Below, piece by piece: positions 1-64,000 of a stretch of DNA of 64,000 nucleotides. The notes beneath the pieces were generated by a model. It was not told where the DNA came from. It worked only from the letters and a program-made list of their open reading frames with translations, and did no database searches. Origin of the DNA: Stentor roeselii. Taxonomy: Eukaryota > Ciliophora > Heterotrichea > Heterotrichida > Stentoridae. Positions within the stretch are counted from its first letter, which is position 1. Every line of letters begins with the position of its first letter. The DNA is taken from the NCBI GenBank assembly GCA_006503475.1, contig RSEH01000051.1, forward strand, positions 62,001 through 126,000, given 5' to 3'. A program made the translations under genes and the position numbers.

Positions 1-475
1 TACGTTCCTCATCTTCAAAAAAGGATATGAGATGAAATTTAGCATCATTGCTATTAAACAAAATTCTATTGATAATTATTTTCTGGCCATTTCGTTCATA
101 TTCAATGATTTTAGCTGTTTGAAAATGTGATTTTTCGATGTAGGCTATGAACTTTTCAAAAATTTTGCTCATCAGAATTTCTTCATAAAGACCAGTTAAA
201 TCAATATATTGTTCTACTTGAATACGGGTGTTCATTCCTTGATTTAAGAGAGTATTGCTTCCAACTCTGTTGGTTTCAGTGTTTTTGCTGCTGAATGCCT
301 CAAGGTCAGCATGAATATCAAACCTATCATCTTTTTTGTGCATTAGAAGATTCTGAAAATCAAGACCATCAAGTTCAGGGAAAAAGTATTGAGTTTCCTG
401 GGTTTTAACCTGTGAATCAATTTGGTTTTCCTGGTTGATAATCAGAGGATTTTCTAGATTTTGATTATCTTCCAT
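1..475 (-). CDS. Hypothetical protein, N-terminal part (runs off left edge)
   Basis: An open frame starts at an ATG whose complement is 473-475 and stays open through base 1, giving the first 158 residues; the rest lies outside the window. The N-terminus is acidic and rich in Asn and Gln (MEDNQNLENPLI). From about residue 95 a more ordered helical segment begins (QYIDLTGLYEEI). I recognise no family. The third-position pattern resembles neighbouring genes, which supports coding. It is divergent from the MORN gene across a 401-bp gap. Reading frame is certain, function unknown. Confidence 0.75.
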   Translation of the reverse strand, partial: MEDNQNLENPLIINQENQIDSQVKTQETQYFFPELDGLDFQNLLMHKKDDRFDIHADLEAFSSKNTETNRVGSNTLLNQGMNTRIQVEQYIDLTGLYEEILMSKIFEKFIAYIEKSHFQTAKIIEYERNGQKIIINRILFNSNDAKFHLISFFEDEER

Positions 476-876
476 TAATATAGTGACTCAACCATCAAGA
501 TTAGGATAATTTTGGTTGATAAGGGAAAATATAATTACACTTATTGAATACTTGGAATAATTGTTTATTTGCTTAGGTAAAAGAAACGTAATTAACCTTA
601 AATTATCTAATCATTTGAATTGTGATAAATTATTTTGATTAAGATAAAAATCTGAATTCAACAATTGCTAGCCTGATTGTTCGAACAAAGTCAAACTATC
701 TGGCAGCTTATTATAGCAATTAGTGGCTATCCAGTAATATTATAGCCCAAGACAGTCCCGCAATCCAAAAATATATCTGATACCCATCTATCACTATCCA
801 CAAAAAACAATCCACTTAAGTCCTTTCCATTCAGAATAAAGTCTCCAAATCCCTAAAATTTAATTTGATAAATTAA
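476..876. promoter_or_regulatory. Divergent intergenic region
   Basis: This 401-bp AT-rich gap separates two divergent genes, so it should hold both promoters. I see no recognisable RNA gene. The + strand changes from G/T-rich (about 480-600) to strongly A/C-rich (720-860), one of the compositional flips described in the findings. A short palindrome, TTGTTCGAACAA, lies near 677; it lacks tRNA arm structure. Confidence 0.4.
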
Positions 877-1989
877 ATGGGAACAAACTGTTCATGTTTA
901 CGAGGAGGAATCTCCGAAGACAAGCAAGTACGCCTTGACCGTAATTTCGAGAAAGAACTAATAAAAGAGTACTCATCACGTCCATTCAAGTCCCAAGAAG
1001 ACCAAAACACGCTAATCAGCCTTCAATCTCTTCTGCGAGGTTACATCGACCGTCATTCCCTTCAAAAGTTGCGTTCAATCGAGTTCCAAGTCTCAAACCG
1101 TTCAAGACAATCAATCGAAAACACGCGTCAAGAGGTAATAGAAGACATTGTCCGAACAGAGTTAAGAGAAATTCCGCCTAATCTAGTCCCAGACTACACA
1201 ACAAGCATCACAAAAAGTGTAGAGCAGCGACTCGGTCCTTTTCCTATTCACGAGTCCAAGTCCGACAACATGACTCGCTTGAGGAGAGGTCCCGTTGAAA
1301 TGGAAAACGGCGCGATATATATCGGAGAATGGAACAACGATAATCAAAGACATGGAATTGGAATGCAGATCTGGAACGACGGGTCTAAATATGAAGGCGA
1401 GTGGCGATTTGATAAGGCTAATGGCAATGGAAGGCTCATTCATGCTGATGGAGATGTTTATGAAGGCAAGTGGAAAGATGATAAGGCTCATGGCTTTGGA
1501 GTTTATATTCACACTGATGGCGCTAGATATGAAGGCAACTGGGAAAATGATAAACAACATGGATACGGCGTTGAAACTTGGCAAGATGGCGCCAAGTATG
1601 AAGGAAATTATAAAGCTGGAAGAAAAGATGGAAAAGGAAAATTCAGCTGGGCTGATGGAAGTCTTTATGAAGGAATGTTCTTTGATAATAATATTGAAGG
1701 CACTGGAATTTACATGTGGAGTGATTCAAGGAAATATGAAGGCAGCTGGAAATGTAATAAAATGCATGGAAGAGGACTTTTTACTTGGAGTGATGGGAGA
1801 AGTTACTCAGGACTTTACGAAAATGATAAAAAACATGGACATGGAATTTTTAGCTGGCCTGATGGAAGAAAATATGACGGAATGTGGATGAATGGAAAAC
1901 AACATGGCCTGGGAACATATTCAAATACAGACGGGTCTATCAAAAAAGGAGAATGGCAAGAAGGTAAAAGATTGAGATGGATAAGTTAA
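877..1989 (+). CDS. MORN-repeat protein with N-terminal acylation signal and IQ-like motif
   Basis: This 370-residue protein begins MGTNCSC: Gly2 with Cys5 and Cys7 fits N-myristoylation plus palmitoylation, so membrane or cortical anchoring is inferred. An IQ-like segment (ISLQSLLRGYIDR) lies near residues 47-60. Residues about 150-365 carry about nine or ten MORN repeats (YEGEW, YEGKW, YEGNW, YEGSW, YDGMW with the G.G half-repeats between). MORN arrays in protists serve as membrane-associated scaffolds in cortex, basal body and cilium. The gene lies 29 bp upstream of a Rab gene on the same strand. MORN identity is secure, exact role is not. The first 400 bp use C-ending codons and the rest T-ending codons, a local composition shift. 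Confidence 0.92.
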   Translation: MGTNCSCLRGGISEDKQVRLDRNFEKELIKEYSSRPFKSQEDQNTLISLQSLLRGYIDRHSLQKLRSIEFQVSNRSRQSIENTRQEVIEDIVRTELREIPPNLVPDYTTSITKSVEQRLGPFPIHESKSDNMTRLRRGPVEMENGAIYIGEWNNDNQRHGIGMQIWNDGSKYEGEWRFDKANGNGRLIHADGDVYEGKWKDDKAHGFGVYIHTDGARYEGNWENDKQHGYGVETWQDGAKYEGNYKAGRKDGKGKFSWADGSLYEGMFFDNNIEGTGIYMWSDSRKYEGSWKCNKMHGRGLFTWSDGRSYSGLYENDKKHGHGIFSWPDGRKYDGMWMNGKQHGLGTYSNTDGSIKKGEWQEGKRLRWIS

Positions 1990-2018
1990 TAAGTACTTCA
2001 TAATTAAACCAGCAGGTA

Positions 2019-2609
2019 ATGCAGAGCAACACTCCTCAAGTAAAAGTTGTCCTTCTAGGTGAATCTGGAGTAGGCAAGTCAAGTTTCATGCTTCGCTTCG
2101 TTGCTAACAACTTCAAAGTTGACTCTTCATCGACCGTTGGGGCTTCTTATATGTTCAAAATAATCCAAGTGAACGGCAGATCAATCAAATTCAATATCTG
2201 GGACACAGCAGGACAAGAACGATATCACAGTTTAGCCAAAATGTACTTACACGATGCAAATGCAGCGATTCTTGTTTACGACATCACCAATCGAGCCTCT
2301 TTCGAAGGCCTTCCTCGATGGTACTCAGAACTCACTGAAGTCGCTCCTAAAAATATCATTGTCGCTGTTGCTGGGAATAAAGAAGATCTAGTATCACTTG
2401 AAGTAGTTCAACCTGATGAAGCACAAGCCTTCGCTTCTTCTCTTGGAGGGTTTTTAAAGAAAACATCAGCGAAAACAAATCAAGGCATTGAAAGTGTATT
2501 CAAAGAAATTGGACTACGCATTTTTAACGAAACTGAAGTGGTTGAGAAAGAAAATATTCAACTTAAAAGACAGAATTCAAAAAAGAAAGAGAAAAAAAAT
2601 TGTTGTTAG
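2019..2609 (+). CDS. Rab-family small GTPase (Rab5/21-like)
   Basis: A 196-residue GTPase with all G motifs: P-loop GESGVGKSS at residues 15-23, switch II WDTAGQERY, base-recognition GNKED (the usual NKxD) and TSAK. The C-terminus ends Lys-rich then CC, the double-cysteine prenylation signal typical of Rabs, so it should cycle on membranes. The segment around VGASYMFKIIQVNG and the SLAKMYLHDANAAILVYDI stretch resemble the Rab5/21/22 group of endocytic Rabs, but subfamily is inferred. It is followed after only 14 bp by the next gene on the same strand. Length is normal for the family. Confidence 0.95.
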   Translation: MQSNTPQVKVVLLGESGVGKSSFMLRFVANNFKVDSSSTVGASYMFKIIQVNGRSIKFNIWDTAGQERYHSLAKMYLHDANAAILVYDITNRASFEGLPRWYSELTEVAPKNIIVAVAGNKEDLVSLEVVQPDEAQAFASSLGGFLKKTSAKTNQGIESVFKEIGLRIFNETEVVEKENIQLKRQNSKKKEKKNCC

Positions 2610-2623
2610 TTTTTTAATAATAA

Positions 2624-4075
2624 ATGGAAGGCAACTTTTTGACGAAGACTCAGAGGCAAAAGTTTGTGAATGAGATAAAAAAAACGCATTTTAAACTAGG
2701 GAATTATAAACCAGAGGAAGAGATGTTGAAAGAAGTGAAGACTGAACGAGCTGTTACTGCTTCATCGTTGGCAGGTATGATGAGATCCACTCATTTTGAA
2801 CTAGGGAATGATAAACCGGTTGTGAAAAGTGAAGCAAATTCTCGGTTTCGCCCTGTGGAAGTCCCTAAATGTCCTTACGTGGTGCCTGATGTTTCAATAG
2901 ACCTGAGAAAAACTCATTATTCTCTCGGATCTTTCAATCAAATCCCTGCCTCTACAGCCAGATCTGCCCAAGTGAGTCAAACCGCGCAAGGAGAACGAGC
3001 GCCAACAATAATGACAGCAGATTTTTCTACCTCTCATCATTTTCAATACGGAAACGATAAACCTTCCTATTTGCCCATCAACAAATCTGACTTCAACAGG
3101 AAAAATCTTCCGAAAGACTTAAAAGAAGAAGTCTCAAAAATCAAAAAAGAACTGAGAAAAACTCATTTCGAGGTAGGAAGTCAAAAACCTGAATATCTCA
3201 CAAATCATAAAAATGACTTTTCTGGAAAACAGACTGAAGTTGTTAAAGCTTCCATGGATCTTCAAAAGGAACACTTTCGTCTAGGAACTGACAAAGCCAA
3301 CTACCTGACAACTTACAAGTCAAGTGAAAAAAACATCTTAAAAGGAAAGCAAGATTTTCAATCTGAAGTTTTAAAAGATTTAAGATGTTCTCATTTCAAA
3401 CTAGGAACTAGTTCATCAGAATATATCAAAACTTCTCAAGACTTCCGAGGAGGAAAAGGTGAAACAGCTGAGAAGGTTCAAGACGGTCGATTAAGAAAAA
3501 CCAATTTCGTGCTTGGGACTCACGAAAAACCCTGGACTTCTTCATACAAAGACTCGCATTCAAACAGTTCAGCAAGTCTCGCAGTTTCAGTAAGAGATCG
3601 TCATACAGATAAAGCCTCGCACTTCGTGCTCGGGAGTTCAGGGAATGACTTCCTGTCAGTTCACCAGCAAGACTTCAAAGAACTGGAGGTCATCAACAAT
3701 CGAGACTCAAAATGGGCCGAGTACCTCAGAGGCCATCACTTCGACATGGGCCAGGCAAAGCCTTGCTTTTCAAGTCAGAACCAAAAGTACGGCAAAGGCA
3801 AGGCCGAAGTAGTCGAAACTGACAAAAAACTTTCTTCAGATCTAAGAACGAGTCACTTTCAGCTCGGGAATGATAAACCTGACATGGTCACAACTAGTCA
3901 GAACTCATTCAAAAATATGAAAAGTTCGAGATCTGTTCAGAGTTTGGATAAAGCTCATGGAAAACACTCGTATCGTGATGGGGACTCTAAATTTCAAGGA
4001 ACTACTGAACAGAAGTCGAGGTTTAGGTGGATTAAACCTGTCGCTGATAATAAATTCAAGTTTTCTTTTGAGTAG
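2624..4075 (+). CDS. Repeat protein with about eleven THFxLGxxKP motifs, probably axonemal
   Basis: A 483-residue soluble protein with no signal peptide or membrane span. A short motif recurs about eleven times every 35-50 residues: THFKLGNYKP, THFELGNDKP, THYSLGSF, HHFQYGNDKP, THFEVGSQKP, EHFRLGTDKA, SHFKLGTSS, TNFVLGTHEKP, SHFVLGSSG, HHFDMGQAKP, SHFQLGNDKP. It is often preceded by a basic LRKT or LRTS and followed by a YxxxxKxDF-like spacer. Such spaced short motifs are characteristic of microtubule-lattice and axoneme-lining proteins (SAXO, PPP1R32/SAXO4 and TEX45 types). The assignment is an inference from motif style, not a firm family call. Frame and start (AATAATAAATGG) are clear. Confidence 0.85.
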   Translation: MEGNFLTKTQRQKFVNEIKKTHFKLGNYKPEEEMLKEVKTERAVTASSLAGMMRSTHFELGNDKPVVKSEANSRFRPVEVPKCPYVVPDVSIDLRKTHYSLGSFNQIPASTARSAQVSQTAQGERAPTIMTADFSTSHHFQYGNDKPSYLPINKSDFNRKNLPKDLKEEVSKIKKELRKTHFEVGSQKPEYLTNHKNDFSGKQTEVVKASMDLQKEHFRLGTDKANYLTTYKSSEKNILKGKQDFQSEVLKDLRCSHFKLGTSSSEYIKTSQDFRGGKGETAEKVQDGRLRKTNFVLGTHEKPWTSSYKDSHSNSSASLAVSVRDRHTDKASHFVLGSSGNDFLSVHQQDFKELEVINNRDSKWAEYLRGHHFDMGQAKPCFSSQNQKYGKGKAEVVETDKKLSSDLRTSHFQLGNDKPDMVTTSQNSFKNMKSSRSVQSLDKAHGKHSYRDGDSKFQGTTEQKSRFRWIKPVADNKFKFSFE

Positions 4076-4292
4076 TAATGGGTTTAGAGGTTTTTTTGAA
4101 GGGATAGGGATGATTTGGGATGGGTTTATTGGGGTTTTAGATGAAATTTAAGGGTTGGAGATGAGGATTTTTGGAGAAGTTGAGTTTGTTTCTTTTTAGG
4201 TTTTTAAGGATTTGTTTGAGGATTTAGGTTTAGAATTCATTCAGATTCGCCTGATATTCAATCAGGACCATTTAAGTTAGACATTCATTATA
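4076..4292 (+). other. G/T-rich intergenic tract, almost free of C
   Basis: Between two same-strand genes. By direct count, bases 4081-4140 are 24 G, 25 T, 11 A and 0 C, and 4141-4200 are 19 G, 25 T, 15 A and 1 C; the first 30 bases after 4200 have no C. Short related strings recur (GGATTTTTGG, AAGGATTTG, GGATTTAGG). Normal C content returns from about 4238. No coding frame or RNA gene is seen. It forms the left shoulder of a compositional flip. Confidence 0.6.
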
Positions 4293-7200
4293 ATGATGGG
4301 ATCTTATTTCCTAGTTTCGGTTCTTAAGGTTGTGTCGGCACTCACCATTATTGAATACCAACTGGGGAAAAATTTCGGACAGGTGCTTTATGACTACTCA
4401 GGACTTGGAAATCATGGGCAGAATGGTGAGAAATTGATCACAGACATACATGATACTAATGCTACTAATCGGGGTGCTTATTTTTCGAGTTCTCAATCAA
4501 GTTATATCAAACTTCCTGACAATGGGATTGCGACTCTCAGTTTATTGCTTGACTCAAAATTCAGCATTCTCATTTGGATTAAATTAAAAGACCCAATTAA
4601 TGGCTCAGTCATAACTCAGCGTAACTCGAGTTCTGGACTACTCAAGATTTACTATGAAAGCAATAATAAAATTTGTGTTAGCTTCAAGGGTGAGCACAAA
4701 TGCAGAGAAACATCTGACATAACTAATTGGTTTATGTTAACATTGGTATCCAAATGCTCAGAAAAATTAAAACTAGGTATAAACAAGTCAAGCGAAACCT
4801 TAGATAAGGATTATGATACAGAGTCAAGTATGGTCAGCCATTATATCGGAAACATTGCTGGGTCATTTGATGGTTTTGTTTGGTCTTTTTACCTTTTTTA
4901 TGAGTGCATCGATATTGACGATTACTTAAAAGTAAATGGAGGATCAGGATATTGCTATCAATCATCTTGTAGTAGTCCAAGTATTTATCAAGTTAAGGAT
5001 AATGGAGCCATGTATTCATTATCAAATGATTACATTAGCGATGTGAACTCTATTTGTTATAACTTGGCAGGTAGCGACTGCTTAAACTACTGTGCAAATA
5101 ACTGTTCAATATGTAACTGTGTTGATCAATCATTTGAAATTCTATTGAATGGGACGAGAAGATGTATATGTCTAGGTGGGAATATAGTCTCGATACCAGG
5201 AACAATTCAAGCAGTACATTACACCGATACTCAATCATGCAGTTGCAGTGGGACATTAACTTATAACTCAAGCTATTTGGCATGCTTGAATAGCAGCTGC
5301 TACCCAGAATGCAAATCTTGCTCTAAATCATATTATTTATGTGATCAATGCAACGATACAAATGCTACTATTCATAAATATAAAGGATGCATCTGCAAAG
5401 ATGGTTTTTATAATATTTCTGATCTTACCTCTGGCTATTGCATCGAATGTTTCATTGAATGCAAAACATGCGATAATAATAGATGTTTTTCCTGTAATGA
5501 TAAAAATGCAAACCCTTCTAAATCAGTTTTAGGATGCAATTGCAAAACTGGTTATTACAATGCTACAACTCCACTTATTGATGGTACCTGCTTAAAATGC
5601 AATAAAGATTGCAAGGCCTGTGAAAATTCTATAAACTGTACTGAATGTATCGATAAAAATTCTCAAATTTCCAAGTTTGGATGCACTTGTAGGGTGAATT
5701 ATCAGAACAATTCAGCCTTAGACCAAAGTGGGGAATGTTATCAATGCGACTCAGATTGTTTAACTTGCAATAATTCGAAAACCTGCATCACATGCAAAGA
5801 TTTAAATGCTATACCAAATTCAATCCAAGGGTGTGAATGCAAGCCTCATTACTTTATCAATAAAACTCTTCCACTATATGAAAGATGTCAACCTTGCAAT
5901 TCAAACTGCGACACATGCACAGACTTAAATCTCTGCTTAACTTGCCTAGATCCAAACGCATTAGTATCAACCTCAATCGGATGCATATGCAAAAGTGGTT
6001 ATTACTTCAATTCATCACTTGGAATAAACTCTTGTCAGAAATGTTCAGCGGAATGTGAGACTTGCTCATCAGATTCAACTTGCGATTCCTGCAAAAACAA
6101 CATAACACAATTACTTAGTAAAGACTCGAAATGTATATGCAAGTTACGTCATTATATCTTGACAAGTCTGCCTAATTCATCTGAGTGCTTTCCTTGTCAT
6201 TCAGACTGTGAAACTTGTGATGGTCCAAAGATTTGCAAAACTTGTGTAAAGAATTTTTCTGTTCCATCGAATAGTCAAGGTTGTGAATGCAAAGCTGGGT
6301 ACTTTTTGAATGGAGAGATTTGTAGTAAATGCTTTCAAGATTGCTTAAATTGCTCTTCTTTTAAAAAGTGTTTGAGTTGCTCGGATGTTAACTCGTATTT
6401 GAATGGATCTAGCTGTGATTGTAATGATGGATATTTTAATGGGTCAAATGATGAATTTTTAAAGTGTAACAGTTGTCCTTATAAATGTGTAGATTGTAGT
6501 AACTCAAGTTTTTGCAGTTCATGCAAATTTGATTACTCATTAGGAGGCTTTGGCAAATGTGAATGCTCAAAAAACTCGAATTTAATAGATGGGGTTTGTG
6601 TTGCTCAAAATGGGTACTTTATGAACTCTGTAAACATCTCAGAAAAATGTGATGAGTCTTGCTTAACATGCATGAATTTTTCTACTAACTGTATCAAATG
6701 TAAAACTGGATATTATAACATCTACGATCAAGTAAATTGCACTAAATGCAATTCTAGTCAATACTATTCATTAAATTCATGTCTAGACTGCCCTAGTGTA
6801 TGTAAAACTTGCTCGAGTTCCTCAGAATGTCTATCTTGCATCTCAGAAGACTACATCTTATCAAACGGCTCCTGTAATATCGTCTGTCCAAAAGGACAAT
6901 TCTTAAATCAAAACATCTGCAAAAATTGTTCAAGTCTCTGCACTTCCTGCATTTCACTCTTAAACTGTTCTTCTTGTGTAGAAAACGCTGAGTTGGTAAA
7001 ACAATGTGAATGTTCTAAAGGGTATTATCAAGTCTCTAATACTTGTGAGTTAAAATACTTCGGATGGTCATTGAAAGTCAATTCTAAAAACATGTTAATA
7101 ATCAAATTCGATGAAATAACTGAACCTGGACTGTTAAATTCTGAATTCGACTTTTACATAAACAATCGAAGTGATTTTTCAGTATTTTTTGTAAAAAACC

Positions 7201-8539
7201 TGAAAAATAAAGAATACATGTTTTCTTTGAAATTCACTGAAAAAGTGCCTAAAGGAACCCAAGTTATAGTTTTCATTAACAGGCAAAAACTTGAAAGCAT
7301 TTCAGGTAGTACTTTAAAAAACTACACAATGATCGGCACTCTTGAGTCATTTTCCCCAGAAACTATCTCAGAAAGTACAGCAAAAGTGATTAATTCAACA
7401 GGAGCCGCAACAAAGACAGTAGTCACTTCTTCAATCGGAGCATCTCTCATGTCGAACCCATCAGCTGCCTGGGCTCTTTTAAACACAATCCAAATAATTA
7501 TATTCTTACCACTAGGATCAAACTCGTTATCTCAAACAATTCTAGATTTTTGTGATTCTTTTTCAGGTTACAACTTGTTGCCTAGTGTTTTTTCTTATTT
7601 TTTAAATGAAGATGATATGACAGAACCATATTTAGAAGCCAGGAAATACGGAATCTCGACTTCAGTCTTTTTAATGAATTTCGGTTCAACTCTTCTTCCT
7701 TTAATCGTCGGAATTTTTCTTTGGCCTTTGTTTTGGTTGCTGTCTTTGTGTAAAATCGGTAAAATTTCTTCGATAGCGAAAAAGAAGCTACTTGACTACA
7801 AGTACAGTTTTTTCATTCGGTTCTGGATTCAGGCCTACTTGGAAGCAGGGATATACTCAATAATCAATTTGCAATCAGTAAGAATTATGTAGCAAGTCAA
7901 TAATAAAGTCTCTGGGTATGTGAATTTGCTACTTTCTACTATCACTGTTGTAAATTTAAATAGATTGCTTTTGTCCTTTCACCGTTTTTTGCTTTTGTTG
8001 CATGTTATACTACGAATGAAATGATTGCTTCGGATAATGAAGAGTTTTCGATTAAGTTTGGAAGTTTTTTTTGTGAGTTTAAATGTGATAGAGGGTTTTT
8101 TAGTTCACAGTATTATACTCTTTACTTGGTTAGGAGATTGGGTTATGCTTTAAGTCAGATTTTTTTGAATTCTTTGGTTTTACTGCAGCAGGGACTTAAT
8201 ATTCTTGGAAGTGTTTTGTTGTTGCTTTATTTAGCTGTTTACCGACCTTTCAAAGAAACCTCTATCATGATTTCAACAACCGCAGGAGAAATAGCGATTT
8301 TAATTGTCCAAGTCATCACATTCGTATTTAATTTCTATCTGAGTACTAAACTGATAAAAATTCTCGAACTTACTATCATAGTATCAGTCCTTCTTGCAAT
8401 GCTTATTCAATTTTTAATCTCCATATACCTCTTTATCGGAGAAATGATCAACCTTTGGAAAATTCTTGAAAAAGATAGAAGTCTGAAGTTTGTCGAAGTT
8501 GCTGTAAAAGATCTGAAATTAAACAGCACTAATCATTGA
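4293..8539 (+). CDS. Giant cysteine-rich surface protein with multi-pass C-terminus (three exons)
   Basis: Exons 4293-7877, 7893-7949 and 7964-8539 give 1,405 residues. A signal peptide (about 1-18) is followed by a LamG/concanavalin-like domain (about 20-210), then a long furin/growth-factor-receptor-like cysteine array (about 230-880) in units of about 46 residues with recurring CxxC, CxTC, GCxC and GYY, then a Cys-poor extracellular segment. The last 350 residues hold about six hydrophobic spans (for example WALLNTIQIIIFLPL, LLPLIVGIFLWPLFWLL, and spans in exon 3). Large ciliate families share this Cys-rich ectodomain plus multi-pass tail; ligand and transport function are unknown. The two introns are 15 and 14 nt. 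Joining exon 2 to exon 3 needs a 14-nt removal, supported by a decayed paralogue on the opposite strand. Two relics of this family lie just downstream. Confidence 0.88.
7878..7892 (+). other. 15-nt spliceosomal intron
   Basis: GTAAGAATTATGTAG, phase 0. Its terminal TAG is an in-frame stop if retained. Removal keeps the frame into exon 2 (QSQVNNKVSGY). Confidence 0.85.
7950..7963 (+). other. Putative 14-nt spliceosomal intron
   Basis: GTAAATTTAAATAG. The upstream frame reaches a stop at 8022-8024 unless 14 (or 17) nt are removed here; removal joins STITV to IAFVLSPFFAF. A decayed paralogue (10777-10790, minus strand) has GTATTTTTAAAAAG at the same protein position, also 14 nt. A 17-nt alternative starting at 7947 would not be supported by the paralogue, which has TTT rather than GTT at that point. 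Confidence 0.7.
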
Positions 8540-9500
8540 ATAATCATAATTAGATTAGTTTTAAATTATAATTAAATTCGGAGAATGATAGACTACAGAT
8601 GATATTTTTAAATGTTGCCACATCGGGAACTAATGATCGACCAGTTTTTTTCCAAGATTTTCTACGTTTTATCCATTTTGATTTAATGAAATTAAGATCT
8701 CAGGCTTAATTCTGAACTAGTTTTCTCAAATTTTAACCAGAATTGTACTAAAAAATGAAATATATTATGTGATGTTTATAAAATATGATGAAGCTCTAGT
8801 TATAAACTCCAGTTCATAATTGTATTATTTAAGATATTAGAAATTAGGATAAAATTAAGTAAAATTAATATTATGAGTTTGAAATGCTGGATACGTAAAT
8901 TAGAGATTTTTGATAAGAACTTTAAATTCTTTCCAATATATTTAAGATAGGTTACTGCAGATCGTTTATTCTTTCACTGTCGTTAAATGACAACTAGGCA
9001 AAAATTTTTGACAGATGTTTTGCCATTATTCACGATTAAGATTACTGGAAGAATGGAGAAGATCTCATCACTAATCAAAAATACACCATTTCATCCAGCA
9101 GAGATGCTTAATTTACTGAGGCAAGAATAAGCTGCATAAAACTTTCTTTGTATTTACAAATTTACTCAATAAAATTGATAATCAGATTACCTAAATTATC
9201 TTATAATAATAAATCTCTATAAGAATATGAATTTTAGGTATTTTTTATTGATAAGAACTTAACTAAACTATGTATTGACATACTTTGAAGTGATAATCTT
9301 ATAATAATAGAATATTATAAATTAAACAATCTTAATATTTAATCTATCAATCTAAATCATGGTTTGAAATCTTCAAAGGATTAATATTCATTGATGAATC
9401 ATTTTAAAGCATTCTCAGGAATATATTTAGTAAAGCAAGATATTTCTATATGGAATAAGCCAAGCGATCGATTCAGAGATGCTGTTTCATAAGATTTATT
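8540..9500. other. Gene-poor AT-rich gap with a pseudogene fragment
   Basis: This 961-bp stretch has no intact gene. It contains the decayed LamG-like fragment listed separately (about 8950-9240). The remainder is low-complexity AT-rich sequence in which I see no RNA gene or repeat. Confidence 0.5.
8950..9240 (+). pseudogene. Relic of the N-terminus of the cysteine-rich surface-protein family
   Basis: Translated pieces align in order with residues about 12-75 of the protein at 4293. The relic reads QLGKNF then a stop, matching QLGKNFGQVLY. It continues in another frame as NGEDLIT (parent NGEKLIT) and later as AYF-TEARISCIKLS after a TAA where the parent has AYFSSSQSSYIKLP. The DNA also matches, for example CAACTAGGCAAAAATTTT against CAACTGGGGAAAAATTTC. 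It carries at least three stops and one frame change, so it is dead. It lies on the same strand, just downstream of the intact gene, consistent with a decayed tandem duplicate. The 3' limit is uncertain; recognisable similarity ends near 9150. Confidence 0.75.
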
Positions 9501-9953
9501 ATGAAAATGTCAAATTTTTGTGAGTTTATTCACGGTCAACAGCGAAGAATACACTCTGCCTCTTCATCAAGAAGAAAAAGTTCAACGAATGTATATAGGA
9601 ATGAAGTAAAAACCTCTAAAAAGGACAAAAAATTTGATATTTATTATGAAAGTAGACCAAAGGAATCTTATTTTCCAGGAATGGAAATTACGAATATATT
9701 TTTATTAGAATCCAAGAGGACTTCACTAAGAAAAAGTCAGGCTTTTCATGAAGATGAGGACTATAAGCCTATCGACTTCTCAGATTATTTGAAGTCTAAC
9801 TATGAAAAAATTCTATTAGATAAAAGTTATGAAGTGCTGGCAATCAATTCGAGTGTAGTCAAAACTGGCAAGTTAAGAACTGGGCTAACTTTTTCTAAGA
9901 AAAGGAATAATCTTAGGAGTGTTTCTATGAGTTTGAATCTTAGGAAAAAGTAA
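9501..9953 (+). CDS. Hypothetical basic protein, 150 residues
   Basis: A complete frame in a gene-poor region. The product is basic and Ser/Lys-rich at both ends (SSSRRKSSTNV near residues 22-32; TFSKKRNNLRS near the end), with an acidic middle (HEDEDYKPIDFSDYLKSNYEKIL). No membrane span or known domain is visible. A second ATG two codons in (MSNFCEF) could be the true start. It lies between two pseudogene relics, so it may be a young, fast-evolving or decaying gene. Coding status rests on frame length and balanced composition only. Confidence 0.5.
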   Translation: MKMSNFCEFIHGQQRRIHSASSSRRKSSTNVYRNEVKTSKKDKKFDIYYESRPKESYFPGMEITNIFLLESKRTSLRKSQAFHEDEDYKPIDFSDYLKSNYEKILLDKSYEVLAINSSVVKTGKLRTGLTFSKKRNNLRSVSMSLNLRKK

Positions 9954-10214
9954 GAAACTAAGTATTTTAGTTATAATTTAAGAATTATTTCTTATATAAC
10001 AAGCTGAATTTCTAAGCATCTAATCTGTAATATCAATTGAGAATTTTTTAACAGACTTTACATTCGATTTCCTCAAATTCATAAGGAATATTTCTAAAAT
10101 AATGATTAGAGTAGGTTTGGGGATTCATAACAAGCATTTTCCTCTCACAAGTACTTTAAATGATGATTATACTTCAAATTTAGACCTTAAACTTTTTATG
10201 TAATATTTAAGATC

Positions 10215-10847
10215 TAATGTGTTTAATCTCTATGCTATTCAGATTTAATTGTCTTTGAGCATTTACAACAAACTTAAGATTCAATCTTTTTCTAAAGCTT
10301 TCCAAAGTAATTATCTTCAAATACTAACAGTTACATCGATATAATAAATTGAATCATCAAAGCACTAAGGACAGTAATTTCAAGTGGTTTAATGATATTC
10401 TCATGCAGATCAAAGTTAAATAATAAAAAATTATCTGCAAAATAAAAATAACCTCTCAAATATAAGCTGAAATAATAATCGAAGTCTCTGTAAAAGAACG
10501 ATAATATCTTAAGAAAATGAGTAGCATGCAAGTTCTCAAGATGTTCAATTCTTGCTTGAAAAACATAAAAGAGTTCAAAATATATCAGGCTTAGTACTAA
10601 GTAATCCTTCTTAAAAATTAAATTATATAATATTGAGTGCTGAAAAACCCTTTTAATATTAAATTCTTCATAAAACTTGCATAAAATTTGATAAATTCTT
10701 CACTTCTTTCTAAGATCTCTTCGATTGAATTGTAAGATGTCAAAAATGCGTAAAAAGGAGTCAAAGCGAATATTATCTTTTTAAAAATACAAATTTTACT
10801 GTTGATATTGGTAAATTGAAATAGCCTGGTGACTTGTTAATTACTTG
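10215..10847 (-). pseudogene. Relic of the multi-pass C-terminus of the cysteine-rich surface-protein family
   Basis: Reading the minus strand from about 10847 down, pieces align collinearly with the last 200 residues of the protein at 4293: NKSPGYFNLPIST (parent NNKVSGYVNLLLST), IFALTPFYAFLTSY (IAFVLSPFFAFVACY), EEFIKFYASFMKN (EEFSIKFGSFFCEFK), GFFSTQYY (GFFSSQYY), LNSFMFFKQELNIL (LNSLVLLQQGLNIL) and ALMIQFIIS (AMLIQFLIS). Several in-frame stops lie between and after these blocks. A 14-nt intron-like string sits at the parent's second intron position. Weak similarity may extend upstream to about 10950. Orientation is opposite to the intact gene, so it came from a separate or inverted duplication. 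Confidence 0.85.
10777..10790 (-). other. Fossil 14-nt intron in the relic
   Basis: On the minus strand GTATTTTTAAAAAG separates STVKF from IIFALTPF. Removing exactly 14 nt restores the reading frame and alignment to the parent, where 14 nt separate STITV from IAFVLSPF. Confidence 0.65.
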
Positions 10848-11044
10848 AAAAGTAAAAATTACTATGTGGTTGTAAAAAATAATATCACTTAATCAAAAGT
10901 TGAATTTCTATATTTAAGTTTGGATATATACAGTGAATATAACATATTTTAGGGTTTGAAATACACAGCTGCAGCTAGAATCAGTAGGAGAAGACCATAA
11001 ATATTATAAATCGATATTTAAGAATATAAAACTATATAAATGTA

Positions 11045-12973
11045 TTAGCTAAGAAGCATGTAAGTATTTAGAGATGATAAAATCAAATCACTCCTTTTCA
11101 TATAAAAGTCTCTTTTGTCTTTCTTCTTCACTAGTTCTTTCAAACAATATAATCTTTCATAATTTTCAGGTTTTTCTAAATTTATCAACGTAACTTCTGA
11201 ACTAAATTCTTTAATTATAATATATTTGTTTGATTTAAACAAAAATAATTGACTTCCCGGCTGAGTATAACTTATCTTCCTGCATTTTTCAAAGTTTTTA
11301 ACAATATATAAAGTACAAAGATCATCTATGAACACAAACATCGATAATGCAAACTTCCCAGAAATAATTCTATTATTATGACTCATTAAACTTTTCATTG
11401 ATTTCAAATCAACAAAACTTGTTTTATTAAAAGTAGAATAAACCAGAACATTCAAATCACTTGATGGAACAATAGAATAAATTGGCAATCTTGTTAATAA
11501 ATACCTCCTTTTTATCATCAAAGAAGGACAATCTAAATATAAAATATGACCTGTATGTAAACCACATACAATTATCGACTTAAAAAAGCACAAATAAATA
11601 ATTTTGCAATTAACTGGCTTTGAGTTTACATATTTCAACGATTTTAAACTCATTAAACAAACTACATCTAAACCGTAAACAATCAAATTCAGTTGTATCG
11701 AAACAGAAAAACATAAATAACTGGATAAATTTGCTTTGTTTATTGTTCTTCGCGTCTGAATATCCAATTTTTCTATTTGCAAATTTCCCAAGTAAATCAC
11801 ATCTTTTAATATTTCAACACAACATGTTGGATATTCAAGGTTTTTGAAAACTTTCAAAAGTTTAAAAGGTTTTGAACTCCATAGTTTTATAGAGCAGTCG
11901 TTAAAACAACTAGCAAAAATTTTTGAATACTTACAAAAGCCGATTGAAATAACACTAGAAGTATGACCCCTAAAACGATCAAATAAACAAAAAGATTTTG
12001 AATTTATAAATTGAATCCATCCATCTTCATGCCCAGTTACCAGAACTTCAATTTCTTCTGCAAGTTTACTACAAAATACTCTTGCTCTAAGATTTGTTCG
12101 GGATAAAAACTTAGATCTGCTCATCTGTTGAATTTTTCCATCTTCACAAACAAAAATAAATTTTTGATGACTAATACATAAATATATTAAAGAAGAGTTG
12201 AAAAGAATAATAAAAAGAAGTGAATTTTTTGAATAATTCCAAATTCTAGCAGTTTGATCATAAGACCCACTTACAAAAAGTCTAGAATTTTTTATGAACT
12301 TCAATGAAATAATAGCTTCTTGATGTCCTTTGAAGATATTTTTGATTTTGTATTTTTTTATATTCCACAAACATATTGATCTATCATTTGAACCTGAGAG
12401 TCCATAATTTCCAGAAATATCAAGAGAATAAATTGGAGCTTGATGGTAGCTTAAACATGCTTTCTGCTGAAGGTTTTCAGGATTGAACAGTCGAACTTTT
12501 CCATCTCGTCCTCCACTTATTAATATATGTTTTGAAAGACGAAAAATTAGCGGTTGTCCGATTTTATTTTTTAAAAAATGATTGAATTTGATTTTGATTT
12601 GTTGTTTTTTATATTTGAAAATTGTGATTTCTTTGATGAGAGGTTTTTGTAAAATTTTATTTATTTGAAGAGATAGTTTTAAGTAAGTTTTTTTGGGAGA
12701 GTGGATATTTGAAAAGTTTTTAAAATAATAGTGAATCAAGTTGTTGATGAGGAAAGTGAAATATGAATCGATATTAGACGATTTTATAAGATTGTATCTT
12801 TCTTTAGCTTTTTTCTTGATTTTTTTGTTTTTTTGTTTTTTTGGTTTAGTTTTAAGTAATTTTATAAGATGAATTGAAGGTTTTTTCAAGTGAGCTATGA
12901 GCTGTTGAGATAAAATGAAGTCTTTTTGGCAAGAACATTTGAATTTCTTATAATCTGACATCAGATTTTGCAT
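11045..12973 (-). CDS. WD40-repeat protein
   Basis: A 642-residue protein. The first 140 residues are very Lys/Ile-rich (KPKKQKNKKIKKKAKERY). From about residue 150, WD40 blades follow: GGRDGKVRLFN, GLSGSNDRSICLWN, VSGSYDQTARIWN, VTGHEDGWIQFI and ASCFNDCSIKLWS. Several more degenerate blades reach the C-terminus, which suits one or two propellers. WD40 propellers are protein-docking platforms; I cannot assign a complex. Codon use is unusually A/T-ended compared with genes after 13.8 kb, and the gene sits inside a relic-containing gene-poor stretch, so it may be evolving fast. The first ATG gives MQNLMSDY; Met5 is an alternative start. Confidence 0.88.
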   Translation of the reverse strand: MQNLMSDYKKFKCSCQKDFILSQQLIAHLKKPSIHLIKLLKTKPKKQKNKKIKKKAKERYNLIKSSNIDSYFTFLINNLIHYYFKNFSNIHSPKKTYLKLSLQINKILQKPLIKEITIFKYKKQQIKIKFNHFLKNKIGQPLIFRLSKHILISGGRDGKVRLFNPENLQQKACLSYHQAPIYSLDISGNYGLSGSNDRSICLWNIKKYKIKNIFKGHQEAIISLKFIKNSRLFVSGSYDQTARIWNYSKNSLLFIILFNSSLIYLCISHQKFIFVCEDGKIQQMSRSKFLSRTNLRARVFCSKLAEEIEVLVTGHEDGWIQFINSKSFCLFDRFRGHTSSVISIGFCKYSKIFASCFNDCSIKLWSSKPFKLLKVFKNLEYPTCCVEILKDVIYLGNLQIEKLDIQTRRTINKANLSSYLCFSVSIQLNLIVYGLDVVCLMSLKSLKYVNSKPVNCKIIYLCFFKSIIVCGLHTGHILYLDCPSLMIKRRYLLTRLPIYSIVPSSDLNVLVYSTFNKTSFVDLKSMKSLMSHNNRIISGKFALSMFVFIDDLCTLYIVKNFEKCRKISYTQPGSQLFLFKSNKYIIIKEFSSEVTLINLEKPENYERLYCLKELVKKKDKRDFYMKRSDLILSSLNTYMLLS

Positions 12974-13779
12974 ATTTATTATAGTGTATATTTAGTTTAA
13001 TAAATCTGCGTAAAGACTAAATGATTTTTTATAGGATTGATAAAATACCCACTTTCTTTGATATATGTATACAAATTGTAGTAATTTACAATGAATTCTA
13101 CTTATTAGTAATGTTTAATCAATTTAACTATAGAAATGAGAACTATTCAAATCATCATTAGTAACTATGATATTTTAAATAATCTTAGATTAAAATTCTG
13201 AATTTTTATCATTTGATAATTTTTCTCATGTGAGTAAGATCATCATGTCTATATCTGAGATGATCTAACTGCTTAAAATCTTAAAAGAAAATTTACTATT
13301 CAGACACGAATAAGTTTATATTCTATCTTTTTTTAGCCATCTATTCAATACAAGATCTATAAATATTCAAAAGAAATAAAATATTAAGCTAAATGAAAAA
13401 TCATCAACTTTTCCAGAGTATCTCTATCTTAATTTTCTTAGAGACTAATTAGATCGACCCTTTAGGAAATTTTTCAGCATATCTTGTTTGAAATAATTTC
13501 CGAAATGATTTAGCCAAATGAAACCCATAATAGTTACCAATTAGATTACTATAATTCTTCTATAATTTGCTAAACTATCTATATATAACAATAATTCTAA
13601 TAAATTTGGAACGGAATCCATAAAAAATCAGTTTTAAAATTCAAATTCTAAACATAAATAATATAAAGAAACCTAATCTAACGATAAATAATTTTAAAAC
13701 TCTTCATCAATCACACGAAATCCTCAATAAAACCACCCATCCTCATACTTTTAATAAAAAATTCCTAATAAAAAACCAA
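12974..13779. promoter_or_regulatory. Divergent intergenic region
   Basis: An 806-bp AT-rich gap between the divergent WD40 and P2X genes. I see no frame, RNA gene or repeat. The + strand changes from G/T-leaning near 13000 to strongly A/C-rich after about 13620. Confidence 0.4.
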
Positions 13780-14919
13780 ATGCTTGAAAGACTCTTAGGA
13801 AAAGACCCAGACATAGTATTCGCCTATCAAACCGAAAGAATCCTAAAAGTAAAAGACTGGACACTAGCAATAATCGGAAACCTATTCACACTCCTAGTTC
13901 TCGCATATTCAATAATTTACGTATTTCTGATCCTACAAAAGTACAACATAAAAGGAATCTGGACCGGTTACTCTTTTTTCAACGTAGAAGGTAAAGGCTA
14001 CTCAAAAATAAACGAAACCTACACAGTTTGGGATCACGGAGACCTTTTATACCCGGAACAAGACAGTCAAGGTCTGATGATCGGTATAAAAGTAGATGAA
14101 ATCCCTGAGCAAACCTACGGGTACTGCTCAACCGAGTGCTTTATCGACTCAGACTGTGAAAACAATCCTCCAATTTCATACCCGAAGTGCAATTCAAACG
14201 GTTACTGCGAGTCACCTTCCTGGTGCCCAAGCATTGATTCAAACACCACGACCTTCTCTTCTCACATAATCCAAAACATCGAGTCCTTCAAACTGCAGAT
14301 CTGGTCAGGCATCACTTTTCCTCAATTCGACACAGAAGAGTACATCAGCTACTCTCAGCAGGACCAGGTCTTCTCAAGCAGCGACGCAAACATTTTTTAC
14401 ATCAAAGATATTCTCAATGAAGCCGGAATTGACGGAATTGAAGATATTCTTGAAACCGGAGCTATTATCAAAATGGACTTTGACTGGAAATGTGATGCTC
14501 ATAAAACTTCTTGTAGTCCTGATGTAAAATTCTCAAGATGTGATAGTGAATCTCTTCCAACTTATTACACGTAATTTATATTCAGAAGGGTTTTTCATTA
14601 CCGGTCTTCAGGCCAGGCAAAGCGAAATTTCAAACGTTTTCTGTCAATTCGTTTGTTGATCAGGTCTTACGGCCTGGCTTATAAGTTTTCATTGTTTTTG
14701 ACTGTTTTACAGATATCAGCAGGGCTTGCCCTGCTGAAAATGGCGAACCTTCTATCGGACTGGATCATTCTTTATGTGTATCCAATCAAGTCGAAACGAG
14801 AAGAATTCGCGAAGCTCAAGACTGAAGAGTCTGTAGACTTCAGCGACAAGGCCTACAAAATTGACTACATTAACTTCATAAGAAAACAAGAGGAAGAAGA
14901 AGGAATTATAGAAAAATAA
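13780..14919 (+). CDS. P2X-type ATP-gated cation channel (two exons)
   Basis: Exons 13780-14570 and 14586-14919 give 374 residues, near the normal P2X length. Two membrane spans are visible, one at residues about 29-53 (LAIIGNLFTLLVLAYSIIYVFL) and one near the C-terminus (FLTVLQISAGLALLKMANLLSDWIIL). Between them lies a Cys-containing ectodomain (CSTECFIDSDC). After the intron the sequence FHYRSS, then RSYGLAYKF, matches the P2X FRYA/FxxYR and YGxRFDxxxxGxAGKF region; downstream GLALLKMANLLSDWI corresponds to TM2, including the SD-type gate segment. P2X channels are trimeric and open on extracellular or vacuolar ATP. Ciliates are known to have P2X-like genes. Splicing is needed to complete the second half. 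Confidence 0.85.
14571..14585 (+). other. 15-nt spliceosomal intron (CAG acceptor)
   Basis: GTAATTTATATTCAG, phase 2. An in-frame TAA appears at 14572-14574 if retained. It is the only 15-nt intron here that ends in CAG rather than TAG. Confidence 0.85.
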
Positions 14920-14928
14920 TAGATTAGT

Positions 14929-16245
14929 ATGAACCTCACTCAAGATTACACCTTAAAAAAAATCCAAAAGGAAAAACCATTGAAACAACTACAGATCAGC
15001 TATGAAGAACTTCATAAACAACACACAAAAGCACAGGAAAAACTCTTGAATGCCACAAAAGACTTAAAAGAACTCAAAAGCAAAAATGAATTACTTCAAA
15101 GAGAACTCATGAAAAAACAAAGAACTGTTGAAAATTTACTTGATGAGAAAACTGCAATTCACTCGAAACTCAATGAAAACCTTGAAAAAAAAAGAAAACT
15201 GGAAAATAAAATCGTTGTTGGCGGGAGCAAGAATGAAATAGTGAATCAACAGGTTATCAAGTCACTGAAAACTGAAAAACTTGAACTTGAGGCTGAACTT
15301 GACCAGGCCTATCAGAAAATTGACGATTTGGAAGACCACGTTAAAGTAATTTCAAGAGCTCTTGAACTCAAACTTGAAGGAACTTCTGAAAGAGATCAAA
15401 TAAGTTTTCTTCAAGCAGCTGAAAACCTGGAAAAAATCGACCAATGGAAAGAAAAAGATAAACTTTGGAAAATAAAACTAGAAGAGTTGAAAGCAGAAAA
15501 TGAAGAACTGGTCAGTGAAAAGGAAACTTTAACAAAACAAAATGATTACCTTTCAAGTCTTAACAAAGAACTCGAAGTGAAACTGAAAAGTTTTGAAGGT
15601 TTAAATAAAGACCTGAGAATTGTAAGAAAAAGTTAGAAACTTGATTCGATTTCAGAGGAACATAAGTCTTTACTTGAGTACATCGACGAGCTCAACTCCC
15701 AAAAAGCCTCAGTTTCAAAAATCCAAAAACAAGTGAAGTACTCCCTTGAATCTAAACAACTCCAATTCGAAGAACTTCAACTTAAATACACCCAACTCGA
15801 ATCTCAAGTGATTTCAGAAAAGTCTCAAAAATCAGTGAAATTCAACTTATCCGACTCTTCCACAGGCTTAGAAGAACTGCTTCAACAGAAAGAAGAAGAA
15901 ATCCTTTCACTTAAAATGAGACTAAGCGAAGTCGAGTCTCTTCAACACCCTTTAGACTTAAAGGACAACTACGAAAAAGCCCTTTTGGACCTGGAAGAAC
16001 TAAAAGATGAGAAAGAACAACTGAAGCAAGCCATGAATGAAGCTATCAACGAATGTGCGAAAAGTCTTGGAAAACAACAGTCTTTAGAGAAAGAAAACCA
16101 AAAGTTACAGAAACAAGTTGAAAACCTGGCAAATTCTAAACTTTCCATGCAAAACACCTTGGCCGAGCAGATAAATTCATTGAGAAGTCAGGTGCAGAGG
16201 ATGAAAGAAGAGAGGAATGAATTGAGCATTAGGCAAAGTACTTGA
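14929..16245 (+). CDS. Long coiled-coil protein (two exons)
   Basis: Exons 14929-15621 and 15637-16245 give 433 residues. Almost the whole chain is heptad-rich coiled coil (for example ENEELVSEKETLTKQNDYL; EKENQKLQKQVENLAN), with no globular domain, signal or membrane span. It is probably structural, as many centriole and cilium components are, but no orthologue is recognised. It starts 9 bp after the P2X stop and ends 32 bp before UNC119. The intron reading is firm because the downstream frame continues as an uninterrupted coiled coil (KLDSISEEHKSLLEYIDEL). Confidence 0.85.
15622..15636 (+). other. 15-nt spliceosomal intron
   Basis: GTAAGAAAAAGTTAG, phase 0; the final TAG is in frame if retained. 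The coiled coil continues in frame after removal. Confidence 0.88.
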
Positions 16246-16277
16246 AAATTTAAGATTTTCTTTACTAGTATTATTAA

Positions 16278-16796
16278 ATGGCAGCTGTGACTCCTGAATC
16301 CGTCCTCAGCCACACCCAGGCATGCTCGGGTTTTCTTTGCAGTTTGTCGGATAATGTCTATGACATCCGATTTGGACCCTTCAAACTCAGGGAAATGAAC
16401 TCGAACCAAGTTTTATTTGATATTGAAAGAGACTTTTTGGAGGGGACTGAAGAGACTCGATTTATTCAGTATTCCTTTCCACCGCAATTCCTTAATTTGA
16501 GGAGTCTCGGATCTACCATACACTTTTCAGTGGGAAATCAACCTGTTAAGAATTTTAGGATGATTGAAAGGCATTATTTCAGAAATAACCTTCTCCAAAC
16601 ATTCGACTTCTGCATTCCATTCATGATGCCAAACTCAGTAAACACCCACGAGTTTATATACGACCTGCCTTCACTTCCACCAGACCTATTATCAGAAATG
16701 GTGAGCAGTCCACACGAGACCAAGTCGGATAGTTTCTTCTTCGTAGAAGACCATCTGGTGATCCACGTTCGAGCAGAGTACGACTATTCCGGGTAA
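16278..16796 (+). CDS. UNC119: UNC119 / PDE6-delta-like lipid-binding chaperone
   Basis: A 172-residue protein that matches the whole UNC119 fold: YDIRFGPFKLREM at the N-terminus, then IQYSFPPQFLNLRSLGSTIHF, VKNFRMIERHYFRN, LLQTFDFCIPFMMP, and SDSFFFVEDHLVIH near the end. UNC119 proteins hold N-myristoylated cargo in a hydrophobic beta-sandwich and deliver it to cilia, with release by ARL3. The short N-terminus before the domain is typical of protist forms. It is worth noting that this window has at least three proteins with myristoylation-type N-termini (at 877, 24623 and 30357), though a functional link is only a guess. It faces the Kelch gene with 43 bp between stops. Confidence 0.95.
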   Translation: MAAVTPESVLSHTQACSGFLCSLSDNVYDIRFGPFKLREMNSNQVLFDIERDFLEGTEETRFIQYSFPPQFLNLRSLGSTIHFSVGNQPVKNFRMIERHYFRNNLLQTFDFCIPFMMPNSVNTHEFIYDLPSLPPDLLSEMVSSPHETKSDSFFFVEDHLVIHVRAEYDYSG

Positions 16797-16839
16797 GTCA
16801 TTTAATCTAACCACTAGACTCCATCTAAATATTCTAAGT

Positions 16840-18060
16840 CTATTCAAAGCAGGACTTCCTGCGAGCAGAGTGATCTTTGAAGTACTTTCCATCATCTCCA
16901 ACATTCAATTTAAACATTTCACTTGAACAATAAAAGGAATTTTTAACTCCTCCAAAGATAAACATTTCGCTTCCGACGACTTCCGCGCAATGAGCAGATC
17001 GAGCCATGGGGACATTTCCAAAGACCTTTACCTGTGCCCAGCAGAGCGAGTTGACATTAAACAAGTGCACATCAGCGAAGCAAGTGTATTCTTTCTCTTC
17101 ACTCAAGTCAATTCTTCCTCCAAACACGATCAAGTACTTCAAACTACTGCAAAAAACTGACGTGTGCATGAATCGAGCACTTGGAGGGCGCCCTCGAGCT
17201 GAAATGACTTCACATCTCACTGGCTTAGTCCCAGGGACTATCTTTATCAGTTCATTGCTCGGTCTTTTCTGCTCGTTTATCCCTCCAAATACAAGAATTC
17301 CTATCGAAAAGCCTTTCAAGTGATAAACACTTTCATTCGAATTCGCTGAAATCACAGTACTCGCTGAATGATAAGCCTTTCCAAGAATTTCAAGATTTGT
17401 GACTTCCAAGTAAGACCAGGTCATTTTTTGCAGGTTTAAAATTGCGCAGTCAGTTAAAACATGTTGTTTATCGTTCATCCCTCCTGATATCAACATGTGT
17501 TTTCCGAGAACTCCTGAAATGTGGCCTTTTCGAGCAGGAATAAAAGTCCCTGATGTTTTCAGGTAAGAGATATGGTGACCTGGAATTGATAACTTTCGAA
17601 CGCCGTTTAAACATTCGCGCAATCGATGAGCTGCATTGAAAAAAGTCCCTCCTCCGAAGACTAGAAGGTTATTTTGATAATTCACTGAAGAGTGACCGAA
17701 TCTTGGCTCTAATGAAGAAGACGTCGAGACTTTTGACCAGTCCTTGCTCAGGGTGTTAAAAATGTAGATGTCTTGGTTTATTGTTCGTGATATGCCACCG
17801 ATTAAGTATAAGGAAGTTGAAATTGAAGTTAATGTCGCCTGCTGACTTGTTGATGGACTCCATTTATCCAGTTGGAGACGCGACCAGAAGACTTTTATTG
17901 ACTCTGGCTCTTCTGAGATTGGCTTTGGAATTGATGGTAATGGTTCTGGTCTTTTTGAAGATTGTTTGCGTTTTTTTATTCGCACTCGGAGGGTTTGATG
18001 TCGTGGAGTTGAGACTTGGCTTGTTAGTTCTGACTCGTAACTTTCGGATAGGCTGCTCAT
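16840..18060 (-). CDS. Kelch-repeat beta-propeller protein
   Basis: A 406-residue protein. After a Ser/Lys-rich N-terminus, Kelch blades recur with the GG doublets and spaced aromatic residues: SLYLIGGISRTIN, NLLVFGGGTFFN, HMLISGGMNDKQH, GILVFGGINEQ, YLIVFGGRIDLS and EMFIFGGVKNSF. Six blades give one propeller. No BTB or other catalytic domain is present, so it resembles stand-alone Kelch scaffolds (actin, cortical or ciliary). Start is MSSLSESYESEL at 18060. Convergent with UNC119 and divergent from the FCP1-like gene across 255 bp. Confidence 0.92.
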   Translation of the reverse strand: MSSLSESYESELTSQVSTPRHQTLRVRIKKRKQSSKRPEPLPSIPKPISEEPESIKVFWSRLQLDKWSPSTSQQATLTSISTSLYLIGGISRTINQDIYIFNTLSKDWSKVSTSSSLEPRFGHSSVNYQNNLLVFGGGTFFNAAHRLRECLNGVRKLSIPGHHISYLKTSGTFIPARKGHISGVLGKHMLISGGMNDKQHVLTDCAILNLQKMTWSYLEVTNLEILGKAYHSASTVISANSNESVYHLKGFSIGILVFGGINEQKRPSNELIKIVPGTKPVRCEVISARGRPPSARFMHTSVFCSSLKYLIVFGGRIDLSEEKEYTCFADVHLFNVNSLCWAQVKVFGNVPMARSAHCAEVVGSEMFIFGGVKNSFYCSSEMFKLNVGDDGKYFKDHSARRKSCFE

Positions 18061-18315
18061 GAACTTTCCAAATGCTGAGCTTAAAAATTTTTTTTGACGA
18101 AGCTCTTCAGCTTGTGTAACTGGTTCAGTTTTAAATAATGAAATTTTATAAACCGAAACATCCCTAAAATTTGTTTTATTTATAAAGATTTACCATTTCC
18201 TGTAAAGTAACTCAAGTAAATATCGAATTTCTAAAGATCTTAGGAATTTCTATATGAAAAATCTGAATTTACCTGACAAATCTATCTGATAATCAGTATT
18301 TCAAGGACTATAAAA

Positions 18316-19398
18316 ATGTCTACCTCTTTCCCGAAGAAAGTCGAAGTTTCTCCCAGTATGCTGGATCCAGAAAAACACTACAAAAATCAAGAAAACCAAA
18401 ACGAAACCGAAGTCTTCAAATCTTTATTCAACCTTTCTCAAACCCTAGAAAATCCCTCAGAATTTACTCAATGCATGAAAAAACTACTTCCATTGATTCC
18501 TAACGATCTTCACGCAGTACTAAACGTAGACGTGATATCTCTCCTTCTCCTTTCATCCTTTCCAATCTACTTCCATTCATTCAGTCTAATAAAGTCTCAT
18601 TATTCAAGCATCCTGGTCTTTTTATCCAGCATTGACCAAGTCTCTTACAACTTACTTCAAAACAAGACAAAAGACCTTCTTTCATTCAACTTTTCGTTTA
18701 TTTCCTCTTTATCCCCGAAGTCTTTATCAATGCAAGAACTTTCAATAATTTTCGTCTGCAGCGAGTTGTTTAACCTGGTCCAAAGGATCCCATTGGCCTT
18801 GGTGCTTGACGTTATTGGAAAAGTGAGCAGCTGGTCTCTGTTAAACGGTCTTCCCAGTGTTTTCGACTTGATTTGCAATAAAACAGCCCCATTTTTACCA
18901 AGTTATAGTCACAAAAAATTCACCCTTGTCCTTGACCTGGATGAAACTCTTGGACATTTAATTGAAGGAAATTTTTTAAAGAGACCTGGAGTCGAGATTT
19001 TTTTGAATGAAATGAGCAAAATTTATGAACTTGTACTTTTTACTGCTTCTTCTAAGGAATATGCTGATTCTGCTATGAAAATTGTTGATCCTGAAGGACT
19101 TGTGTTGCTTAGACTTTATAGAGAACATCTTGTGTCACTTGAAGTTAAAGACTTGCAGATGTTGGGAAGGGATCTTGATAAAGTTATCATTATTGATAAT
19201 TTTCCGAAAGCTTTTGAAAAGCAACCGAAAAATGGAATTCAGATTAAACCTTGGCTTGGTGATATGGAGGACCAGGAGTTGATGAAATTGATTTGGCCTT
19301 TAAGGGAAATTCCTTTTGTTCAAGGAAAGGGGCTTCTTGAATTGATTGAGATTATTAATGCTCGTATGGGTGTAAATAAGGTTAATTCATTTTATTAA
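18316..19398 (+). CDS. FCP1/SCP-like (NIF) protein phosphatase
   Basis: A 360-residue protein. The N-terminal 200 residues are helical, with no known domain. The C-terminal 150 residues form an HAD-type NIF domain: the catalytic motif is LVLDLDETLGHL (DxDxT with both Asp present), then KRPGVEIFLNEMS, YELVLFTASSKEYADS, KDLQMLGRDLDKVIIIDNFP (the DN motif) and IKPWLGDMED. This family (SCP, Dullard, FCP1) removes phosphate from serine in RNA polymerase II tails and other targets in an Mg-dependent reaction. The residue after DETL is Gly where V or I is usual, a mild variation. Start context is TATAAAAATG. Confidence 0.93.
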   Translation: MSTSFPKKVEVSPSMLDPEKHYKNQENQNETEVFKSLFNLSQTLENPSEFTQCMKKLLPLIPNDLHAVLNVDVISLLLLSSFPIYFHSFSLIKSHYSSILVFLSSIDQVSYNLLQNKTKDLLSFNFSFISSLSPKSLSMQELSIIFVCSELFNLVQRIPLALVLDVIGKVSSWSLLNGLPSVFDLICNKTAPFLPSYSHKKFTLVLDLDETLGHLIEGNFLKRPGVEIFLNEMSKIYELVLFTASSKEYADSAMKIVDPEGLVLLRLYREHLVSLEVKDLQMLGRDLDKVIIIDNFPKAFEKQPKNGIQIKPWLGDMEDQELMKLIWPLREIPFVQGKGLLELIEIINARMGVNKVNSFY

Positions 19399-19546
19399 GT
19401 ATTTTATGGATTAGAGAAGAAACTTATATGAATAATCTTAAATTCAATCTTTGTGAGAATTTTACAAATTTTGAAAAAATCTTATTTATAAAGACTCAAA
19501 ACTTTAATATATTTGGTTCAACTTTATTCTTGTCCACACCTGCCAA

Positions 19547-21127
19547 TCAATCCTCAATACTAGACTCCTTAATAATAAACCTAACCACATGATCCTTCCT
19601 CAGCTGCTGTTTAATAAGAGCCTCAAAAGCAAGTATCCAAACATCAACCGGCACATTATTATCCTTCGAAATTTCCAAGTCAATACTTCTCTGTTTACAA
19701 ATAAGCGAAAAAGATTTATTCTCCATTTCGGGTTTTTTGAATCTTTTAAAATTTTTCGTCTTTCTTCCCTTCTGAATACTGATGATTTTAACAGAAAGCA
19801 TTCTTCCCGAGGCTTTATTTTCATTTAAATGCCACCACTCAACAAACTTCAAGTCAGCAGTGAGCAGAACATGCCTGGTATGAGGCTTTCCCCATCGTCC
19901 ATACTTGAGAAAAAGTCCTCCTTTCGTCAGTAAATTAACAAGTCCTTCAACTTTACCCAAAGCAGCCAAAGCTGTAAGACTTCTGATTTTTTCCTCATCT
20001 TTCGAGTTCTGGTCTTCTGAACTGAAACTTTGCTCTTGACTGTCAAATTCTTTCTGGTTTTCGTTGTCGAGTTGTTCGAAGTCGAAGTCCCAGGACTTTT
20101 CACTCACTTCTTTTAATTCTTCTGAAGCGTCTGAATCGGTTTTTAAGGAGGCTGAGTCTTCCTCGTCTGGGATGCGGGTGTCTGCGTTTCCTCTGAGGAC
20201 TGTTGCTCGGTGGCGTAGATATTGAGACTCTTCTTCTGTTCGGACGGGCAGGTCGCCTTCGGTTTTGTAGATAATGTTTTTTAGTTTTGAAAGATTGCGA
20301 GAGGTAATACTCCATCTTTGATAGTCATCTGCAGTTAAAGGCTTAACTACAATACATTTATCATAGTTATTTCCAAGATAAATAAAAGATATCCTGGTTT
20401 CCTCCTTTTCATCAATAATTTCCCTAACTTTCGTTAACTCAACCAAACATTCAGAAGCCTGAGCTCTTGCATTGACCTTAACATTAATTTCCTGCATGGA
20501 GATCGAGACATACATCCTAACAAATGAAAACTCTTCTTTTGCATAAGCTTCTTTGCAAAACCTGACATAACTTCGACACCCATTTAAAACCAACATCGCA
20601 GAATTATGAGTAAGCAAGCTTTGACTAACCCTTTTATCAATTCGAGTTCTAATCTTTTCAGCGAATTCATTTTCTAGAGAATCAAATTTTTCTTTAGCTT
20701 CTAAATACTCAGCAGTTGGTGAAATGAATTTTAAGATGATTTTAGGGAATAATACCACTGCTTCTACATTGGATGAGGAAGAATTTCCACTTTCAGAAGA
20801 ACTTGAAAATGAATTTCGACTTGACTTTGAGTCAGGATGTTCAGAGTTCATTTGAATGTCTTTTGAACTTCCAAGGTTTGAAAGTTTTCTCAGTTCTTTT
20901 TTTACCTTTGTTGGCACTTGAGGGTTGAGAAGTGTTTTCAAAGCTTTTTCAGGGAAAAAAGTTTGGAGTCGTTGTTTTTGACATTCTTTTAAAGACTCTG
21001 AAAGATTTTTCGCTTTTTTTAAAATCTCGTCTCGACTTATGAGCTCTTCTGTAAGTTCAAATGAGCCTTTAGCAGTTATTTTTTCATTAGAAGTTTTTTT
21101 CAGTGCATTTTGGATGATTTCGTTCAT
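19547..21127 (-). CDS. PH-domain protein
   Basis: A 526-residue protein. A Lys/Glu-rich N-terminus is followed by a Ser-rich linker (about 105-125), a middle region that may be a second PH-like fold (FIYLGNNYDKCIVVKPLTADDYQRW, about 250-275), an acidic Ser/Glu stretch (about 310-375), and a C-terminal PH domain (about 395-515) beginning GGLFLKYGRWGKPHTRHVLL and ending in the expected amphipathic helix with VDVWILAFEALI. PH domains bind phosphoinositides or proteins at membranes. The start codon lies only 5 bp from that of the divergent gene at 21133. Base composition flips sharply near 20320 inside the gene. Confidence 0.85.
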   Translation of the reverse strand: MNEIIQNALKKTSNEKITAKGSFELTEELISRDEILKKAKNLSESLKECQKQRLQTFFPEKALKTLLNPQVPTKVKKELRKLSNLGSSKDIQMNSEHPDSKSSRNSFSSSSESGNSSSSNVEAVVLFPKIILKFISPTAEYLEAKEKFDSLENEFAEKIRTRIDKRVSQSLLTHNSAMLVLNGCRSYVRFCKEAYAKEEFSFVRMYVSISMQEINVKVNARAQASECLVELTKVREIIDEKEETRISFIYLGNNYDKCIVVKPLTADDYQRWSITSRNLSKLKNIIYKTEGDLPVRTEEESQYLRHRATVLRGNADTRIPDEEDSASLKTDSDASEELKEVSEKSWDFDFEQLDNENQKEFDSQEQSFSSEDQNSKDEEKIRSLTALAALGKVEGLVNLLTKGGLFLKYGRWGKPHTRHVLLTADLKFVEWWHLNENKASGRMLSVKIISIQKGRKTKNFKRFKKPEMENKSFSLICKQRSIDLEISKDNNVPVDVWILAFEALIKQQLRKDHVVRFIIKESSIED

Positions 21128-21132
21128 TATAA
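21128..21132. promoter_or_regulatory. Five-base TATAA spacer between divergent start codons
   Basis: The sequence is CAT-TATAA-ATG: the minus-strand gene starts at 21127 and the plus-strand gene at 21133. If both starts are right, neither gene has room for a separate core promoter outside the other's coding region. Confidence 0.55.
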
Positions 21133-21675
21133 ATGAAGGGAAAACCGAAAGTCAAATCAAGTTTTAAAGAAAATCCAGAAGAAATCAAGTGGAAAGAGAA
21201 AAACCTGGAATCTTCTGAGTCATTTAACAGTGAAAATAAAGAAATAGAGCCAAAAAACCGCATAATTGACAGAAGAACAAATAATGACTCTTTCTCTTCA
21301 AACCCAATCATTATAAATAACTCTTCCCGAAACCAAGAAGCAGTCCAGCTCATCAACGCCCTGACCGACTACATCCTGATGAACTTCAACGAAAACCTCG
21401 AAAGCCTCGAAAATCTTTACCAGACCTGTTTAACCCTAACTTCCCTTAAAAACTCCGAAAATATACAGTCAATTCTCCACCTAAGAAAAGGTAAAATCAA
21501 GTGTTTAAAATGTGAAAATTTCAAAGAAATCCACAAAATCAAAGACATTCGATGCACTAAAAGTTCCTGTCGAATTTGCCTTGACTGTAGAGCAACCCTT
21601 GGAAATTCCTGCCCAGAATGTCGACGTCTTTACAGCGACAATGAAAAACTGCGTATTCACCTGAGTACCTGTTAG
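21133..21675 (+). CDS. Hypothetical protein with C-terminal zinc-binding (RING-like) cluster
   Basis: A 180-residue protein. The first 80 residues are Lys/Glu/Ser-rich and probably disordered. A helical middle follows (ALTDYILMNFNENLESL). The C-terminus has paired cysteines CLKC, C-x4-C-x2-C-x2-C (CTKSSCRICLDC), then CPEC and a final HLSTC. This spacing suggests a treble-clef or RING-like zinc fold, but it is too irregular for a firm RING call. No partner is known. Start context is TATAAATG, directly against the divergent PH gene. Met83 is the next possible start, so the N-terminus is less certain. Confidence 0.75.
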   Translation: MKGKPKVKSSFKENPEEIKWKEKNLESSESFNSENKEIEPKNRIIDRRTNNDSFSSNPIIINNSSRNQEAVQLINALTDYILMNFNENLESLENLYQTCLTLTSLKNSENIQSILHLRKGKIKCLKCENFKEIHKIKDIRCTKSSCRICLDCRATLGNSCPECRRLYSDNEKLRIHLSTC

Positions 21676-21741
21676 CAATCTCTTAAAACTGCCTCAAATC
21701 TTCACTAAACACCTAATCTATTAACCCTTAATATCAAAACA

Positions 21742-22431
21742 ATGGCTAAAGAGAGTCTTCTCCTCAAAAACCTTCTCAGCTCAACCAGCTTTACTCGAGA
21801 CCAACGATTTTCTTCTTTAACAGAAGAGTCAAAGTCAGGTCCTTTTAACCTGACTTCATCATTTCAAAGTTCTTTCCAAGGCGAGATGCTAAGATTCAAA
21901 AAGTCCTCAAAAGAACTAACGATTTCCCGATGGTGCGTTTTAAATGAAAACAGTTTCCGTTACTACAAAACTAAATTTTCTGCTCTTTGTGAGGAAAAAC
22001 CTTTGCTCGAACTACCAACAAGTCTGATAACTTCAGTGAAGGCTTTATCCTCTGACAGTGAATTCGCTTTAGAAATTTTCACAGGTGAAGAAAATCTTCC
22101 ACTTTCTCCACTTTCTTCTAAATTTTCTATGAAAAGCTCAGCTTCTTGTAAGTCTTCTCGACATCTATTGTCAAGGCCTCGTTATCTTGAACCGAGACCT
22201 GGAAAATTCACGAAGCCTGCCGTGAACACTGTGATTTTCCCCAGTCCTGAGAAAACTATCAGAAAAAACAGCGTCGGGATTAGAGAAAGTAAAATTTCCT
22301 GGACTACTAGAGAGAATTTAATGTATCTCACTGAAGAACGACTGATTTTTATCGTTTCTCAAAGAAATGACTGGGAAAAATGGCAAAAAGCTTTCAGTCG
22401 TTTCGTGAAAGTAGAAGTTTTAACTAATTAA
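21742..22431 (+). CDS. Short PH-domain protein
   Basis: A 229-residue protein. A PH fold starts near residue 47 (GEMLRFKKSSKELTISRWCVL) and its last strands and helix lie at the C-terminus (MYLTEERLIFIVSQRNDWEKWQKAFSRF in outline). Between them is a Ser/Pro-rich insertion of about 90 residues (about 110-195), so this is a split PH domain with a loop insertion. It belongs to a local run of PH or PH-like genes (19547, 21742, 24623). Its TAA overlaps the stop codon of the convergent channel gene. Confidence 0.75.
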   Translation: MAKESLLLKNLLSSTSFTRDQRFSSLTEESKSGPFNLTSSFQSSFQGEMLRFKKSSKELTISRWCVLNENSFRYYKTKFSALCEEKPLLELPTSLITSVKALSSDSEFALEIFTGEENLPLSPLSSKFSMKSSASCKSSRHLLSRPRYLEPRPGKFTKPAVNTVIFPSPEKTIRKNSVGIRESKISWTTRENLMYLTEERLIFIVSQRNDWEKWQKAFSRFVKVEVLTN

Positions 22432-24566
22432 TCAGAGTCACTTTTGAATAAGTTGATTTGTGACTTCCAAGTAATGACTGGGACTTGAAGGTTGAGACCT
22501 TCTTGTGGGTTACTTTTGAACTCGAGAAGACCATCATTTTCATCGACTTCAATTTGGTTGAGCGACCTGCAAGTGATCAATCTTCTGTCAAACTCCTGAG
22601 AACGAATCTCCTCGATTGACTCTTCTTCATGATCAGAAATATCTAAAAAGTCATCAATTTTCGACATATTCGCTGATTTCGAAGAATCCTTCTCAAAAGT
22701 TTCATCATCTTTAAAGTCAAACTGAGAGATTTTCTGTACAAGAAGAGGGTCTTTAAAGATCTTCTCAGGACCTTTCTCAACTCCTCCGATTTGAGCAGAG
22801 GAATAAACAAGGTTCACAAAGCGCTTTGGCTTGTTAGTGTCGACCATGTACTTTGAGACTACTTTGCTTTTGCCTTCACGGGTTTCAAGCCATTTTTTTC
22901 TGGCTTCGTCTTTGTCGAAGTTGAGAAGGTTTTCTCCACAGATAGTAGCGACGTGTCCTTCTTTTCCACATAAAAAACAGTTCACGGAGAGGATTTTCAG
23001 GTCGTCATTTCGACATTGGTTTTTTATGTAATCGCACATTCGCTGAGCGTCGGGATTTCTTTCTAATAAACTTTCAATACTTTCTCTTGAAAGTGAAAGG
23101 GTCTCGACGAACTCGGTACAACGCACTGAACAACAACGTGGCATTAAAGTGAATAAAGCGATTTCACCGAAAAAATTGTTTTCACGAAGTTGGATGAATA
23201 TTGATTGGGTCTCGCTGTGGAAAAGCTCGACTACACCGTTTTGGATGAAGTACATTGTTGTGCTTTTCTCGCCTTGCTCGAAAACTATGTCACTCGGCGC
23301 AAATGTCTTCGGCTCAAGCAGTTTCGTTAGCTGAAGGCGAAAATGCCCCTGAAAGTGGTTGAAAGCACTGCAGACCAGTAAGGTCTGTCCGCGGGTATGA
23401 ACGAAAATTTCTTCTCGCAAGGGCTCTGAAAGCAATCCAAGAATTTCATTTTCACCCATCAATGACTGTTTCAAGTGGTCCCAAATATAATCCAGGTACC
23501 TTCTAGCCCTAAACCTCAATTCATTAGGTAGGTTCTGATTCTTCATATACGCATTGATCGCCACACATTGTTCCCTATAAATATTCTGATCAGCAGTTTG
23601 CTTAGACACAAGTCCTCCAATGCTTCCAATAGTATATGCGAACATAGCACATGCAACTCCCATGGCCATGATAGCGAAAGTGATTTCATTATTAGTCACA
23701 GGGTAAATATCTCCATATCCCACAGTAGCCATAGTAGTGAATGCCCAATAAAGAGAAGTGATATAAATTTCAAAGTTATCGCCAGTCTCAAAATAAGCTT
23801 TGGTCAGCCAAGTCTCAGGATGTGTTTGCGAGTCGAGATAAGAGATATAATACCAAAGACATGCAGTCCAATGAGCAATCATATAAGCAAAAATAACCAA
23901 CTTCGCGAAAACCAACACACTTGCCAAGAAGTGAGAAGAAATATAATCCTCGATTTCAATCAGGATCTTTTTCAGCTTCGCCAGTCGTAAAAGTCGTAAA
24001 ATTCTGTAAAATCTCATAATTCTTAAAAGTTGAGCCGCTGTCGTCACCCGACTGTTGCCAGTGTCGTTTGAGTCTCCAATTGCCATGTCATATGGAAAAG
24101 TACTCATCAAGTCAAGCCAAAACCAGTACTTTAGGTAGTTCTTCGAGATTTCTTTACGTGAGGCGATGATGGAGCCTCCTTGGTAGTAAGCAGTGTTGAA
24201 GGAAAGCACGATATCGATAAAAAAGAAAACTGTTATGAAAATATCGATTTTTCTCCAGACTGTCATGTCTTGCACCTCAAAAGCTAAGAAAAAAGGAATT
24301 GTCAATGACTGGTAAAAGATTATGAAAAATGCTGAAATGTCCCAAGTGAGCTTCCAAGAGCTTTCAGGGTGAAAAATCCATTTGCTTCTATCACCTTCCT
24401 CGTCACCTGCACCGTTACCAGGGAAGTACTCTTCTTTCGAGCTGCGATTCACAGCGCCGAGTACGGCAAGGCCGAGTTTTTGATCATTTTTGTAGAACTT
24501 TTCCGAGATTTCCATCAAAGAAGCTGAAGAGTATCTTTTTCGGTTCGAATTTGCCATAAGCAGCAT
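22428..24566 (-). CDS. Voltage-gated K+ channel with cyclic-nucleotide-binding-like domain and CCHC zinc knuckle
   Basis: A 712-residue channel subunit of the EAG/HCN type. S1-S3 lie at about 76-160, the voltage sensor S4 carries Arg/Lys every third residue (RIMRFYRILRLLRLAKLKK, about 182-200), and the filter TVGYGD at 281-286 specifies K+. After S6 come a C-linker and a CNBD (about 400-515) with FGEIA at 466-470. In the phosphate-binding cassette the usual R-T/S pair is RCC (477-479), so ligand binding may be altered. A CCHC zinc knuckle follows at 530-543 (C530, C533, H538, C543). The acidic tail has no known domain. The N-terminus may start at Met1 or Met4. It is probably one of many such ciliate channels controlling ciliary beating and membrane potential. 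Confidence 0.95.
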   Translation of the reverse strand: MLLMANSNRKRYSSASLMEISEKFYKNDQKLGLAVLGAVNRSSKEEYFPGNGAGDEEGDRSKWIFHPESSWKLTWDISAFFIIFYQSLTIPFFLAFEVQDMTVWRKIDIFITVFFFIDIVLSFNTAYYQGGSIIASRKEISKNYLKYWFWLDLMSTFPYDMAIGDSNDTGNSRVTTAAQLLRIMRFYRILRLLRLAKLKKILIEIEDYISSHFLASVLVFAKLVIFAYMIAHWTACLWYYISYLDSQTHPETWLTKAYFETGDNFEIYITSLYWAFTTMATVGYGDIYPVTNNEITFAIMAMGVACAMFAYTIGSIGGLVSKQTADQNIYREQCVAINAYMKNQNLPNELRFRARRYLDYIWDHLKQSLMGENEILGLLSEPLREEIFVHTRGQTLLVCSAFNHFQGHFRLQLTKLLEPKTFAPSDIVFEQGEKSTTMYFIQNGVVELFHSETQSIFIQLRENNFFGEIALFTLMPRCCSVRCTEFVETLSLSRESIESLLERNPDAQRMCDYIKNQCRNDDLKILSVNCFLCGKEGHVATICGENLLNFDKDEARKKWLETREGKSKVVSKYMVDTNKPKRFVNLVYSSAQIGGVEKGPEKIFKDPLLVQKISQFDFKDDETFEKDSSKSANMSKIDDFLDISDHEEESIEEIRSQEFDRRLITCRSLNQIEVDENDGLLEFKSNPQEGLNLQVPVITWKSQINLFKSDSD

Positions 24567-24622
24567 TTTTACGATATTATCAAATCCTTATTTCAGACTA
24601 AAATTAGAGCCATTATTTAATA

Positions 24623-25198
24623 ATGGGAAATTCACAGACGAACAACACACTAAACCCGAGCAATCCTTACAAATCTTACTCTTTCGAGTACCTAGAACCC
24701 CTCAGAACAGAGCCCAATTCAAACAACTGGCCTTCGACTTGGTCAAGACTTTCTCTGATCTGTTCATCGACCAATCTTCTAATGGTCACTTCTGAGGGTC
24801 TTCAAGAAGAACTTCTCATCGACTCTGACTTCAAGATCTTAAACGAACAGCCTGAAAACTGCATCTTGACTCTTCAGTTCAACTCGTCATCCTCGTCAGT
24901 CCTCCGGACCTGCAAGATTCGACCAAAGGAACCTTCGGACTTCATATCCTGGAAGGCAACTTTGCAAGATCTTCTTCGATCCAAATGGACTGACCAGAAG
25001 AAATGCGAGGTCTGTTTAAAGCACTTTGGCCTTGTAAGGCGAAAGCATCACTGCCGGAAGTGTTTTCGTTGCGTTTGCAGAAAGTGCTCGCAGTTCAGGT
25101 CAACTCTTCCTGAACTCGGGTTTCAAGAACTGGTAAGACTTTGCAGGTTATGCAGCAGGACAGTGTTGGAGAAGCGGTCTTCGAAGGGAGAAAGATGA
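24623..25198 (+). CDS. PH-FYVE-like zinc-finger protein with myristoylation-type N-terminus
   Basis: A 191-residue protein starting MGNSQTN (Gly2, Thr6), a plausible N-myristoylation site. Residues about 35-130 look like a small PH fold ending in DFISWKATLQDLLRSKW. The C-terminal 60 residues are an FYVE-type zinc finger: CEVC, then RRKHHCRKC, CRKC and CRLC, giving eight zinc ligands. The R(R/K)HHCR signature binds phosphatidylinositol 3-phosphate on endosomes; here the Gly that normally follows is Phe and the WxxD motif is only partly present (WTDQ). Role in endosomal traffic is inferred. It is divergent from the channel gene across 56 bp. Confidence 0.9.
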   Translation: MGNSQTNNTLNPSNPYKSYSFEYLEPLRTEPNSNNWPSTWSRLSLICSSTNLLMVTSEGLQEELLIDSDFKILNEQPENCILTLQFNSSSSSVLRTCKIRPKEPSDFISWKATLQDLLRSKWTDQKKCEVCLKHFGLVRRKHHCRKCFRCVCRKCSQFRSTLPELGFQELVRLCRLCSRTVLEKRSSKGER

Positions 25199-25221
25199 AA
25201 TAAGTAGTAATAATCTTAGAT

Positions 25222-25872
25222 TTAAGGACTTGGGTGGTAGGCGAAGTTGCTCATTAGCAGAAGTTTGGTGAATGGATAGACTGTTCCTATTTCCACCTGT
25301 TCAAGCCAAGGATTTCCTTTTACAGGGACTACTGCGGCTTGCGCTTTGAGTCGTTTTTGTTGCTCGTTGGAAAGTTTTACTAAGAAGAACTCTCCACATT
25401 CACTTTTGGCCAAAACTTCCTTGTTGCCTTTCACTGGCTTCGGACCTAGAAGACGGTTGAGCTCGGCTTCGTCTTCAGCCGAAATGGAGATTTCAGGGAA
25501 GCGGTCAAGTAGAAGATTGAGTCCTTCTAGCATCACTTCAGGTTTTTTTAACTCGTTGATGGCTTCTTTTAAAACGAGAAGAATACTTTTGAAGGGTTTT
25601 TCATCTAGGTGAAGGACAAACATGTATAAAATCCAAAGTCGAGGAAGTTGAAGAATTGCGTCGCCTTTTTGGTTTAAACCTTTTGGAACTGGTTTTCTGA
25701 AAGAGATGATTCGCTCGTTTTTGAAGAACTCGTTGAACTCTGTGCGAAGAAGAGACATTGACTTGTTTGTGCTGGACACGTAGTTATCGTATATGTCGTT
25801 CAGGGCCGAGACTATTTTGTCGTCTGGATCTTTGTTCATCACTCGGTTTAAACTTTTACCTCTGGCTGTCAT
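25222..25872 (-). CDS. Hypothetical helical protein, 216 residues
   Basis: No family recognised. The N-terminal half is helical (NDIYDNYVSSTNKSMSLLRT; LQLPRLWILYMFVLHLDEKP), the middle has an acidic stretch (SAEDEAELNRLL), and the C-terminus is mixed and may be beta-rich (EFFLVKLSNEQQKRL; VYPFTKLLLMSNFAY). No signal peptide, membrane span or cysteine cluster. Flanked tightly: 23 bp from the convergent FYVE gene and 47 bp from the divergent gene at 25920. Balanced codon use and close packing support a real gene. Confidence 0.75.
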   Translation of the reverse strand: MTARGKSLNRVMNKDPDDKIVSALNDIYDNYVSSTNKSMSLLRTEFNEFFKNERIISFRKPVPKGLNQKGDAILQLPRLWILYMFVLHLDEKPFKSILLVLKEAINELKKPEVMLEGLNLLLDRFPEISISAEDEAELNRLLGPKPVKGNKEVLAKSECGEFFLVKLSNEQQKRLKAQAAVVPVKGNPWLEQVEIGTVYPFTKLLLMSNFAYHPSP

Positions 25873-25919
25873 TTAAATTTAAATAATAGAAAAATCTGCA
25901 TGAAGAATTAGAGTTATAA

Positions 25920-27746
25920 ATGTCTGTCACGATTCACAATACTGAAACTCTTGAATCGGTCACTTGTGCTAATCTGGCTGTTGAGGATGCTCTTGGGAGG
26001 TTAGCTTGTCCTCGATCTGACTACTTTTTAGTTACCAGCGAAGGTGATATGCTAGACTTGCGACAAAAGCTTCCCCCATCAATGTTCAGTCCATTATACC
26101 TCTTCAGAAAATCCTCAGTAGACACATGCTGCCAGCTTTCGAGTCCTCCACTAGACCAGTACTTCCCTTCCTCAATCTTCAAAGACCCAATAAACTTCAA
26201 GAGTTACCACAACATAAAAGAGCCATTTCAAAGTATTCCCGAGATCGAAAAAAACCTATTCAAGAACCAAAACGAAGCAATAACCCTATACGCAAAGTAC
26301 ACATCCCTAAAAGATTCATTCAACAAGACCAAACTTCTCTCAAACATTCGATTCGAAGCCGCAGTGGCCCTTCGGCTTTACATGAAAAAGTTCATCAAAA
26401 GTCGAGCCGAGGAACACGAAGTCCTCAAAGAAGAAGTCGAAAATCTTCAACAAAAAGTAATTTCAAATTCAAATAACTTCAAAGAAAAACTCAGTAAAAT
26501 CAAAGAAACTTTCATGTCTGACGAGATCAAAGAACTTGTTCAGTCATCCTTACGAGGATACTCAAACATCATGAATGAAAAAATTTTAAAACTCAGTCAA
26601 AAAGTAGACCGAATCGACGAAATCTTCTCAGATGCGGAAAATGCTTTGACCCGAGCTGAAGAGTCTTACGATAAAGCAAAACCAACTGTTGAACGTGAAT
26701 TGTCAAAAATTGATTACAAGGGAATATTTTTAGATGATTTCAGTGAATTGCTTAATATCGTTGATGACTATGCAAAGTTTCGAAAATGGTTTTTTGAAGC
26801 TGAAGCTGCTGACCAGTCGCCTGAGACTCGAGAACAACTTGCGAGAAAAATGCAGGGAATGGAAGTGAATTTGAAAAGAGGCTCTGATTCTCTTCTGGAT
26901 TATAAAGTCAAACTTGAAAATGCCCAGGCAGAGTCCAGGGTGATTTCAACTAATCAGAGAAGAATCCAGGACTTTTACAAAGACAGGTCAATTCGAGAGT
27001 TCGTGAAAATTTCTCATAAAATCAAATATTTATTCAGTGATAAACTCAAAAACTTCAAAAAAAAAATCAAGAAAATCGACCAATTAAAGGAATTTTTAAC
27101 AATTCCTGAAAAAATCGAAGAAGCTTGTCGTGCTGCTGAAGCAGAAGAAAATAGATCGGCTTTGAAAATGATGGAAATTCATGAACTTTATTTAGGACTT
27201 TGCCAGGTTTTGATTAAGGATTATACGGAGAGGAAGGATTTTTTACAGAGGTTTGGGACGATTTTACCGAAGGATACTTGTTTGGGGCTTAATGCTCCTG
27301 TGATGAGCAGGAGTTATTTAAGACAACTTGTAAAAGTTCAGCCTTCTGAAGAACTTCCTGAGTCGCAGGTCAACCAGTTGTCGAAAAATGAACTCATTAA
27401 GTATTATGAAGGACTACTTGCGTCGAAAGAGCAGAAATACACAAGACATGTCAATGAATTGAAGAAAAAAGAACTAAAATTGCAGGATCATTATGTTTAT
27501 TTGGTAAGGTATAAGGAAAAAATTCAGAAAGATACTAGAAATCAAGAAATTCTCTTGAAAAAGTATTTGCAAGAATTGCAGGATTGCAGAAGTAAAAGTA
27601 TCTCGGAAGTTTATGCGAAAAGGTTTCAGGATGAAGTTGAGAAGCTGAAGGAAAAGGAAAAAGTTTTTAAAGCTATTCATTTGATGAATTTAAAGTCACT
27701 TGAAAATGAAAATGATCAGCTTAAGTCTTCTAGAGGGTTTAAGTGA
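25920..27746 (+). CDS. Coiled-coil scaffold, possible ATG11/FIP200-like autophagy protein
   Basis: A 608-residue protein. The first 65 residues look like a ubiquitin-like fold (VTIHNTETLESV; DYFLVTSEGDMLDLRQKL; LYLFRKS), followed by long helices and coiled coil to the end. This order, an N-terminal ubiquitin-like domain then an ATG17-like helical region with EAAVALRLYMKKF and a C-terminal coiled coil, resembles ATG11 and FIP200/RB1CC1, which assemble the autophagy initiation complex. The C-terminal claw domain is not evident, so the protein may be shorter than orthologues or a different coiled-coil family. Start context is TATAAATG. Confidence 0.8.
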   Translation: MSVTIHNTETLESVTCANLAVEDALGRLACPRSDYFLVTSEGDMLDLRQKLPPSMFSPLYLFRKSSVDTCCQLSSPPLDQYFPSSIFKDPINFKSYHNIKEPFQSIPEIEKNLFKNQNEAITLYAKYTSLKDSFNKTKLLSNIRFEAAVALRLYMKKFIKSRAEEHEVLKEEVENLQQKVISNSNNFKEKLSKIKETFMSDEIKELVQSSLRGYSNIMNEKILKLSQKVDRIDEIFSDAENALTRAEESYDKAKPTVERELSKIDYKGIFLDDFSELLNIVDDYAKFRKWFFEAEAADQSPETREQLARKMQGMEVNLKRGSDSLLDYKVKLENAQAESRVISTNQRRIQDFYKDRSIREFVKISHKIKYLFSDKLKNFKKKIKKIDQLKEFLTIPEKIEEACRAAEAEENRSALKMMEIHELYLGLCQVLIKDYTERKDFLQRFGTILPKDTCLGLNAPVMSRSYLRQLVKVQPSEELPESQVNQLSKNELIKYYEGLLASKEQKYTRHVNELKKKELKLQDHYVYLVRYKEKIQKDTRNQEILLKKYLQELQDCRSKSISEVYAKRFQDEVEKLKEKEKVFKAIHLMNLKSLENENDQLKSSRGFK

Positions 27747-28794
27747 GTAGTTTGTAAGAAATAGTGATTTAAAATTAGAGATATTTCTTGATTCACTTAA
27801 TTAGGGTTAATTTAAATTTTGATTAAATAAACGGATTTCAATAAAATATGGCTTCAAATTTTTATTTAGTTATTTATGAAACTTAGTCTTGAAAAGATTT
27901 TAATGTTTTAACAGCATTTACAATATTCGATTGAAGTTATCTCTGATGAAACGTAACCCATTTCTTTTAATATATTTAAAATTTTACCCGAATACCTTTA
28001 TACTTCTATATAAAATACCATTTTTACATAAATATTCAAAAATTAATATATTCTAGCTTAGTAAATAATGATTCTTCATATACTTTCAAGACCTTTAATT
28101 GTAAATAATTTTCAACTTCAAATTTTTTATCTGTTTTATTTTTGAACTAGTGCATAAACTTAGCATTTACTCTTATTTTCTTTTACTTCTTGTCTATCTT
28201 AAACTACAAGAGGTTTCGAATCTGAATTTTCCTCAATTTTGTCTCATTTTTTATTAGGAAGTACTTGAGTAATATTAAAAAAAAATTCATTAATATTCTA
28301 TTACACAACTTTAATTCATGGAGCATGACTAACTTTTTCATTTCTTTCAATAAATAATTTATTCTTAAGTATCTTACTTCATTTGTAATTTAATTGATTT
28401 TTTAAAATTAAGTCTCATTGTTTGGTTAGATCATGGTAAGATGACTTTGCTGTTGTCTTCAATAAATAAAGTGTAAATAAACTTTTCAAAACTAATCTTA
28501 ACATAATCGTTAAAAATTATCCAGTTTCTAGAGATCCAAAAGAAAATCACAAGACATTTGGTTCCATATCCAAATTAAAAAATCTCTTGAATTTTACAAA
28601 TACAATGAAAAAGTCAATAAACGATCATTAATCCTCATCAATCCAAAAACATACCAGACCAATAGATCCATAATTAAAAATAAATCTTCATTCAAAGATT
28701 CAAACCCTTCAATCTGCAAGTTATTCCAATTCAAAATCACCCTAAAATCCCGAAACTTCTTCATCACAATCAACGAAACCTCTGAGAACAAAAA
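27747..28794. promoter_or_regulatory. Intergenic region, 1.05 kb
   Basis: AT-rich, between two + strand genes. A minus-strand frame at 28594-28791 is hydrophobic, low-complexity and lacks any recognisable domain, so I do not call it. No RNA gene, repeat or relic was recognised. The last 300 bp are A/C-rich on the + strand. Confidence 0.4.
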
Positions 28795-30297
28795 ATGGAA
28801 ACAGACTTATGGGAACTTGCAAAAAGTCACTACGACCGACGTGCATTCGAAAGTGCAAGTTTTTTTATAGACAAGCTGATAACCCAAAGTGGAAAACCCA
28901 GTTTTGAGCAAGTCTACCTGTTAGGAAGCTGTTATTATCACAACCATGAATACCCGCGTGTGTTTCACTTATTACAAAAGCACAACCTGCTTAATCATAG
29001 TCTTCAAACGCAAGTCCTCGCTGCCCAGGCGCTGATTTCAGCGAAAAACTACGCAGAATGCATTAAAGTACTCTCAGAGCCCGCGCAACATGAGTCGTCT
29101 CCATCTTGGAAGGCTTTAAAGCACTTGTATCTGGGAAAGGCTTATGAAGCCAAGGAAAATAAAGTCCTTGCTAGTGAAAACTACTCGGAAGCTTTGAGGT
29201 CCGACCCTACTTGCATTGAAGCTTTCAACTCTTTGATTGACAAACAACTGTTGAACTCTGCTGAAGAAGAAGCGCTTATTTTAGGACTTGATTTGAAGGA
29301 AAGCTGGCTGAAGGAGTTTTATTATTCTAGACTTAAGACTTTTCCTCCGCCTGGCAAGAAGTTGATGGATCTTGGAAGTAATGTCACTGTTATGCTTTCT
29401 ATAGGGACTCAGCTTCTAGCCAGTCACAAAGTAGACCAAGCCTACGAGTTAGCGTGCAAAATAATGCGAGAAGACCCATACTGCCTATCAGCAGTCCCTC
29501 TTCACTGCGGTTGCATGGCAGCTCTCGGTGAGATCGGTGAGCTTTACAACTTATCACACAACCTAGTGCGTGAATACCCAGACTCTTCAGCAGCCTGGTA
29601 CGCAGCAGGTACCTATTACTACGCAATAAAAAAGTACGAGATGGCTCGCAAGTTCTTCATAAAAGCCTACAAGCTCGAAAAAGACTATCTTCCCGCATGG
29701 ATCGCTTACGGTCACACTTACGCCGCTCAAGACCAGTCAGACCAGGCGATGTCCGCATATCGAACAGTCTCTCGTTTATTCCCAGGGTGTTATTTCGCCA
29801 GTCTCTACATGGGGATGGAGTACCTGAGGACCAAAAACCTGCGAACAGCACTTCTTTCTTTTGAACTTGCGAAAAAAGTCAACTCAGCGGACCCGATCGT
29901 TTGGAATGAAATCGGCGTAGTTCTTTATAAAAAACAGGAGTTTAAAAAAGCGAATGAAGTCCTTGCCCAGGCTTTAAAATTATGTGATGGAGTCATGCAC
30001 AGTACAAGTGAAACAATTATGTTCAACCTTGCTCATACTTACAGGAAAATGCATGAGTTCGGACTGGCAATTGAATATTACCAGAAGTGCATTCAACTTA
30101 ACTCCAGGTGTGCTTCGAACTACTCAGCCATCGGGCTTACTTACTACTTAAGCAACAGGGTGAACGAAGCTGTCGACGCTTTCAACAAGGCTTTGTTTTT
30201 GAAGTCGAATGACCGGTTCACTAATGACTTGCTGTACATTGCCTTGTATGAGTGCTGTGAAGCACCTCCTGGAGATTTAGAGATGGAAGTTGTTTAG
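28795..30297 (+). CDS. CDC16: Anaphase-promoting complex subunit 6 (CDC16), TPR protein
   Basis: A 500-residue TPR protein. Repeats fill residues about 1-480. The central region matches APC6/CDC16 closely: SAVPLHCGCMAALGEIGELY, SAAWYAAGTYYY, LPAWIAYGHTYAAQDQSDQAMSAY (in outline), ASLYMGMEYLRT, DPIVWNEIGVVLYKKQEF. CDC16 is a TPR subunit of the anaphase-promoting complex, the ubiquitin ligase that triggers sister separation and mitotic exit. It dimerises through N-terminal TPRs and carries CDC26. The protein is slightly shorter than the human form (about 620) because the C-terminal tail is short. Confidence 0.95.
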   Translation: METDLWELAKSHYDRRAFESASFFIDKLITQSGKPSFEQVYLLGSCYYHNHEYPRVFHLLQKHNLLNHSLQTQVLAAQALISAKNYAECIKVLSEPAQHESSPSWKALKHLYLGKAYEAKENKVLASENYSEALRSDPTCIEAFNSLIDKQLLNSAEEEALILGLDLKESWLKEFYYSRLKTFPPPGKKLMDLGSNVTVMLSIGTQLLASHKVDQAYELACKIMREDPYCLSAVPLHCGCMAALGEIGELYNLSHNLVREYPDSSAAWYAAGTYYYAIKKYEMARKFFIKAYKLEKDYLPAWIAYGHTYAAQDQSDQAMSAYRTVSRLFPGCYFASLYMGMEYLRTKNLRTALLSFELAKKVNSADPIVWNEIGVVLYKKQEFKKANEVLAQALKLCDGVMHSTSETIMFNLAHTYRKMHEFGLAIEYYQKCIQLNSRCASNYSAIGLTYYLSNRVNEAVDAFNKALFLKSNDRFTNDLLYIALYECCEAPPGDLEMEVV

Positions 30298-30356
30298 AAA
30301 GGTAAATAATTCTAAATAGCCATAGTTGATTTACATAATTTTTTCTTATAAACATC

Positions 30357-32354
30357 ATGGGATGCTGTCACATTCAAGGCGTTAATGAAGAAACTCAGAT
30401 TTCCTTGTTCAATAAGGACCCGGGGTCCAACCAGGTCTCCGCCCCTCCCCCCTTCGTTCATCGGCTCACTGATAGCATTTCCAGCAGGTTCAGCGAAATC
30501 GCTAATCTTAGCTTTAACGAAGAACTGAAAAAAGCCTCATCTCTTCAAAAAGTCGCTGAAGACTCAATGAAAAGACTTGCAAGTGTCGACATGTCTGAAG
30601 AACTCAAACGCGCCGCGTCCTTTAAACAAGCTGCTGAAGACTCAATGATGAGACTTGCAAGTGTCGATATTTCTGAAGAGCTAAAACAAGCAGCTTCAAT
30701 CAAACAAGCCGCTGAAGAATCAATGAAAAAACTTGAAAGACAAGCAACAAAACGTTTAAATGACCTTCAAGAGAACCTTGAAGAAGCAGTTCAAGCTGTT
30801 GACTTAGAAAAAGTTGGAGAATTTGTAGAAGCGAATATAAAAGACCCTCTTGTTGACATCGGGGGGCAGGTAGAAGGTTTTGTTAGAGAAAATTTTCAAG
30901 CAACTCTTGACGCGATAAAGGACTTGAAGTTAAAACAAAGAGTTTCTGACATCGTTTATCCGATTTTCAGGAAGATTTTCGTTCATTCGGTTCATGGGAT
31001 TGTAGAAGACACTTACGAGATCTTCCAGGTGATCGGCCAAGGAAGTGTCAGCACTGTGCGAAAGGCGAAAAATCGCGGGTCCGGGATAGACCGTGCAATA
31101 AAAATGATTACAAAAAACTCTTTAAACGACAGTCAAAAACTCAGCATTTCAGAAGAAACTGAAATTTTAAAGTCAATGGACCACCCGAATATAATTCAAG
31201 TGATAGAAATCGTTGAAGACACCACAAAACTTAATATTGTGACTGAGCTTTGCACTGGTGGAGAACTATTCGACCGGATCGCGTTGTATAAAACCTTCTC
31301 TGAAAACATGGCGGCAGGACTTTTGTATCAGATTCTTTCTGGACTGATCCACATGCATGAACATGGAATCGTCCACAAGGACCTGAAGCCTGAAAACATC
31401 ATGTTTGTCAATTCCACTGAAGATTATTTGAAAATCATTGACTTTGGAATTGCTCAGTTTATTAACAAGCCTCGCTCGGGAAGGGCTTATAATGGCTCGG
31501 TAATGAATAAATAGACTTTGTATATGGCACCTGAAGTATCAGCTGGAGAGATCTCTTGCAAAAGTGATGTTTGGAGCTGTGGAGTTATTTTGTTTATTAT
31601 GCTGGGTGGAAGACCTCCTTTTGTAGGAAAAAGTGAAGGGGAGACTTTTAGTAAAATTGCAAGAGGTGTGTTTTCTTTTAATGGGAAGGAATGGGCTGGA
31701 GTCTCGAAGGAGGCCAAGGCTCTTATTCAGAAAATGCTTACAAAGGATGTTGCGAAGAGGGTCACTGCTGAAGAAGCTTTTAATGACCCTTGGGTCCAGA
31801 ATCGAGGAAGGGAAATGGATAATGAAATTAGTGTCTTGACTTTGGAAAGTCTTGCTGGGTTTAGAACTACTTCTAAACTGCAACAAGCCACTTTGTCTTA
31901 TATCGCTTCGAATCTTACTACTTGTCAGGAAATTAATGAATTGAAAAAAGCTTTTGTTATTCTTGATGAAAATGGTGATGGTCGTCTCAGCATAAGTGAA
32001 TTAAAAAACGGTTTCGAAAACCTGAGACTAAGCTGCGCAGTAGACATCGAAAGAATAGTCCAGCAATGCGACATGGACAACAACGGTATGATAGACTACT
32101 CCGAGTTCATAACCGCGACACTCGACTGGGGTAAGCACCTGACACAAGACATGCTAGAAATGGCCTTTAAAGCTTACGACACAGAATTATGCGGTTCAAT
32201 CGGAGTAGAAGAAATCAAGTCATTTCTCGGAGGCGACTCTCTCTACAACGACGTATGGGACCAGATGTTAATAGACGCTGACAAGAACGAAGACGGTCGA
32301 ATCGACTTAACCGAGTTCAAAAACCTGATGCTTTCAGCGTTTAAGATAAATTAA
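30357..32354 (+). CDS. Calcium-dependent protein kinase with acylated N-terminus and helical repeats (two exons)
   Basis: Exons 30357-31499 and 31515-32354 give 660 residues. MGCC at the N-terminus signals myristoylation plus palmitoylation. Residues about 55-132 are three tandem 26-residue amphipathic repeats (EELKKASSLQKVAEDSM and kin), followed by further helix. The kinase domain (about 220-480) has GQGSVSTV, the ATP-binding lysine in AIKM, VHKDLKPEN (HKD instead of HRD), DFG in IIDFGIAQF and, after the splice, MAPEV. Four EF-hands follow: DENGDGRLSISE, DMDNNGMIDYSE, DTELCGSIGVEE (degenerate) and DKNEDGRIDLTE. Ca2+ binding relieves autoinhibition in this family. The long helical N-terminal extension is unusual for a CDPK. 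Confidence 0.95.
30519..30752 (+). repeat. Three tandem 78-bp coding repeats
   Basis: Units start at 30519, 30597 and 30675. Each encodes 26 residues of the form EELK-AS-KQAAEDSM-RLASVD-S. The period keeps the frame, and the pattern of Leu, Ala and charged residues suggests an amphipathic helix that could lie on a membrane next to the acylated N-terminus. Confidence 0.85.
31500..31514 (+). other. 15-nt spliceosomal intron
   Basis: GTAATGAATAAATAG, phase 0, with an in-frame TAG when retained. It lies in the kinase activation segment; removal joins YNGS to TLYMAPEV, the expected TxxYMAPE. Confidence 0.92.
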
Positions 32355-32362
32355 CAGATAAT

Positions 32363-34588
32363 ATGAAAAAATATAACAAATCTAAAGAAATCATTGAGAA
32401 TAGCTGGATCAAACTAGAAAGCATCTTCGACGTCCCCATGAAAAACTCAGGAAAGGTGCTTCACAGAAAACACGAAAGTCTTTACAACCAGAAGCCCAAA
32501 GGCCGGAGGTCTCCAAACGACTCACCTGAACTTACCGTGAGAGCTTCAACACCTTCCACCTATTTCCACAAAAATGCAACAAGTCTTCAAGGAATCACTT
32601 CAAACCAGTTAAAACTTCTCTATCATGCCAAATGTGAAGACTTAGACATTCCTGTTTTACCTGACCAGCAGTTCAGATTTTTTTCGTTTTGTTCAAGACA
32701 CTTCTCTAACAGACGCTTTGAAATGCAAGAATCAGGTCTGGGTTTCATCTCTTCTACTATTATAGGAGAAATTCTTGCAGCGAACTCTTTCTTCGCTTTT
32801 ATCATTCTTGGCAAAAACATGCTGGGAGACTCAGGTTGTGTGAATTTGACGAAGTTTATTCAAAGAAGTTTGACAATCGTGCATCTGGACCTGAGTAGCA
32901 ACAACTTGACACCTGAAGGTGCTGAACAAGTGTTGAAAATTCTTTCAGGACATGGAAGTTTGGCTAGTCTTGACCTGAGTTCTCATGAAGGCCTTCATCG
33001 AAACCGCTTAGCAATGCCAGGGTCTTCAGGGGTGAAGTTTTTACTGATGAAAAGTCAGGTGATAACTCATATTAATGTCTCAGGAACGACAGTAAGAGAA
33101 GGGTTAAAGATGATATCGGAAGGGGTTTTTTACTGCAGAACTTTGGCCAGTTTGCAACTGGCCAACAACTCAATTCAAGGCGAATACTTGAAAAGTCTTT
33201 GCAGTAGTCTTAATTCAGGAGATTTGGCACTTTTGGACCTTGCGAATAATCCTCTGGGTGGTGAAGGCGCAGAACATCTCAGTCAGTTCTTGGCTGGCAA
33301 CCCGCCTCTGGCTTCGCTTGACATTTCTTATGCTGGGATCACTGGAAAAGGATTTCATAGCCTTTTTGTTGCTCTTCCTAATAATTCGCATTTGGTTTAT
33401 TTGAACCTTGCTGGGAATCTTGTCGGAGGAAGACTTTCTGATGAAGTTATATATATGCTTACACTCAATGGAGCTATTCATACTTTGGATTTAAGTGCGT
33501 GCTTGTTGAAGAATAGCTCTACTCTTGTTCTTGCTCAAGGGTTGGCGAGGAATAGAGGGGTTAGAATTTTGAAACTTTGTAGAAATGGGATTAGTGATTC
33601 TGGGGCTGAAGGAATTGCTGCTGCTTTGATTTCGAATACTTTTATTAAAATTGTTGACCTTTCATGTAATAAAATTAAGGATGAAGGGGCTGAGTTTATC
33701 GGAAAGATATTTTCATACAACAGCACTCTCGAAGACCTAAACCTAAAAGAAAACCTGATCAAAGACAAAGGCGCCCTTTCCATAAACGACACAATTCTTT
33801 CGAATCCAGGAATCCTTCACATAAACCTCGAGCTGAACCACGTGAGTTGCAAAGTGATTGACCAGATCCAAGAAAAGTTAAAAACCAACCAAATGAAGCG
33901 AAAAAAGTCAAGCATGACATCTGCCCAACGGCAAACAAAAGTTGTCCAATTCGACGAAAACTCAATAAAAAAAATAATGGAAAGAGTAAATCAGAAAAAG
34001 CGAGAAAAAGACGAGATCAAAGGAAAAATCGACAAAAACCTGGAAAAATTCGAAGAAATAAAAAACCAGGAAAGTTTGAAAATGTTGGCACTTAAGCAAA
34101 ACTTACAGGAACTCGCTGAAAAAAACAAAAAGCTAAGTCAAGAACTAGAAGAAAGTCAGAGAAATTGTGTCACAGCGCGAATTGGATTTGAAAAAGAAAT
34201 AAATTCATGGAAAAAAAAACATGAAATGATTGATGCTGAAATCAAGAACTTGATACTTAAAAGTAAGGACTAGGTAGAAAGTGAAATGCATGAAAAGTCC
34301 AAAGTAACCAAAAGCAAAACACAAAATCTCACTTTAAGGTTAAATGAAGAACTTGAAATGCAGGAAAGTATCAGGAAAAATACTGCTATTAACCAACAGG
34401 TGATTAAGAAAAAACTTCAGGATTCCCTGGACCAGTTGAAAAGAATCAAATACCCTGGACTAGCTGGGGAAGAGTCAAAAAATGGAAAAGAAAAAAGTTT
34501 CTTGGCTAGTTTAAAACTTGCGAATACCAAGAAACAAACTTACAACGATTTTCCTGTAAAGAAAAGGCTGAAAACGAAAAGCCAATAG
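32363..34588 (+). CDS. Leucine-rich-repeat (RNI-type) protein with C-terminal coiled coil (two exons)
   Basis: Exons 32363-34262 and 34278-34588 give 736 residues. Residues about 140-510 are a ribonuclease-inhibitor-like LRR solenoid (HLDLSSNNLTPEGAEQVLKIL; ALLDLANNPLGGEGAEHLSQFL; VDLSCNKIKDEGAEFIGKI), the type found in NLRC/tropomodulin-like proteins. After about residue 560 a highly charged coiled coil follows (EEIKNQESLKMLALKQNLQEL). It begins 8 bp after the CDPK stop. Protein partners are unknown; in ciliates such proteins often belong to cortex, axoneme or basal body. The second exon is short and basic. Confidence 0.9.
34263..34277 (+). other. 15-nt spliceosomal intron
   Basis: GTAAGGACTAGGTAG, phase 1; an in-frame TAG occurs at 34271-34273 when retained. 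The coiled coil continues after removal (LKKSEMHEKSK). Confidence 0.85.
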
Positions 34589-34626
34589 TTTAATAATAAT
34601 AAATTCGTTGCCCACCACTGAATAAA

Positions 34627-35820
34627 CTAAGGAATTAAGTTCATCGAAATCCCAGAAGCTAGAACATCAGGACTAGTACTGGAACTCACTCGAATGGTCT
34701 TGTTATTCAACTTCATTCTCTGAAAGACCAAAGGCAGCACGCCAAACGTGACATAAGAGCTAATAAACCCTGGAATCGCGTAGTTTAACCCAAAAGTAGT
34801 AGGATTATCATAAGTTTCAATATAACTAAACCCTGTGAAAATCAAATAACAAACAGTTCCACTGATAACTCCTCTTAAAATCCTTTTAAAATAACTAGTT
34901 TTCCACCATCCCGATACAAGTTTCTTCGAACTCAAATGTGAGCCACAAACTGTTCCAAAGTTAAAAAAAATCCAGGCAGACTGATTATAAGAATAGTTCC
35001 CGCCGATATCCTGGTCAAAGTCACAATGTTTGTAAGCGTTTTTAATCCACCTGATCGGAGTTTCGTTGAACTGCGGGACATTCGCTGACAAGGCGTTGAT
35101 AAAAAGAAGAAAAGCCATGCAAGAGATGAACCAATAGACCTTTATCTTCCTGTTCTTGTTGTTGTAGTAAGTGCTTGACACACTGATCTTGGAGATGTAA
35201 ACATTCAGGTTCAAGTAGCAGACCATGTAAATAAAGCCCAGTCCAAAAGTGACTCCAATCTGATGAGGCCAGTTTTCTCCTAAGTACATTTCGCAGAAAC
35301 TGATGAGGAAGACCCAGAAGGCCAGAGATCCATATAAAAACCTTCTTAAAACAACTTTTGTCTCATCAACCAACTCGATAATAATGCTCAAGTAAAAAAT
35401 AAAACCGAATAAAATCCCCTCACTTGGAAATCCATACCCGTCATCACAGTTCAACCCTCTGACTGAAGTGTCTTCCCAATACGGCCGGGGCTCTGTGAAT
35501 AAAATCGCAACGGCGCTGTAAACATACAACATGTGACTTGAAATAATGCAGATCTTTAAAGCAATCACAGATTCTACGATGTTGAAAATAAACGGCAAGA
35601 CAACCATCAAGTAATAATGAGTTCCTGACCTAGCTACCCACTTGGAGAACTCAGTCAATCGATGACTTTCCCAGTCTTGAAGCCTCGTCAAAGAATTTCC
35701 TTCATTATCGGCGAGCTTGTCCCTGAACATATACTCCAAAGGCATCAAAATGCAAAAAAGAGCAACAGCGAAACCAGTCGCTTTGAAGTAAGTTCGATGT
35801 TTGAATACCTCGTAGTCCAT
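34627..35820 (-). CDS. Multi-pass PAP2-like lipid phosphatase
   Basis: A 397-residue membrane protein with about nine hydrophobic spans. PAP2-type motifs are present but altered: TEPRPYW (motif 1, usual KxxxxxxRP), FPSEG (motif 2, usual PSGH with Gly-His replaced by Glu-Gly) and GENWPHQIG (motif 3, with His but without the usual following Asp). PAP2 enzymes dephosphorylate lipid phosphates or glucose-6-phosphate at ER or plasma membrane. With the motif 2 His missing, activity may be lost or changed. Start lies 5 bp after the stop of the upstream CD36-like gene on the same strand (TAA-TATAA-ATG). Confidence 0.75.
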   Translation of the reverse strand: MDYEVFKHRTYFKATGFAVALFCILMPLEYMFRDKLADNEGNSLTRLQDWESHRLTEFSKWVARSGTHYYLMVVLPFIFNIVESVIALKICIISSHMLYVYSAVAILFTEPRPYWEDTSVRGLNCDDGYGFPSEGILFGFIFYLSIIIELVDETKVVLRRFLYGSLAFWVFLISFCEMYLGENWPHQIGVTFGLGFIYMVCYLNLNVYISKISVSSTYYNNKNRKIKVYWFISCMAFLLFINALSANVPQFNETPIRWIKNAYKHCDFDQDIGGNYSYNQSAWIFFNFGTVCGSHLSSKKLVSGWWKTSYFKRILRGVISGTVCYLIFTGFSYIETYDNPTTFGLNYAIPGFISSYVTFGVLPLVFQRMKLNNKTIRVSSSTSPDVLASGISMNLIP

Positions 35821-35825
35821 TTATA

Positions 35826-38800
35826 TTACCTGCTATTTTTAGTCTCCAATAAATTTTCACTGCGAGAAACCCTTGAAGCGCGTCTTCTTCTCCAGACCAA
35901 GAAGAGTCCATTGAGCAAAAGAATTCCAAACATCGTGTATCCGACGATTTGAACAGCTAAATTGACTTTAGGAACCAATTTGATTTGCCCTATTTTATCA
36001 TCAATTTTATGCTGAGAGAGACTGACAGACCTCTGGTAAATCACGAAGGGCAAGTAAGTCTTTTTCCCGAATTGTTGAAGGTTGGCTTTTCCTAGGTTGG
36101 GGTACAAGACATCTGGTTTTATTTCAAGGTTGTATTGAATGAGTTGATTTCCTTTCAGAACTATTCCAGTGTGCTTCTCTACATCGAAGAAACTCTCGCA
36201 AATGTCCCAGTCCTTTCTGAAGTGAGGGTATTGGAAGTCAATCATGTCAAGTAACACGTCGTCGCCTGACTTGAAGTAAGGCTTGGACCCGAAAACTGGA
36301 GCGATAAACACTCCTGTCTCGTTACTTAGGCCGTTTGGAGCGTTTTGGAACCATTTCGCTTGACTGGGTATTGTTGTCTGGTTTTTTAAGATATCGTTGT
36401 CGATTATAAATTGAAGGCATTTGTAACCTTTCACTGTTTTGTGCTTGTGGAAGTTCATTTTGAAGATCAGTGAACCGATGTCTAAGAAATAGTAAAGATG
36501 GTCGTCGGATGATAAGAATGGTTTGAATTGCCAGGAGTCGGTTCCTTTAGATTTTATTGAAGCGTTCCAAGGGTTGAAGTTTATCCAGGTTAGGTTTTGT
36601 GTACCGTCTTTATTTTGGCCTCCGTAGAATTGTTGGGCGATGTTCACGTAATCTGAACCGTAGATTTTTTTGTAGCTTCTTAAGTCGCTTATGTCGTGCT
36701 TTCCTGCGTTTATCACGTGTCGGAATTTTGAACCTGGTGCAACTGAAATACTTTTTGTTTTGTTTAGACTTACTTGGGACATGGTCAGACTAATAGCTGG
36801 ATTTCCTCCTTTTAGTGGGTTAAGGTTTTTTTGATACACAGTGAGAGGATCTATATCAGTGAAAAGTATATCTCGAACAGTCTTTGCCTTAACAAGTCCT
36901 CCTAAAAAGTAACGATCAGTAAAGTATCTTAAGTAAGCTGTCATCAGTGCAGGGTCCTTCACTCCGAAAATCATTTGAATAGCTGAGTCATTTTTAGCGA
37001 AAACCTGAATAAAGTACCTCTGAACCATCAAAGAACTATAAAGTCCAGTAAAACTCAAAAGACTATTCACAAGTGAGTCATTCGTAATCACCACTTCTCC
37101 TCTCTTCAAGGCAAATGCGCTATACTCAGGAGTTCCTGAGTAATTCGACTTAAAAAAAGGATAATTAACAACACTAGTTGAGTTTTCAATTGCCCTTCTC
37201 ACAAAAATTCCTGGCAAGTTAAGCGTAACATAACTTTGAGCCCACTGTTTATTCGCTAAAAACCATTCACTACAAATAGACCCATAATTCGGGCACTTGT
37301 AGTGATTTTTAACTTCAACATCAAATAAACTCAAATTCTGCATTAACGGACCTTGAGGATCAAAGATCTGAGTCATATAATCATAGGTTATATCTGCAAT
37401 TTCTTGAAATTGGTTCCAGTAAGTTGAGTTCACGTCGTTCCAGTGAACCTGGATCCAAAGCGCAAGGCCTCCGTCCTTCCACTCAAGGTCGAAGTTCTCA
37501 CAAACTTTTGCATTTGCGAAGTTTTCACAGGATAGTCCCAGCTCTTCGAATCTTAGATCGTCGTATATGGTTGTCACGTTGATTAGCAAAGAATTAGCGA
37601 GGAATAGTGTGAAGTTGAATAATGATGGAGCCAAAACTTGCCCCAAAGCGGCTTCTGTTGAAATGCCACGGTTGTCTACATTGTAGATATCTGGATCGTA
37701 ACACCCTTGAAGACCTGTGTAATCAACTACTGCGTTCACATAGTCCCACAGAATCTCCGCATCTGATTCGTTGATGTTGAATTTATGTGCTATTCCTTCA
37801 AAATCACTTGATGATCCTAGATCGAAGAATGTATTTATTTTACCAACATCAAGCAAAGTGTACTTCGAGTACTCTGGATACCCTGTTGTTCTGTTGTAGT
37901 AAAAAAGTTGTTTATAAGTTGAAGATGAAAAAGTGTAATCTGGAAGCTTTTTGTTTAAACCTGTTGACTCGTAAAAGTAGAAAATTTCTGGGTAGCCAGT
38001 AACAGTTCCATTAATCGAAACAATACTCTGACCCAACGGAGGAATCGCAGGTGGAAACCTTGTAACCCCACTATAAGCCCACTGAATTCCAGCCAGAAAA
38101 ATAGGATCACAAGTGAAATCCCTTTCTTCCCACGCTTCACATTCAAAATTATTATAAAACAAAAGCGTGACAAGTTGATAAGTAGTTAAAAACTGTCCCG
38201 AAAACAAAGAAACAATCTGTTCCTGTGAAAGTCCAAACATTTTCCTTAAAATATTCAAAGTGCTCGAATAAGGTCTAACCAATTGAAATTCCTGATTTTT
38301 CATTAAATTTTCATCCAAAGCCCTGATCCAGTTCTGCAGTCCTCCAACGTTTCCCATTCCATAAACCGGGTCATTCCAAATATTTGAGCCCTGCTGAGCC
38401 GTGATTCCAGCAGGGGCGAATATCAAAGCATTTGCAACTTTTTCATTAACAAGTAAGACCTTCATGGCGATGCTATAGCTGAGAGTAGGCAAGACAGTTT
38501 CAAGAGAATCAGCTAAGATAGACAAGGCAATAGTTGAGAGCTGTTGTCTTGTGAAGTGCTTTATCAGGTCCCAACCTCCAAAGGCGCCGATGCTGACGGT
38601 CATGATCAGGTCGTCTTCGCTGATGTTTTTCGCCCATTGAATTTTTGAAGACCTTTTGGCGTATCGGTAAAGGTTGTACTTCACGTCGTCTCCGTAAGAA
38701 ATATCGAGAAATTCGTCGTGTTCTCGGTATTTGTAGCCGTTTATTTCTACTACCTTTGGACGAGCACCTTCCATGAATTCTTCAGGATTCGTCAGGTTAA

Positions 38801-39008
38801 ACATGTGGTAATGCTGGATCATTAATACGTCTAACTTTCCAGGAATTTCACCCCAGGTCCTTTTTCCGTTTGACTTGTTTAGAATAAGATTCTTTTTTAT
38901 CTCGGAATCTCGAAGTTTTATCATGATTATTGGAATCACTATCGCAATTATCAGGCAGATTGCTGAACAGGTCAGCACTATGCTCGGTAGAAGCCATTTC
39001 CTTGCCAT
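35826..39008 (-). CDS. Oversized CD36/SCARB-family membrane protein
   Basis: A 1,060-residue protein with one membrane span at each end (about 8-30 LLPSIVLTCSAICLIIAIVI; about 1020-1042 VQIVGYTMFGILLLNGLFLV). Near the N-terminus it reads as CD36 family (MFNLTNPEEFMEGARPKVVE; YKYREHDEF), and the C-terminal third also fits (WQFKPFL; DIGSLIFKMNFHK; GVFIAPVFGSKPYFKSGDD; FFDVEKHTGIVLKGNQLIQYN). CD36 and LIMP-2 proteins usually have about 470-500 residues, so roughly 500 extra residues occupy the middle. They bind lipids or lysosomal cargo at plasma membrane, phagosome or lysosome. Many Asn-X-Ser/Thr sites agree with an exposed ectodomain. Confidence 0.9.
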   Translation of the reverse strand: MARKWLLPSIVLTCSAICLIIAIVIPIIMIKLRDSEIKKNLILNKSNGKRTWGEIPGKLDVLMIQHYHMFNLTNPEEFMEGARPKVVEINGYKYREHDEFLDISYGDDVKYNLYRYAKRSSKIQWAKNISEDDLIMTVSIGAFGGWDLIKHFTRQQLSTIALSILADSLETVLPTLSYSIAMKVLLVNEKVANALIFAPAGITAQQGSNIWNDPVYGMGNVGGLQNWIRALDENLMKNQEFQLVRPYSSTLNILRKMFGLSQEQIVSLFSGQFLTTYQLVTLLFYNNFECEAWEERDFTCDPIFLAGIQWAYSGVTRFPPAIPPLGQSIVSINGTVTGYPEIFYFYESTGLNKKLPDYTFSSSTYKQLFYYNRTTGYPEYSKYTLLDVGKINTFFDLGSSSDFEGIAHKFNINESDAEILWDYVNAVVDYTGLQGCYDPDIYNVDNRGISTEAALGQVLAPSLFNFTLFLANSLLINVTTIYDDLRFEELGLSCENFANAKVCENFDLEWKDGGLALWIQVHWNDVNSTYWNQFQEIADITYDYMTQIFDPQGPLMQNLSLFDVEVKNHYKCPNYGSICSEWFLANKQWAQSYVTLNLPGIFVRRAIENSTSVVNYPFFKSNYSGTPEYSAFALKRGEVVITNDSLVNSLLSFTGLYSSLMVQRYFIQVFAKNDSAIQMIFGVKDPALMTAYLRYFTDRYFLGGLVKAKTVRDILFTDIDPLTVYQKNLNPLKGGNPAISLTMSQVSLNKTKSISVAPGSKFRHVINAGKHDISDLRSYKKIYGSDYVNIAQQFYGGQNKDGTQNLTWINFNPWNASIKSKGTDSWQFKPFLSSDDHLYYFLDIGSLIFKMNFHKHKTVKGYKCLQFIIDNDILKNQTTIPSQAKWFQNAPNGLSNETGVFIAPVFGSKPYFKSGDDVLLDMIDFQYPHFRKDWDICESFFDVEKHTGIVLKGNQLIQYNLEIKPDVLYPNLGKANLQQFGKKTYLPFVIYQRSVSLSQHKIDDKIGQIKLVPKVNLAVQIVGYTMFGILLLNGLFLVWRRRRASRVSRSENLLETKNSR

Positions 39009-39322
39009 TTATTCTCCACATACTTGATGATTATTTCAGAGGCTTTGACTTGTTGAGTTATATTAAAAATCTTAATTTTTTAGCAATTTTAGGAAAAAAT
39101 TTAGGGATTTTTGAGAAGAGGAAGATTTTTGGAATTTTTAGGATGGTTGAAGGGATTTAAGGATTTTTAGGAGTTTTTGGATGAAGAGGAACTGATGGGT
39201 GTTAAAAAGGTTAAGTTAAGGGATTATTCAAGATTTAATAAGTGTTCTAAGAAGTTATCAAATGGTTGAAATAATCAACTTTTAACTAATATTCATCATT
39301 CATTAACTACCTTATCAAAATT
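39009..39322. other. Intergenic region with G/T-rich tract
   Basis: A 314-bp gap between two minus-strand genes. The + strand is extremely poor in C: 39121-39180 has none. Strings such as GGATTTTTAGGAG and GGGATTTAAGGATTTTTAGG recur, similar to the tract at 4081. A/C-rich sequence returns from about 39270. Promoter of the CD36-like gene is expected here; no RNA gene seen. Confidence 0.5.
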
Positions 39323-40591
39323 TCAAGAAGATAGCAGCAGTTCTTCCTTGTAAGGTTTAGCCAAGTAAGGTGTATAAACTCCAAGTGCAAAGGCAATAGC
39401 TTGAAAGCCCAACAAGCTATAAAAGACCCAAAAGTACCCAAGCCACGGCACAAGGACTCCCATATAAAAGTTGACCAATATCATATCAAGAATAAACGAA
39501 ATAGCGACGAAGGACATGACCCACTTGTCTTTCGGATAAAGACGGTCAGTAAGAACCAAAATCGAGATAAAGTTGATGCCAGAGACCGATAAACCTGCAG
39601 ATACCCAGACCAAAAACAAGATCTTGTTACTCCAAAACAGAGGCCCTATCAAAATAATCAAAATCTCGGTTACTATAAACGTGAAGTTCAATGTTTCCCA
39701 GCGATACCAGTCAAAAAATGAGCCAAAGACCACTTTAAACACAGCACAACAGGAAAAAGCAACACCTGAGACTAGGTTCAAGTAATGATCATCGTTGAAG
39801 TAAAACATTCCGAGGTTCTTGTAAACATTAATCAAAAAGTGGTAAAAAATAATCTTGAACAAAAGTGAACTGAATAAATACCAAAAGGTCTTCTGTTTAA
39901 GTAAAGTTAAAACTGTAAGAGTTGACTCGACTTTCACTTCTTGTTGACTTCTTTCTCCGAAAACACTCAAGATGGAGACCAGGCCTAATGCCAGGTTGAT
40001 TCCAGTCAGCCAAAGAAAAGCCCTTGGCACTTTAGAGTAGATGTTTTCATCAAAGTAAATCAGGTTGTCTTTTATGTACCCTTCTGAGTTGTTGCTATTT
40101 ACTATCATCGTGAATATTCCACCTGTGACAAATGGTGATAAAATGTAAGGAGCTGAGCTGAGACCTGATAAAAAACCTTTTTTACTTGGAAAAACTCGCC
40201 AACTGATCCAGATTAGAGGGTAGGACAGGAAAGTTGCGTTTATTCCCAGGCTGAAGCCGAATGAAAGGTAAAATAGTGAAGGGTTTGGAATGAAATATGT
40301 CAGAACTGATAAAAGAACTGAGAGTCCAAGGGATATTGACATCAGTACTTGGTCTGAAAAGTAAATAGTTAGAAAGGATATTAAGGAAAATGTTGAGGAT
40401 TCTAAAATGTAGGCTACTGCTGAAATTGATAGCACATCTGATAGGGTTGTTGAGGGATTTATGCTTGAAAAGTAGGATAGCAAGTATGGACTTATTGACC
40501 CTACACAGTTTATCTCTCCTGCTATCTAGGTAATGGTTACGAAATTTCCGAGAATTAATGCAAGTAATACACTAAGCTCTTTAATTTTCAT
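39323..40591 (-). CDS. Major-facilitator transporter (two exons)
   Basis: Minus-strand exons 40541-40591 and 39323-40525 give 417 residues. The short first exon (MKIKELSVLLALILGNF) completes the first membrane helix and joins in frame through a 15-nt intron. About eleven or twelve hydrophobic spans are visible, with an MFS-like central loop (EVKVESTLTVLTLLKQKTFWYLF) that splits two six-helix halves. The pattern suits the nodulin-like or monocarboxylate-type protist MFS groups, but the substrate cannot be read. The first exon lies outside the longest frame, so the start would be missed without splicing. Confidence 0.88.
40526..40540 (-). other. 15-nt spliceosomal intron
   Basis: On the minus strand GTAACCATTACCTAG, phase 0; the last codon TAG is in frame if retained. 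Removal joins LILGNF to IAGEINCVGS. Confidence 0.88.
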
Positions 40592-41511
40592 ATTATTTTA
40601 GGGAAAAGTTTCTAGAAATCTTTTGTTATATATTAGATTATCTGATATTTGAAATTTTCGAGGTTCTAAGGAGAAGAATTTGGATAAAACTATGAAAAAA
40701 AGATTTAAGTTTGAATGAATTGTTTTGAAGAGCTTTCTGAAAAAAAAATTGTGATTGATTTATTGAAATTGATGACGTAAAAGACTTTTATTATGGATTT
40801 TTAATAGTTAGTTTCTTATCCAATAAGTAGCTTTATCAGTGCGCATCAAGTGGATAGGACCTTTGTTTAGTCTCTCAGTTAATTTAATTATTGTTAAAAA
40901 GTAATTGTTTGATTCAAATTAAAGTCTTCAAAAATAAATTTATGGAAATTTATATGATTATTAAAAATTTACTTAGGAGAGAGTTGGTTGATGAAAATGC
41001 CAATTCATGACATATTATTGGTCTATATCAAATTTAAAAGTCCGTATTGATATGCCTGCGATCTTGATTAATACAAGACTATTTTTATATAATCAAAACA
41101 GTGCTTAATGAGTTCAACTGTTAGTGTTGCAGAGTGACCCTAATTATGAACGAGGACATATTTTCTGGATCAATAATCTTTAACATATCAATTAATAATA
41201 CAACTAAATGTAGGTGTTGTGAATATTAATTCTCTAAAAAAATATAAAAATTGATTAGAGAAGCGAAGCAAATTCAATATTTTAAATTTTGGTACTTTAT
41301 TCATCAGTTTAATAATAGTCGATAAGTATTTTTCTTAGTTACAAGTCACAGCCCTAATACATTGAATTTATAGACTACTTAGAAATTAAAACCATTATCA
41401 TCAATCATTATATAGGCTTTTTATTTGAGTCAAAAACCTAAGATTACTCAGATCATCTACATATTTGGATAATAGAATGATCTTAGTTTATTGGAAGATA
41501 TTGAGTTAGTA
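40592..41511. other. Gene-poor AT-rich gap with a pseudogene fragment
   Basis: A 920-bp gap between divergent genes. It contains the relic at about 40665-40880 listed separately. The rest (40881-41511) is AT-rich, with no frame, RNA or repeat that I recognise. Confidence 0.45.
40665..40880 (+). pseudogene. Decayed tandem copy of the gene at 41512
   Basis: The DNA aligns with the intact gene 850 bp downstream, for example AAGTTTGAATGAATTGTTTTGAAGAGCTTTC in meaning KFE-stop-IVLKSF against KFESIVLRSF, then LKKKL against RKKKL, and GCATCAAGTGGATAGGA against GCATCAAATGGATAGGA. Several in-frame stops and frame changes are present, so it cannot encode the protein. Same orientation as the intact gene, which indicates tandem duplication followed by decay of the upstream copy. 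Confidence 0.8.
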
Positions 41512-42078
41512 ATGGTGAAGAACAGCAGGAGAAGAATGAAGAGGAAAAGTAAAACCAAGAATATTTCGAAGTTTGAAAGCATTGTGTTAAGGAGCTTTCG
41601 GAAAAAAAAACTAACTGGGAAATTAGAGATTCATGATATGAAAAAAGCTTTGATTAGGGATTTTTTTACAAAACTTTCTAGTTATACTCAAATCGAAAAA
41701 ATTAAAGTTATTACCACGCATCAAATGGATAGGATTTACTTGTTGAGTCTCTCATCTGGACCATTAGAATTGAAGCAGAACATGAAGGAACATTATCTTA
41801 GTCCAACTTCTTACGAAAACATCGAAGACATCCTAAACATTCAATACATCGGAAATCCATTTGAAAAATCTATCAAGATAAAGGAACTTCTACACATCCT
41901 GTTTAAATCAGTAGAAAACTACAAAAAAACCTGCAAAAAAGAATTCATTAAAGAACACCAAGAAGTACTCCTAAAGATCAAGAATGAAGTAGTGAATTAC
42001 CTCAAAAAAACTCAACCAGCATCCTATTTCTTGATGGACTTGAAGAGATTGAAAGAAAATAACCGCCTAGTTAGATAA
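41512..42078 (+). CDS. Hypothetical basic protein, 188 residues
   Basis: The frame opens earlier, but the first ATG is at 41512 (MVKNSRRRMKRKSK). A very basic N-terminus may be a nuclear signal. The rest is helical and Lys/Glu-rich (KIKELLHILFKSVENYKKTCKK; VVNYLKKTQPASYFLMDL). I recognise no domain. A decayed tandem copy lies upstream at 40665, so this is a duplicating, probably lineage-specific gene. Convergent with beta-COP across 61 bp. Composition of the + strand flips near 41790 inside the gene. Confidence 0.7.
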   Translation: MVKNSRRRMKRKSKTKNISKFESIVLRSFRKKKLTGKLEIHDMKKALIRDFFTKLSSYTQIEKIKVITTHQMDRIYLLSLSSGPLELKQNMKEHYLSPTSYENIEDILNIQYIGNPFEKSIKIKELLHILFKSVENYKKTCKKEFIKEHQEVLLKIKNEVVNYLKKTQPASYFLMDLKRLKENNRLVR

Positions 42079-42139
42079 TTAGTTAGTAATAACAATAAAA
42101 CATAAAATCACATCATAATCCAAACCTAATCCAAAATTT

Positions 42140-44956
42140 CTACTCTAATCTACTAATCTCTAAAACCCTTAAACCCAAGCACTTAGCCATTCCCTGAGTT
42201 TTAGCTCTAATCCTGACACTTCCAGCGATTCCACTTTCCTTCATCTCAAGCGAGACATTCATAAGTGCATCTTCATTGAACCTGGACTTTGCATACATAT
42301 TACAGACCAAGAAGTCCAAATTACATTTCAAGACGCCTTCATGTGTAAGAATCTGCATATTTGCCTTATTTGCGATTTTCCTGACAAATTCTTCTAAACT
42401 ATTAGAGCTTGACATGACAGCGACAGGATATTCCCATTTAAACTCCTGCCACATTTTTCGAAAGTAGCTATCAGAGCAAGTAGCAGGATAAATATACTCA
42501 ATAGTATCAACAACTATTTCATTCAAAGCAATAACTTTCACATTCCCTCCACGAGCAGTGTCATAAGTAAGATTCCCAAAAATCACTCCAGCTTCCGTGC
42601 TATTGACCTTGACACAAGCTTTTAACTGAACTGTCTGTGAAGGTCCAATGTTGACAATTTGAGGTTTTTCCACTAGTTTCAACTCACCATCAACAGCGAT
42701 TTCAAGAGTCACGTTCTTCAAAGTCTCAGTACTTCTGTTAAAAGCTCCGAAATCGAGGACTATGTCATAATGGTTCATTTTTAACGAGACTTCCACGAAA
42801 ACCACGTCGTCCAGGCCGGTCAGGGTGCGGACGTTGTTGAGTTTCGCTGCGAAATCATCAGAAACTCGATCAACGAAAGAGTTTCTCGTCAAAGAATCAT
42901 CTGAGAAGTCCAAGTCGCTTATTCCATCTTTTCCTCTTAGTTGTTTTATCGCGATCAGGTCGTCAGGTTGAGTCAGTTCTGCTTCCAATGACGCTTCTTC
43001 GGCCTTTCTGAATAAATCTCGTTGAGAACTTGAATAAAGCTGAAGACCTCCTTGAACAAAACTAGATTTTTCTATTCCAGTTAAACATTGAAGACAACGA
43101 ATCACCTGCTCGAAGTTTTCAGGGTCGATACTTGCGGGAACTTCAGAAAATTCTTCGGATTTTCGGGATTTTTTTGGGTAGGACTTGATTTGGACGATTC
43201 CGCAGAGGACTGAAAGGACTTCTACTCTGAGTTTTTCTTTGTTTAGAGAAACTCTTTGAAAGAGCTTTGTAAGTGACTTAGCGATTATTGTGATCAGGTA
43301 GTAGTCTACTTCTTCCACCTCTGTTAGAAGCTTGCGAAGACCTGTCAGATGTTTTGGCTTTGGAACGTCTTTCGCTGATATGATTTGTGTGCCGTATGTA
43401 CCGTCTGGTAGAATTATTGTTTTTTGAGACTTTTGACCTGGGTCTTGGATTTCTATTGTCTCGTTTCGTTCTTTTTTGTTGAAGTAAGGACCTTCACCGA
43501 TACTGCTTAGAATGCAGTTTATGGCTTTTTCACTATCTTCGGAGAACTCTGATAAGATCCATAGGGCTGTTCGATAAACACTTGCGGATACGATTTCGCC
43601 GAAGATGTGGAAAAGTTTGTTTAAAATCACTGGACGTAAACTTTCATATTCAACCACGATTTGCTGTATAAAGCTAGAAACATCAGTATCAGTCCCTTCT
43701 TGCAATAAACAGCTATCCATAAGTACCTCAACAAGTCCAACCTGTTCAGTGATCCCAGGATAATTAACCGCACAAGTATGCAAAGCGTTGACAAGCAAAT
43801 CCTGGTAAGCAATTTCCTCCTTCTTTCCTTGCACCGAAAGCAGTTCTTTTTTAAAGATCCTAATAACTTCTTCAACATTCCTATCAGTCAGCAGTTCCAA
43901 GACAAGGTTGATGCAAGTAGTCCGTATATCAATAGAAGGAGAACTCAAAGCCCTTAAAATTTCAACAGACTGATCCTGCAAGATCCTTTTATGTGAAACT
44001 TTAAGAAGCAACAAATTTTCCACTAAAATAAGTTTCATGTTGTTATCCGAACTCGGGTCATTTAAAAGCTTAAGATAAGTCGAAACAGCGAGTTTTATAT
44101 GATTAGCAAGTGAAGTGAGTTGAATGATCGTATTCGCGCATTCAAACAAAACAGAATGCGACTTAGAACTCAAAGCCAGGTTAAAAATCGATTTCATATA
44201 CTTCCCCTTCTCCAGCGGATTCGCTTTGCAGACCCTTTTAAGTTCTTCCAAGACAACCAACTGCAAAATATCGATACTTGTTCCATAAACCGAGTTATTC
44301 GAGTCTTCCTCATCAAGCAGTACACTATTCAAGTACCTCATGGCATTAGAAGGTGAAGCCTCGAACAAAAACAACAGCGCATTTCTTCGAGTAGACAAAT
44401 CAGTCTCAGTAGCAAGAAGACTATCAATTCGTTCAACCGCATCGGGTAAAGTATCTTCTCCGAAAGTAGTGTAAATCGAGTAAACACACATCACTGCATT
44501 GCGCCTCACGTACGGGTGACGATGAGTCAAACATTCCAGAACAGGCTGTAAAAGCGTGTCCATCATTTCTCGGTACCGCATTTTGCTTACTAGTCGCAAG
44601 GTCCGCGCACGGATGAACTCGTTGGGACTTAGAAGGTCGTTTCGAAGAGCATTGCAAAGCATCACCATCTCGTCCTTGATTGAACCGTCTGGGTTTGTCT
44701 TTTCGATACTTTCCCAGTATATCAGTAAAAGCTTTTTCATCTCTTTTGAATCGACTCTCATCGCGTGTTGAACTACTGTCATTATCATTCTTGGGAAGTG
44801 GTCGTCTGATAGGATCATTAATATCAATGTCTTCATTGCGTCGATTTGCTCATCTTCTGTACCTTTTTCGAGCAACTTCGCGATTTCGCTGCTGTTTGGA
44901 GGCGATGGCACGTCGTAGTCGATTATCAGGTAACATGCTTTTGGATGTTCAGGCAT
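42140..44956 (-). CDS. COPB1: Coatomer subunit beta (beta-COP)
   Basis: A 938-residue protein, close to the family length (human 953). The HEAT-repeat trunk at the N-terminus is recognisable: YDVPSPPNSSEIAKLLEKG, KKLLLIYWE, LLSPNEFIRARTLRLVSKM, CLTHRHPYVRRNAVMCVYSIY. The C-terminal appendage begins near residue 690 (DDVVFVEVSLKMNHYDIVLD; NVTLEIAVDGELKLVEKPQ). Beta-COP is part of the adaptor-like F-subcomplex of the COPI coat for Golgi-to-ER and intra-Golgi vesicles. The frame stays open upstream of 44956 but without an ATG; MPEHPKACYLI at 44956 is chosen because it matches the family N-terminus and follows CATAAAA. Confidence 0.97.
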   Translation of the reverse strand: MPEHPKACYLIIDYDVPSPPNSSEIAKLLEKGTEDEQIDAMKTLILMILSDDHFPRMIMTVVQHAMRVDSKEMKKLLLIYWESIEKTNPDGSIKDEMVMLCNALRNDLLSPNEFIRARTLRLVSKMRYREMMDTLLQPVLECLTHRHPYVRRNAVMCVYSIYTTFGEDTLPDAVERIDSLLATETDLSTRRNALLFLFEASPSNAMRYLNSVLLDEEDSNNSVYGTSIDILQLVVLEELKRVCKANPLEKGKYMKSIFNLALSSKSHSVLFECANTIIQLTSLANHIKLAVSTYLKLLNDPSSDNNMKLILVENLLLLKVSHKRILQDQSVEILRALSSPSIDIRTTCINLVLELLTDRNVEEVIRIFKKELLSVQGKKEEIAYQDLLVNALHTCAVNYPGITEQVGLVEVLMDSCLLQEGTDTDVSSFIQQIVVEYESLRPVILNKLFHIFGEIVSASVYRTALWILSEFSEDSEKAINCILSSIGEGPYFNKKERNETIEIQDPGQKSQKTIILPDGTYGTQIISAKDVPKPKHLTGLRKLLTEVEEVDYYLITIIAKSLTKLFQRVSLNKEKLRVEVLSVLCGIVQIKSYPKKSRKSEEFSEVPASIDPENFEQVIRCLQCLTGIEKSSFVQGGLQLYSSSQRDLFRKAEEASLEAELTQPDDLIAIKQLRGKDGISDLDFSDDSLTRNSFVDRVSDDFAAKLNNVRTLTGLDDVVFVEVSLKMNHYDIVLDFGAFNRSTETLKNVTLEIAVDGELKLVEKPQIVNIGPSQTVQLKACVKVNSTEAGVIFGNLTYDTARGGNVKVIALNEIVVDTIEYIYPATCSDSYFRKMWQEFKWEYPVAVMSSSNSLEEFVRKIANKANMQILTHEGVLKCNLDFLVCNMYAKSRFNEDALMNVSLEMKESGIAGSVRIRAKTQGMAKCLGLRVLEISRLE

Positions 44957-45352
44957 TTTTATGGTAGGGAGATAGGTTTGGAGTTGGTCATCTGTTGTAT
45001 CTGAACGATTACGACTTTGATTATTACTTAAAAGAACTTTCAATTGTTTAAGTGATTATATCTTGTCTTGAAAAAAAAGGAATAGATGTTAAATGACTCC
45101 AAGACTATTAAATATTCCTGAATAACATTAAAAAGCTAATTAGTTGAAGAAAAGCCTCATCCAAATCTACATCTTGTCTATATAAGTTCAAGTTTTATCA
45201 ATTGTTAACTTTACCCTCCTCAGACCAAGAGGAACTAAGTATTTTTCCAATATTTCAAAAAATACTTCAACCCTCAGAATTCCCATTTCCTCTAAATGTC
45301 CAGCCGATGACTCAATTCTTTTCCTATCCAAATATTTCATAAATGAAATACT
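44957..45352. promoter_or_regulatory. Divergent intergenic region
   Basis: A 396-bp AT-rich gap that should hold promoters of beta-COP (minus) and the gene at 45353 (plus). An open frame without ATG continues from beta-COP to 45043. Nothing else recognised. Confidence 0.4.
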
Positions 45353-46261
45353 ATGAATAAACTATTAATGCGAAAGTCAAAACAATTAATTTCCTACGAA
45401 GATGTCGATTTTTTATTTCAAGAACTTTATAAAACCTGGAACCTTCAAAATGTTCCTTCCCATCATCGAGAAACTTTTTCCAATAATTTGAAATTTTTGC
45501 CTCCTTCTTCAGTCGCTTTTACAATTGCCAAGGAAATCGATGACCTGGAATCTGGCTTGAACCCAATTCAGATGGTTTTAGATAGTATCTCAAAAAGAGA
45601 GTTTTTAATTGGAAAACTTCTTACATTTGATGGAAAAGCTAGGAATTTGAATAGGGACTTTGAAATAACTGAACTTGAAACTGCTTATTTTATACAGAAA
45701 CTTAGAAAAATCACTGCAGATGTATTGAAGAATATTGAGAAGTGGAAGAATATGTTCTTGGGAATTGAATGTGAGTTTTATTGGAATCAGATTTGTTATG
45801 TGGAAAAAGTTAAACATGATCTTGACTTTTTAAGGAAACTTGGAAGGTTTAAGTTTATGATGAGGGACCCGTTTTTCTTAAACACTGACTCAGAAAAAGT
45901 ATGTCTCAAAGCCAAAACTATAGTAAAAGCCAGCCCCAAAGACAAAAAAATCTTTAAAAAACTAGAAAAAATGCTAAACTATGGCCTTCCTGAAATAGGA
46001 AACTTCAAAGTCTCCAAAGCAGAAAAATTTGACCAGCAGTTTCAGAACGTTTTCGACGCTAAAATTTTAACAAAGGAAGAAAGTGAAGCTCTTCGAGAAA
46101 CCAATGAAATACTCTCTTGCATCATTTTTTCACTAACAGACGATTTACTAGAAAGTATCAGCTTCGACGTGCTCCTCGAGTTAAAAATTTACGATTCTCT
46201 TCTCGATCATCTTGTCGAGTCCGAAGCCAATTCAATTTTAAAAGAAAACGAAAACTCATAA
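45353..46261 (+). CDS. Hypothetical helical protein, 302 residues
   Basis: No family recognised. The chain is Lys/Glu/Leu-rich and mostly helical without strict heptads (FLFQELYKTWNLQNV; YFIQKLRKITADVLKNIEKW; FDVLLELKIYDSLLDHL). There is no signal peptide, membrane span or cysteine cluster. The frame is long and uses codons like its neighbours, so a real gene is likely. Met6 is an alternative start. Convergent with the ubiquitin-like gene across 57 bp. The + strand composition flips from G/T- to A/C-rich near 45875 inside it. Confidence 0.75.
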   Translation: MNKLLMRKSKQLISYEDVDFLFQELYKTWNLQNVPSHHRETFSNNLKFLPPSSVAFTIAKEIDDLESGLNPIQMVLDSISKREFLIGKLLTFDGKARNLNRDFEITELETAYFIQKLRKITADVLKNIEKWKNMFLGIECEFYWNQICYVEKVKHDLDFLRKLGRFKFMMRDPFFLNTDSEKVCLKAKTIVKASPKDKKIFKKLEKMLNYGLPEIGNFKVSKAEKFDQQFQNVFDAKILTKEESEALRETNEILSCIIFSLTDDLLESISFDVLLELKIYDSLLDHLVESEANSILKENENS

Positions 46262-46318
46262 AATCTAATCTAAACCTAAAATTCTTCATTAAACTAAATA
46301 ATTCCCTAATTTAACACT

Positions 46319-46795
46319 TTAATAGTCCATTTTTAACTCAGCCATCAACAACGACAAATTTTTTTTCACTTCATTTAACCTTTTAAAAACAATTCGATTT
46401 TTCGGTCTTTTCAACATATTCTTGATTCTTTCCTGACAATAATTCAAGTTTCCAACAGAGACCTTGATCAGCAAGTCATTATCCGCGTTTTTCGAGAAGT
46501 CCCAGTTGATATCTTCAAATTTCAAGCAGACTTTAGAAACACCTGAAACTTGTTCAAGTCTAAGATGACTAGATTTGAATTCTCTTAAAATATAAGAAGA
46601 TTCTTTTATTTGAAGCAAAAGAAGCTCGTATCGATCAGGGTCGATCTCGAGTTGCAGGCAAATAAAAGTTTTCAGATCTGAAACTGTTACATCTTTTGAT
46701 ATCGTCACTGATGTCACCTGCTCTGGTGCTAAAGACTCTTGAATAATCCAGACTTCTAATTGCAGGGAGTCGTTTAAGTCGCAGTTGTTTTGCAT
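46319..46795 (-). CDS. Small protein with possible ubiquitin-like fold
   Basis: A 158-residue protein. Residues about 10-95 could be ubiquitin-like: LQLEVWIIQESL as first strand pair, TVSDLKTFICLQLEI as the helix, then DRYELLLLQIKESS and VSKVCLKF. The remaining 60 residues are helical and basic (LNYCQERIKNMLKRPKNRIVF). Similarity is structural in style, not a firm sequence match. Ubiquitin-like domains of this kind often mediate complex assembly. Divergent from the SAXO gene with 94 bp between starts. Confidence 0.65.
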   Translation of the reverse strand: MQNNCDLNDSLQLEVWIIQESLAPEQVTSVTISKDVTVSDLKTFICLQLEIDPDRYELLLLQIKESSYILREFKSSHLRLEQVSGVSKVCLKFEDINWDFSKNADNDLLIKVSVGNLNYCQERIKNMLKRPKNRIVFKRLNEVKKNLSLLMAELKMDY

Positions 46796-46889
46796 TAATT
46801 ATAATAAAAGGAAATTTTTAAGATTTTGGATTGTTTGAGTTTATTTTAGATGTAATTGATTGAAAGCTGATTATAATTAATTTGTCGTT

Positions 46890-47645
46890 ATGGGAGAAAA
46901 GTGCATCATTGATGACCCCAGTTTGGGAATTTTGACTGAAAATGATCATAGACTTGGATTGTGTCTTTGTGCTTATTGCACTTGTGGCAATCATGTTTGC
47001 ACCTCGAAGAATCTGTTTAATTCTCACCCTGTCAAGCTTAAATCTACTTATTTGACTTCGTTTTCGAAGGTCCCAGTCACTCGTCTGCTGAAAGAAACGA
47101 GAACTGTTTCTCCGATTATTAAAAAAACTTTTACGGGAATTTCGACTTATAAAAACGATTTCGTGAAACAAGACAGCACTCCCCACCCACGAGCGGCAGA
47201 ACGTATAAAAAAGCCAATGCTAACAGGAGTAATCCGTTCCAGTTACACAAAAGACTTCATCCCATTCAACCCAATAAGACAAGAGTCAATGTCCCCTCCA
47301 AACCCAAGACCCGACGGCAAGTCATTAAAATTCCAAAGTGAAACAACATACAAAAACACTTTCATTTCCCCTAACTCAGAACAAAAAACCAAAAGTTACT
47401 CAAAACTCGCTAAAAAAATCTTCATCGACCCAAACAGCTACCTCGAAACAAGCCACAAGCGAGACTTCCAACAAATAACTCCCCAAGAGACATGCAAGTC
47501 AAACCTTCAGTCATCTTTCACAATCCCGTCAAAAACCATTCCATTCCAATCCTCAAACCAGCGAGATTTCATCCTTCCCCAAGAAAGTGTGAAAAACCTT
47601 CCAAGACGATTGACAGCCCTTCGAGAGTACATAATTCATAAATAA
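46890..47645 (+). CDS. SAXO-family stabiliser of axonemal microtubules
   Basis: A 251-residue protein. The N-terminal cysteine motif CLCAYCTCGNHVC (residues 25-37) is the SAXO (FAM154) microtubule-binding Mn-type motif, which typically reads CxCxxCxCGxHxC. It is followed by spaced Mn repeats with a Y-x3-F core: STYLTSF, STYKNDF, SSYTKDF, TTYKNTF, SHKRDF and SNQRDF. SAXO proteins bind and stabilise doublet microtubules in cilia and basal bodies. It lies 34 bp upstream of CCDC96 on the same strand, and the neighbouring genes are also ciliary, so co-expression is plausible. Confidence 0.92.
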   Translation: MGEKCIIDDPSLGILTENDHRLGLCLCAYCTCGNHVCTSKNLFNSHPVKLKSTYLTSFSKVPVTRLLKETRTVSPIIKKTFTGISTYKNDFVKQDSTPHPRAAERIKKPMLTGVIRSSYTKDFIPFNPIRQESMSPPNPRPDGKSLKFQSETTYKNTFISPNSEQKTKSYSKLAKKIFIDPNSYLETSHKRDFQQITPQETCKSNLQSSFTIPSKTIPFQSSNQRDFILPQESVKNLPRRLTALREYIIHK

Positions 47646-47679
47646 GCTCTTCATTCAAATCGATTTAAACCATGTTATA

Positions 47680-49878
47680 ATGTCAGACAGCGAATTAGAC
47701 GACCAAGGCTTCCACCATGACGAACAAGACGACTCACAAATGGAAGGATCTGAAGTTTTCGACGAGTCAGACGTCAACTTTGACGACATCCCCGCTTACG
47801 CCCATTTACCTCCGCAGGACCCTTGGCGGAAGGTAAAGCGCGAGTTGATGAAGAACTTGAACTTGTGTCGACAAGAAGTCGACCAAAACAAAGTTCCACT
47901 TGAGCCGGAGTGGCTTTTATCGGAGATTATTCAGGAATACGTCAAGATGGTCCTGGAGGATGACGAGGATGAGAAACAGTTACAAAATATCATCAGTCAA
48001 AGTAAAGCTATTGGGCAGTACTCGTGTTGCACTGCCGTCACTTTACTTGAGGAAGACTCCGGTGATATCAACCATTTAATTGAACCATTTTTAGACGCTC
48101 AGGGACTTTTGCTTGAAACTCACAGGGATTTGATATTGGGAAATTATAATCATGTCGCTATTGGACTTGGAGTTCAAGGCAAACGATTGGTTCTTGTTTT
48201 AGCTTTCACGGCGAAGGCTCTTAGTATTACGAAAATTGATAAAAATGCGGAAGGGATATATGTTGAAGGAAAGATGTTTAGAAATGATGTTGGAGTTTAT
48301 GCTGCAAGGATTGTTGATATCACTTCGATGAAAGAAAGACAAATTGTTGGACCTCAACATCTTGGGTTGGAGATGTCAACACAGGTATTCGCTGCGAATA
48401 TACCTTATGCTGAGGGAATAGAGTATGGACCGGAAGGAAAGGGGAAAAATTATATTGAGCTTTATGTCAGGAATAACCCACTCAAGATTCCTTATGGACA
48501 AGAGATTGAGTTTGAGTCCAAGTCAATCTTGAAACATTTGGAACTCGTTGAAAGAATGCGAATCGAGATCTACCCAGACCCTCGTCAAAAGTTCGAAGAA
48601 GCCAAGCATGAAGAACGCAAGATGCTTTTACTTCAGCGACAACAAGAGTTCGAAGACGAAAGGCGCAAACAAGAAGAAAACGCTACCATGATCCGAGAAC
48701 AGACCCGAGACCGTCAAAGAAAAGAGATCCAAGAAGGCCGAGCATCAGAAGACTACGCCCGCTCATCAAGTTCAGCCCAAAGAAGCAAAGTCGATAAAAG
48801 CTCCAGCTCTAATATGACACCGAAGCCGGAGGCTTCGGCCGACGAGGAAAATGACGTCAGCGACGATGAAAGCCACTCGTCTTTCAACCAGAGCGAAGCT
48901 GATGAAAATATGGGCACTGCCCAGGAAATAAGAGAAAGCACCATTCAGGCCATAGAGGAAAGTTTAAAGGAACAAGCTGAACTCAGGGCGAAAAATACAG
49001 AACTGGAAAAAAAAGTTATTCACATTCGAACGAAAATTGGAAGTGTTGCTGAAAAAAGCACTGAAGAAAATATCACTGATGGAAAATATAAAAGTACTTT
49101 GCTTAATGTTCATCAGGTTCAGCAGAAAATGGAAGAACTTCAAAATACTTATAATAATTGGGCAAAGGTTTATGAGGAAAATATTGTGGAAAAACAGGAA
49201 AGGTGTAAAGAGATACAGGATTATTTCAGGGAATTTAAAAGGGAAGTTGCAAAAGGAGCTGAATTTGCTAGAAATGGAAAGAAGATTAAACAGAAGGTTA
49301 TTGAAGAATGGGAGGAAAATGAGCAGAAACGTGATGAACTGCTTCAGGAAGTTAGGATACAAAATATTACTTTGAAGAACAAACTGAAAAAACTTGAAGA
49401 AAAAAGTAAGGAAAAAGAAAAACTTGCTGAAGGTCTGCACTTGATTGATTATGAACAGCTGAAGATTGAAAACCAGACTCTTAATGAAAAAATTGAGGAA
49501 AGGAATGAAGAGCTTCATAAACTTAAAAAGAAAATTGAAACTACTGTTCAAATCTTGACTCATACAAAGGAAAAACTTCAATTTGTGAGGAAGGAAAAGG
49601 AAGTCAAGGAAACCCAGAAAGATGCTCTTGCAAAGACTTTAGAACAACAAAGGAAAAATCTGCATGAATCTAAAGAACTGCAGGAAAAGGCCAGGGCTAG
49701 TTATATTAAAAGTAAACAAGAAACTGGGATTATTAATTCCAAAGAACTTGACCAGGACTTGACTTATAAAAAGAAAAGAGTGGTTGAATTAAATGATCAA
49801 CTCAAACAATTTGAGGACAAGTACTTGGAGATGCAGGTCACTATTGGAAAGGCAAAGACTTTAACTACTAAGAAATAA
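47680..49878 (+). CDS. CCDC96: CCDC96/CFAP184-like ciliary coiled-coil protein
   Basis: A 732-residue protein. The N-terminal 60 residues are acidic. Residues about 60-290 form a globular domain (ETHRDLILGNYNHVAIGLGV; RLVLVLAFTAKALSI) that may be CAP/SCP-like, an inference. A charged linker with a Ser/Asp/Glu region follows. The C-terminal 300 residues are the CCDC96/CCDC113 coiled coil (DUF4201): LIDYEQLKIENQTLNEKIEE, KKIETTVQILTHTKEKLQF. In Chlamydomonas and Tetrahymena, CCDC96 pairs with CCDC113 near the base of radial spoke 3 and the nexin link and tunes beating. The globular N-terminal domain is not part of the human protein as I know it. Confidence 0.88.
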   Translation: MSDSELDDQGFHHDEQDDSQMEGSEVFDESDVNFDDIPAYAHLPPQDPWRKVKRELMKNLNLCRQEVDQNKVPLEPEWLLSEIIQEYVKMVLEDDEDEKQLQNIISQSKAIGQYSCCTAVTLLEEDSGDINHLIEPFLDAQGLLLETHRDLILGNYNHVAIGLGVQGKRLVLVLAFTAKALSITKIDKNAEGIYVEGKMFRNDVGVYAARIVDITSMKERQIVGPQHLGLEMSTQVFAANIPYAEGIEYGPEGKGKNYIELYVRNNPLKIPYGQEIEFESKSILKHLELVERMRIEIYPDPRQKFEEAKHEERKMLLLQRQQEFEDERRKQEENATMIREQTRDRQRKEIQEGRASEDYARSSSSAQRSKVDKSSSSNMTPKPEASADEENDVSDDESHSSFNQSEADENMGTAQEIRESTIQAIEESLKEQAELRAKNTELEKKVIHIRTKIGSVAEKSTEENITDGKYKSTLLNVHQVQQKMEELQNTYNNWAKVYEENIVEKQERCKEIQDYFREFKREVAKGAEFARNGKKIKQKVIEEWEENEQKRDELLQEVRIQNITLKNKLKKLEEKSKEKEKLAEGLHLIDYEQLKIENQTLNEKIEERNEELHKLKKKIETTVQILTHTKEKLQFVRKEKEVKETQKDALAKTLEQQRKNLHESKELQEKARASYIKSKQETGIINSKELDQDLTYKKKRVVELNDQLKQFEDKYLEMQVTIGKAKTLTTKK

Positions 49879-49889
49879 TCTTTAAAGTG

Positions 49890-51812
49890 TTAAAAGCAAG
49901 AAATTTCGTAATCTAGTCTAAAATGGAACTTTTCTTTCATAAACTTCTGAATTTTTCTTGCTGACTTCTGTTGAATCTTTAAATGTTTTCTAAGTAAATA
50001 GCCTCTAAAGTACCTTTGGATGCAACAAGTTGATTTTTTGAGAACTTTAAAATATACTCTCAAAGGAAACATCCGAAATAATGACTGAATCTTCAAGATA
50101 GGCAAAATTAAAGAGCTGGATGAAGACTCACTTACTTCTTTTACTGTGCTGAGAGGCTTGATTTCATTCGCAGCTTTTTTAAGATGGCTTAATAAGAACT
50201 TTCTGATGAATTTTCTGAATTTTTCGTTTTTCTTGATAAAGAGCTTTTGAATGAACTTTTTGGCTTGACTTTGAATTACTCTAGCACTTAAGTGCTGGGC
50301 TTTTAGATGCTTTCTTTCGAGGATTGACCTGAAAAATGATTGGATTTTTATTGCTGAGTTTAAAATCTTTAAGAAGTCTTTTCTGGCTTTTTTACCTTTG
50401 AATATTGATTTAATGTGATTTATTGATTGCTTCATTTTCTTGAATCTTTTGAGATAAACCATTTTTTTACCGTTTGCTTGGATTTTCAAGATTTTATTTA
50501 AATAGTTCGTCTTTGCAAGTTTTAGTTGCCTTTTCATGACTTCAGTTACTTTATAAAATATTCTTGCAACACTTTCAAAAGCTTTGGTTAGGACATCATT
50601 CTTGATTTTATTTTGTAACTTATGGACTTTTTTTTTCTGAAAATTTCTCCAAGCTCTTTGAATAGTTTTAGCTGCAGTTTCTCTCTTAAATTTTATAAAG
50701 ATTTCTTTATTTGTATTGGCTTTGCTTTGAGCTTTCCTGTTTCCATGTTCAGTCTTAGACCTTTTCTTCTTATGAAATTTATTGCCTAGCGAAATAATTT
50801 TAACATCATTTCCTTTTTCTTGATTAGCAATCACAACCTTCTTTTCCTTCCTTCCTCTGCCCAAGGAGCCTTCCCTTTGATGCATTTTTTGTGTATATTT
50901 TCCATCATCCAACCCCTTGAACACAAATTCAAGTGTTTTTTTCTTCAAAGTATTCGCACTAGGGACTTTAGGGTCTTTTTTCTGCAAATCTTTTCCACAG
51001 AGTTCCTGAAAAAGCAGTAAAACTTTACTAAAAATAAGATTTCGACTTTGTTTGTTTTTTTCAGCGATTTCAAAAGCTTCTTTTGCTAAAAGTTTAGCAT
51101 CATTAAACTGTTCTAAATGAAGAGCTTCGATAATGAGATTGTAAAGAATGATGCTGGAAAATACAGGATTTGCCAAATTTTTCACTATTTGAAATGATTG
51201 TTGATGTAAATCCTGAGCTTTTAAGTGATTTTCTAGTTTGCACTCACAAAGTGCTAAGATATTGTAACAGCAGACCTGGTCGAAGGTGTCTTTTGAATTT
51301 TCCAACACTTTTGAGACGCATTCGACGCAGTCGGTTATTTTGTTTTTGATTAGATATATGATGGAAAGGTAAATGTAGTACATTAGCTTGCATTTTGTTC
51401 TTTCTGCATCTGGAAGACGGTACTTCTTGTTTGAAAGGGAGGCTAGGATCTTTAACAGCTCGCTGGCTGACTTCTTGTTGATGTTTAGAATTATTTGGGA
51501 GTATAGAGCTTCGAGGAATTGAAAGACGTATTTTCCCATCTATGTTTTTTTTACTTTGTCCGAGAGACTCTTGTAGGAAAATAGTTTAACCTGAATACTT
51601 TCCATCCAAGCTCTAAAAGCATCAGGTAAATTATGACTCTCCAAAGCAATAGCCTTCTTTTCAAGTTCTATATACCCCTTACCTAAAATCTCCAAAGAAG
51701 GTTTAACTCTAAACTCCTGTGCAACCTGTCCAAAATTAGTCAAGCCACTCAAAGAAAGAGGTTCCTGAGTAAAAGCCGACAACAAGAAATTAAGACAAGT
51801 TCTTTTGCTCAT
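49890..51812 (-). CDS. IQ-motif protein with helical TPR-like N-terminus (two exons)
   Basis: Exons 51555-51812 and 49890-51539 give 635 residues. The N-terminal 200 residues look like degenerate TPR helices (FDQVCCYNILALCECKLENHL; AKLLAKEAFEIAEKN). A basic linker follows. At least six IQ-type motifs then appear: KTIQRAWRNFQKKK, IKIQSFFRSILERK, RVIQSQAKKFIQK, LKIQSLFRMFPLRV, CCIQRYFRGYLLRK and RKIQKFMKEKF. IQ motifs bind calmodulin or centrin; in ciliates these serve basal bodies and contractile fibres. An ATG at 51833 in the same frame is possible, but it would overlap the divergent gene's start. The stop is 11 bp from the convergent CCDC96 stop. Confidence 0.88.
51540..51554 (-). other. 15-nt spliceosomal intron
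   Basis: On the minus strand GTAAAAAAAACATAG, phase 0, ending in an in-frame TAG. Removal joins SLSDK to MGKYVFQF, keeping one frame across the gene. Confidence 0.88.
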
Positions 51813-51826
51813 TATCGATAATATAA

Positions 51827-52342
51827 ATGTCATTCAGCAAAGACTCATCAATCCAAACTTTTTTCACCTTAAGTATGGATTCCGAAAACCTCGACGAGCG
51901 AAGCGAGCCAGAAACCCTTCTTCTTCCAAATCAACAAAAAAAAATGATCCAAGAGCTTCTAATGGAAATCGATTTAATCAACGAGGACCGTCAAAGACTA
52001 AAACGCGAAAACGAAATCTTGCGAAAAAAGACGAAAAAGTCGAAAATAAAAGACGTCCAAATCGAACTTCTCTCTAAAATCGCGACAAAAGCACTTGAAC
52101 TGAATTACACAAATCGATTCACAGTGTTATCTCAAAGTCCCATGAGAAAAATCAACTGCAAGATAAAAATCAAGTCGCCTTCACAAGGTTCTCCTTGCCG
52201 AGTATTGAATAGTTTTTTTATTCCCACTCCAGGGAACTTAGCAACTGACATTTCCAGCGCGAGTTCTTCACCATTGAAGTCAAATCGAACGACTTCATCG
52301 AAGATCAGAGTGAGTCGAAACTATTTGAAATACCCGAAATAG
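51827..52342 (+). CDS. Hypothetical protein, 171 residues
   Basis: No known family. An acidic N-terminus leads to a helical, coiled-coil-like segment (QQKKMIQELLMEIDLINEDR; LKRENEILRKKTKK), followed by a Ser/Pro/basic tail (SPMRKINCKIKIKSPSQGSP) that looks disordered and open to proline-directed phosphorylation. Start context is ATATAAATG. Met17 (MDSENLDER) is an alternative start and would leave more space to the divergent IQ gene. Convergent with CEP131 across 19 bp. Confidence 0.7.
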   Translation: MSFSKDSSIQTFFTLSMDSENLDERSEPETLLLPNQQKKMIQELLMEIDLINEDRQRLKRENEILRKKTKKSKIKDVQIELLSKIATKALELNYTNRFTVLSQSPMRKINCKIKIKSPSQGSPCRVLNSFFIPTPGNLATDISSASSSPLKSNRTTSSKIRVSRNYLKYPK

Positions 52343-52361
52343 TTTTTCATTATTTAAATAA

Positions 52362-54332
52362 CTAAATTTGCATCAAGCTTTTTCTTTGTTTTTCTAAAAG
52401 TTCTTCAAGTTTCGTGATTTTTAGTTTTGAGATTTGAAGCTCTTGCATTACTTCACGAATTTTCTCGTCTTTCCGGGTTATCGTCGCTTTTACCCTTGCT
52501 TCTATTGCTTCGAATTCTTCTCCTTCTTTTTGAGCGATTTGAGAGAGTTTTTCTTCGTATTTTTCTTTGATGAGTTCCATTTGTTCTTTTGTAATTTCTA
52601 TTTCTTGTTGCAAAATAAGGGATTTTTTTCTTTCTTCTCTTCGGACTTCTTCGATGAGCTCGCCTTGGCCGTCTTTGTAAGAATCGATTTTTAGTTCGAG
52701 GTTTAAAATCTCTTCTTTGAGATGCAGTTTTTCACCTTCTAGCTTTGAGATTAGAAGCTCTTGGTCTTGGATTTTTTTTGCTAAGGTCTGAAAGTTTTCG
52801 GTCTGGTTTTTTCTGACTGAGTTGGATTTTTCTACCTTTTCTTTTAAATTTTCAACGATTTTTTCGTATTCGTCGATTTGGAGCTGATGCTTTTCAGTTA
52901 AAACTTTTAGCTTGGCTTCTGTTTCTTTGTCGACTTTTTTCTTGTAAGTTACCTTTTCTTCACTTAGTTTTGAGATGATAAGTTTTATTTCTTTGTCCCT
53001 ATTTAAAGCAAGGTCATTTCTGATCATCTCTTTTTTTTCATCAAGTTCCTTGTTGATCCTGACAACCTGCGAGTTGATCCACTCTTCTTTCTCAAATGCA
53101 AGTTCTTGTTTTAGTTTTTTAAGTTTATTTTCATGTTTAACTTCAACTTCTTCTAGAATACTTTGATGCCTTCTTGTGAGCTCTTCAATTTTTTCAGAGT
53201 ATTCACTTTGAAGATTTTTAAGTTTCGAGACATTAGATGTTTCTTCCCTAATGCGCACTTCATGAATTCTTTGTTTTTCTTGAGCAGACTCATCACTCCA
53301 TTTTTTTCTCATATTGAGAAGTTCCTCTTCTTGTTTCACATGAAGTTCTCGAAGACGTCCTTGGTAACTTTCTCTTTCTTTTTCTAAAGTCTCATCATAT
53401 CTCGCTTTGAGGTCATCTTTGATATCTTGAAGTTTTGATTCATAATCATGGTCTAATTGTTGTTTATATCTTTTCATTTCAATTTCTTGCTCATCTTTCA
53501 TTTTTTCAATATTTCTCTTATTTTCCGCTAAAATTCTCATAATTTCTGGTTCCAGCCCTTTTGTAGTATTTTCTTTGATTTCTTTAGTTTTTTCTTTCAT
53601 CCAGGTGTTCCTTTTATTTTTTTCAGAAGTGACCCAAGAATCTCTTTGTTTTTTTAGCTCCTTATCAGCCTTTTCCCTGACATCCTGAAGATTTTTCAAA
53701 TGTTTTCCCTCCATTTCTTTGATTTTCTGACTCAATTCAGTGAGTTGGGAAATTCTTTGTTGTTTTTCCATCAAGAGCTGTTCAATAAAATTCATATTTT
53801 TTATTCCAAGTTCCTCAAATTCAAGTCTTTGTTTTTCAAGTGCCAGATCAAGTGATTTTTTGTTTTCCTCTTCTTTAGCGGCAGCTTCTTTTTTGATTTT
53901 TTGAATCACGACTTTTAAAGAGTCAATCGTTTTCAAGGCTTCTTCCAGTTCGAGTCTGTAATTGACAAGCGCTGCCTGAGATATGAAAGAATTATTTTCT
54001 TGTTTTGACTTCGACTTGGCCTCTGTTTCGTCTAAGTACTGGAAAAGCTCTGCCGCTCTTGACTGAATTGATGAGTTTAAATTGAAGGAATTAGTTGAGT
54101 CGTCGATTTGAGTAAGTTTTGAAGGCTTTTCAGCGAAGGACTCTTCGAATCGAAATATTTGTGAATGGATTCGTTTTTGTTTTTTGAGGATTTGACACCT
54201 CCACCATCTCTGGATTTTTTTCACTGAGTCTGTGAAACCGATTGAAGAAAAAGGCTTTGATGATGATCTTGGATTTGATCGCTGGATTGGGTGATGCGGT
54301 TTCAGGAATGGAGCATGGGCTGGTCTGTACAT
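52362..54332 (-). CDS. CEP131: CEP131/AZI1-like centriolar satellite and basal-body protein
   Basis: A 656-residue protein. Near the N-terminus an IQ-like helix occurs (VKKIQRWWRCQILKKQKR, about 35-52). Coiled coil fills the rest. A CEP131 signature is clear: WMKEKTKEIKENTTKGLEPEI (about residue 247-267), then HEVRIREETSNVSKLKN and the basic C-terminal block ALNRDKEIKLIISKLSEEK, which correspond to the human WVxxKTKxIKEVTxRGLEPEIQ and GRDKEIELVIHRLE. CEP131 localises to basal bodies and transition zone and is needed for cilium assembly. It lies in a ciliary neighbourhood with SAXO and CCDC96. Length is shorter than human (about 1,080) mainly in the N-terminal region. Confidence 0.92.
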   Translation of the reverse strand: MYRPAHAPFLKPHHPIQRSNPRSSSKPFSSIGFTDSVKKIQRWWRCQILKKQKRIHSQIFRFEESFAEKPSKLTQIDDSTNSFNLNSSIQSRAAELFQYLDETEAKSKSKQENNSFISQAALVNYRLELEEALKTIDSLKVVIQKIKKEAAAKEEENKKSLDLALEKQRLEFEELGIKNMNFIEQLLMEKQQRISQLTELSQKIKEMEGKHLKNLQDVREKADKELKKQRDSWVTSEKNKRNTWMKEKTKEIKENTTKGLEPEIMRILAENKRNIEKMKDEQEIEMKRYKQQLDHDYESKLQDIKDDLKARYDETLEKERESYQGRLRELHVKQEEELLNMRKKWSDESAQEKQRIHEVRIREETSNVSKLKNLQSEYSEKIEELTRRHQSILEEVEVKHENKLKKLKQELAFEKEEWINSQVVRINKELDEKKEMIRNDLALNRDKEIKLIISKLSEEKVTYKKKVDKETEAKLKVLTEKHQLQIDEYEKIVENLKEKVEKSNSVRKNQTENFQTLAKKIQDQELLISKLEGEKLHLKEEILNLELKIDSYKDGQGELIEEVRREERKKSLILQQEIEITKEQMELIKEKYEEKLSQIAQKEGEEFEAIEARVKATITRKDEKIREVMQELQISKLKITKLEELLEKQRKSLMQI

Positions 54333-54427
54333 GTTTGATTATAAAAATGGTCGCTTTCATAGACCAATCTACAAACATTGAACACCATTCTTACCTTTAA
54401 ACTTTAATAAACTATCAACTATACTTC

Positions 54428-55117
54428 TTAGTCTTCAATTACCCAGTCATTAGAAAATTCAAGAAGATCCTCAAAAGCGGGTAAACTAAAAATCATATTG
54501 CAAGTCTCCACAGGTTCACATCCAATTTCAGCAAGCATCTCAATTTTAAGATACTCCATAAGACTAACCCACTTCTCCAAGCACTCCACAGAATGAATTT
54601 CATTTCGACAGCAATAAAATTCGAACCTTTCATTCAAAGCTTTAGGTTCAAACTGCGAAAAGACCAGATCAAGGTAAAGCCCGAAAGATTCTCGAACATT
54701 TTTGCTCTGAAAGTACAACTTGCAAAAATTCGCATTAAAACTTTTTTCACTGGATTTGATTGAGTCTTCATTTCTTTTAGATCTTCCATCAGTGACTGGT
54801 CCAGATTCAGTCTTAGAAATACTTTCAAACTCGCTTTGATGAGTCAAATAGAGCTGTTTAAGCATCAGCCATAGTGAAAAGGCTTTTGAGTTCTCTTCGT
54901 CAAACCTGTGAATTGTAGCTTTTGGAAGTTGATCGGATATTATTTGTCTTATTGCGCGCTTGTGACCTCGGATTAACTTGCATCGGATGTACTCTTTTTT
55001 TGGAGCGATTGGATATGACTTACGACGCGTGTCGAACTGGGAAAGGATCAACTGGTCTGGTTTTGGAAGCTGTTTTGAACCTGGGGATGACGAAAGAGGA
55101 ACTCGATTTGAAACCAT
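54428..55117 (-). CDS. Hypothetical protein, 229 residues
   Basis: No family recognised. The N-terminus is basic and Ser/Pro-rich (about 1-50), followed by a helical region (AFSLWLMLKQLYLTHQSEF), a charged Ser-rich loop (about 100-125), and a helical C-terminal half (FGLYLDLVFSQFEPKALNERF; CLEKWVSLMEYLKIEML). Eight or so cysteines are spread without zinc-finger spacing. No membrane span. It lies 95 bp beyond the CEP131 start on the same strand, so could share expression, but this is a guess. Confidence 0.7.
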   Translation of the reverse strand: MVSNRVPLSSSPGSKQLPKPDQLILSQFDTRRKSYPIAPKKEYIRCKLIRGHKRAIRQIISDQLPKATIHRFDEENSKAFSLWLMLKQLYLTHQSEFESISKTESGPVTDGRSKRNEDSIKSSEKSFNANFCKLYFQSKNVRESFGLYLDLVFSQFEPKALNERFEFYCCRNEIHSVECLEKWVSLMEYLKIEMLAEIGCEPVETCNMIFSLPAFEDLLEFSNDWVIED

Positions 55118-55470
55118 TAATTATCAAGACTTACGAAACTGATGGAAGAGATCATTATTCATAGTGAAGCTGATGTGATTTCAAGATATTAATATTTTCA
55201 TTCCCTAAGTGATACTTATGGTCAGTTTGCATTAATTACCAGATTTATATTATTGTAGAATCGAACTATTAAATATCCAGTATAGATTTTTATTAAATCA
55301 ACAATAAAAACACTCTAAATGCATTCCAAATCACCCGGTACAATAATCTAAACCTTGATTCAAATTCAATTCCTCATCTCTCCTCAATTCCTAATCTCCA
55401 ACTTTTCTCCAATCCCAGTCATACTGTGCCTAAACTCCATGATCACGTCACTAATCCAATAAAATCGCCA
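55118..55470. promoter_or_regulatory. Divergent intergenic region
   Basis: A 353-bp gap between the gene ending its start at 55117 and kinesin at 55471. The + strand becomes strongly A/C-rich after about 55310. The kinesin frame is open back to 55426 but has no ATG there. Nothing else recognised. Confidence 0.4.
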
Positions 55471-57663
55471 ATGGAAGAAAGTAACATCAAGGTCTTTTGT
55501 CGCTTTCGTCCTTTAAACGAGAGCGAAGAACGTCGTTCCCTGAACCTCTGCATGCAAATAACCTCATCATCGTCAGTCGAAATCCCAGGAGAAAATTCAG
55601 AACAGCTGCAGTTCACCTTCGACGAAGTTTTTCCACCAAGTGCCAGTCAAGCATCAGTCTACGAAAAGGCAGCGCTGCCGATAGTCGAGTCAGTGATGGA
55701 AGGTTTCAACGGCACAGTTTTCGCTTATGGACAAACCTCTTCAGGAAAGACCTTCACAATGACAGGTCCCACTTTAGATGATGAACAAATGGGAATCATT
55801 CCTAGAATGGTCGGTACTTTATTTGACATCATCAGTGAAACCCCGGATTACATTGAATATTCAGTAAAAGTTGCTTATTGCGAGATTTACCTGGAAAAAA
55901 TCAAGGATTTACTTGACCCTTCCCAGGATAATCTAAAGATCCATGAAGAAAAAACTAGAGGAGTTTTTATTGAAGGACTTACTGAACATTATGTGAGTTC
56001 TGATTCAGATGTTTATGAACTGCTTCGAGCTGGTAATGAAAATAGAGAAGTTGCTTATACTAAAATGAATGCTGGAAGCTCGAGAAGTCACAGTTTGTTT
56101 ATTTTAACTGTCAGTCAGAATAACTCAAGGGATTATAGCGGAAAAGTTGGAAAGTTGCACCTTGTTGATCTTGCTGGATCTGAAAAAGTTGGAAAGACTG
56201 GCGCTGCTGGAATTCGGCTTGAAGAGGCTAAGACTATCAATAAGTCGCTTACTGTCCTTGGACAGGTCATCAACGCGTTGACTGATGGAAAATCCAGTCA
56301 TATTCCTTATCGTGATTCAAAACTCACGAGAGTTTTACAAGATTCTCTTGGAGGTAATTCAAAAACTTCACTTATAGTCACCTGCTCTCCTTCACCTTAC
56401 AATGAAGCAGAAACAATCAGTAGTTTGAGGTTTGGAGTCCGGGCAAAATTCATTAAAAATAAAGCGAAAATTAACAGGGAATATACTGTCGCTGAACTTA
56501 AAGTACTTCTGTCAAAGTCACAAGAAGAACTGGAAAAAAGGGCGAAAATTATACTGAAACTTGAAGAGAGATTGAAAACTAATGACCACACTTTAAGTGA
56601 TATTTCCTTCAGTTTTCGAGTAGATGATGAAAAAATAGACTTAGATGAAGTGATGGCGCAATTGGAAGACTATAAGACTCGAATTGCTGAGCTTTGTGAA
56701 AGTAACTCGAATTTTCAACAAGATAACGAATACCTAGCAGAAGAAAACTTTTTATTAAAAAATGAAAACTCGAAGTTACTGTCAACTCTTGATGCTTTAA
56801 AGGAAAAATGCAGGAACTGTGAAGAAGAAGTAAAAGAACATGAAAATTTAATTGAAAAGCTGGTGATGACTAAAGAAAGTCTTGAAGTTAACATCGACCA
56901 GATGAACCAGCTGAAAATTCAACTGGAAAAGGAAAATAGTTTGAAAGATACAGAAATTTATCAGCTTAAACAAGAAATGCTACTTTCTGGAAATCCTGTA
57001 AAAAAGCAGCTAAAACAATCAGTTATTTCTTTTCTTAGTCAAAGTGATGAGGTCGAAGCACTTCGTAATCAGGTCAGTCAACTTGAATCTGCCTATCAAA
57101 GTGTTTTAAAAGCTTCTTATCCAGAACTCGCTAAAAAAAATGAGGAATTTTTAAAAATCACTTTAAACACTGAACAGGAAAAATGGGTGAAGGAAAGAAA
57201 TGATATAATGAAAGACCTGGAAAATCGCATTCAAAGAGTGATTGACTTGGAAATTATGGTTGACAAGGCCAAAGAAGCTTATTTTTACCTTGAAAAAAAT
57301 GTTGGAAGGCCTGAAAAGGTCTTGATTAAGAAAAATGAAGAACTTGAAAAATATGTTGGGCAACTTACCATTGATTATCAAAGAGAAATCAAGATGAAGG
57401 ATAAATGGAAGTTTGAAACTGAATATTTGCAGAAAAAAATTATTGATGAAAAAACACTTTCGGAAAAATTTAAAGCTCAAAACTTGGAAATAATAAAAGA
57501 AAATGAGTTTTTAAAAGAAAAAATTAAAGAATTTGAGGATAATGCTGAAAGGTTTTCGAACAGGAAAGCCAGACATCCTATTCATGTCAAAAAAACTATT
57601 AAAGGAGGTACTAGTCTCCCGAGGACTATGTCTATTGCTGTGACTGGATTACGTGATTGTTAG
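55471..57663 (+). CDS. Kinesin-1-like (conventional) motor heavy chain
   Basis: A 730-residue plus-end-type motor. The head (about 1-330) starts NIKVFCRFRPLNE, with P-loop GQTSSGKTFTM (about 87-95 onward), switch I NAGSSRSHSLF, switch II DLAGSEKVGKTGA, and YRDSKLTRVLQDSLGGN. The combination SNIKVFCRFRP, EGFNGTVFAYGQTSSGKT and GIIPRMV matches kinesin-1 (KIF5) best. A neck and long coiled coil follow; the tail ends basic with Gly (RKARHPIHVKKTIKGG), but lacks an obvious IAK autoinhibitory motif, so regulation may differ. Kinesin-1 moves vesicles and cytoskeletal cargo along microtubules. The open frame upstream has no ATG; MEESNIKVF is the start. Confidence 0.93.
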   Translation: MEESNIKVFCRFRPLNESEERRSLNLCMQITSSSSVEIPGENSEQLQFTFDEVFPPSASQASVYEKAALPIVESVMEGFNGTVFAYGQTSSGKTFTMTGPTLDDEQMGIIPRMVGTLFDIISETPDYIEYSVKVAYCEIYLEKIKDLLDPSQDNLKIHEEKTRGVFIEGLTEHYVSSDSDVYELLRAGNENREVAYTKMNAGSSRSHSLFILTVSQNNSRDYSGKVGKLHLVDLAGSEKVGKTGAAGIRLEEAKTINKSLTVLGQVINALTDGKSSHIPYRDSKLTRVLQDSLGGNSKTSLIVTCSPSPYNEAETISSLRFGVRAKFIKNKAKINREYTVAELKVLLSKSQEELEKRAKIILKLEERLKTNDHTLSDISFSFRVDDEKIDLDEVMAQLEDYKTRIAELCESNSNFQQDNEYLAEENFLLKNENSKLLSTLDALKEKCRNCEEEVKEHENLIEKLVMTKESLEVNIDQMNQLKIQLEKENSLKDTEIYQLKQEMLLSGNPVKKQLKQSVISFLSQSDEVEALRNQVSQLESAYQSVLKASYPELAKKNEEFLKITLNTEQEKWVKERNDIMKDLENRIQRVIDLEIMVDKAKEAYFYLEKNVGRPEKVLIKKNEELEKYVGQLTIDYQREIKMKDKWKFETEYLQKKIIDEKTLSEKFKAQNLEIIKENEFLKEKIKEFEDNAERFSNRKARHPIHVKKTIKGGTSLPRTMSIAVTGLRDC

Positions 57664-58800
57664 TTATTTAATTAAGATTTGGGTTAGGGTTTTTGTTTTG
57701 ATTGGTTTATTAAATGTGATTTTTTACTTGAATATTTAACAGAGTTTTAAGAAATAAAACCTGAAATATAAATTGGATAATATTTAAGAAACTTTTAGTC
57801 AGCCTATGTTCGAGGAGTTGGTTTTTATATATAAAAACTATTGAAATCAATCAATATATATAACTTATTTCATTGTGTTCAAAAATTATCAGTGATAATT
57901 CTGTATCAAAATAATGTGCAGTTATTTATTCAACTTATATGAGAAAGTTTGAAATTAAACCTAAATCAAACTAAGTATCTTTTCAGGAGTTAAAAAAAAT
58001 CACTATTTCAAAATATTGGTAATTCTACGTCAAATGAACTTATAATACACTGTTACAGTTAACTGATTCATGAATTTCTAATTATAGAGAGACTCTAAAC
58101 CTTCATCTATTCACTCAATACTAAATCTATTATTATCTGCATTACTTTCAAATAATTGATTCTCTTAAAGTTCCATAAATAAATATTTTCATAATCGCCC
58201 TCAATATTTTCCTTAAACAAAGGAAAATAGTTAAAATCGATAAACCCATCAAACATCAATTTTCTCATTCGTCTTAATTTTTATTTACCCAGAGTAGAGT
58301 AAATTTTGTCTTAATACTTTATAAATGGAATCTGAAATATGAAAACTCTAAATTTCTAATCTTTTTCCAAATTTAAGACTTTTTCACAAACCTACTTGAT
58401 TAACACAAAAACATTTTAGTAATCATTTCCTAGTTTAGCGAAACCAATACTCTTCAGTATTAACCTAAAAAATGAAATCAAGGTTTTCATCAGAACAGTT
58501 CAATTCACCAAAAAAATTAATATTCAAATATCTTAATCAAAAATTATCCTGAAACCCTTTCCAACAACCCTTCCACTAGACATCAGTGTTAAAACTATCC
58601 CACCTACAATACCTCCATACTTCAAATAAAAAATGTCAAAATTTTAAGATTTTTGCCATTTTGACTCCAAATCTTTAAACTTTTCCATACTAAACAATAC
58701 AAAAGTGCGTAAACATAACAAAATTTTTCTTCCGAGAGCTGAAAAATTTACTAATATAAAGATTAAATTACAATTTAAAAATTAATACTCTCAACTAATA
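57664..58800. promoter_or_regulatory. Intergenic region, 1.1 kb
   Basis: Between two + strand genes. Bases 57661-57720 contain no C, and include a telomere-like GGGTTAGGG that occurs only once, so not a telomere. The composition becomes A/C-rich after about 58080. No RNA gene, relic or frame recognised. Confidence 0.4.
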
Positions 58801-59229
58801 ATGGTGGATATAGATTTAACACTTCCTGAGCCAAGTCAAAGACTTCCTTCAGTCTATCACCTGAAATTAACTACTTACAACAACGAAGGCTACACCTGTT
58901 TATGCTGTAAAATCGGATTTCAGTCGAAAACTGACCTGCACCTTCACCAGTTCCCTCAAAATAGAAATTATTCATGTCCCGAGTGCTTCGCCAACTTCTC
59001 AAGTAAACAAGGAATGAAGCAGCATTTTGGCAAGAAACATGCAAAGACAAAACCATATCGATGCTCACTTTGCCTGAAAAAATTCAAAAACACCTACGCT
59101 GTCAGAACTCACAAGCAGCAGGTCCATCAGCATCGAACCAGGCAAACCTGTCAAAAATGCGGCAAAACTGTTTTTAACAAGTTTTCTTTATCACGTCATT
59201 TGGCGATTTGCTCGAAGATTATTAGTTAA
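58801..59229 (+). CDS. C2H2 zinc-finger protein with four fingers
   Basis: A 142-residue protein that is mostly zinc fingers. Finger 1 is YTCLCCKIGFQSKTDLHLHQ (degenerate after the first His), finger 2 YSCPECFANFSSKQGMKQHFGKKH, finger 3 YRCSLCLKKFKNTYAVRTHKQQVH and finger 4 QTCQKCGKTVFNKFSLSRHLAIC (His-Cys end). The TGEKP-type linkers are only partly kept (AKTKPYRC). Multi-finger C2H2 proteins usually bind DNA, here perhaps as a small transcription regulator. It sits alone between two kinesin genes. Confidence 0.9.
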   Translation: MVDIDLTLPEPSQRLPSVYHLKLTTYNNEGYTCLCCKIGFQSKTDLHLHQFPQNRNYSCPECFANFSSKQGMKQHFGKKHAKTKPYRCSLCLKKFKNTYAVRTHKQQVHQHRTRQTCQKCGKTVFNKFSLSRHLAICSKIIS

Positions 59230-59719
59230 GTTTAATTTTTAAGAAATGAATGATAAGAAAACTTCCAGGATGGACTGAAAGAATGTCACGATGGAAAAGT
59301 TTTTGCCTTTGCTGGGTAAATAAAGGTTGGGAGTTTGTGAAAATTTGATGGACTTGCATGGGTTTTTTAGAGGTTTGGAATAAATAGAAATTTTGTTAAG
59401 ACACGAAACCACTTTATACAAGGGATTCAATATGAGAGATTTAATCAATAATTTCTATTTTATCTTGCTAGGGCTGGTTAAAGAGAGTGATTTGAGCAGG
59501 GTGGATTTGGAGTAAATAGATTTTTAGAAGGGTTGGGAGTTGACTGCTTAAAATATTTTTTTTACTTTGTAAGTTCGGAATGGATTAAATTGACTGGAAA
59601 AAAGGCAGAAGACTTGAAGTTGAATTAAAATCAAAACAGCTAAAAAATCATCTGAAATCCATTTAAAACTTTACTTCAACCAATGCATTACCCATATTAA
59701 TCACTATGAGTGTGAAATT
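59230..59719. other. Convergent intergenic region
   Basis: A 490-bp gap between the ends of the zinc-finger gene and the kinesin at 59720. Mostly G/T-rich on the + strand until about 59630, then A/C-rich. A minus-strand frame at 59239-59448 shows no domain and is not called. No RNA gene recognised. Confidence 0.4.
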
Positions 59720-62608
59720 CTAAATACTTCCTTGTTTCTGTTTGAGTAACAAAAGCTCATTTTCCAAGATCTTCACCTTGCTGATCTTCTTGCTGAGTTC
59801 CAAATCAAGTTCTTCAATTTTCTGCTGTTTTACTTCATTTTCCCTACAAATAATCTCGAAAGCTTCCGTGATTTTTCCAGTGACTCCTTCACTCTGAAGG
59901 TCTTTTTGCAAAGGTAAAGAAAAGATGCAGGTGTTAATTTCTTGAATGACATTAAGACTTTCCTTTAATTTATCTTCCAACTTCTCAACTTTATCCTGAA
60001 CATTTGAGTCATTTCCAGTCGACTTGCTGATATTTTCAATCTTTTTGCTAAGACTTTCTATTTTTTCACTTTTTTTTCTAAGTTCTTCCCTGAGTTCAAA
60101 GTTCTGTTCTTTAAGTTTATTATTTTCATCCTTCATCATCGAGTGAAGTTTAATATTTTGAGTGAAACCAGCTGAAGACGGTTCCTTATTTTTTTCAAGG
60201 TCTTCTAAACGACTTCTAAGTTCTTCATTTTCATTTCTAAAGTCATTTTCTCTATCCTGCATTTTTTTGAGTTCCTCAATCATTTCATTACGTGACTGGA
60301 CAGAAATTTCCAGTTCTTCTTTTACCTTCTCAAACCTTTCTTCAAGTTCGCGATTTTTATAAGAAGTGTCGTCGAGGTCAGTTTTAAGTTTAAGATTTTC
60401 TTCAATCTGAGTTTTGCTTGTCCTAACCGAGAGTTTTTCAGTGAGTTCATTGATTTTTTTATCCTTGTGAACAATCTGCTGGCTGAACTCTATAAACTGA
60501 GTCGATAAAAATTCATTTTCAGCGATCATTGTTTCGATCTCATTTTGAAGTTCTTCAATTTTATTATCTTTGCTCATATTTTCTTCTCTGATTTTTTCCA
60601 TTTCTTCCTCAAGTTTGAAGTTTTCTGTTTCGTACTTCGCAAGGTTCTCGTTTTCTTCTCTTAAAGAAGCGACTTTCGTTTCTAAGTATTTAACTTTTTC
60701 TTCTAGTTCTTTACTTGAGTCAGCTTCTTGTAAAAATCTTTGAAACTGCTCATGTTGTCTCTCCATGTCGGTTATTGAGTTAAGTCCAGAAGAGTTTAAA
60801 GTTGAGAACCTGGAAGATGATGACTCTTCAATCAACTGACTTTCAGTCAAGGCGTTGAGTTGATCTTCTAACATCAAAACGCGACTTTTTTCAACTTCCA
60901 GAGATTTTTTCAGTTCAATGATGGTTTTTTTTGCAGTGTTGAGCTCTTGTGCGCCGTCAGTTTTGGCTTTTTTTGAGTACTCTTCAAGTAAAATATGCAA
61001 TTGTTCTCTTTCACTGACACTTTTTCTTAAACTAACTTGAAGCTTTTCAGTGAAGTCAAGATTTTCTTTAAGTCTTGCCCTGACTGAAACTTCTGCTTCT
61101 TGCATTTCTTTTTCCAATGAATTAATCTGGGTCTTGAGTTTCACATTTTCAGCTTTCAAGATAGCGACAGCAGGGTGGTTCTCATTTTCCCTTCTCAAGA
61201 CTTCAACTTCTTCCTTAAGTGTTAAAATCACCTTTTTTTCTTCAATAGTTTCATTTTTCTGTAATTTTTTCAGTGCCTCGTCTTTAGTTTTTATAAGTTT
61301 TCTATCAGCGCTGATCTTTTTCTCACACTTTTCAAGTGCAGCGTTGAGTTCTTCGATGTAAGAGTCACGGTCGCCAAGTTCTTGTTTCAAGGCAGACTCG
61401 CTTTGAAGGCGGATTCGAAGATTTTGCTCTAAAAGGCCTTCAACGTTTTTAATGCGTTCACTGAAGTCAATTGAGAAGCCTTGTCCAGAGTCTTGTTGAT
61501 TTTTTAAAATATTTTTAAGTCTTTTGATTTCTTCTCTCAGTTCTGAGACAGTGCCAGTTGTGTCTTCATTGATAATCGCGCGATTTTTTACCAGTTTTGC
61601 CCTTTCAGCGAATCTAAGAGTTGAAAGAGTTTCTCCATAGCACATGAGAGAAGGAGAGATATTTGCAATGATGCAAGTTTTGGAATTCCCTCCTAAAGAG
61701 TCTTTAAGAAGAAAAGTGAGTTTTGAGTCTCTGTAAGGAACATGCCGTTGTTTCCCGTCAGCGATTTCTACTAAAGAGTTAATAACATTGCCCAATGACG
61801 AGAGACTTTTATTGATCATACTCGCTTCTTTCAGTCGTTCTCCGAAGGTCTCAGCCATTTTCTGCCTCTCTGACCCTGCCAAGTCAATCAAATGAAAAAA
61901 TGAACTTTTGTAGTTAATGATGTCGTCTTTTTTCTCTTTACTCTCAACTTGAAGGGTGAAGACTGAATGTGATCTGGAACTTTCAATGTTCATTGAAGTG
62001 GAACCAATATGACGATTTTTTATCCCTTTTTCTAATAGTTTAAAAGTATCGTCGAAACTTGTCACAGTCTCCTGATGCAAAGCTTCAACATATGCGCCTT
62101 TTTTTATGTCTTCTCGAATTTGAAGGTTTCGAAGCTCTGGTGCGAGAAGGTCGTTGATTGTTTCGTTGTAGATCTCGAGGAAAGAACCTTTTATCAAGTA
62201 TTGGATTGATGAGTTCTTTTTTAACTCGCGCTTTATACTTGTGAAGATAAATTCTAGGCAACGTGGAAGGATTCCTCGAGACTTGAAGTTTAGGTTTGTC
62301 TCCATGAAACCTCCCATTATTGTGTAGGTCTTACCTGAACCGGTCTGCCCATATGCGAAAATAGAGCCGTTGTAACCGCATAGGATGCTACTTGCTATTG
62401 GCTTTCCTATGTTGTCGAATAGGTCGTCTTGCGTCATGTCCATGTCGAATACAAAGTCGTAGGCGAAGGTCTTTGTTGAGGAATTTATTGAGATACCAAC
62501 TGAGTTCTGGCCTCTATTAACTTGTATGCACTTTTTGTTCTCTGTGCTATGAAGTTCACGAGCGTTAAGTGGTCGAACACGGATTGCCACCTGTATATTG
62601 TCAGACAT
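59720..62608 (-). CDS. Kinesin-12-like (KIF15-type) motor
   Basis: A 962-residue motor. The head at residues 3-345 starts NIQVAIRVRPLNARE, with P-loop GQTGSGKTYTI, switch I NIESSRSHSVF, switch II DLAGSERQKMAETFGERLKEA, and YRDSKLTFLLKDSLGGNSKTC. The KMAETFGERLKEASMINKSL region and LGNVINSLVEIADGKQRHVPY match kinesin-12/KIF15 (which reads TxGxRLKEAxxINKSLSxLGxVIxxLVD), rather than kinesin-1. A long parallel coiled coil follows to the C-terminus, ending in leucine-rich heptads. KIF15 acts on spindle microtubules; in ciliates it may serve cortical or spindle arrays. Start context is CTATAAATG at 62608. Confidence 0.93.
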   Translation of the reverse strand: MSDNIQVAIRVRPLNARELHSTENKKCIQVNRGQNSVGISINSSTKTFAYDFVFDMDMTQDDLFDNIGKPIASSILCGYNGSIFAYGQTGSGKTYTIMGGFMETNLNFKSRGILPRCLEFIFTSIKRELKKNSSIQYLIKGSFLEIYNETINDLLAPELRNLQIREDIKKGAYVEALHQETVTSFDDTFKLLEKGIKNRHIGSTSMNIESSRSHSVFTLQVESKEKKDDIINYKSSFFHLIDLAGSERQKMAETFGERLKEASMINKSLSSLGNVINSLVEIADGKQRHVPYRDSKLTFLLKDSLGGNSKTCIIANISPSLMCYGETLSTLRFAERAKLVKNRAIINEDTTGTVSELREEIKRLKNILKNQQDSGQGFSIDFSERIKNVEGLLEQNLRIRLQSESALKQELGDRDSYIEELNAALEKCEKKISADRKLIKTKDEALKKLQKNETIEEKKVILTLKEEVEVLRRENENHPAVAILKAENVKLKTQINSLEKEMQEAEVSVRARLKENLDFTEKLQVSLRKSVSEREQLHILLEEYSKKAKTDGAQELNTAKKTIIELKKSLEVEKSRVLMLEDQLNALTESQLIEESSSSRFSTLNSSGLNSITDMERQHEQFQRFLQEADSSKELEEKVKYLETKVASLREENENLAKYETENFKLEEEMEKIREENMSKDNKIEELQNEIETMIAENEFLSTQFIEFSQQIVHKDKKINELTEKLSVRTSKTQIEENLKLKTDLDDTSYKNRELEERFEKVKEELEISVQSRNEMIEELKKMQDRENDFRNENEELRSRLEDLEKNKEPSSAGFTQNIKLHSMMKDENNKLKEQNFELREELRKKSEKIESLSKKIENISKSTGNDSNVQDKVEKLEDKLKESLNVIQEINTCIFSLPLQKDLQSEGVTGKITEAFEIICRENEVKQQKIEELDLELSKKISKVKILENELLLLKQKQGSI

Positions 62609-62737
62609 TTATAGCAAATGATTCAAATTAGGTATATTTAATTTTAGTTTAGACTGATAATCCTCCAAATCAAATCCAGGTTTCAAAAACACCTCAATAA
62701 AAAATCCATAATCACCATCTCAAAATTCTCTGTAAAT

Positions 62738-64000
62738 ATGCAAGACTTAAATAGAAACAGTTTTCACCCAAAAGACCTGAAAATCGTTTCAAGAACGCCA
62801 ACCCGGAACAAAGACACACAACTAACAAGGCCCAAATTAACCGACCTTCAAAGTCTCAACAATTTCACAGGCAACATCTACAAAATCCGAAGTGTTCCTC
62901 TTCTACCCGACTCAAAATACGTTGCCCGAACCTGTCCAAAGAAGATCCTAACAGACAAAGAGCGTCTTTACGAGGAAAACCTGAACCTAAAGCAGATGTA
63001 CAACTACATCAACGAGGAAAACCTGAAAATGAGGACAAAAATCCAGTTATTAGAAAAAAACGCTGAAAGTCGCAGTCAAGAAGTGAACAGCTCGTCAAAT
63101 AAAAGTTATTCTCTCGTCGATAGCCTTAAAAACGCCATCAAGGACTTGAGAAGTGAAGCCAGGGCGAAAGACAAAGAAATAGAAGACATGAAGAGATATA
63201 TCAGGTACACCAAAATGCAAGAACTTGAAGCTGAAGTCCTTCAACTGCAAAGTGAATGCACCAGACTCAAACTTATCATTGACGATATCATCAAACAAAG
63301 GGAACTACTACCTGATGGCCTTGAAGCTTATAACAACTTGAAAAATGAATTAAAAAGTGTAAAAAATCAACTTAAGCAAAAGGACCTTCGAGAAGAACAG
63401 CAAAGTTTGAGAATTGAAGAACTTGAAAAAAAAAACGATTTTCAAGAAAATTATGAAAAATTCGATGAACTGGTTGAGAGACTTCAGCAGGACCTCAGTG
63501 AAAAAAATCAAAAAATCCAGGAACTTCAAGAAAAAAACAGGATTTTAAATGAAAAGTTAAAAAATCTTCCTGAAAAAAAAGGAAAAAACACTCAAACTTC
63601 TCTAGACTCTTCAAAACCTCCAGTTCTTTTCACGAAAATTCAAGATTTTCTAACGTCTCATCACATTTCTTCAGCTGCCTGGGTGAAGTCAATAACAAAA
63701 AACGACTTTCTCATCTTTCAAGAGTTCACCAGTGCAGTCATCCAAGACCTTCCCGAGTCAAATGACCAGGAAATCCAAGTCTTCTGGAAAAAATACTCGA
63801 AAGACGGCAAAATGAGCAGTCAGGTCCTTATTTCTCTTTATTCCGACGAGGAAATCGAAAAGTTGTCGATTTCAGAAATCTTTGAAACGTTTAAGGCCCA
63901 GGCGACACTTGCAGGGGTGAGCGATCTTCAAGACTACCTCGAAAACGAGCTGCCAGGTCCTGAATTGTCAGAAGTTGACTTGTTCCAGCTCTGTTCGAAG
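62738..64000 (+). CDS. Coiled-coil protein, N-terminal part (runs off right edge)
   Basis: An open frame of 421 codons from ATG at 62738 to the last base; the gene continues outside the window. The first 75 residues are basic and disordered, then a long coiled coil (NLKQMYNYINEENLKMRTK; about 85-280), a short basic spacer, and a helical domain from about residue 300 (KIQDFLTSHHISSAAWVKSI; QVLISLYSDEEIEKLSISEIF) that resembles a pair of degenerate EF-hand-like helices. No firm family. Similar architectures occur in ciliary and centriolar proteins. Divergent from the kinesin-12 gene across 129 bp. Confidence 0.8.
   Translation, partial: MQDLNRNSFHPKDLKIVSRTPTRNKDTQLTRPKLTDLQSLNNFTGNIYKIRSVPLLPDSKYVARTCPKKILTDKERLYEENLNLKQMYNYINEENLKMRTKIQLLEKNAESRSQEVNSSSNKSYSLVDSLKNAIKDLRSEARAKDKEIEDMKRYIRYTKMQELEAEVLQLQSECTRLKLIIDDIIKQRELLPDGLEAYNNLKNELKSVKNQLKQKDLREEQQSLRIEELEKKNDFQENYEKFDELVERLQQDLSEKNQKIQELQEKNRILNEKLKNLPEKKGKNTQTSLDSSKPPVLFTKIQDFLTSHHISSAAWVKSITKNDFLIFQEFTSAVIQDLPESNDQEIQVFWKKYSKDGKMSSQVLISLYSDEEIEKLSISEIFETFKAQATLAGVSDLQDYLENELPGPELSEVDLFQLCSK

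What the first reader, a model, noticed from the sequence alone, without database searches (positions are those of the whole stretch)
1..64000. Sawtooth amino/keto strand skew with sharp, same-polarity flips
Along the + strand the sequence drifts from A+C-rich to G+T-rich over about 1-3 kb and then flips back within about 50-150 bp. By direct count: 31561-31620 is G+T 41/60 while 32041-32100 is A+C 36/60; 33601-33660 is G+T 38/60 while 33721-33780 is A+C 42/60; G is 22/60 at 20161-20220 and 3/60 at 20401-20460; G is 36/120 at 54241-54360 and 2/60 at 54361-54420. By eye, flips of the same polarity lie near 700, 2920, 4240, 6750, 8240, 14780, 15680, 16590, 19530, 20320, 23460, 24620, 26070, 29400, 31980, 33705, 34610, 38000, 39265, 41790, 43625, 45875, 47165, 48500, 51585, 54360, 55240, 59635 and 62655. 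They occur inside plus genes, inside minus genes and between genes, so transcription or codon use of single genes does not explain them. A GT-to-AC step looks the same on both strands, as expected for a point of bidirectional symmetry. One model is closely spaced replication origins with an A/C-rich leading strand; I recall an A/C leading-strand bias being reported in budding yeast. Another is fixed fork-convergence sites.
Basis: partly seen in the sequence, partly recalled or inferred. Interest (0 to 1): 0.82.

Follow-up and report, generated by a model that had tools for sequence, protein, structure and literature searches.

The report
Kilobase strand-skew sawtooth in ciliate DNA
In this ciliate genome the two DNA strands swap their preferred letters abruptly about once per kilobase, even in the middle of genes, as if a strand-specific mutation process radiates about 600 bases from closely spaced fixed sites, a pattern I did not find described.

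Summary
The window is probably macronuclear DNA of a heterotrich ciliate (15-nt introns, CCCTAACA telomeres). After removing amino-acid content, silent codon choice swings between A+C and G+T on the + strand, with sharp GT-to-AC flips about every 1 kb and smoother returns. Flips called from 4-fold and intergenic sites predict independent 2-fold sites: C fraction 0.627 on one side, 0.230 on the other. Polarity exceeds 120 of 120 random-reversal controls; an E. coli control shows nothing. The wave runs unchanged across neighbouring genes on opposite strands, so coding or transcription of the called genes is not its main cause; a weaker gene-end gradient also exists. The tilt fits a tract of about 600 bp on each side of a flip better than linear drift, which weakens the dense-origin model. 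Best guess, unproven: recurrent germline breaks expose 3' single strands that lose A and C, the polarity reported at human meiotic breaks. Replication origins, germline bidirectional transcription and IES junctions remain open. No motif was found at coding flips.

The parts
1..64000 (.). Whole window: polar amino/keto wave of silent and intergenic sites, 54 called flips (all scores)
8180..8300 (.). GT-to-AC flip inside a plus gene, z 5.7
13590..13710 (.). GT-to-AC flip upstream of the gene at 13780, z 4.7
19355..19475 (.). GT-to-AC flip in a convergent gap, z 6.4
20247..20367 (.). GT-to-AC flip inside a minus gene, z 6.5
25958..26078 (.). GT-to-AC flip inside a plus gene, z 5.8
28425..28545 (.). 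GT-to-AC flip between genes, z 5.1
29356..29476 (.). GT-to-AC flip inside a TPR gene (plus), z 5.7
31927..32047 (.). GT-to-AC flip inside a protein kinase gene (plus), z 7.3; the step is silent (total 0.156 = amino-acid part -0.035 + silent part 0.190)
33635..33755 (.). GT-to-AC flip inside an LRR gene (plus), z 6.8
36811..36931 (.). GT-to-AC flip inside a CD36-family gene (minus), z 5.6
37950..38070 (.). second GT-to-AC flip inside the same CD36-family gene, z 4.8
43573..43693 (.). GT-to-AC flip inside a coatomer beta gene (minus), z 5.6
45010..45130 (.). GT-to-AC flip in a divergent gap, z 5.2
45815..45935 (.). GT-to-AC flip inside a plus gene, z 5.7
47092..47212 (.). GT-to-AC flip inside a plus gene, z 7.3
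51525..51645 (.). GT-to-AC flip inside a minus gene near its 5' end, z 7.2
54283..54403 (.). GT-to-AC flip at the border of a minus gene, z 5.3
62598..62718 (.). GT-to-AC flip in a divergent gap, z 6.3
59720..62608 (-). Kinesin gene lying in a long domain (flips at 59628 and 62658): tilt strong in the outer 400 bp on each side, mostly near zero between (two isolated 200-bp bins at -1.7 and -2.4)

Best explanation
Shown: a strand-specific composition pressure acts on the DNA itself. It favours G and T on the + strand for about 600 bp left of each flip and A and C for about 600 bp right of it, whatever the gene strand. It moves silent sites, intergenic DNA and, weakly, amino-acid choice. Inferred: it is heritable mutation pressure centred on recurrent, closely spaced sites in the germline (micronuclear) genome. 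Most likely, though only moderately so, these are break sites whose 5' ends are resected. The exposed 3' single strand (the + strand on the left, the - strand on the right) loses C and A by deamination-like or translesion changes. Over time this leaves a GT-to-AC flip at the site and a tract as long as the resected stretch.
For: DNA level: autocorrelation across opposite-strand genes resembles that within genes. Flips (z>3) occur in convergent (12 of 41), divergent (12 of 40) and tandem (32 of 96) gaps of at most 800 bp alike. Mutation-like: 4-fold and 2-fold silent sites agree (NNY C fraction 0.627 against 0.230), and amino acids are dragged along (80 of 112 flips, +0.081 +/- 0.014 per codon). 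Finite tract: a 600-bp tract with tilt 0.44-0.47 fits domains of 1.0-1.5 kb, 1.5-2.2 kb and 1.8 kb or more (the last two overlap); gain over linear drift is 126, 12 and 42 log units, with bootstrap 5-95% ranges above zero for the first and third. [quoted passage not shown] I read this as the same polarity (PMC7615360, passages). A Spo11-type (TP6A_N) domain is present (1 hit, E 3.9e-18).
Against: No break map exists here. The intergenic-only track does not support the polarity under segmentation: the flip polarity scored higher at s=0.4 (134.8 against 94.6) but lower at 0.6, 0.8 and 1.0 (64.5/110.5, -123.4/66.4, -361.2/-22.1), although cross-validated intergenic profiles do show the flip at about a third of the coding amplitude. 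No GC rise at flips, which biased gene conversion at recombination hotspots might give (4-fold GC 0.28 at flips, 0.29-0.32 farther out). No 2-, 4-, 5- or 6-mer stands out at coding flips. A site every ~1 kb is far denser than meiotic hotspots I know of. Long domains are few (33 of 374 at 2.2 kb or more), and in full segmentation the best exponential length was 900-1400 bp, not 600. Undetected weak flips could mimic an empty middle. Two new contigs alone gave a non-significant intragenic asymmetry (0.175 +/- 0.15, 34 genes). The amino acids favoured on the G+T side include A, E and R, which are not G+T-rich. The yeast leading-strand bias gives the same polarity.
Confidence: 0.38

Rival explanations
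1. Very closely spaced replication origins with an A+C-rich leading strand, as in yeasts.
For: [quoted passage not shown] cerevisiae, K. lactis and C. albicans (PMC3459929, passages). Skew jumps are the known mark of origins. The signal ignores gene strand.
Against: Drift between flips is not linear: fixed tracts fit better in domains of 1.0-1.5 kb and of 1.8 kb or more, and in domains over 2.2 kb the tilt is small in the middle (20 or 32 domains). Spacing of flips with z>3 has a median of 1275 bp, far below any origin spacing I know of. Only 58 of 190 flips with z>2.5 lie between genes.
Confidence: 0.2
2. Germline bidirectional transcription (the genome-wide micronuclear transcription that feeds scnRNAs in other ciliates, recalled) starting at fixed sites and running about 600 nt, with transcription-linked mutation.
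For: It would ignore somatic gene strand, give short tracts, and 12 Piwi-domain matches suggest a small-RNA machinery.
Against: Deamination of the non-template strand or transcription-coupled repair would make the transcribed sense strand G+T-rich (recalled), the opposite polarity for divergent transcription. No transcript data.
Confidence: 0.13
3. Flips mark internal eliminated sequences (IESs) that sit in the germline copy at these points; repeated excision or repair in the germline, or germline chromatin at the IES, drives the asymmetric mutation. This names an anchor rather than a chemistry and can combine with the break model.
For: Density and gene share resemble Blepharisma: about 40,000 IESs in a 41-Mbp genome, about 70% intragenic with genes covering 77% (PMC9942856 and PMC9942806, passages). 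Here flips with z>2.5 come once per 1.35 kb, 132 of 190 intragenic. Sites are sharp and unrelated to gene orientation.
Against: No TA enrichment at 101 coding flips: posterior-weighted count 6.38; TA-anchored simulations expect 6.99 +/- 0.32 to 8.09 +/- 0.40, random ones 6.17 +/- 0.33 to 6.51 +/- 0.24. A PiggyBac-domain search gave no candidate, but its controls were silent too. Excision takes place in the developing soma, whose mutations are not inherited (recalled). No germline sequence is held; in the assembly, 43000-52500 had no second copy longer than about 340 bp.
Confidence: 0.2
4. Only a gene-end gradient: coding strands run from A+C-rich at the 5' end to G+T-rich at the 3' end, which gives same-polarity resets at every gene border in any orientation.
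For: The gradient exists (4-fold A+C 0.53 to 0.42, negative slope in 88 of 134 genes; held-out 68 of 98 genes; in the window alone 18 of 33, p=0.31). 64% of the summed cubed raw step (w=200) comes from short gaps that are 7% of positions.
Against: Silent-site asymmetry persists inside genes after trimming 80 codons from each end (0.45 +/- 0.11). 132 of 190 flips are intragenic, with no peak at the start codon. Opposite-strand continuity contradicts a coding-strand cause.
Confidence: 0.04

Closest known systems
Replication-origin skew jumps and N-shaped skew domains (human; budding yeasts)
   Same: Strand-symmetric sharp jump with decline between jumps; in yeasts the leading strand is A+C-enriched, the same polarity
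   Different: Spacing about 1 kb, far below known origin spacing (recalled); finite tracts of about 600 bp; very large amplitude at silent sites; mostly inside genes
Strand-asymmetric mutation at human meiotic break hotspots (Hinch et al. 2023, PMC7615360)
   Same: Loss of C and A on one strand on one side and of G and T on the other, as I read the passages; finite flanks
   Different: There it is a mutation excess measured at mapped hotspots; here it is an equilibrium composition, about once per kb, with no break map
Opposite GC skews at 5' and 3' ends of fungal genes (McLean and Tirosh 2011, PMC3315797)
   Same: C-rich 5' and G-rich 3' ends of genes, also at silent sites and in flanks; the gene-level gradient here resembles it
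   Different: The main wave here ignores gene strand, flips inside genes and involves A/T as well as C/G
Subtelomeric skew of gene-sized ciliate chromosomes (Nyctotherus, PMC2633312)
   Same: Symmetric bias at both 5' ends of a DNA unit (passages)
   Different: There it is purine skew over about 130 nt at telomeres; here silent purine content hardly varies (sd ratio 1.07) and units are internal

Membership tests
Replication-origin skew jump | Sharp strand-symmetric jump of fixed polarity | tested here: met
Replication-origin skew jump | Near-linear change between neighbouring jumps, scaling with their distance | tested here: not met
   fixed tract beats linear by 26 (0.6-1.0 kb), 126 (1.0-1.5 kb), 42 (1.8 kb and over) log units; 12, not significant, at 1.5-2.2 kb
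Replication-origin skew jump | Jump coincides with a mapped origin | not testable with these tools
   no origin data
Gene-end skew (McLean and Tirosh) | Mean coding-strand gradient from 5' to 3' | tested here: met
   (held-out and pooled genes; not significant in the window's 33 genes for all sites)
Gene-end skew (McLean and Tirosh) | Skew follows the coding strand, so it changes sign between opposite-strand neighbours | tested here: not met
   + strand correlation stays positive across opposite strands at short lags
Break-resection mutation asymmetry | C and A lost on the strand whose 3' end points to the break, on both sides | tested here: met
   (composition, not mutation counts)
Break-resection mutation asymmetry | Finite tract independent of neighbouring sites | tested here: met
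   with the caveat of few long domains and of the longer exponential length
Break-resection mutation asymmetry | Recurrent breaks at the sites | not testable with these tools
   no break map
Break-resection mutation asymmetry | GC rise at the site from biased conversion (expected, not strictly defining) | tested here: not met
IES junctions | TA dinucleotide left at the junction | tested here: inconclusive
   no enrichment; power moderate, leaning against
IES junctions | Germline insert present at the site | not testable with these tools
   no germline sequence; one search found no second copy of 43000-52500 longer than about 340 bp
Heterotrich ciliate macronuclear DNA | 15-nt introns and CCCTAACA telomeres (traits recalled) | tested here: met

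The most novel reading that the evidence does not exclude
The germline genome of this ciliate carries a dense grid of recurrent break or excision points, about one per kilobase and mostly inside genes. Each leaves a bidirectional single-strand mutation scar of about 600 bp, strong enough to set codon and even amino-acid use, so the germline break map can be read from the somatic sequence alone.
Probability: 0.28. Interest if true: 0.92.

Novelty: new variant of a known kind. Interest (0 to 1): 0.8.

Why it matters
Silent-site composition is usually treated as uniform or gene-directed within a gene. Here it reverses strand preference within about 100 bp in mid-exon and shifts amino acids, so codon-usage, dN/dS and gene-finding analyses in such genomes would mislead. 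If the flips are germline break, origin or excision sites, a plain somatic assembly gives a genome-wide map of them at a model-based precision of about 15 bp (median posterior sd 14-15 bp for flips with z>3), which makes germline processes in a hard-to-culture group directly testable.

Tried and rejected
Gene-border-only model: rejected as sole cause. Amino-acid composition as cause: its part of the intragenic steps is symmetric (-0.014 +/- 0.057 against 0.456 +/- 0.081 for the silent part, 145 genes, w=50 codons). Purine or GC waves: absent or small. Square-wave model from inverted segments: argued against by polarity. The Markov-1 null alone was too weak, so codon shuffles, codon-order reversal, parity cross-validation and an E. 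coli K-12 control (34 of 45 annotated CDS in 50 kb) were added. In one search the intergenic-only track favoured the flip polarity only at s=0.4 and the opposite at 0.6, 0.8 and 1.0. Motif search: a first scan without a match for gene content raised TAAA, TTAA, ACTTA and a few rare 6- and 7-mers; with posterior weights, TA and TTAA are raised at intergenic flips, but there the flip is placed by the same letters, which favours T|A by construction; nothing stands out at coding flips. Paralogue test: mixed over 46 pairs; a 1553-aa pair at 50% identity showed no shared pattern (r 0.01, null 0.02 +/- 0.16), so flips appear to move in deep time. Fetched coatomer-beta-like paralogues L030 and L031 were too diverged to use (42-49% and 32-37% protein identity in the aligned parts). 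New contigs C100 and C250 alone gave intragenic asymmetry of the right sign but not significant (0.175 +/- 0.15, 34 genes), although segmentation favoured the polarity in both (190 against 138, 66 against -17). Literature: searches were search listings, most of them capped (one found no paper); none of the listed titles or abstract starts describes such a pattern in ciliates.
Full report
What the DNA is. The window is positions 62001-126000 of contig C365 in a 44.4-Mb, 522-contig assembly. Genes are dense: coding fraction 0.84 in C365 and C1, 0.76 in C100 and 0.66 in C250 by my gene model. ORFs end in TAA, TAG and TGA, and genes carry 15- or 16-nt introns with GT...AG ends. At least 12 contigs in a capped list begin or end in CCCTAACA repeats. 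Tiny introns and this repeat are, from recall, traits of heterotrich ciliates; the species was not identified. Protein families among 20 ORFs scanned include kinesins, a CFAP184-type ciliary protein, MORN and LRR repeats, a channel with a cyclic-nucleotide-binding domain and coatomer beta.

The quoted counts. Seven of eight are exact and one is off by one. The raw A+C step distribution over +/-200 bp is skewed in the window (0.44 against 0 +/- 0.05 in 60 Markov-1 sequences) and in 192 kb of other sequence (0.28 +/- 0.07 at w=200, 0.31 +/- 0.06 at w=150). Purine and GC content show no significant skew there. With a count threshold alone, flips and reverse crossings are about equally frequent; the asymmetry lies in sharpness.

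A gene-level part. In 98 held-out genes the coding strand falls from about 0.53 A+C at the 5' end to about 0.50 at the 3' end, with a negative slope in 68 of 98 (p=3e-5); in the window alone it is 18 of 33 (p=0.31). The change is silent: 4-fold A+C 0.532 to 0.418, negative slope in 88 of 134 genes, amino-acid part flat. Short gaps, 7% of positions, supply 64% of the summed cubed raw step at w=200. This part resembles the fungal gene-end skew (PMC3315797, abstract and first part of Results read).

A larger part that is not gene-level. For each codon I took A+C minus the mean for its amino acid, signed to the + strand, and plain A+C between genes. Printed along the window this track shows a vivid sawtooth through genes of both strands. 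Inside genes the silent part of the step is asymmetric (0.456 +/- 0.081, 145 genes, w=50 codons) and the amino-acid part is not (-0.014 +/- 0.057). The result holds without intron-bearing genes (0.36 +/- 0.11), after trimming 80 codons from each end (0.45 +/- 0.11), on each strand (0.50 +/- 0.10; 0.38 +/- 0.14) and in held-out genes (0.43 +/- 0.09). Variation of the silent A+C track is 1.62 times that of shuffled codons; GC 1.22, purine 1.07. The same code on 34 of 45 annotated CDS in 50 kb of E. coli K-12 gives ratios 0.92-0.97 and no significant asymmetry.

Segmentation. A sawtooth model with sharp GT-to-AC flips scores 1475 log units in 256 kb (s=0.6); the opposite polarity scores 1151. Three codon shuffles score -97 to -122 and -24 to -60 for the two polarities, and codon-order reversal swaps them (875 against 1386). 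Intergenic DNA alone favours the flip polarity only at s=0.4 and the opposite at s=0.6, 0.8 and 1.0. All four contigs favour the flip polarity (937/710, 555/443, 190/138, 66/-17). With coding sites only and 120 random per-gene reversals, the observed excess is 433 against -46 +/- 103, maximum 177. With flips placed from even codons and read from odd ones, and the reverse, the tilt in coding DNA goes from -0.15 to +0.19 between the two central 30-bp bins and reaches about +/-0.6 within about 150 bp; between genes it reaches about +/-0.2; the reverse crossing is smoother (a coarser version is, whose script stopped with an error at a later line after printing these profiles).

Independence and size. 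Flips called from 4-fold and intergenic sites only (162 with z>2.5) were read at 2-fold sites. The C fraction of NNY codons is 0.627 where the coding strand lies on the A+C side and 0.230 on the G+T side (TAY 0.767 and 0.204). The A fraction of NNR is 0.743 and 0.581, strong for CAR, TTR and AGR, weak for AAR and absent for GAR. Amino acids move on the whole the same way: V, G, A, E and F are commoner on the G+T side and S, P, T and Q on the A+C side; 80 of 112 flips, +0.081 +/- 0.014 A+C per codon. GC content stays nearly flat.

It belongs to the DNA, not to the gene. With the mean gene profile removed, the + strand tilt of neighbouring genes on opposite strands correlates 0.179 +/- 0.020 below 150 bp, 0.085 at 150-300 bp and -0.113 at 450-600 bp; within one gene the values are 0.263, 0.094 and -0.114. 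A coding-strand cause predicts the opposite sign across opposite strands. Gaps of at most 800 bp hold a flip with z>3 at similar rates whether convergent (12 of 41), divergent (12 of 40) or tandem (32 of 96), so promoters and terminators of the called genes are not the anchors. Flips are nevertheless enriched between genes (58 of 190 with z>2.5, 31.5 expected) and reverse crossings avoid gaps (4 of 157, 25.8 expected). Inside genes flips run at 0.39-0.92 per kb over 11 distance bins from the start codon, lowest next to it (from the counts).

Shape. Among 374 domains between flips with z>2 (both parities), read at held-out sites, the best rectangular tract is 600 bp for lengths of 1.0-1.5, 1.5-2.2, 1.8 and over, and 2.2 kb and over (tilt 0.42-0.47), and 400 bp (tilt 0.40) for 0.6-1.0 kb. 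Gain over linear drift: 26 (5-95% 4 to 49) in 111 domains of 0.6-1.0 kb; 126 (84 to 164) in 144 of 1.0-1.5 kb; 12 (-7 to 30) in 60 of 1.5-2.2 kb; 42 (10 to 81) in 54 of 1.8 kb and over; 30 (3 to 61) in 33 of 2.2 kb and over. In domains over 2.2 kb the tilt is small, within about 0.3 of zero, from about 600 bp inward (20 or 32 domains by segmentation). Contrary hint: in full segmentation an exponential decay of 900-1400 bp scored best (1948, against 1753 for linear). Missed flips could also empty the middle of long domains.

Mechanism. The polarity, loss of C and A on the strand whose 3' end points at the site, on both sides, is what Hinch et al., as I read the passages, report in the 2-kb flanks of human meiotic break hotspots, where resection leaves single strands (PMC7615360). 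It is also the polarity of yeast origins, where the leading strand is A+C-enriched (PMC3459929, abstract and passages). The finite tract and the roughly 1-kb density speak for the former and against efficient origins, but do not settle it. Transcription from the site outward would, by known deamination and repair asymmetries (recalled), give the opposite polarity. Density and gene share resemble IESs in Blepharisma (about 40,000 in 41 Mbp, about 70% intragenic; PMC9942856 and PMC9942806, passages). However, the test for TA at the flip leans against (6.38; random 6.2-6.5, TA-anchored 7.0-8.1), and somatic excision cannot itself leave heritable mutations. The genome has a Spo11-type domain and 12 Piwi matches; the PiggyBac search was silent in its controls too.

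Limits. 336 kb of 44.4 Mb from four contigs was segmented. Gene models are my own, without transcripts; one WD40 ORF was added by hand, and ORFs of 300 aa or more missed by the model were added by rule and 7 of 207 incomplete calls were dropped. No second eukaryote, no germline sequence and no functional map were available. That the pattern is undescribed rests on search listings 31, 32, 36, 39, 40, 62, 63, 68 and 69 (mostly capped) over an open-access library only.

Noticed in passing
69 called introns in C365, C1, C100, C250: 9 of 69 called introns lie within 60 bp of a flip with z>3 against 5.3% for random coding positions, yet their median distance is larger than random (542 against 450 bp); some may be miscalls near flips.
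   Followed up: partly
L032-L043: The first 200 bp inward from 12 telomeres are A+C-rich on the strand reading inward (0.541 +/- 0.010, 11 of 12 above 0.5), then about 0.49; a few still hold a short telomere remnant. Like a short one-sided flip.
   Followed up: partly
2-fold codons of the 200 genes in C365, C1, C100, C250: The A/G side effect depends strongly on context: CAR, TTR and AGR large, AAR small, GAR none; the C/T effect is weaker after G (AGY, TGY). A possible fingerprint of the mutator.
   Followed up: no
window 55426-57663 and 59720-62608: Two kinesin genes, the second with a called 15-nt intron at 62320-62334; their silent patterns correlate at aligned codons (r 0.76, null -0.31 +/- 0.45).
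   Followed up: partly
window 8540-11044 and 57664-58800: Long stretches with no gene called by the model in an otherwise compact window (one 150-aa ORF at 9501-9953).
   Followed up: no
G000, 12 places: Twelve Piwi-domain matches with long open frames, an expanded small-RNA machinery.
   Followed up: no
C1:71030-78490: Local cluster of three related genes at 60-68% protein identity in mixed orientation.
   Followed up: no
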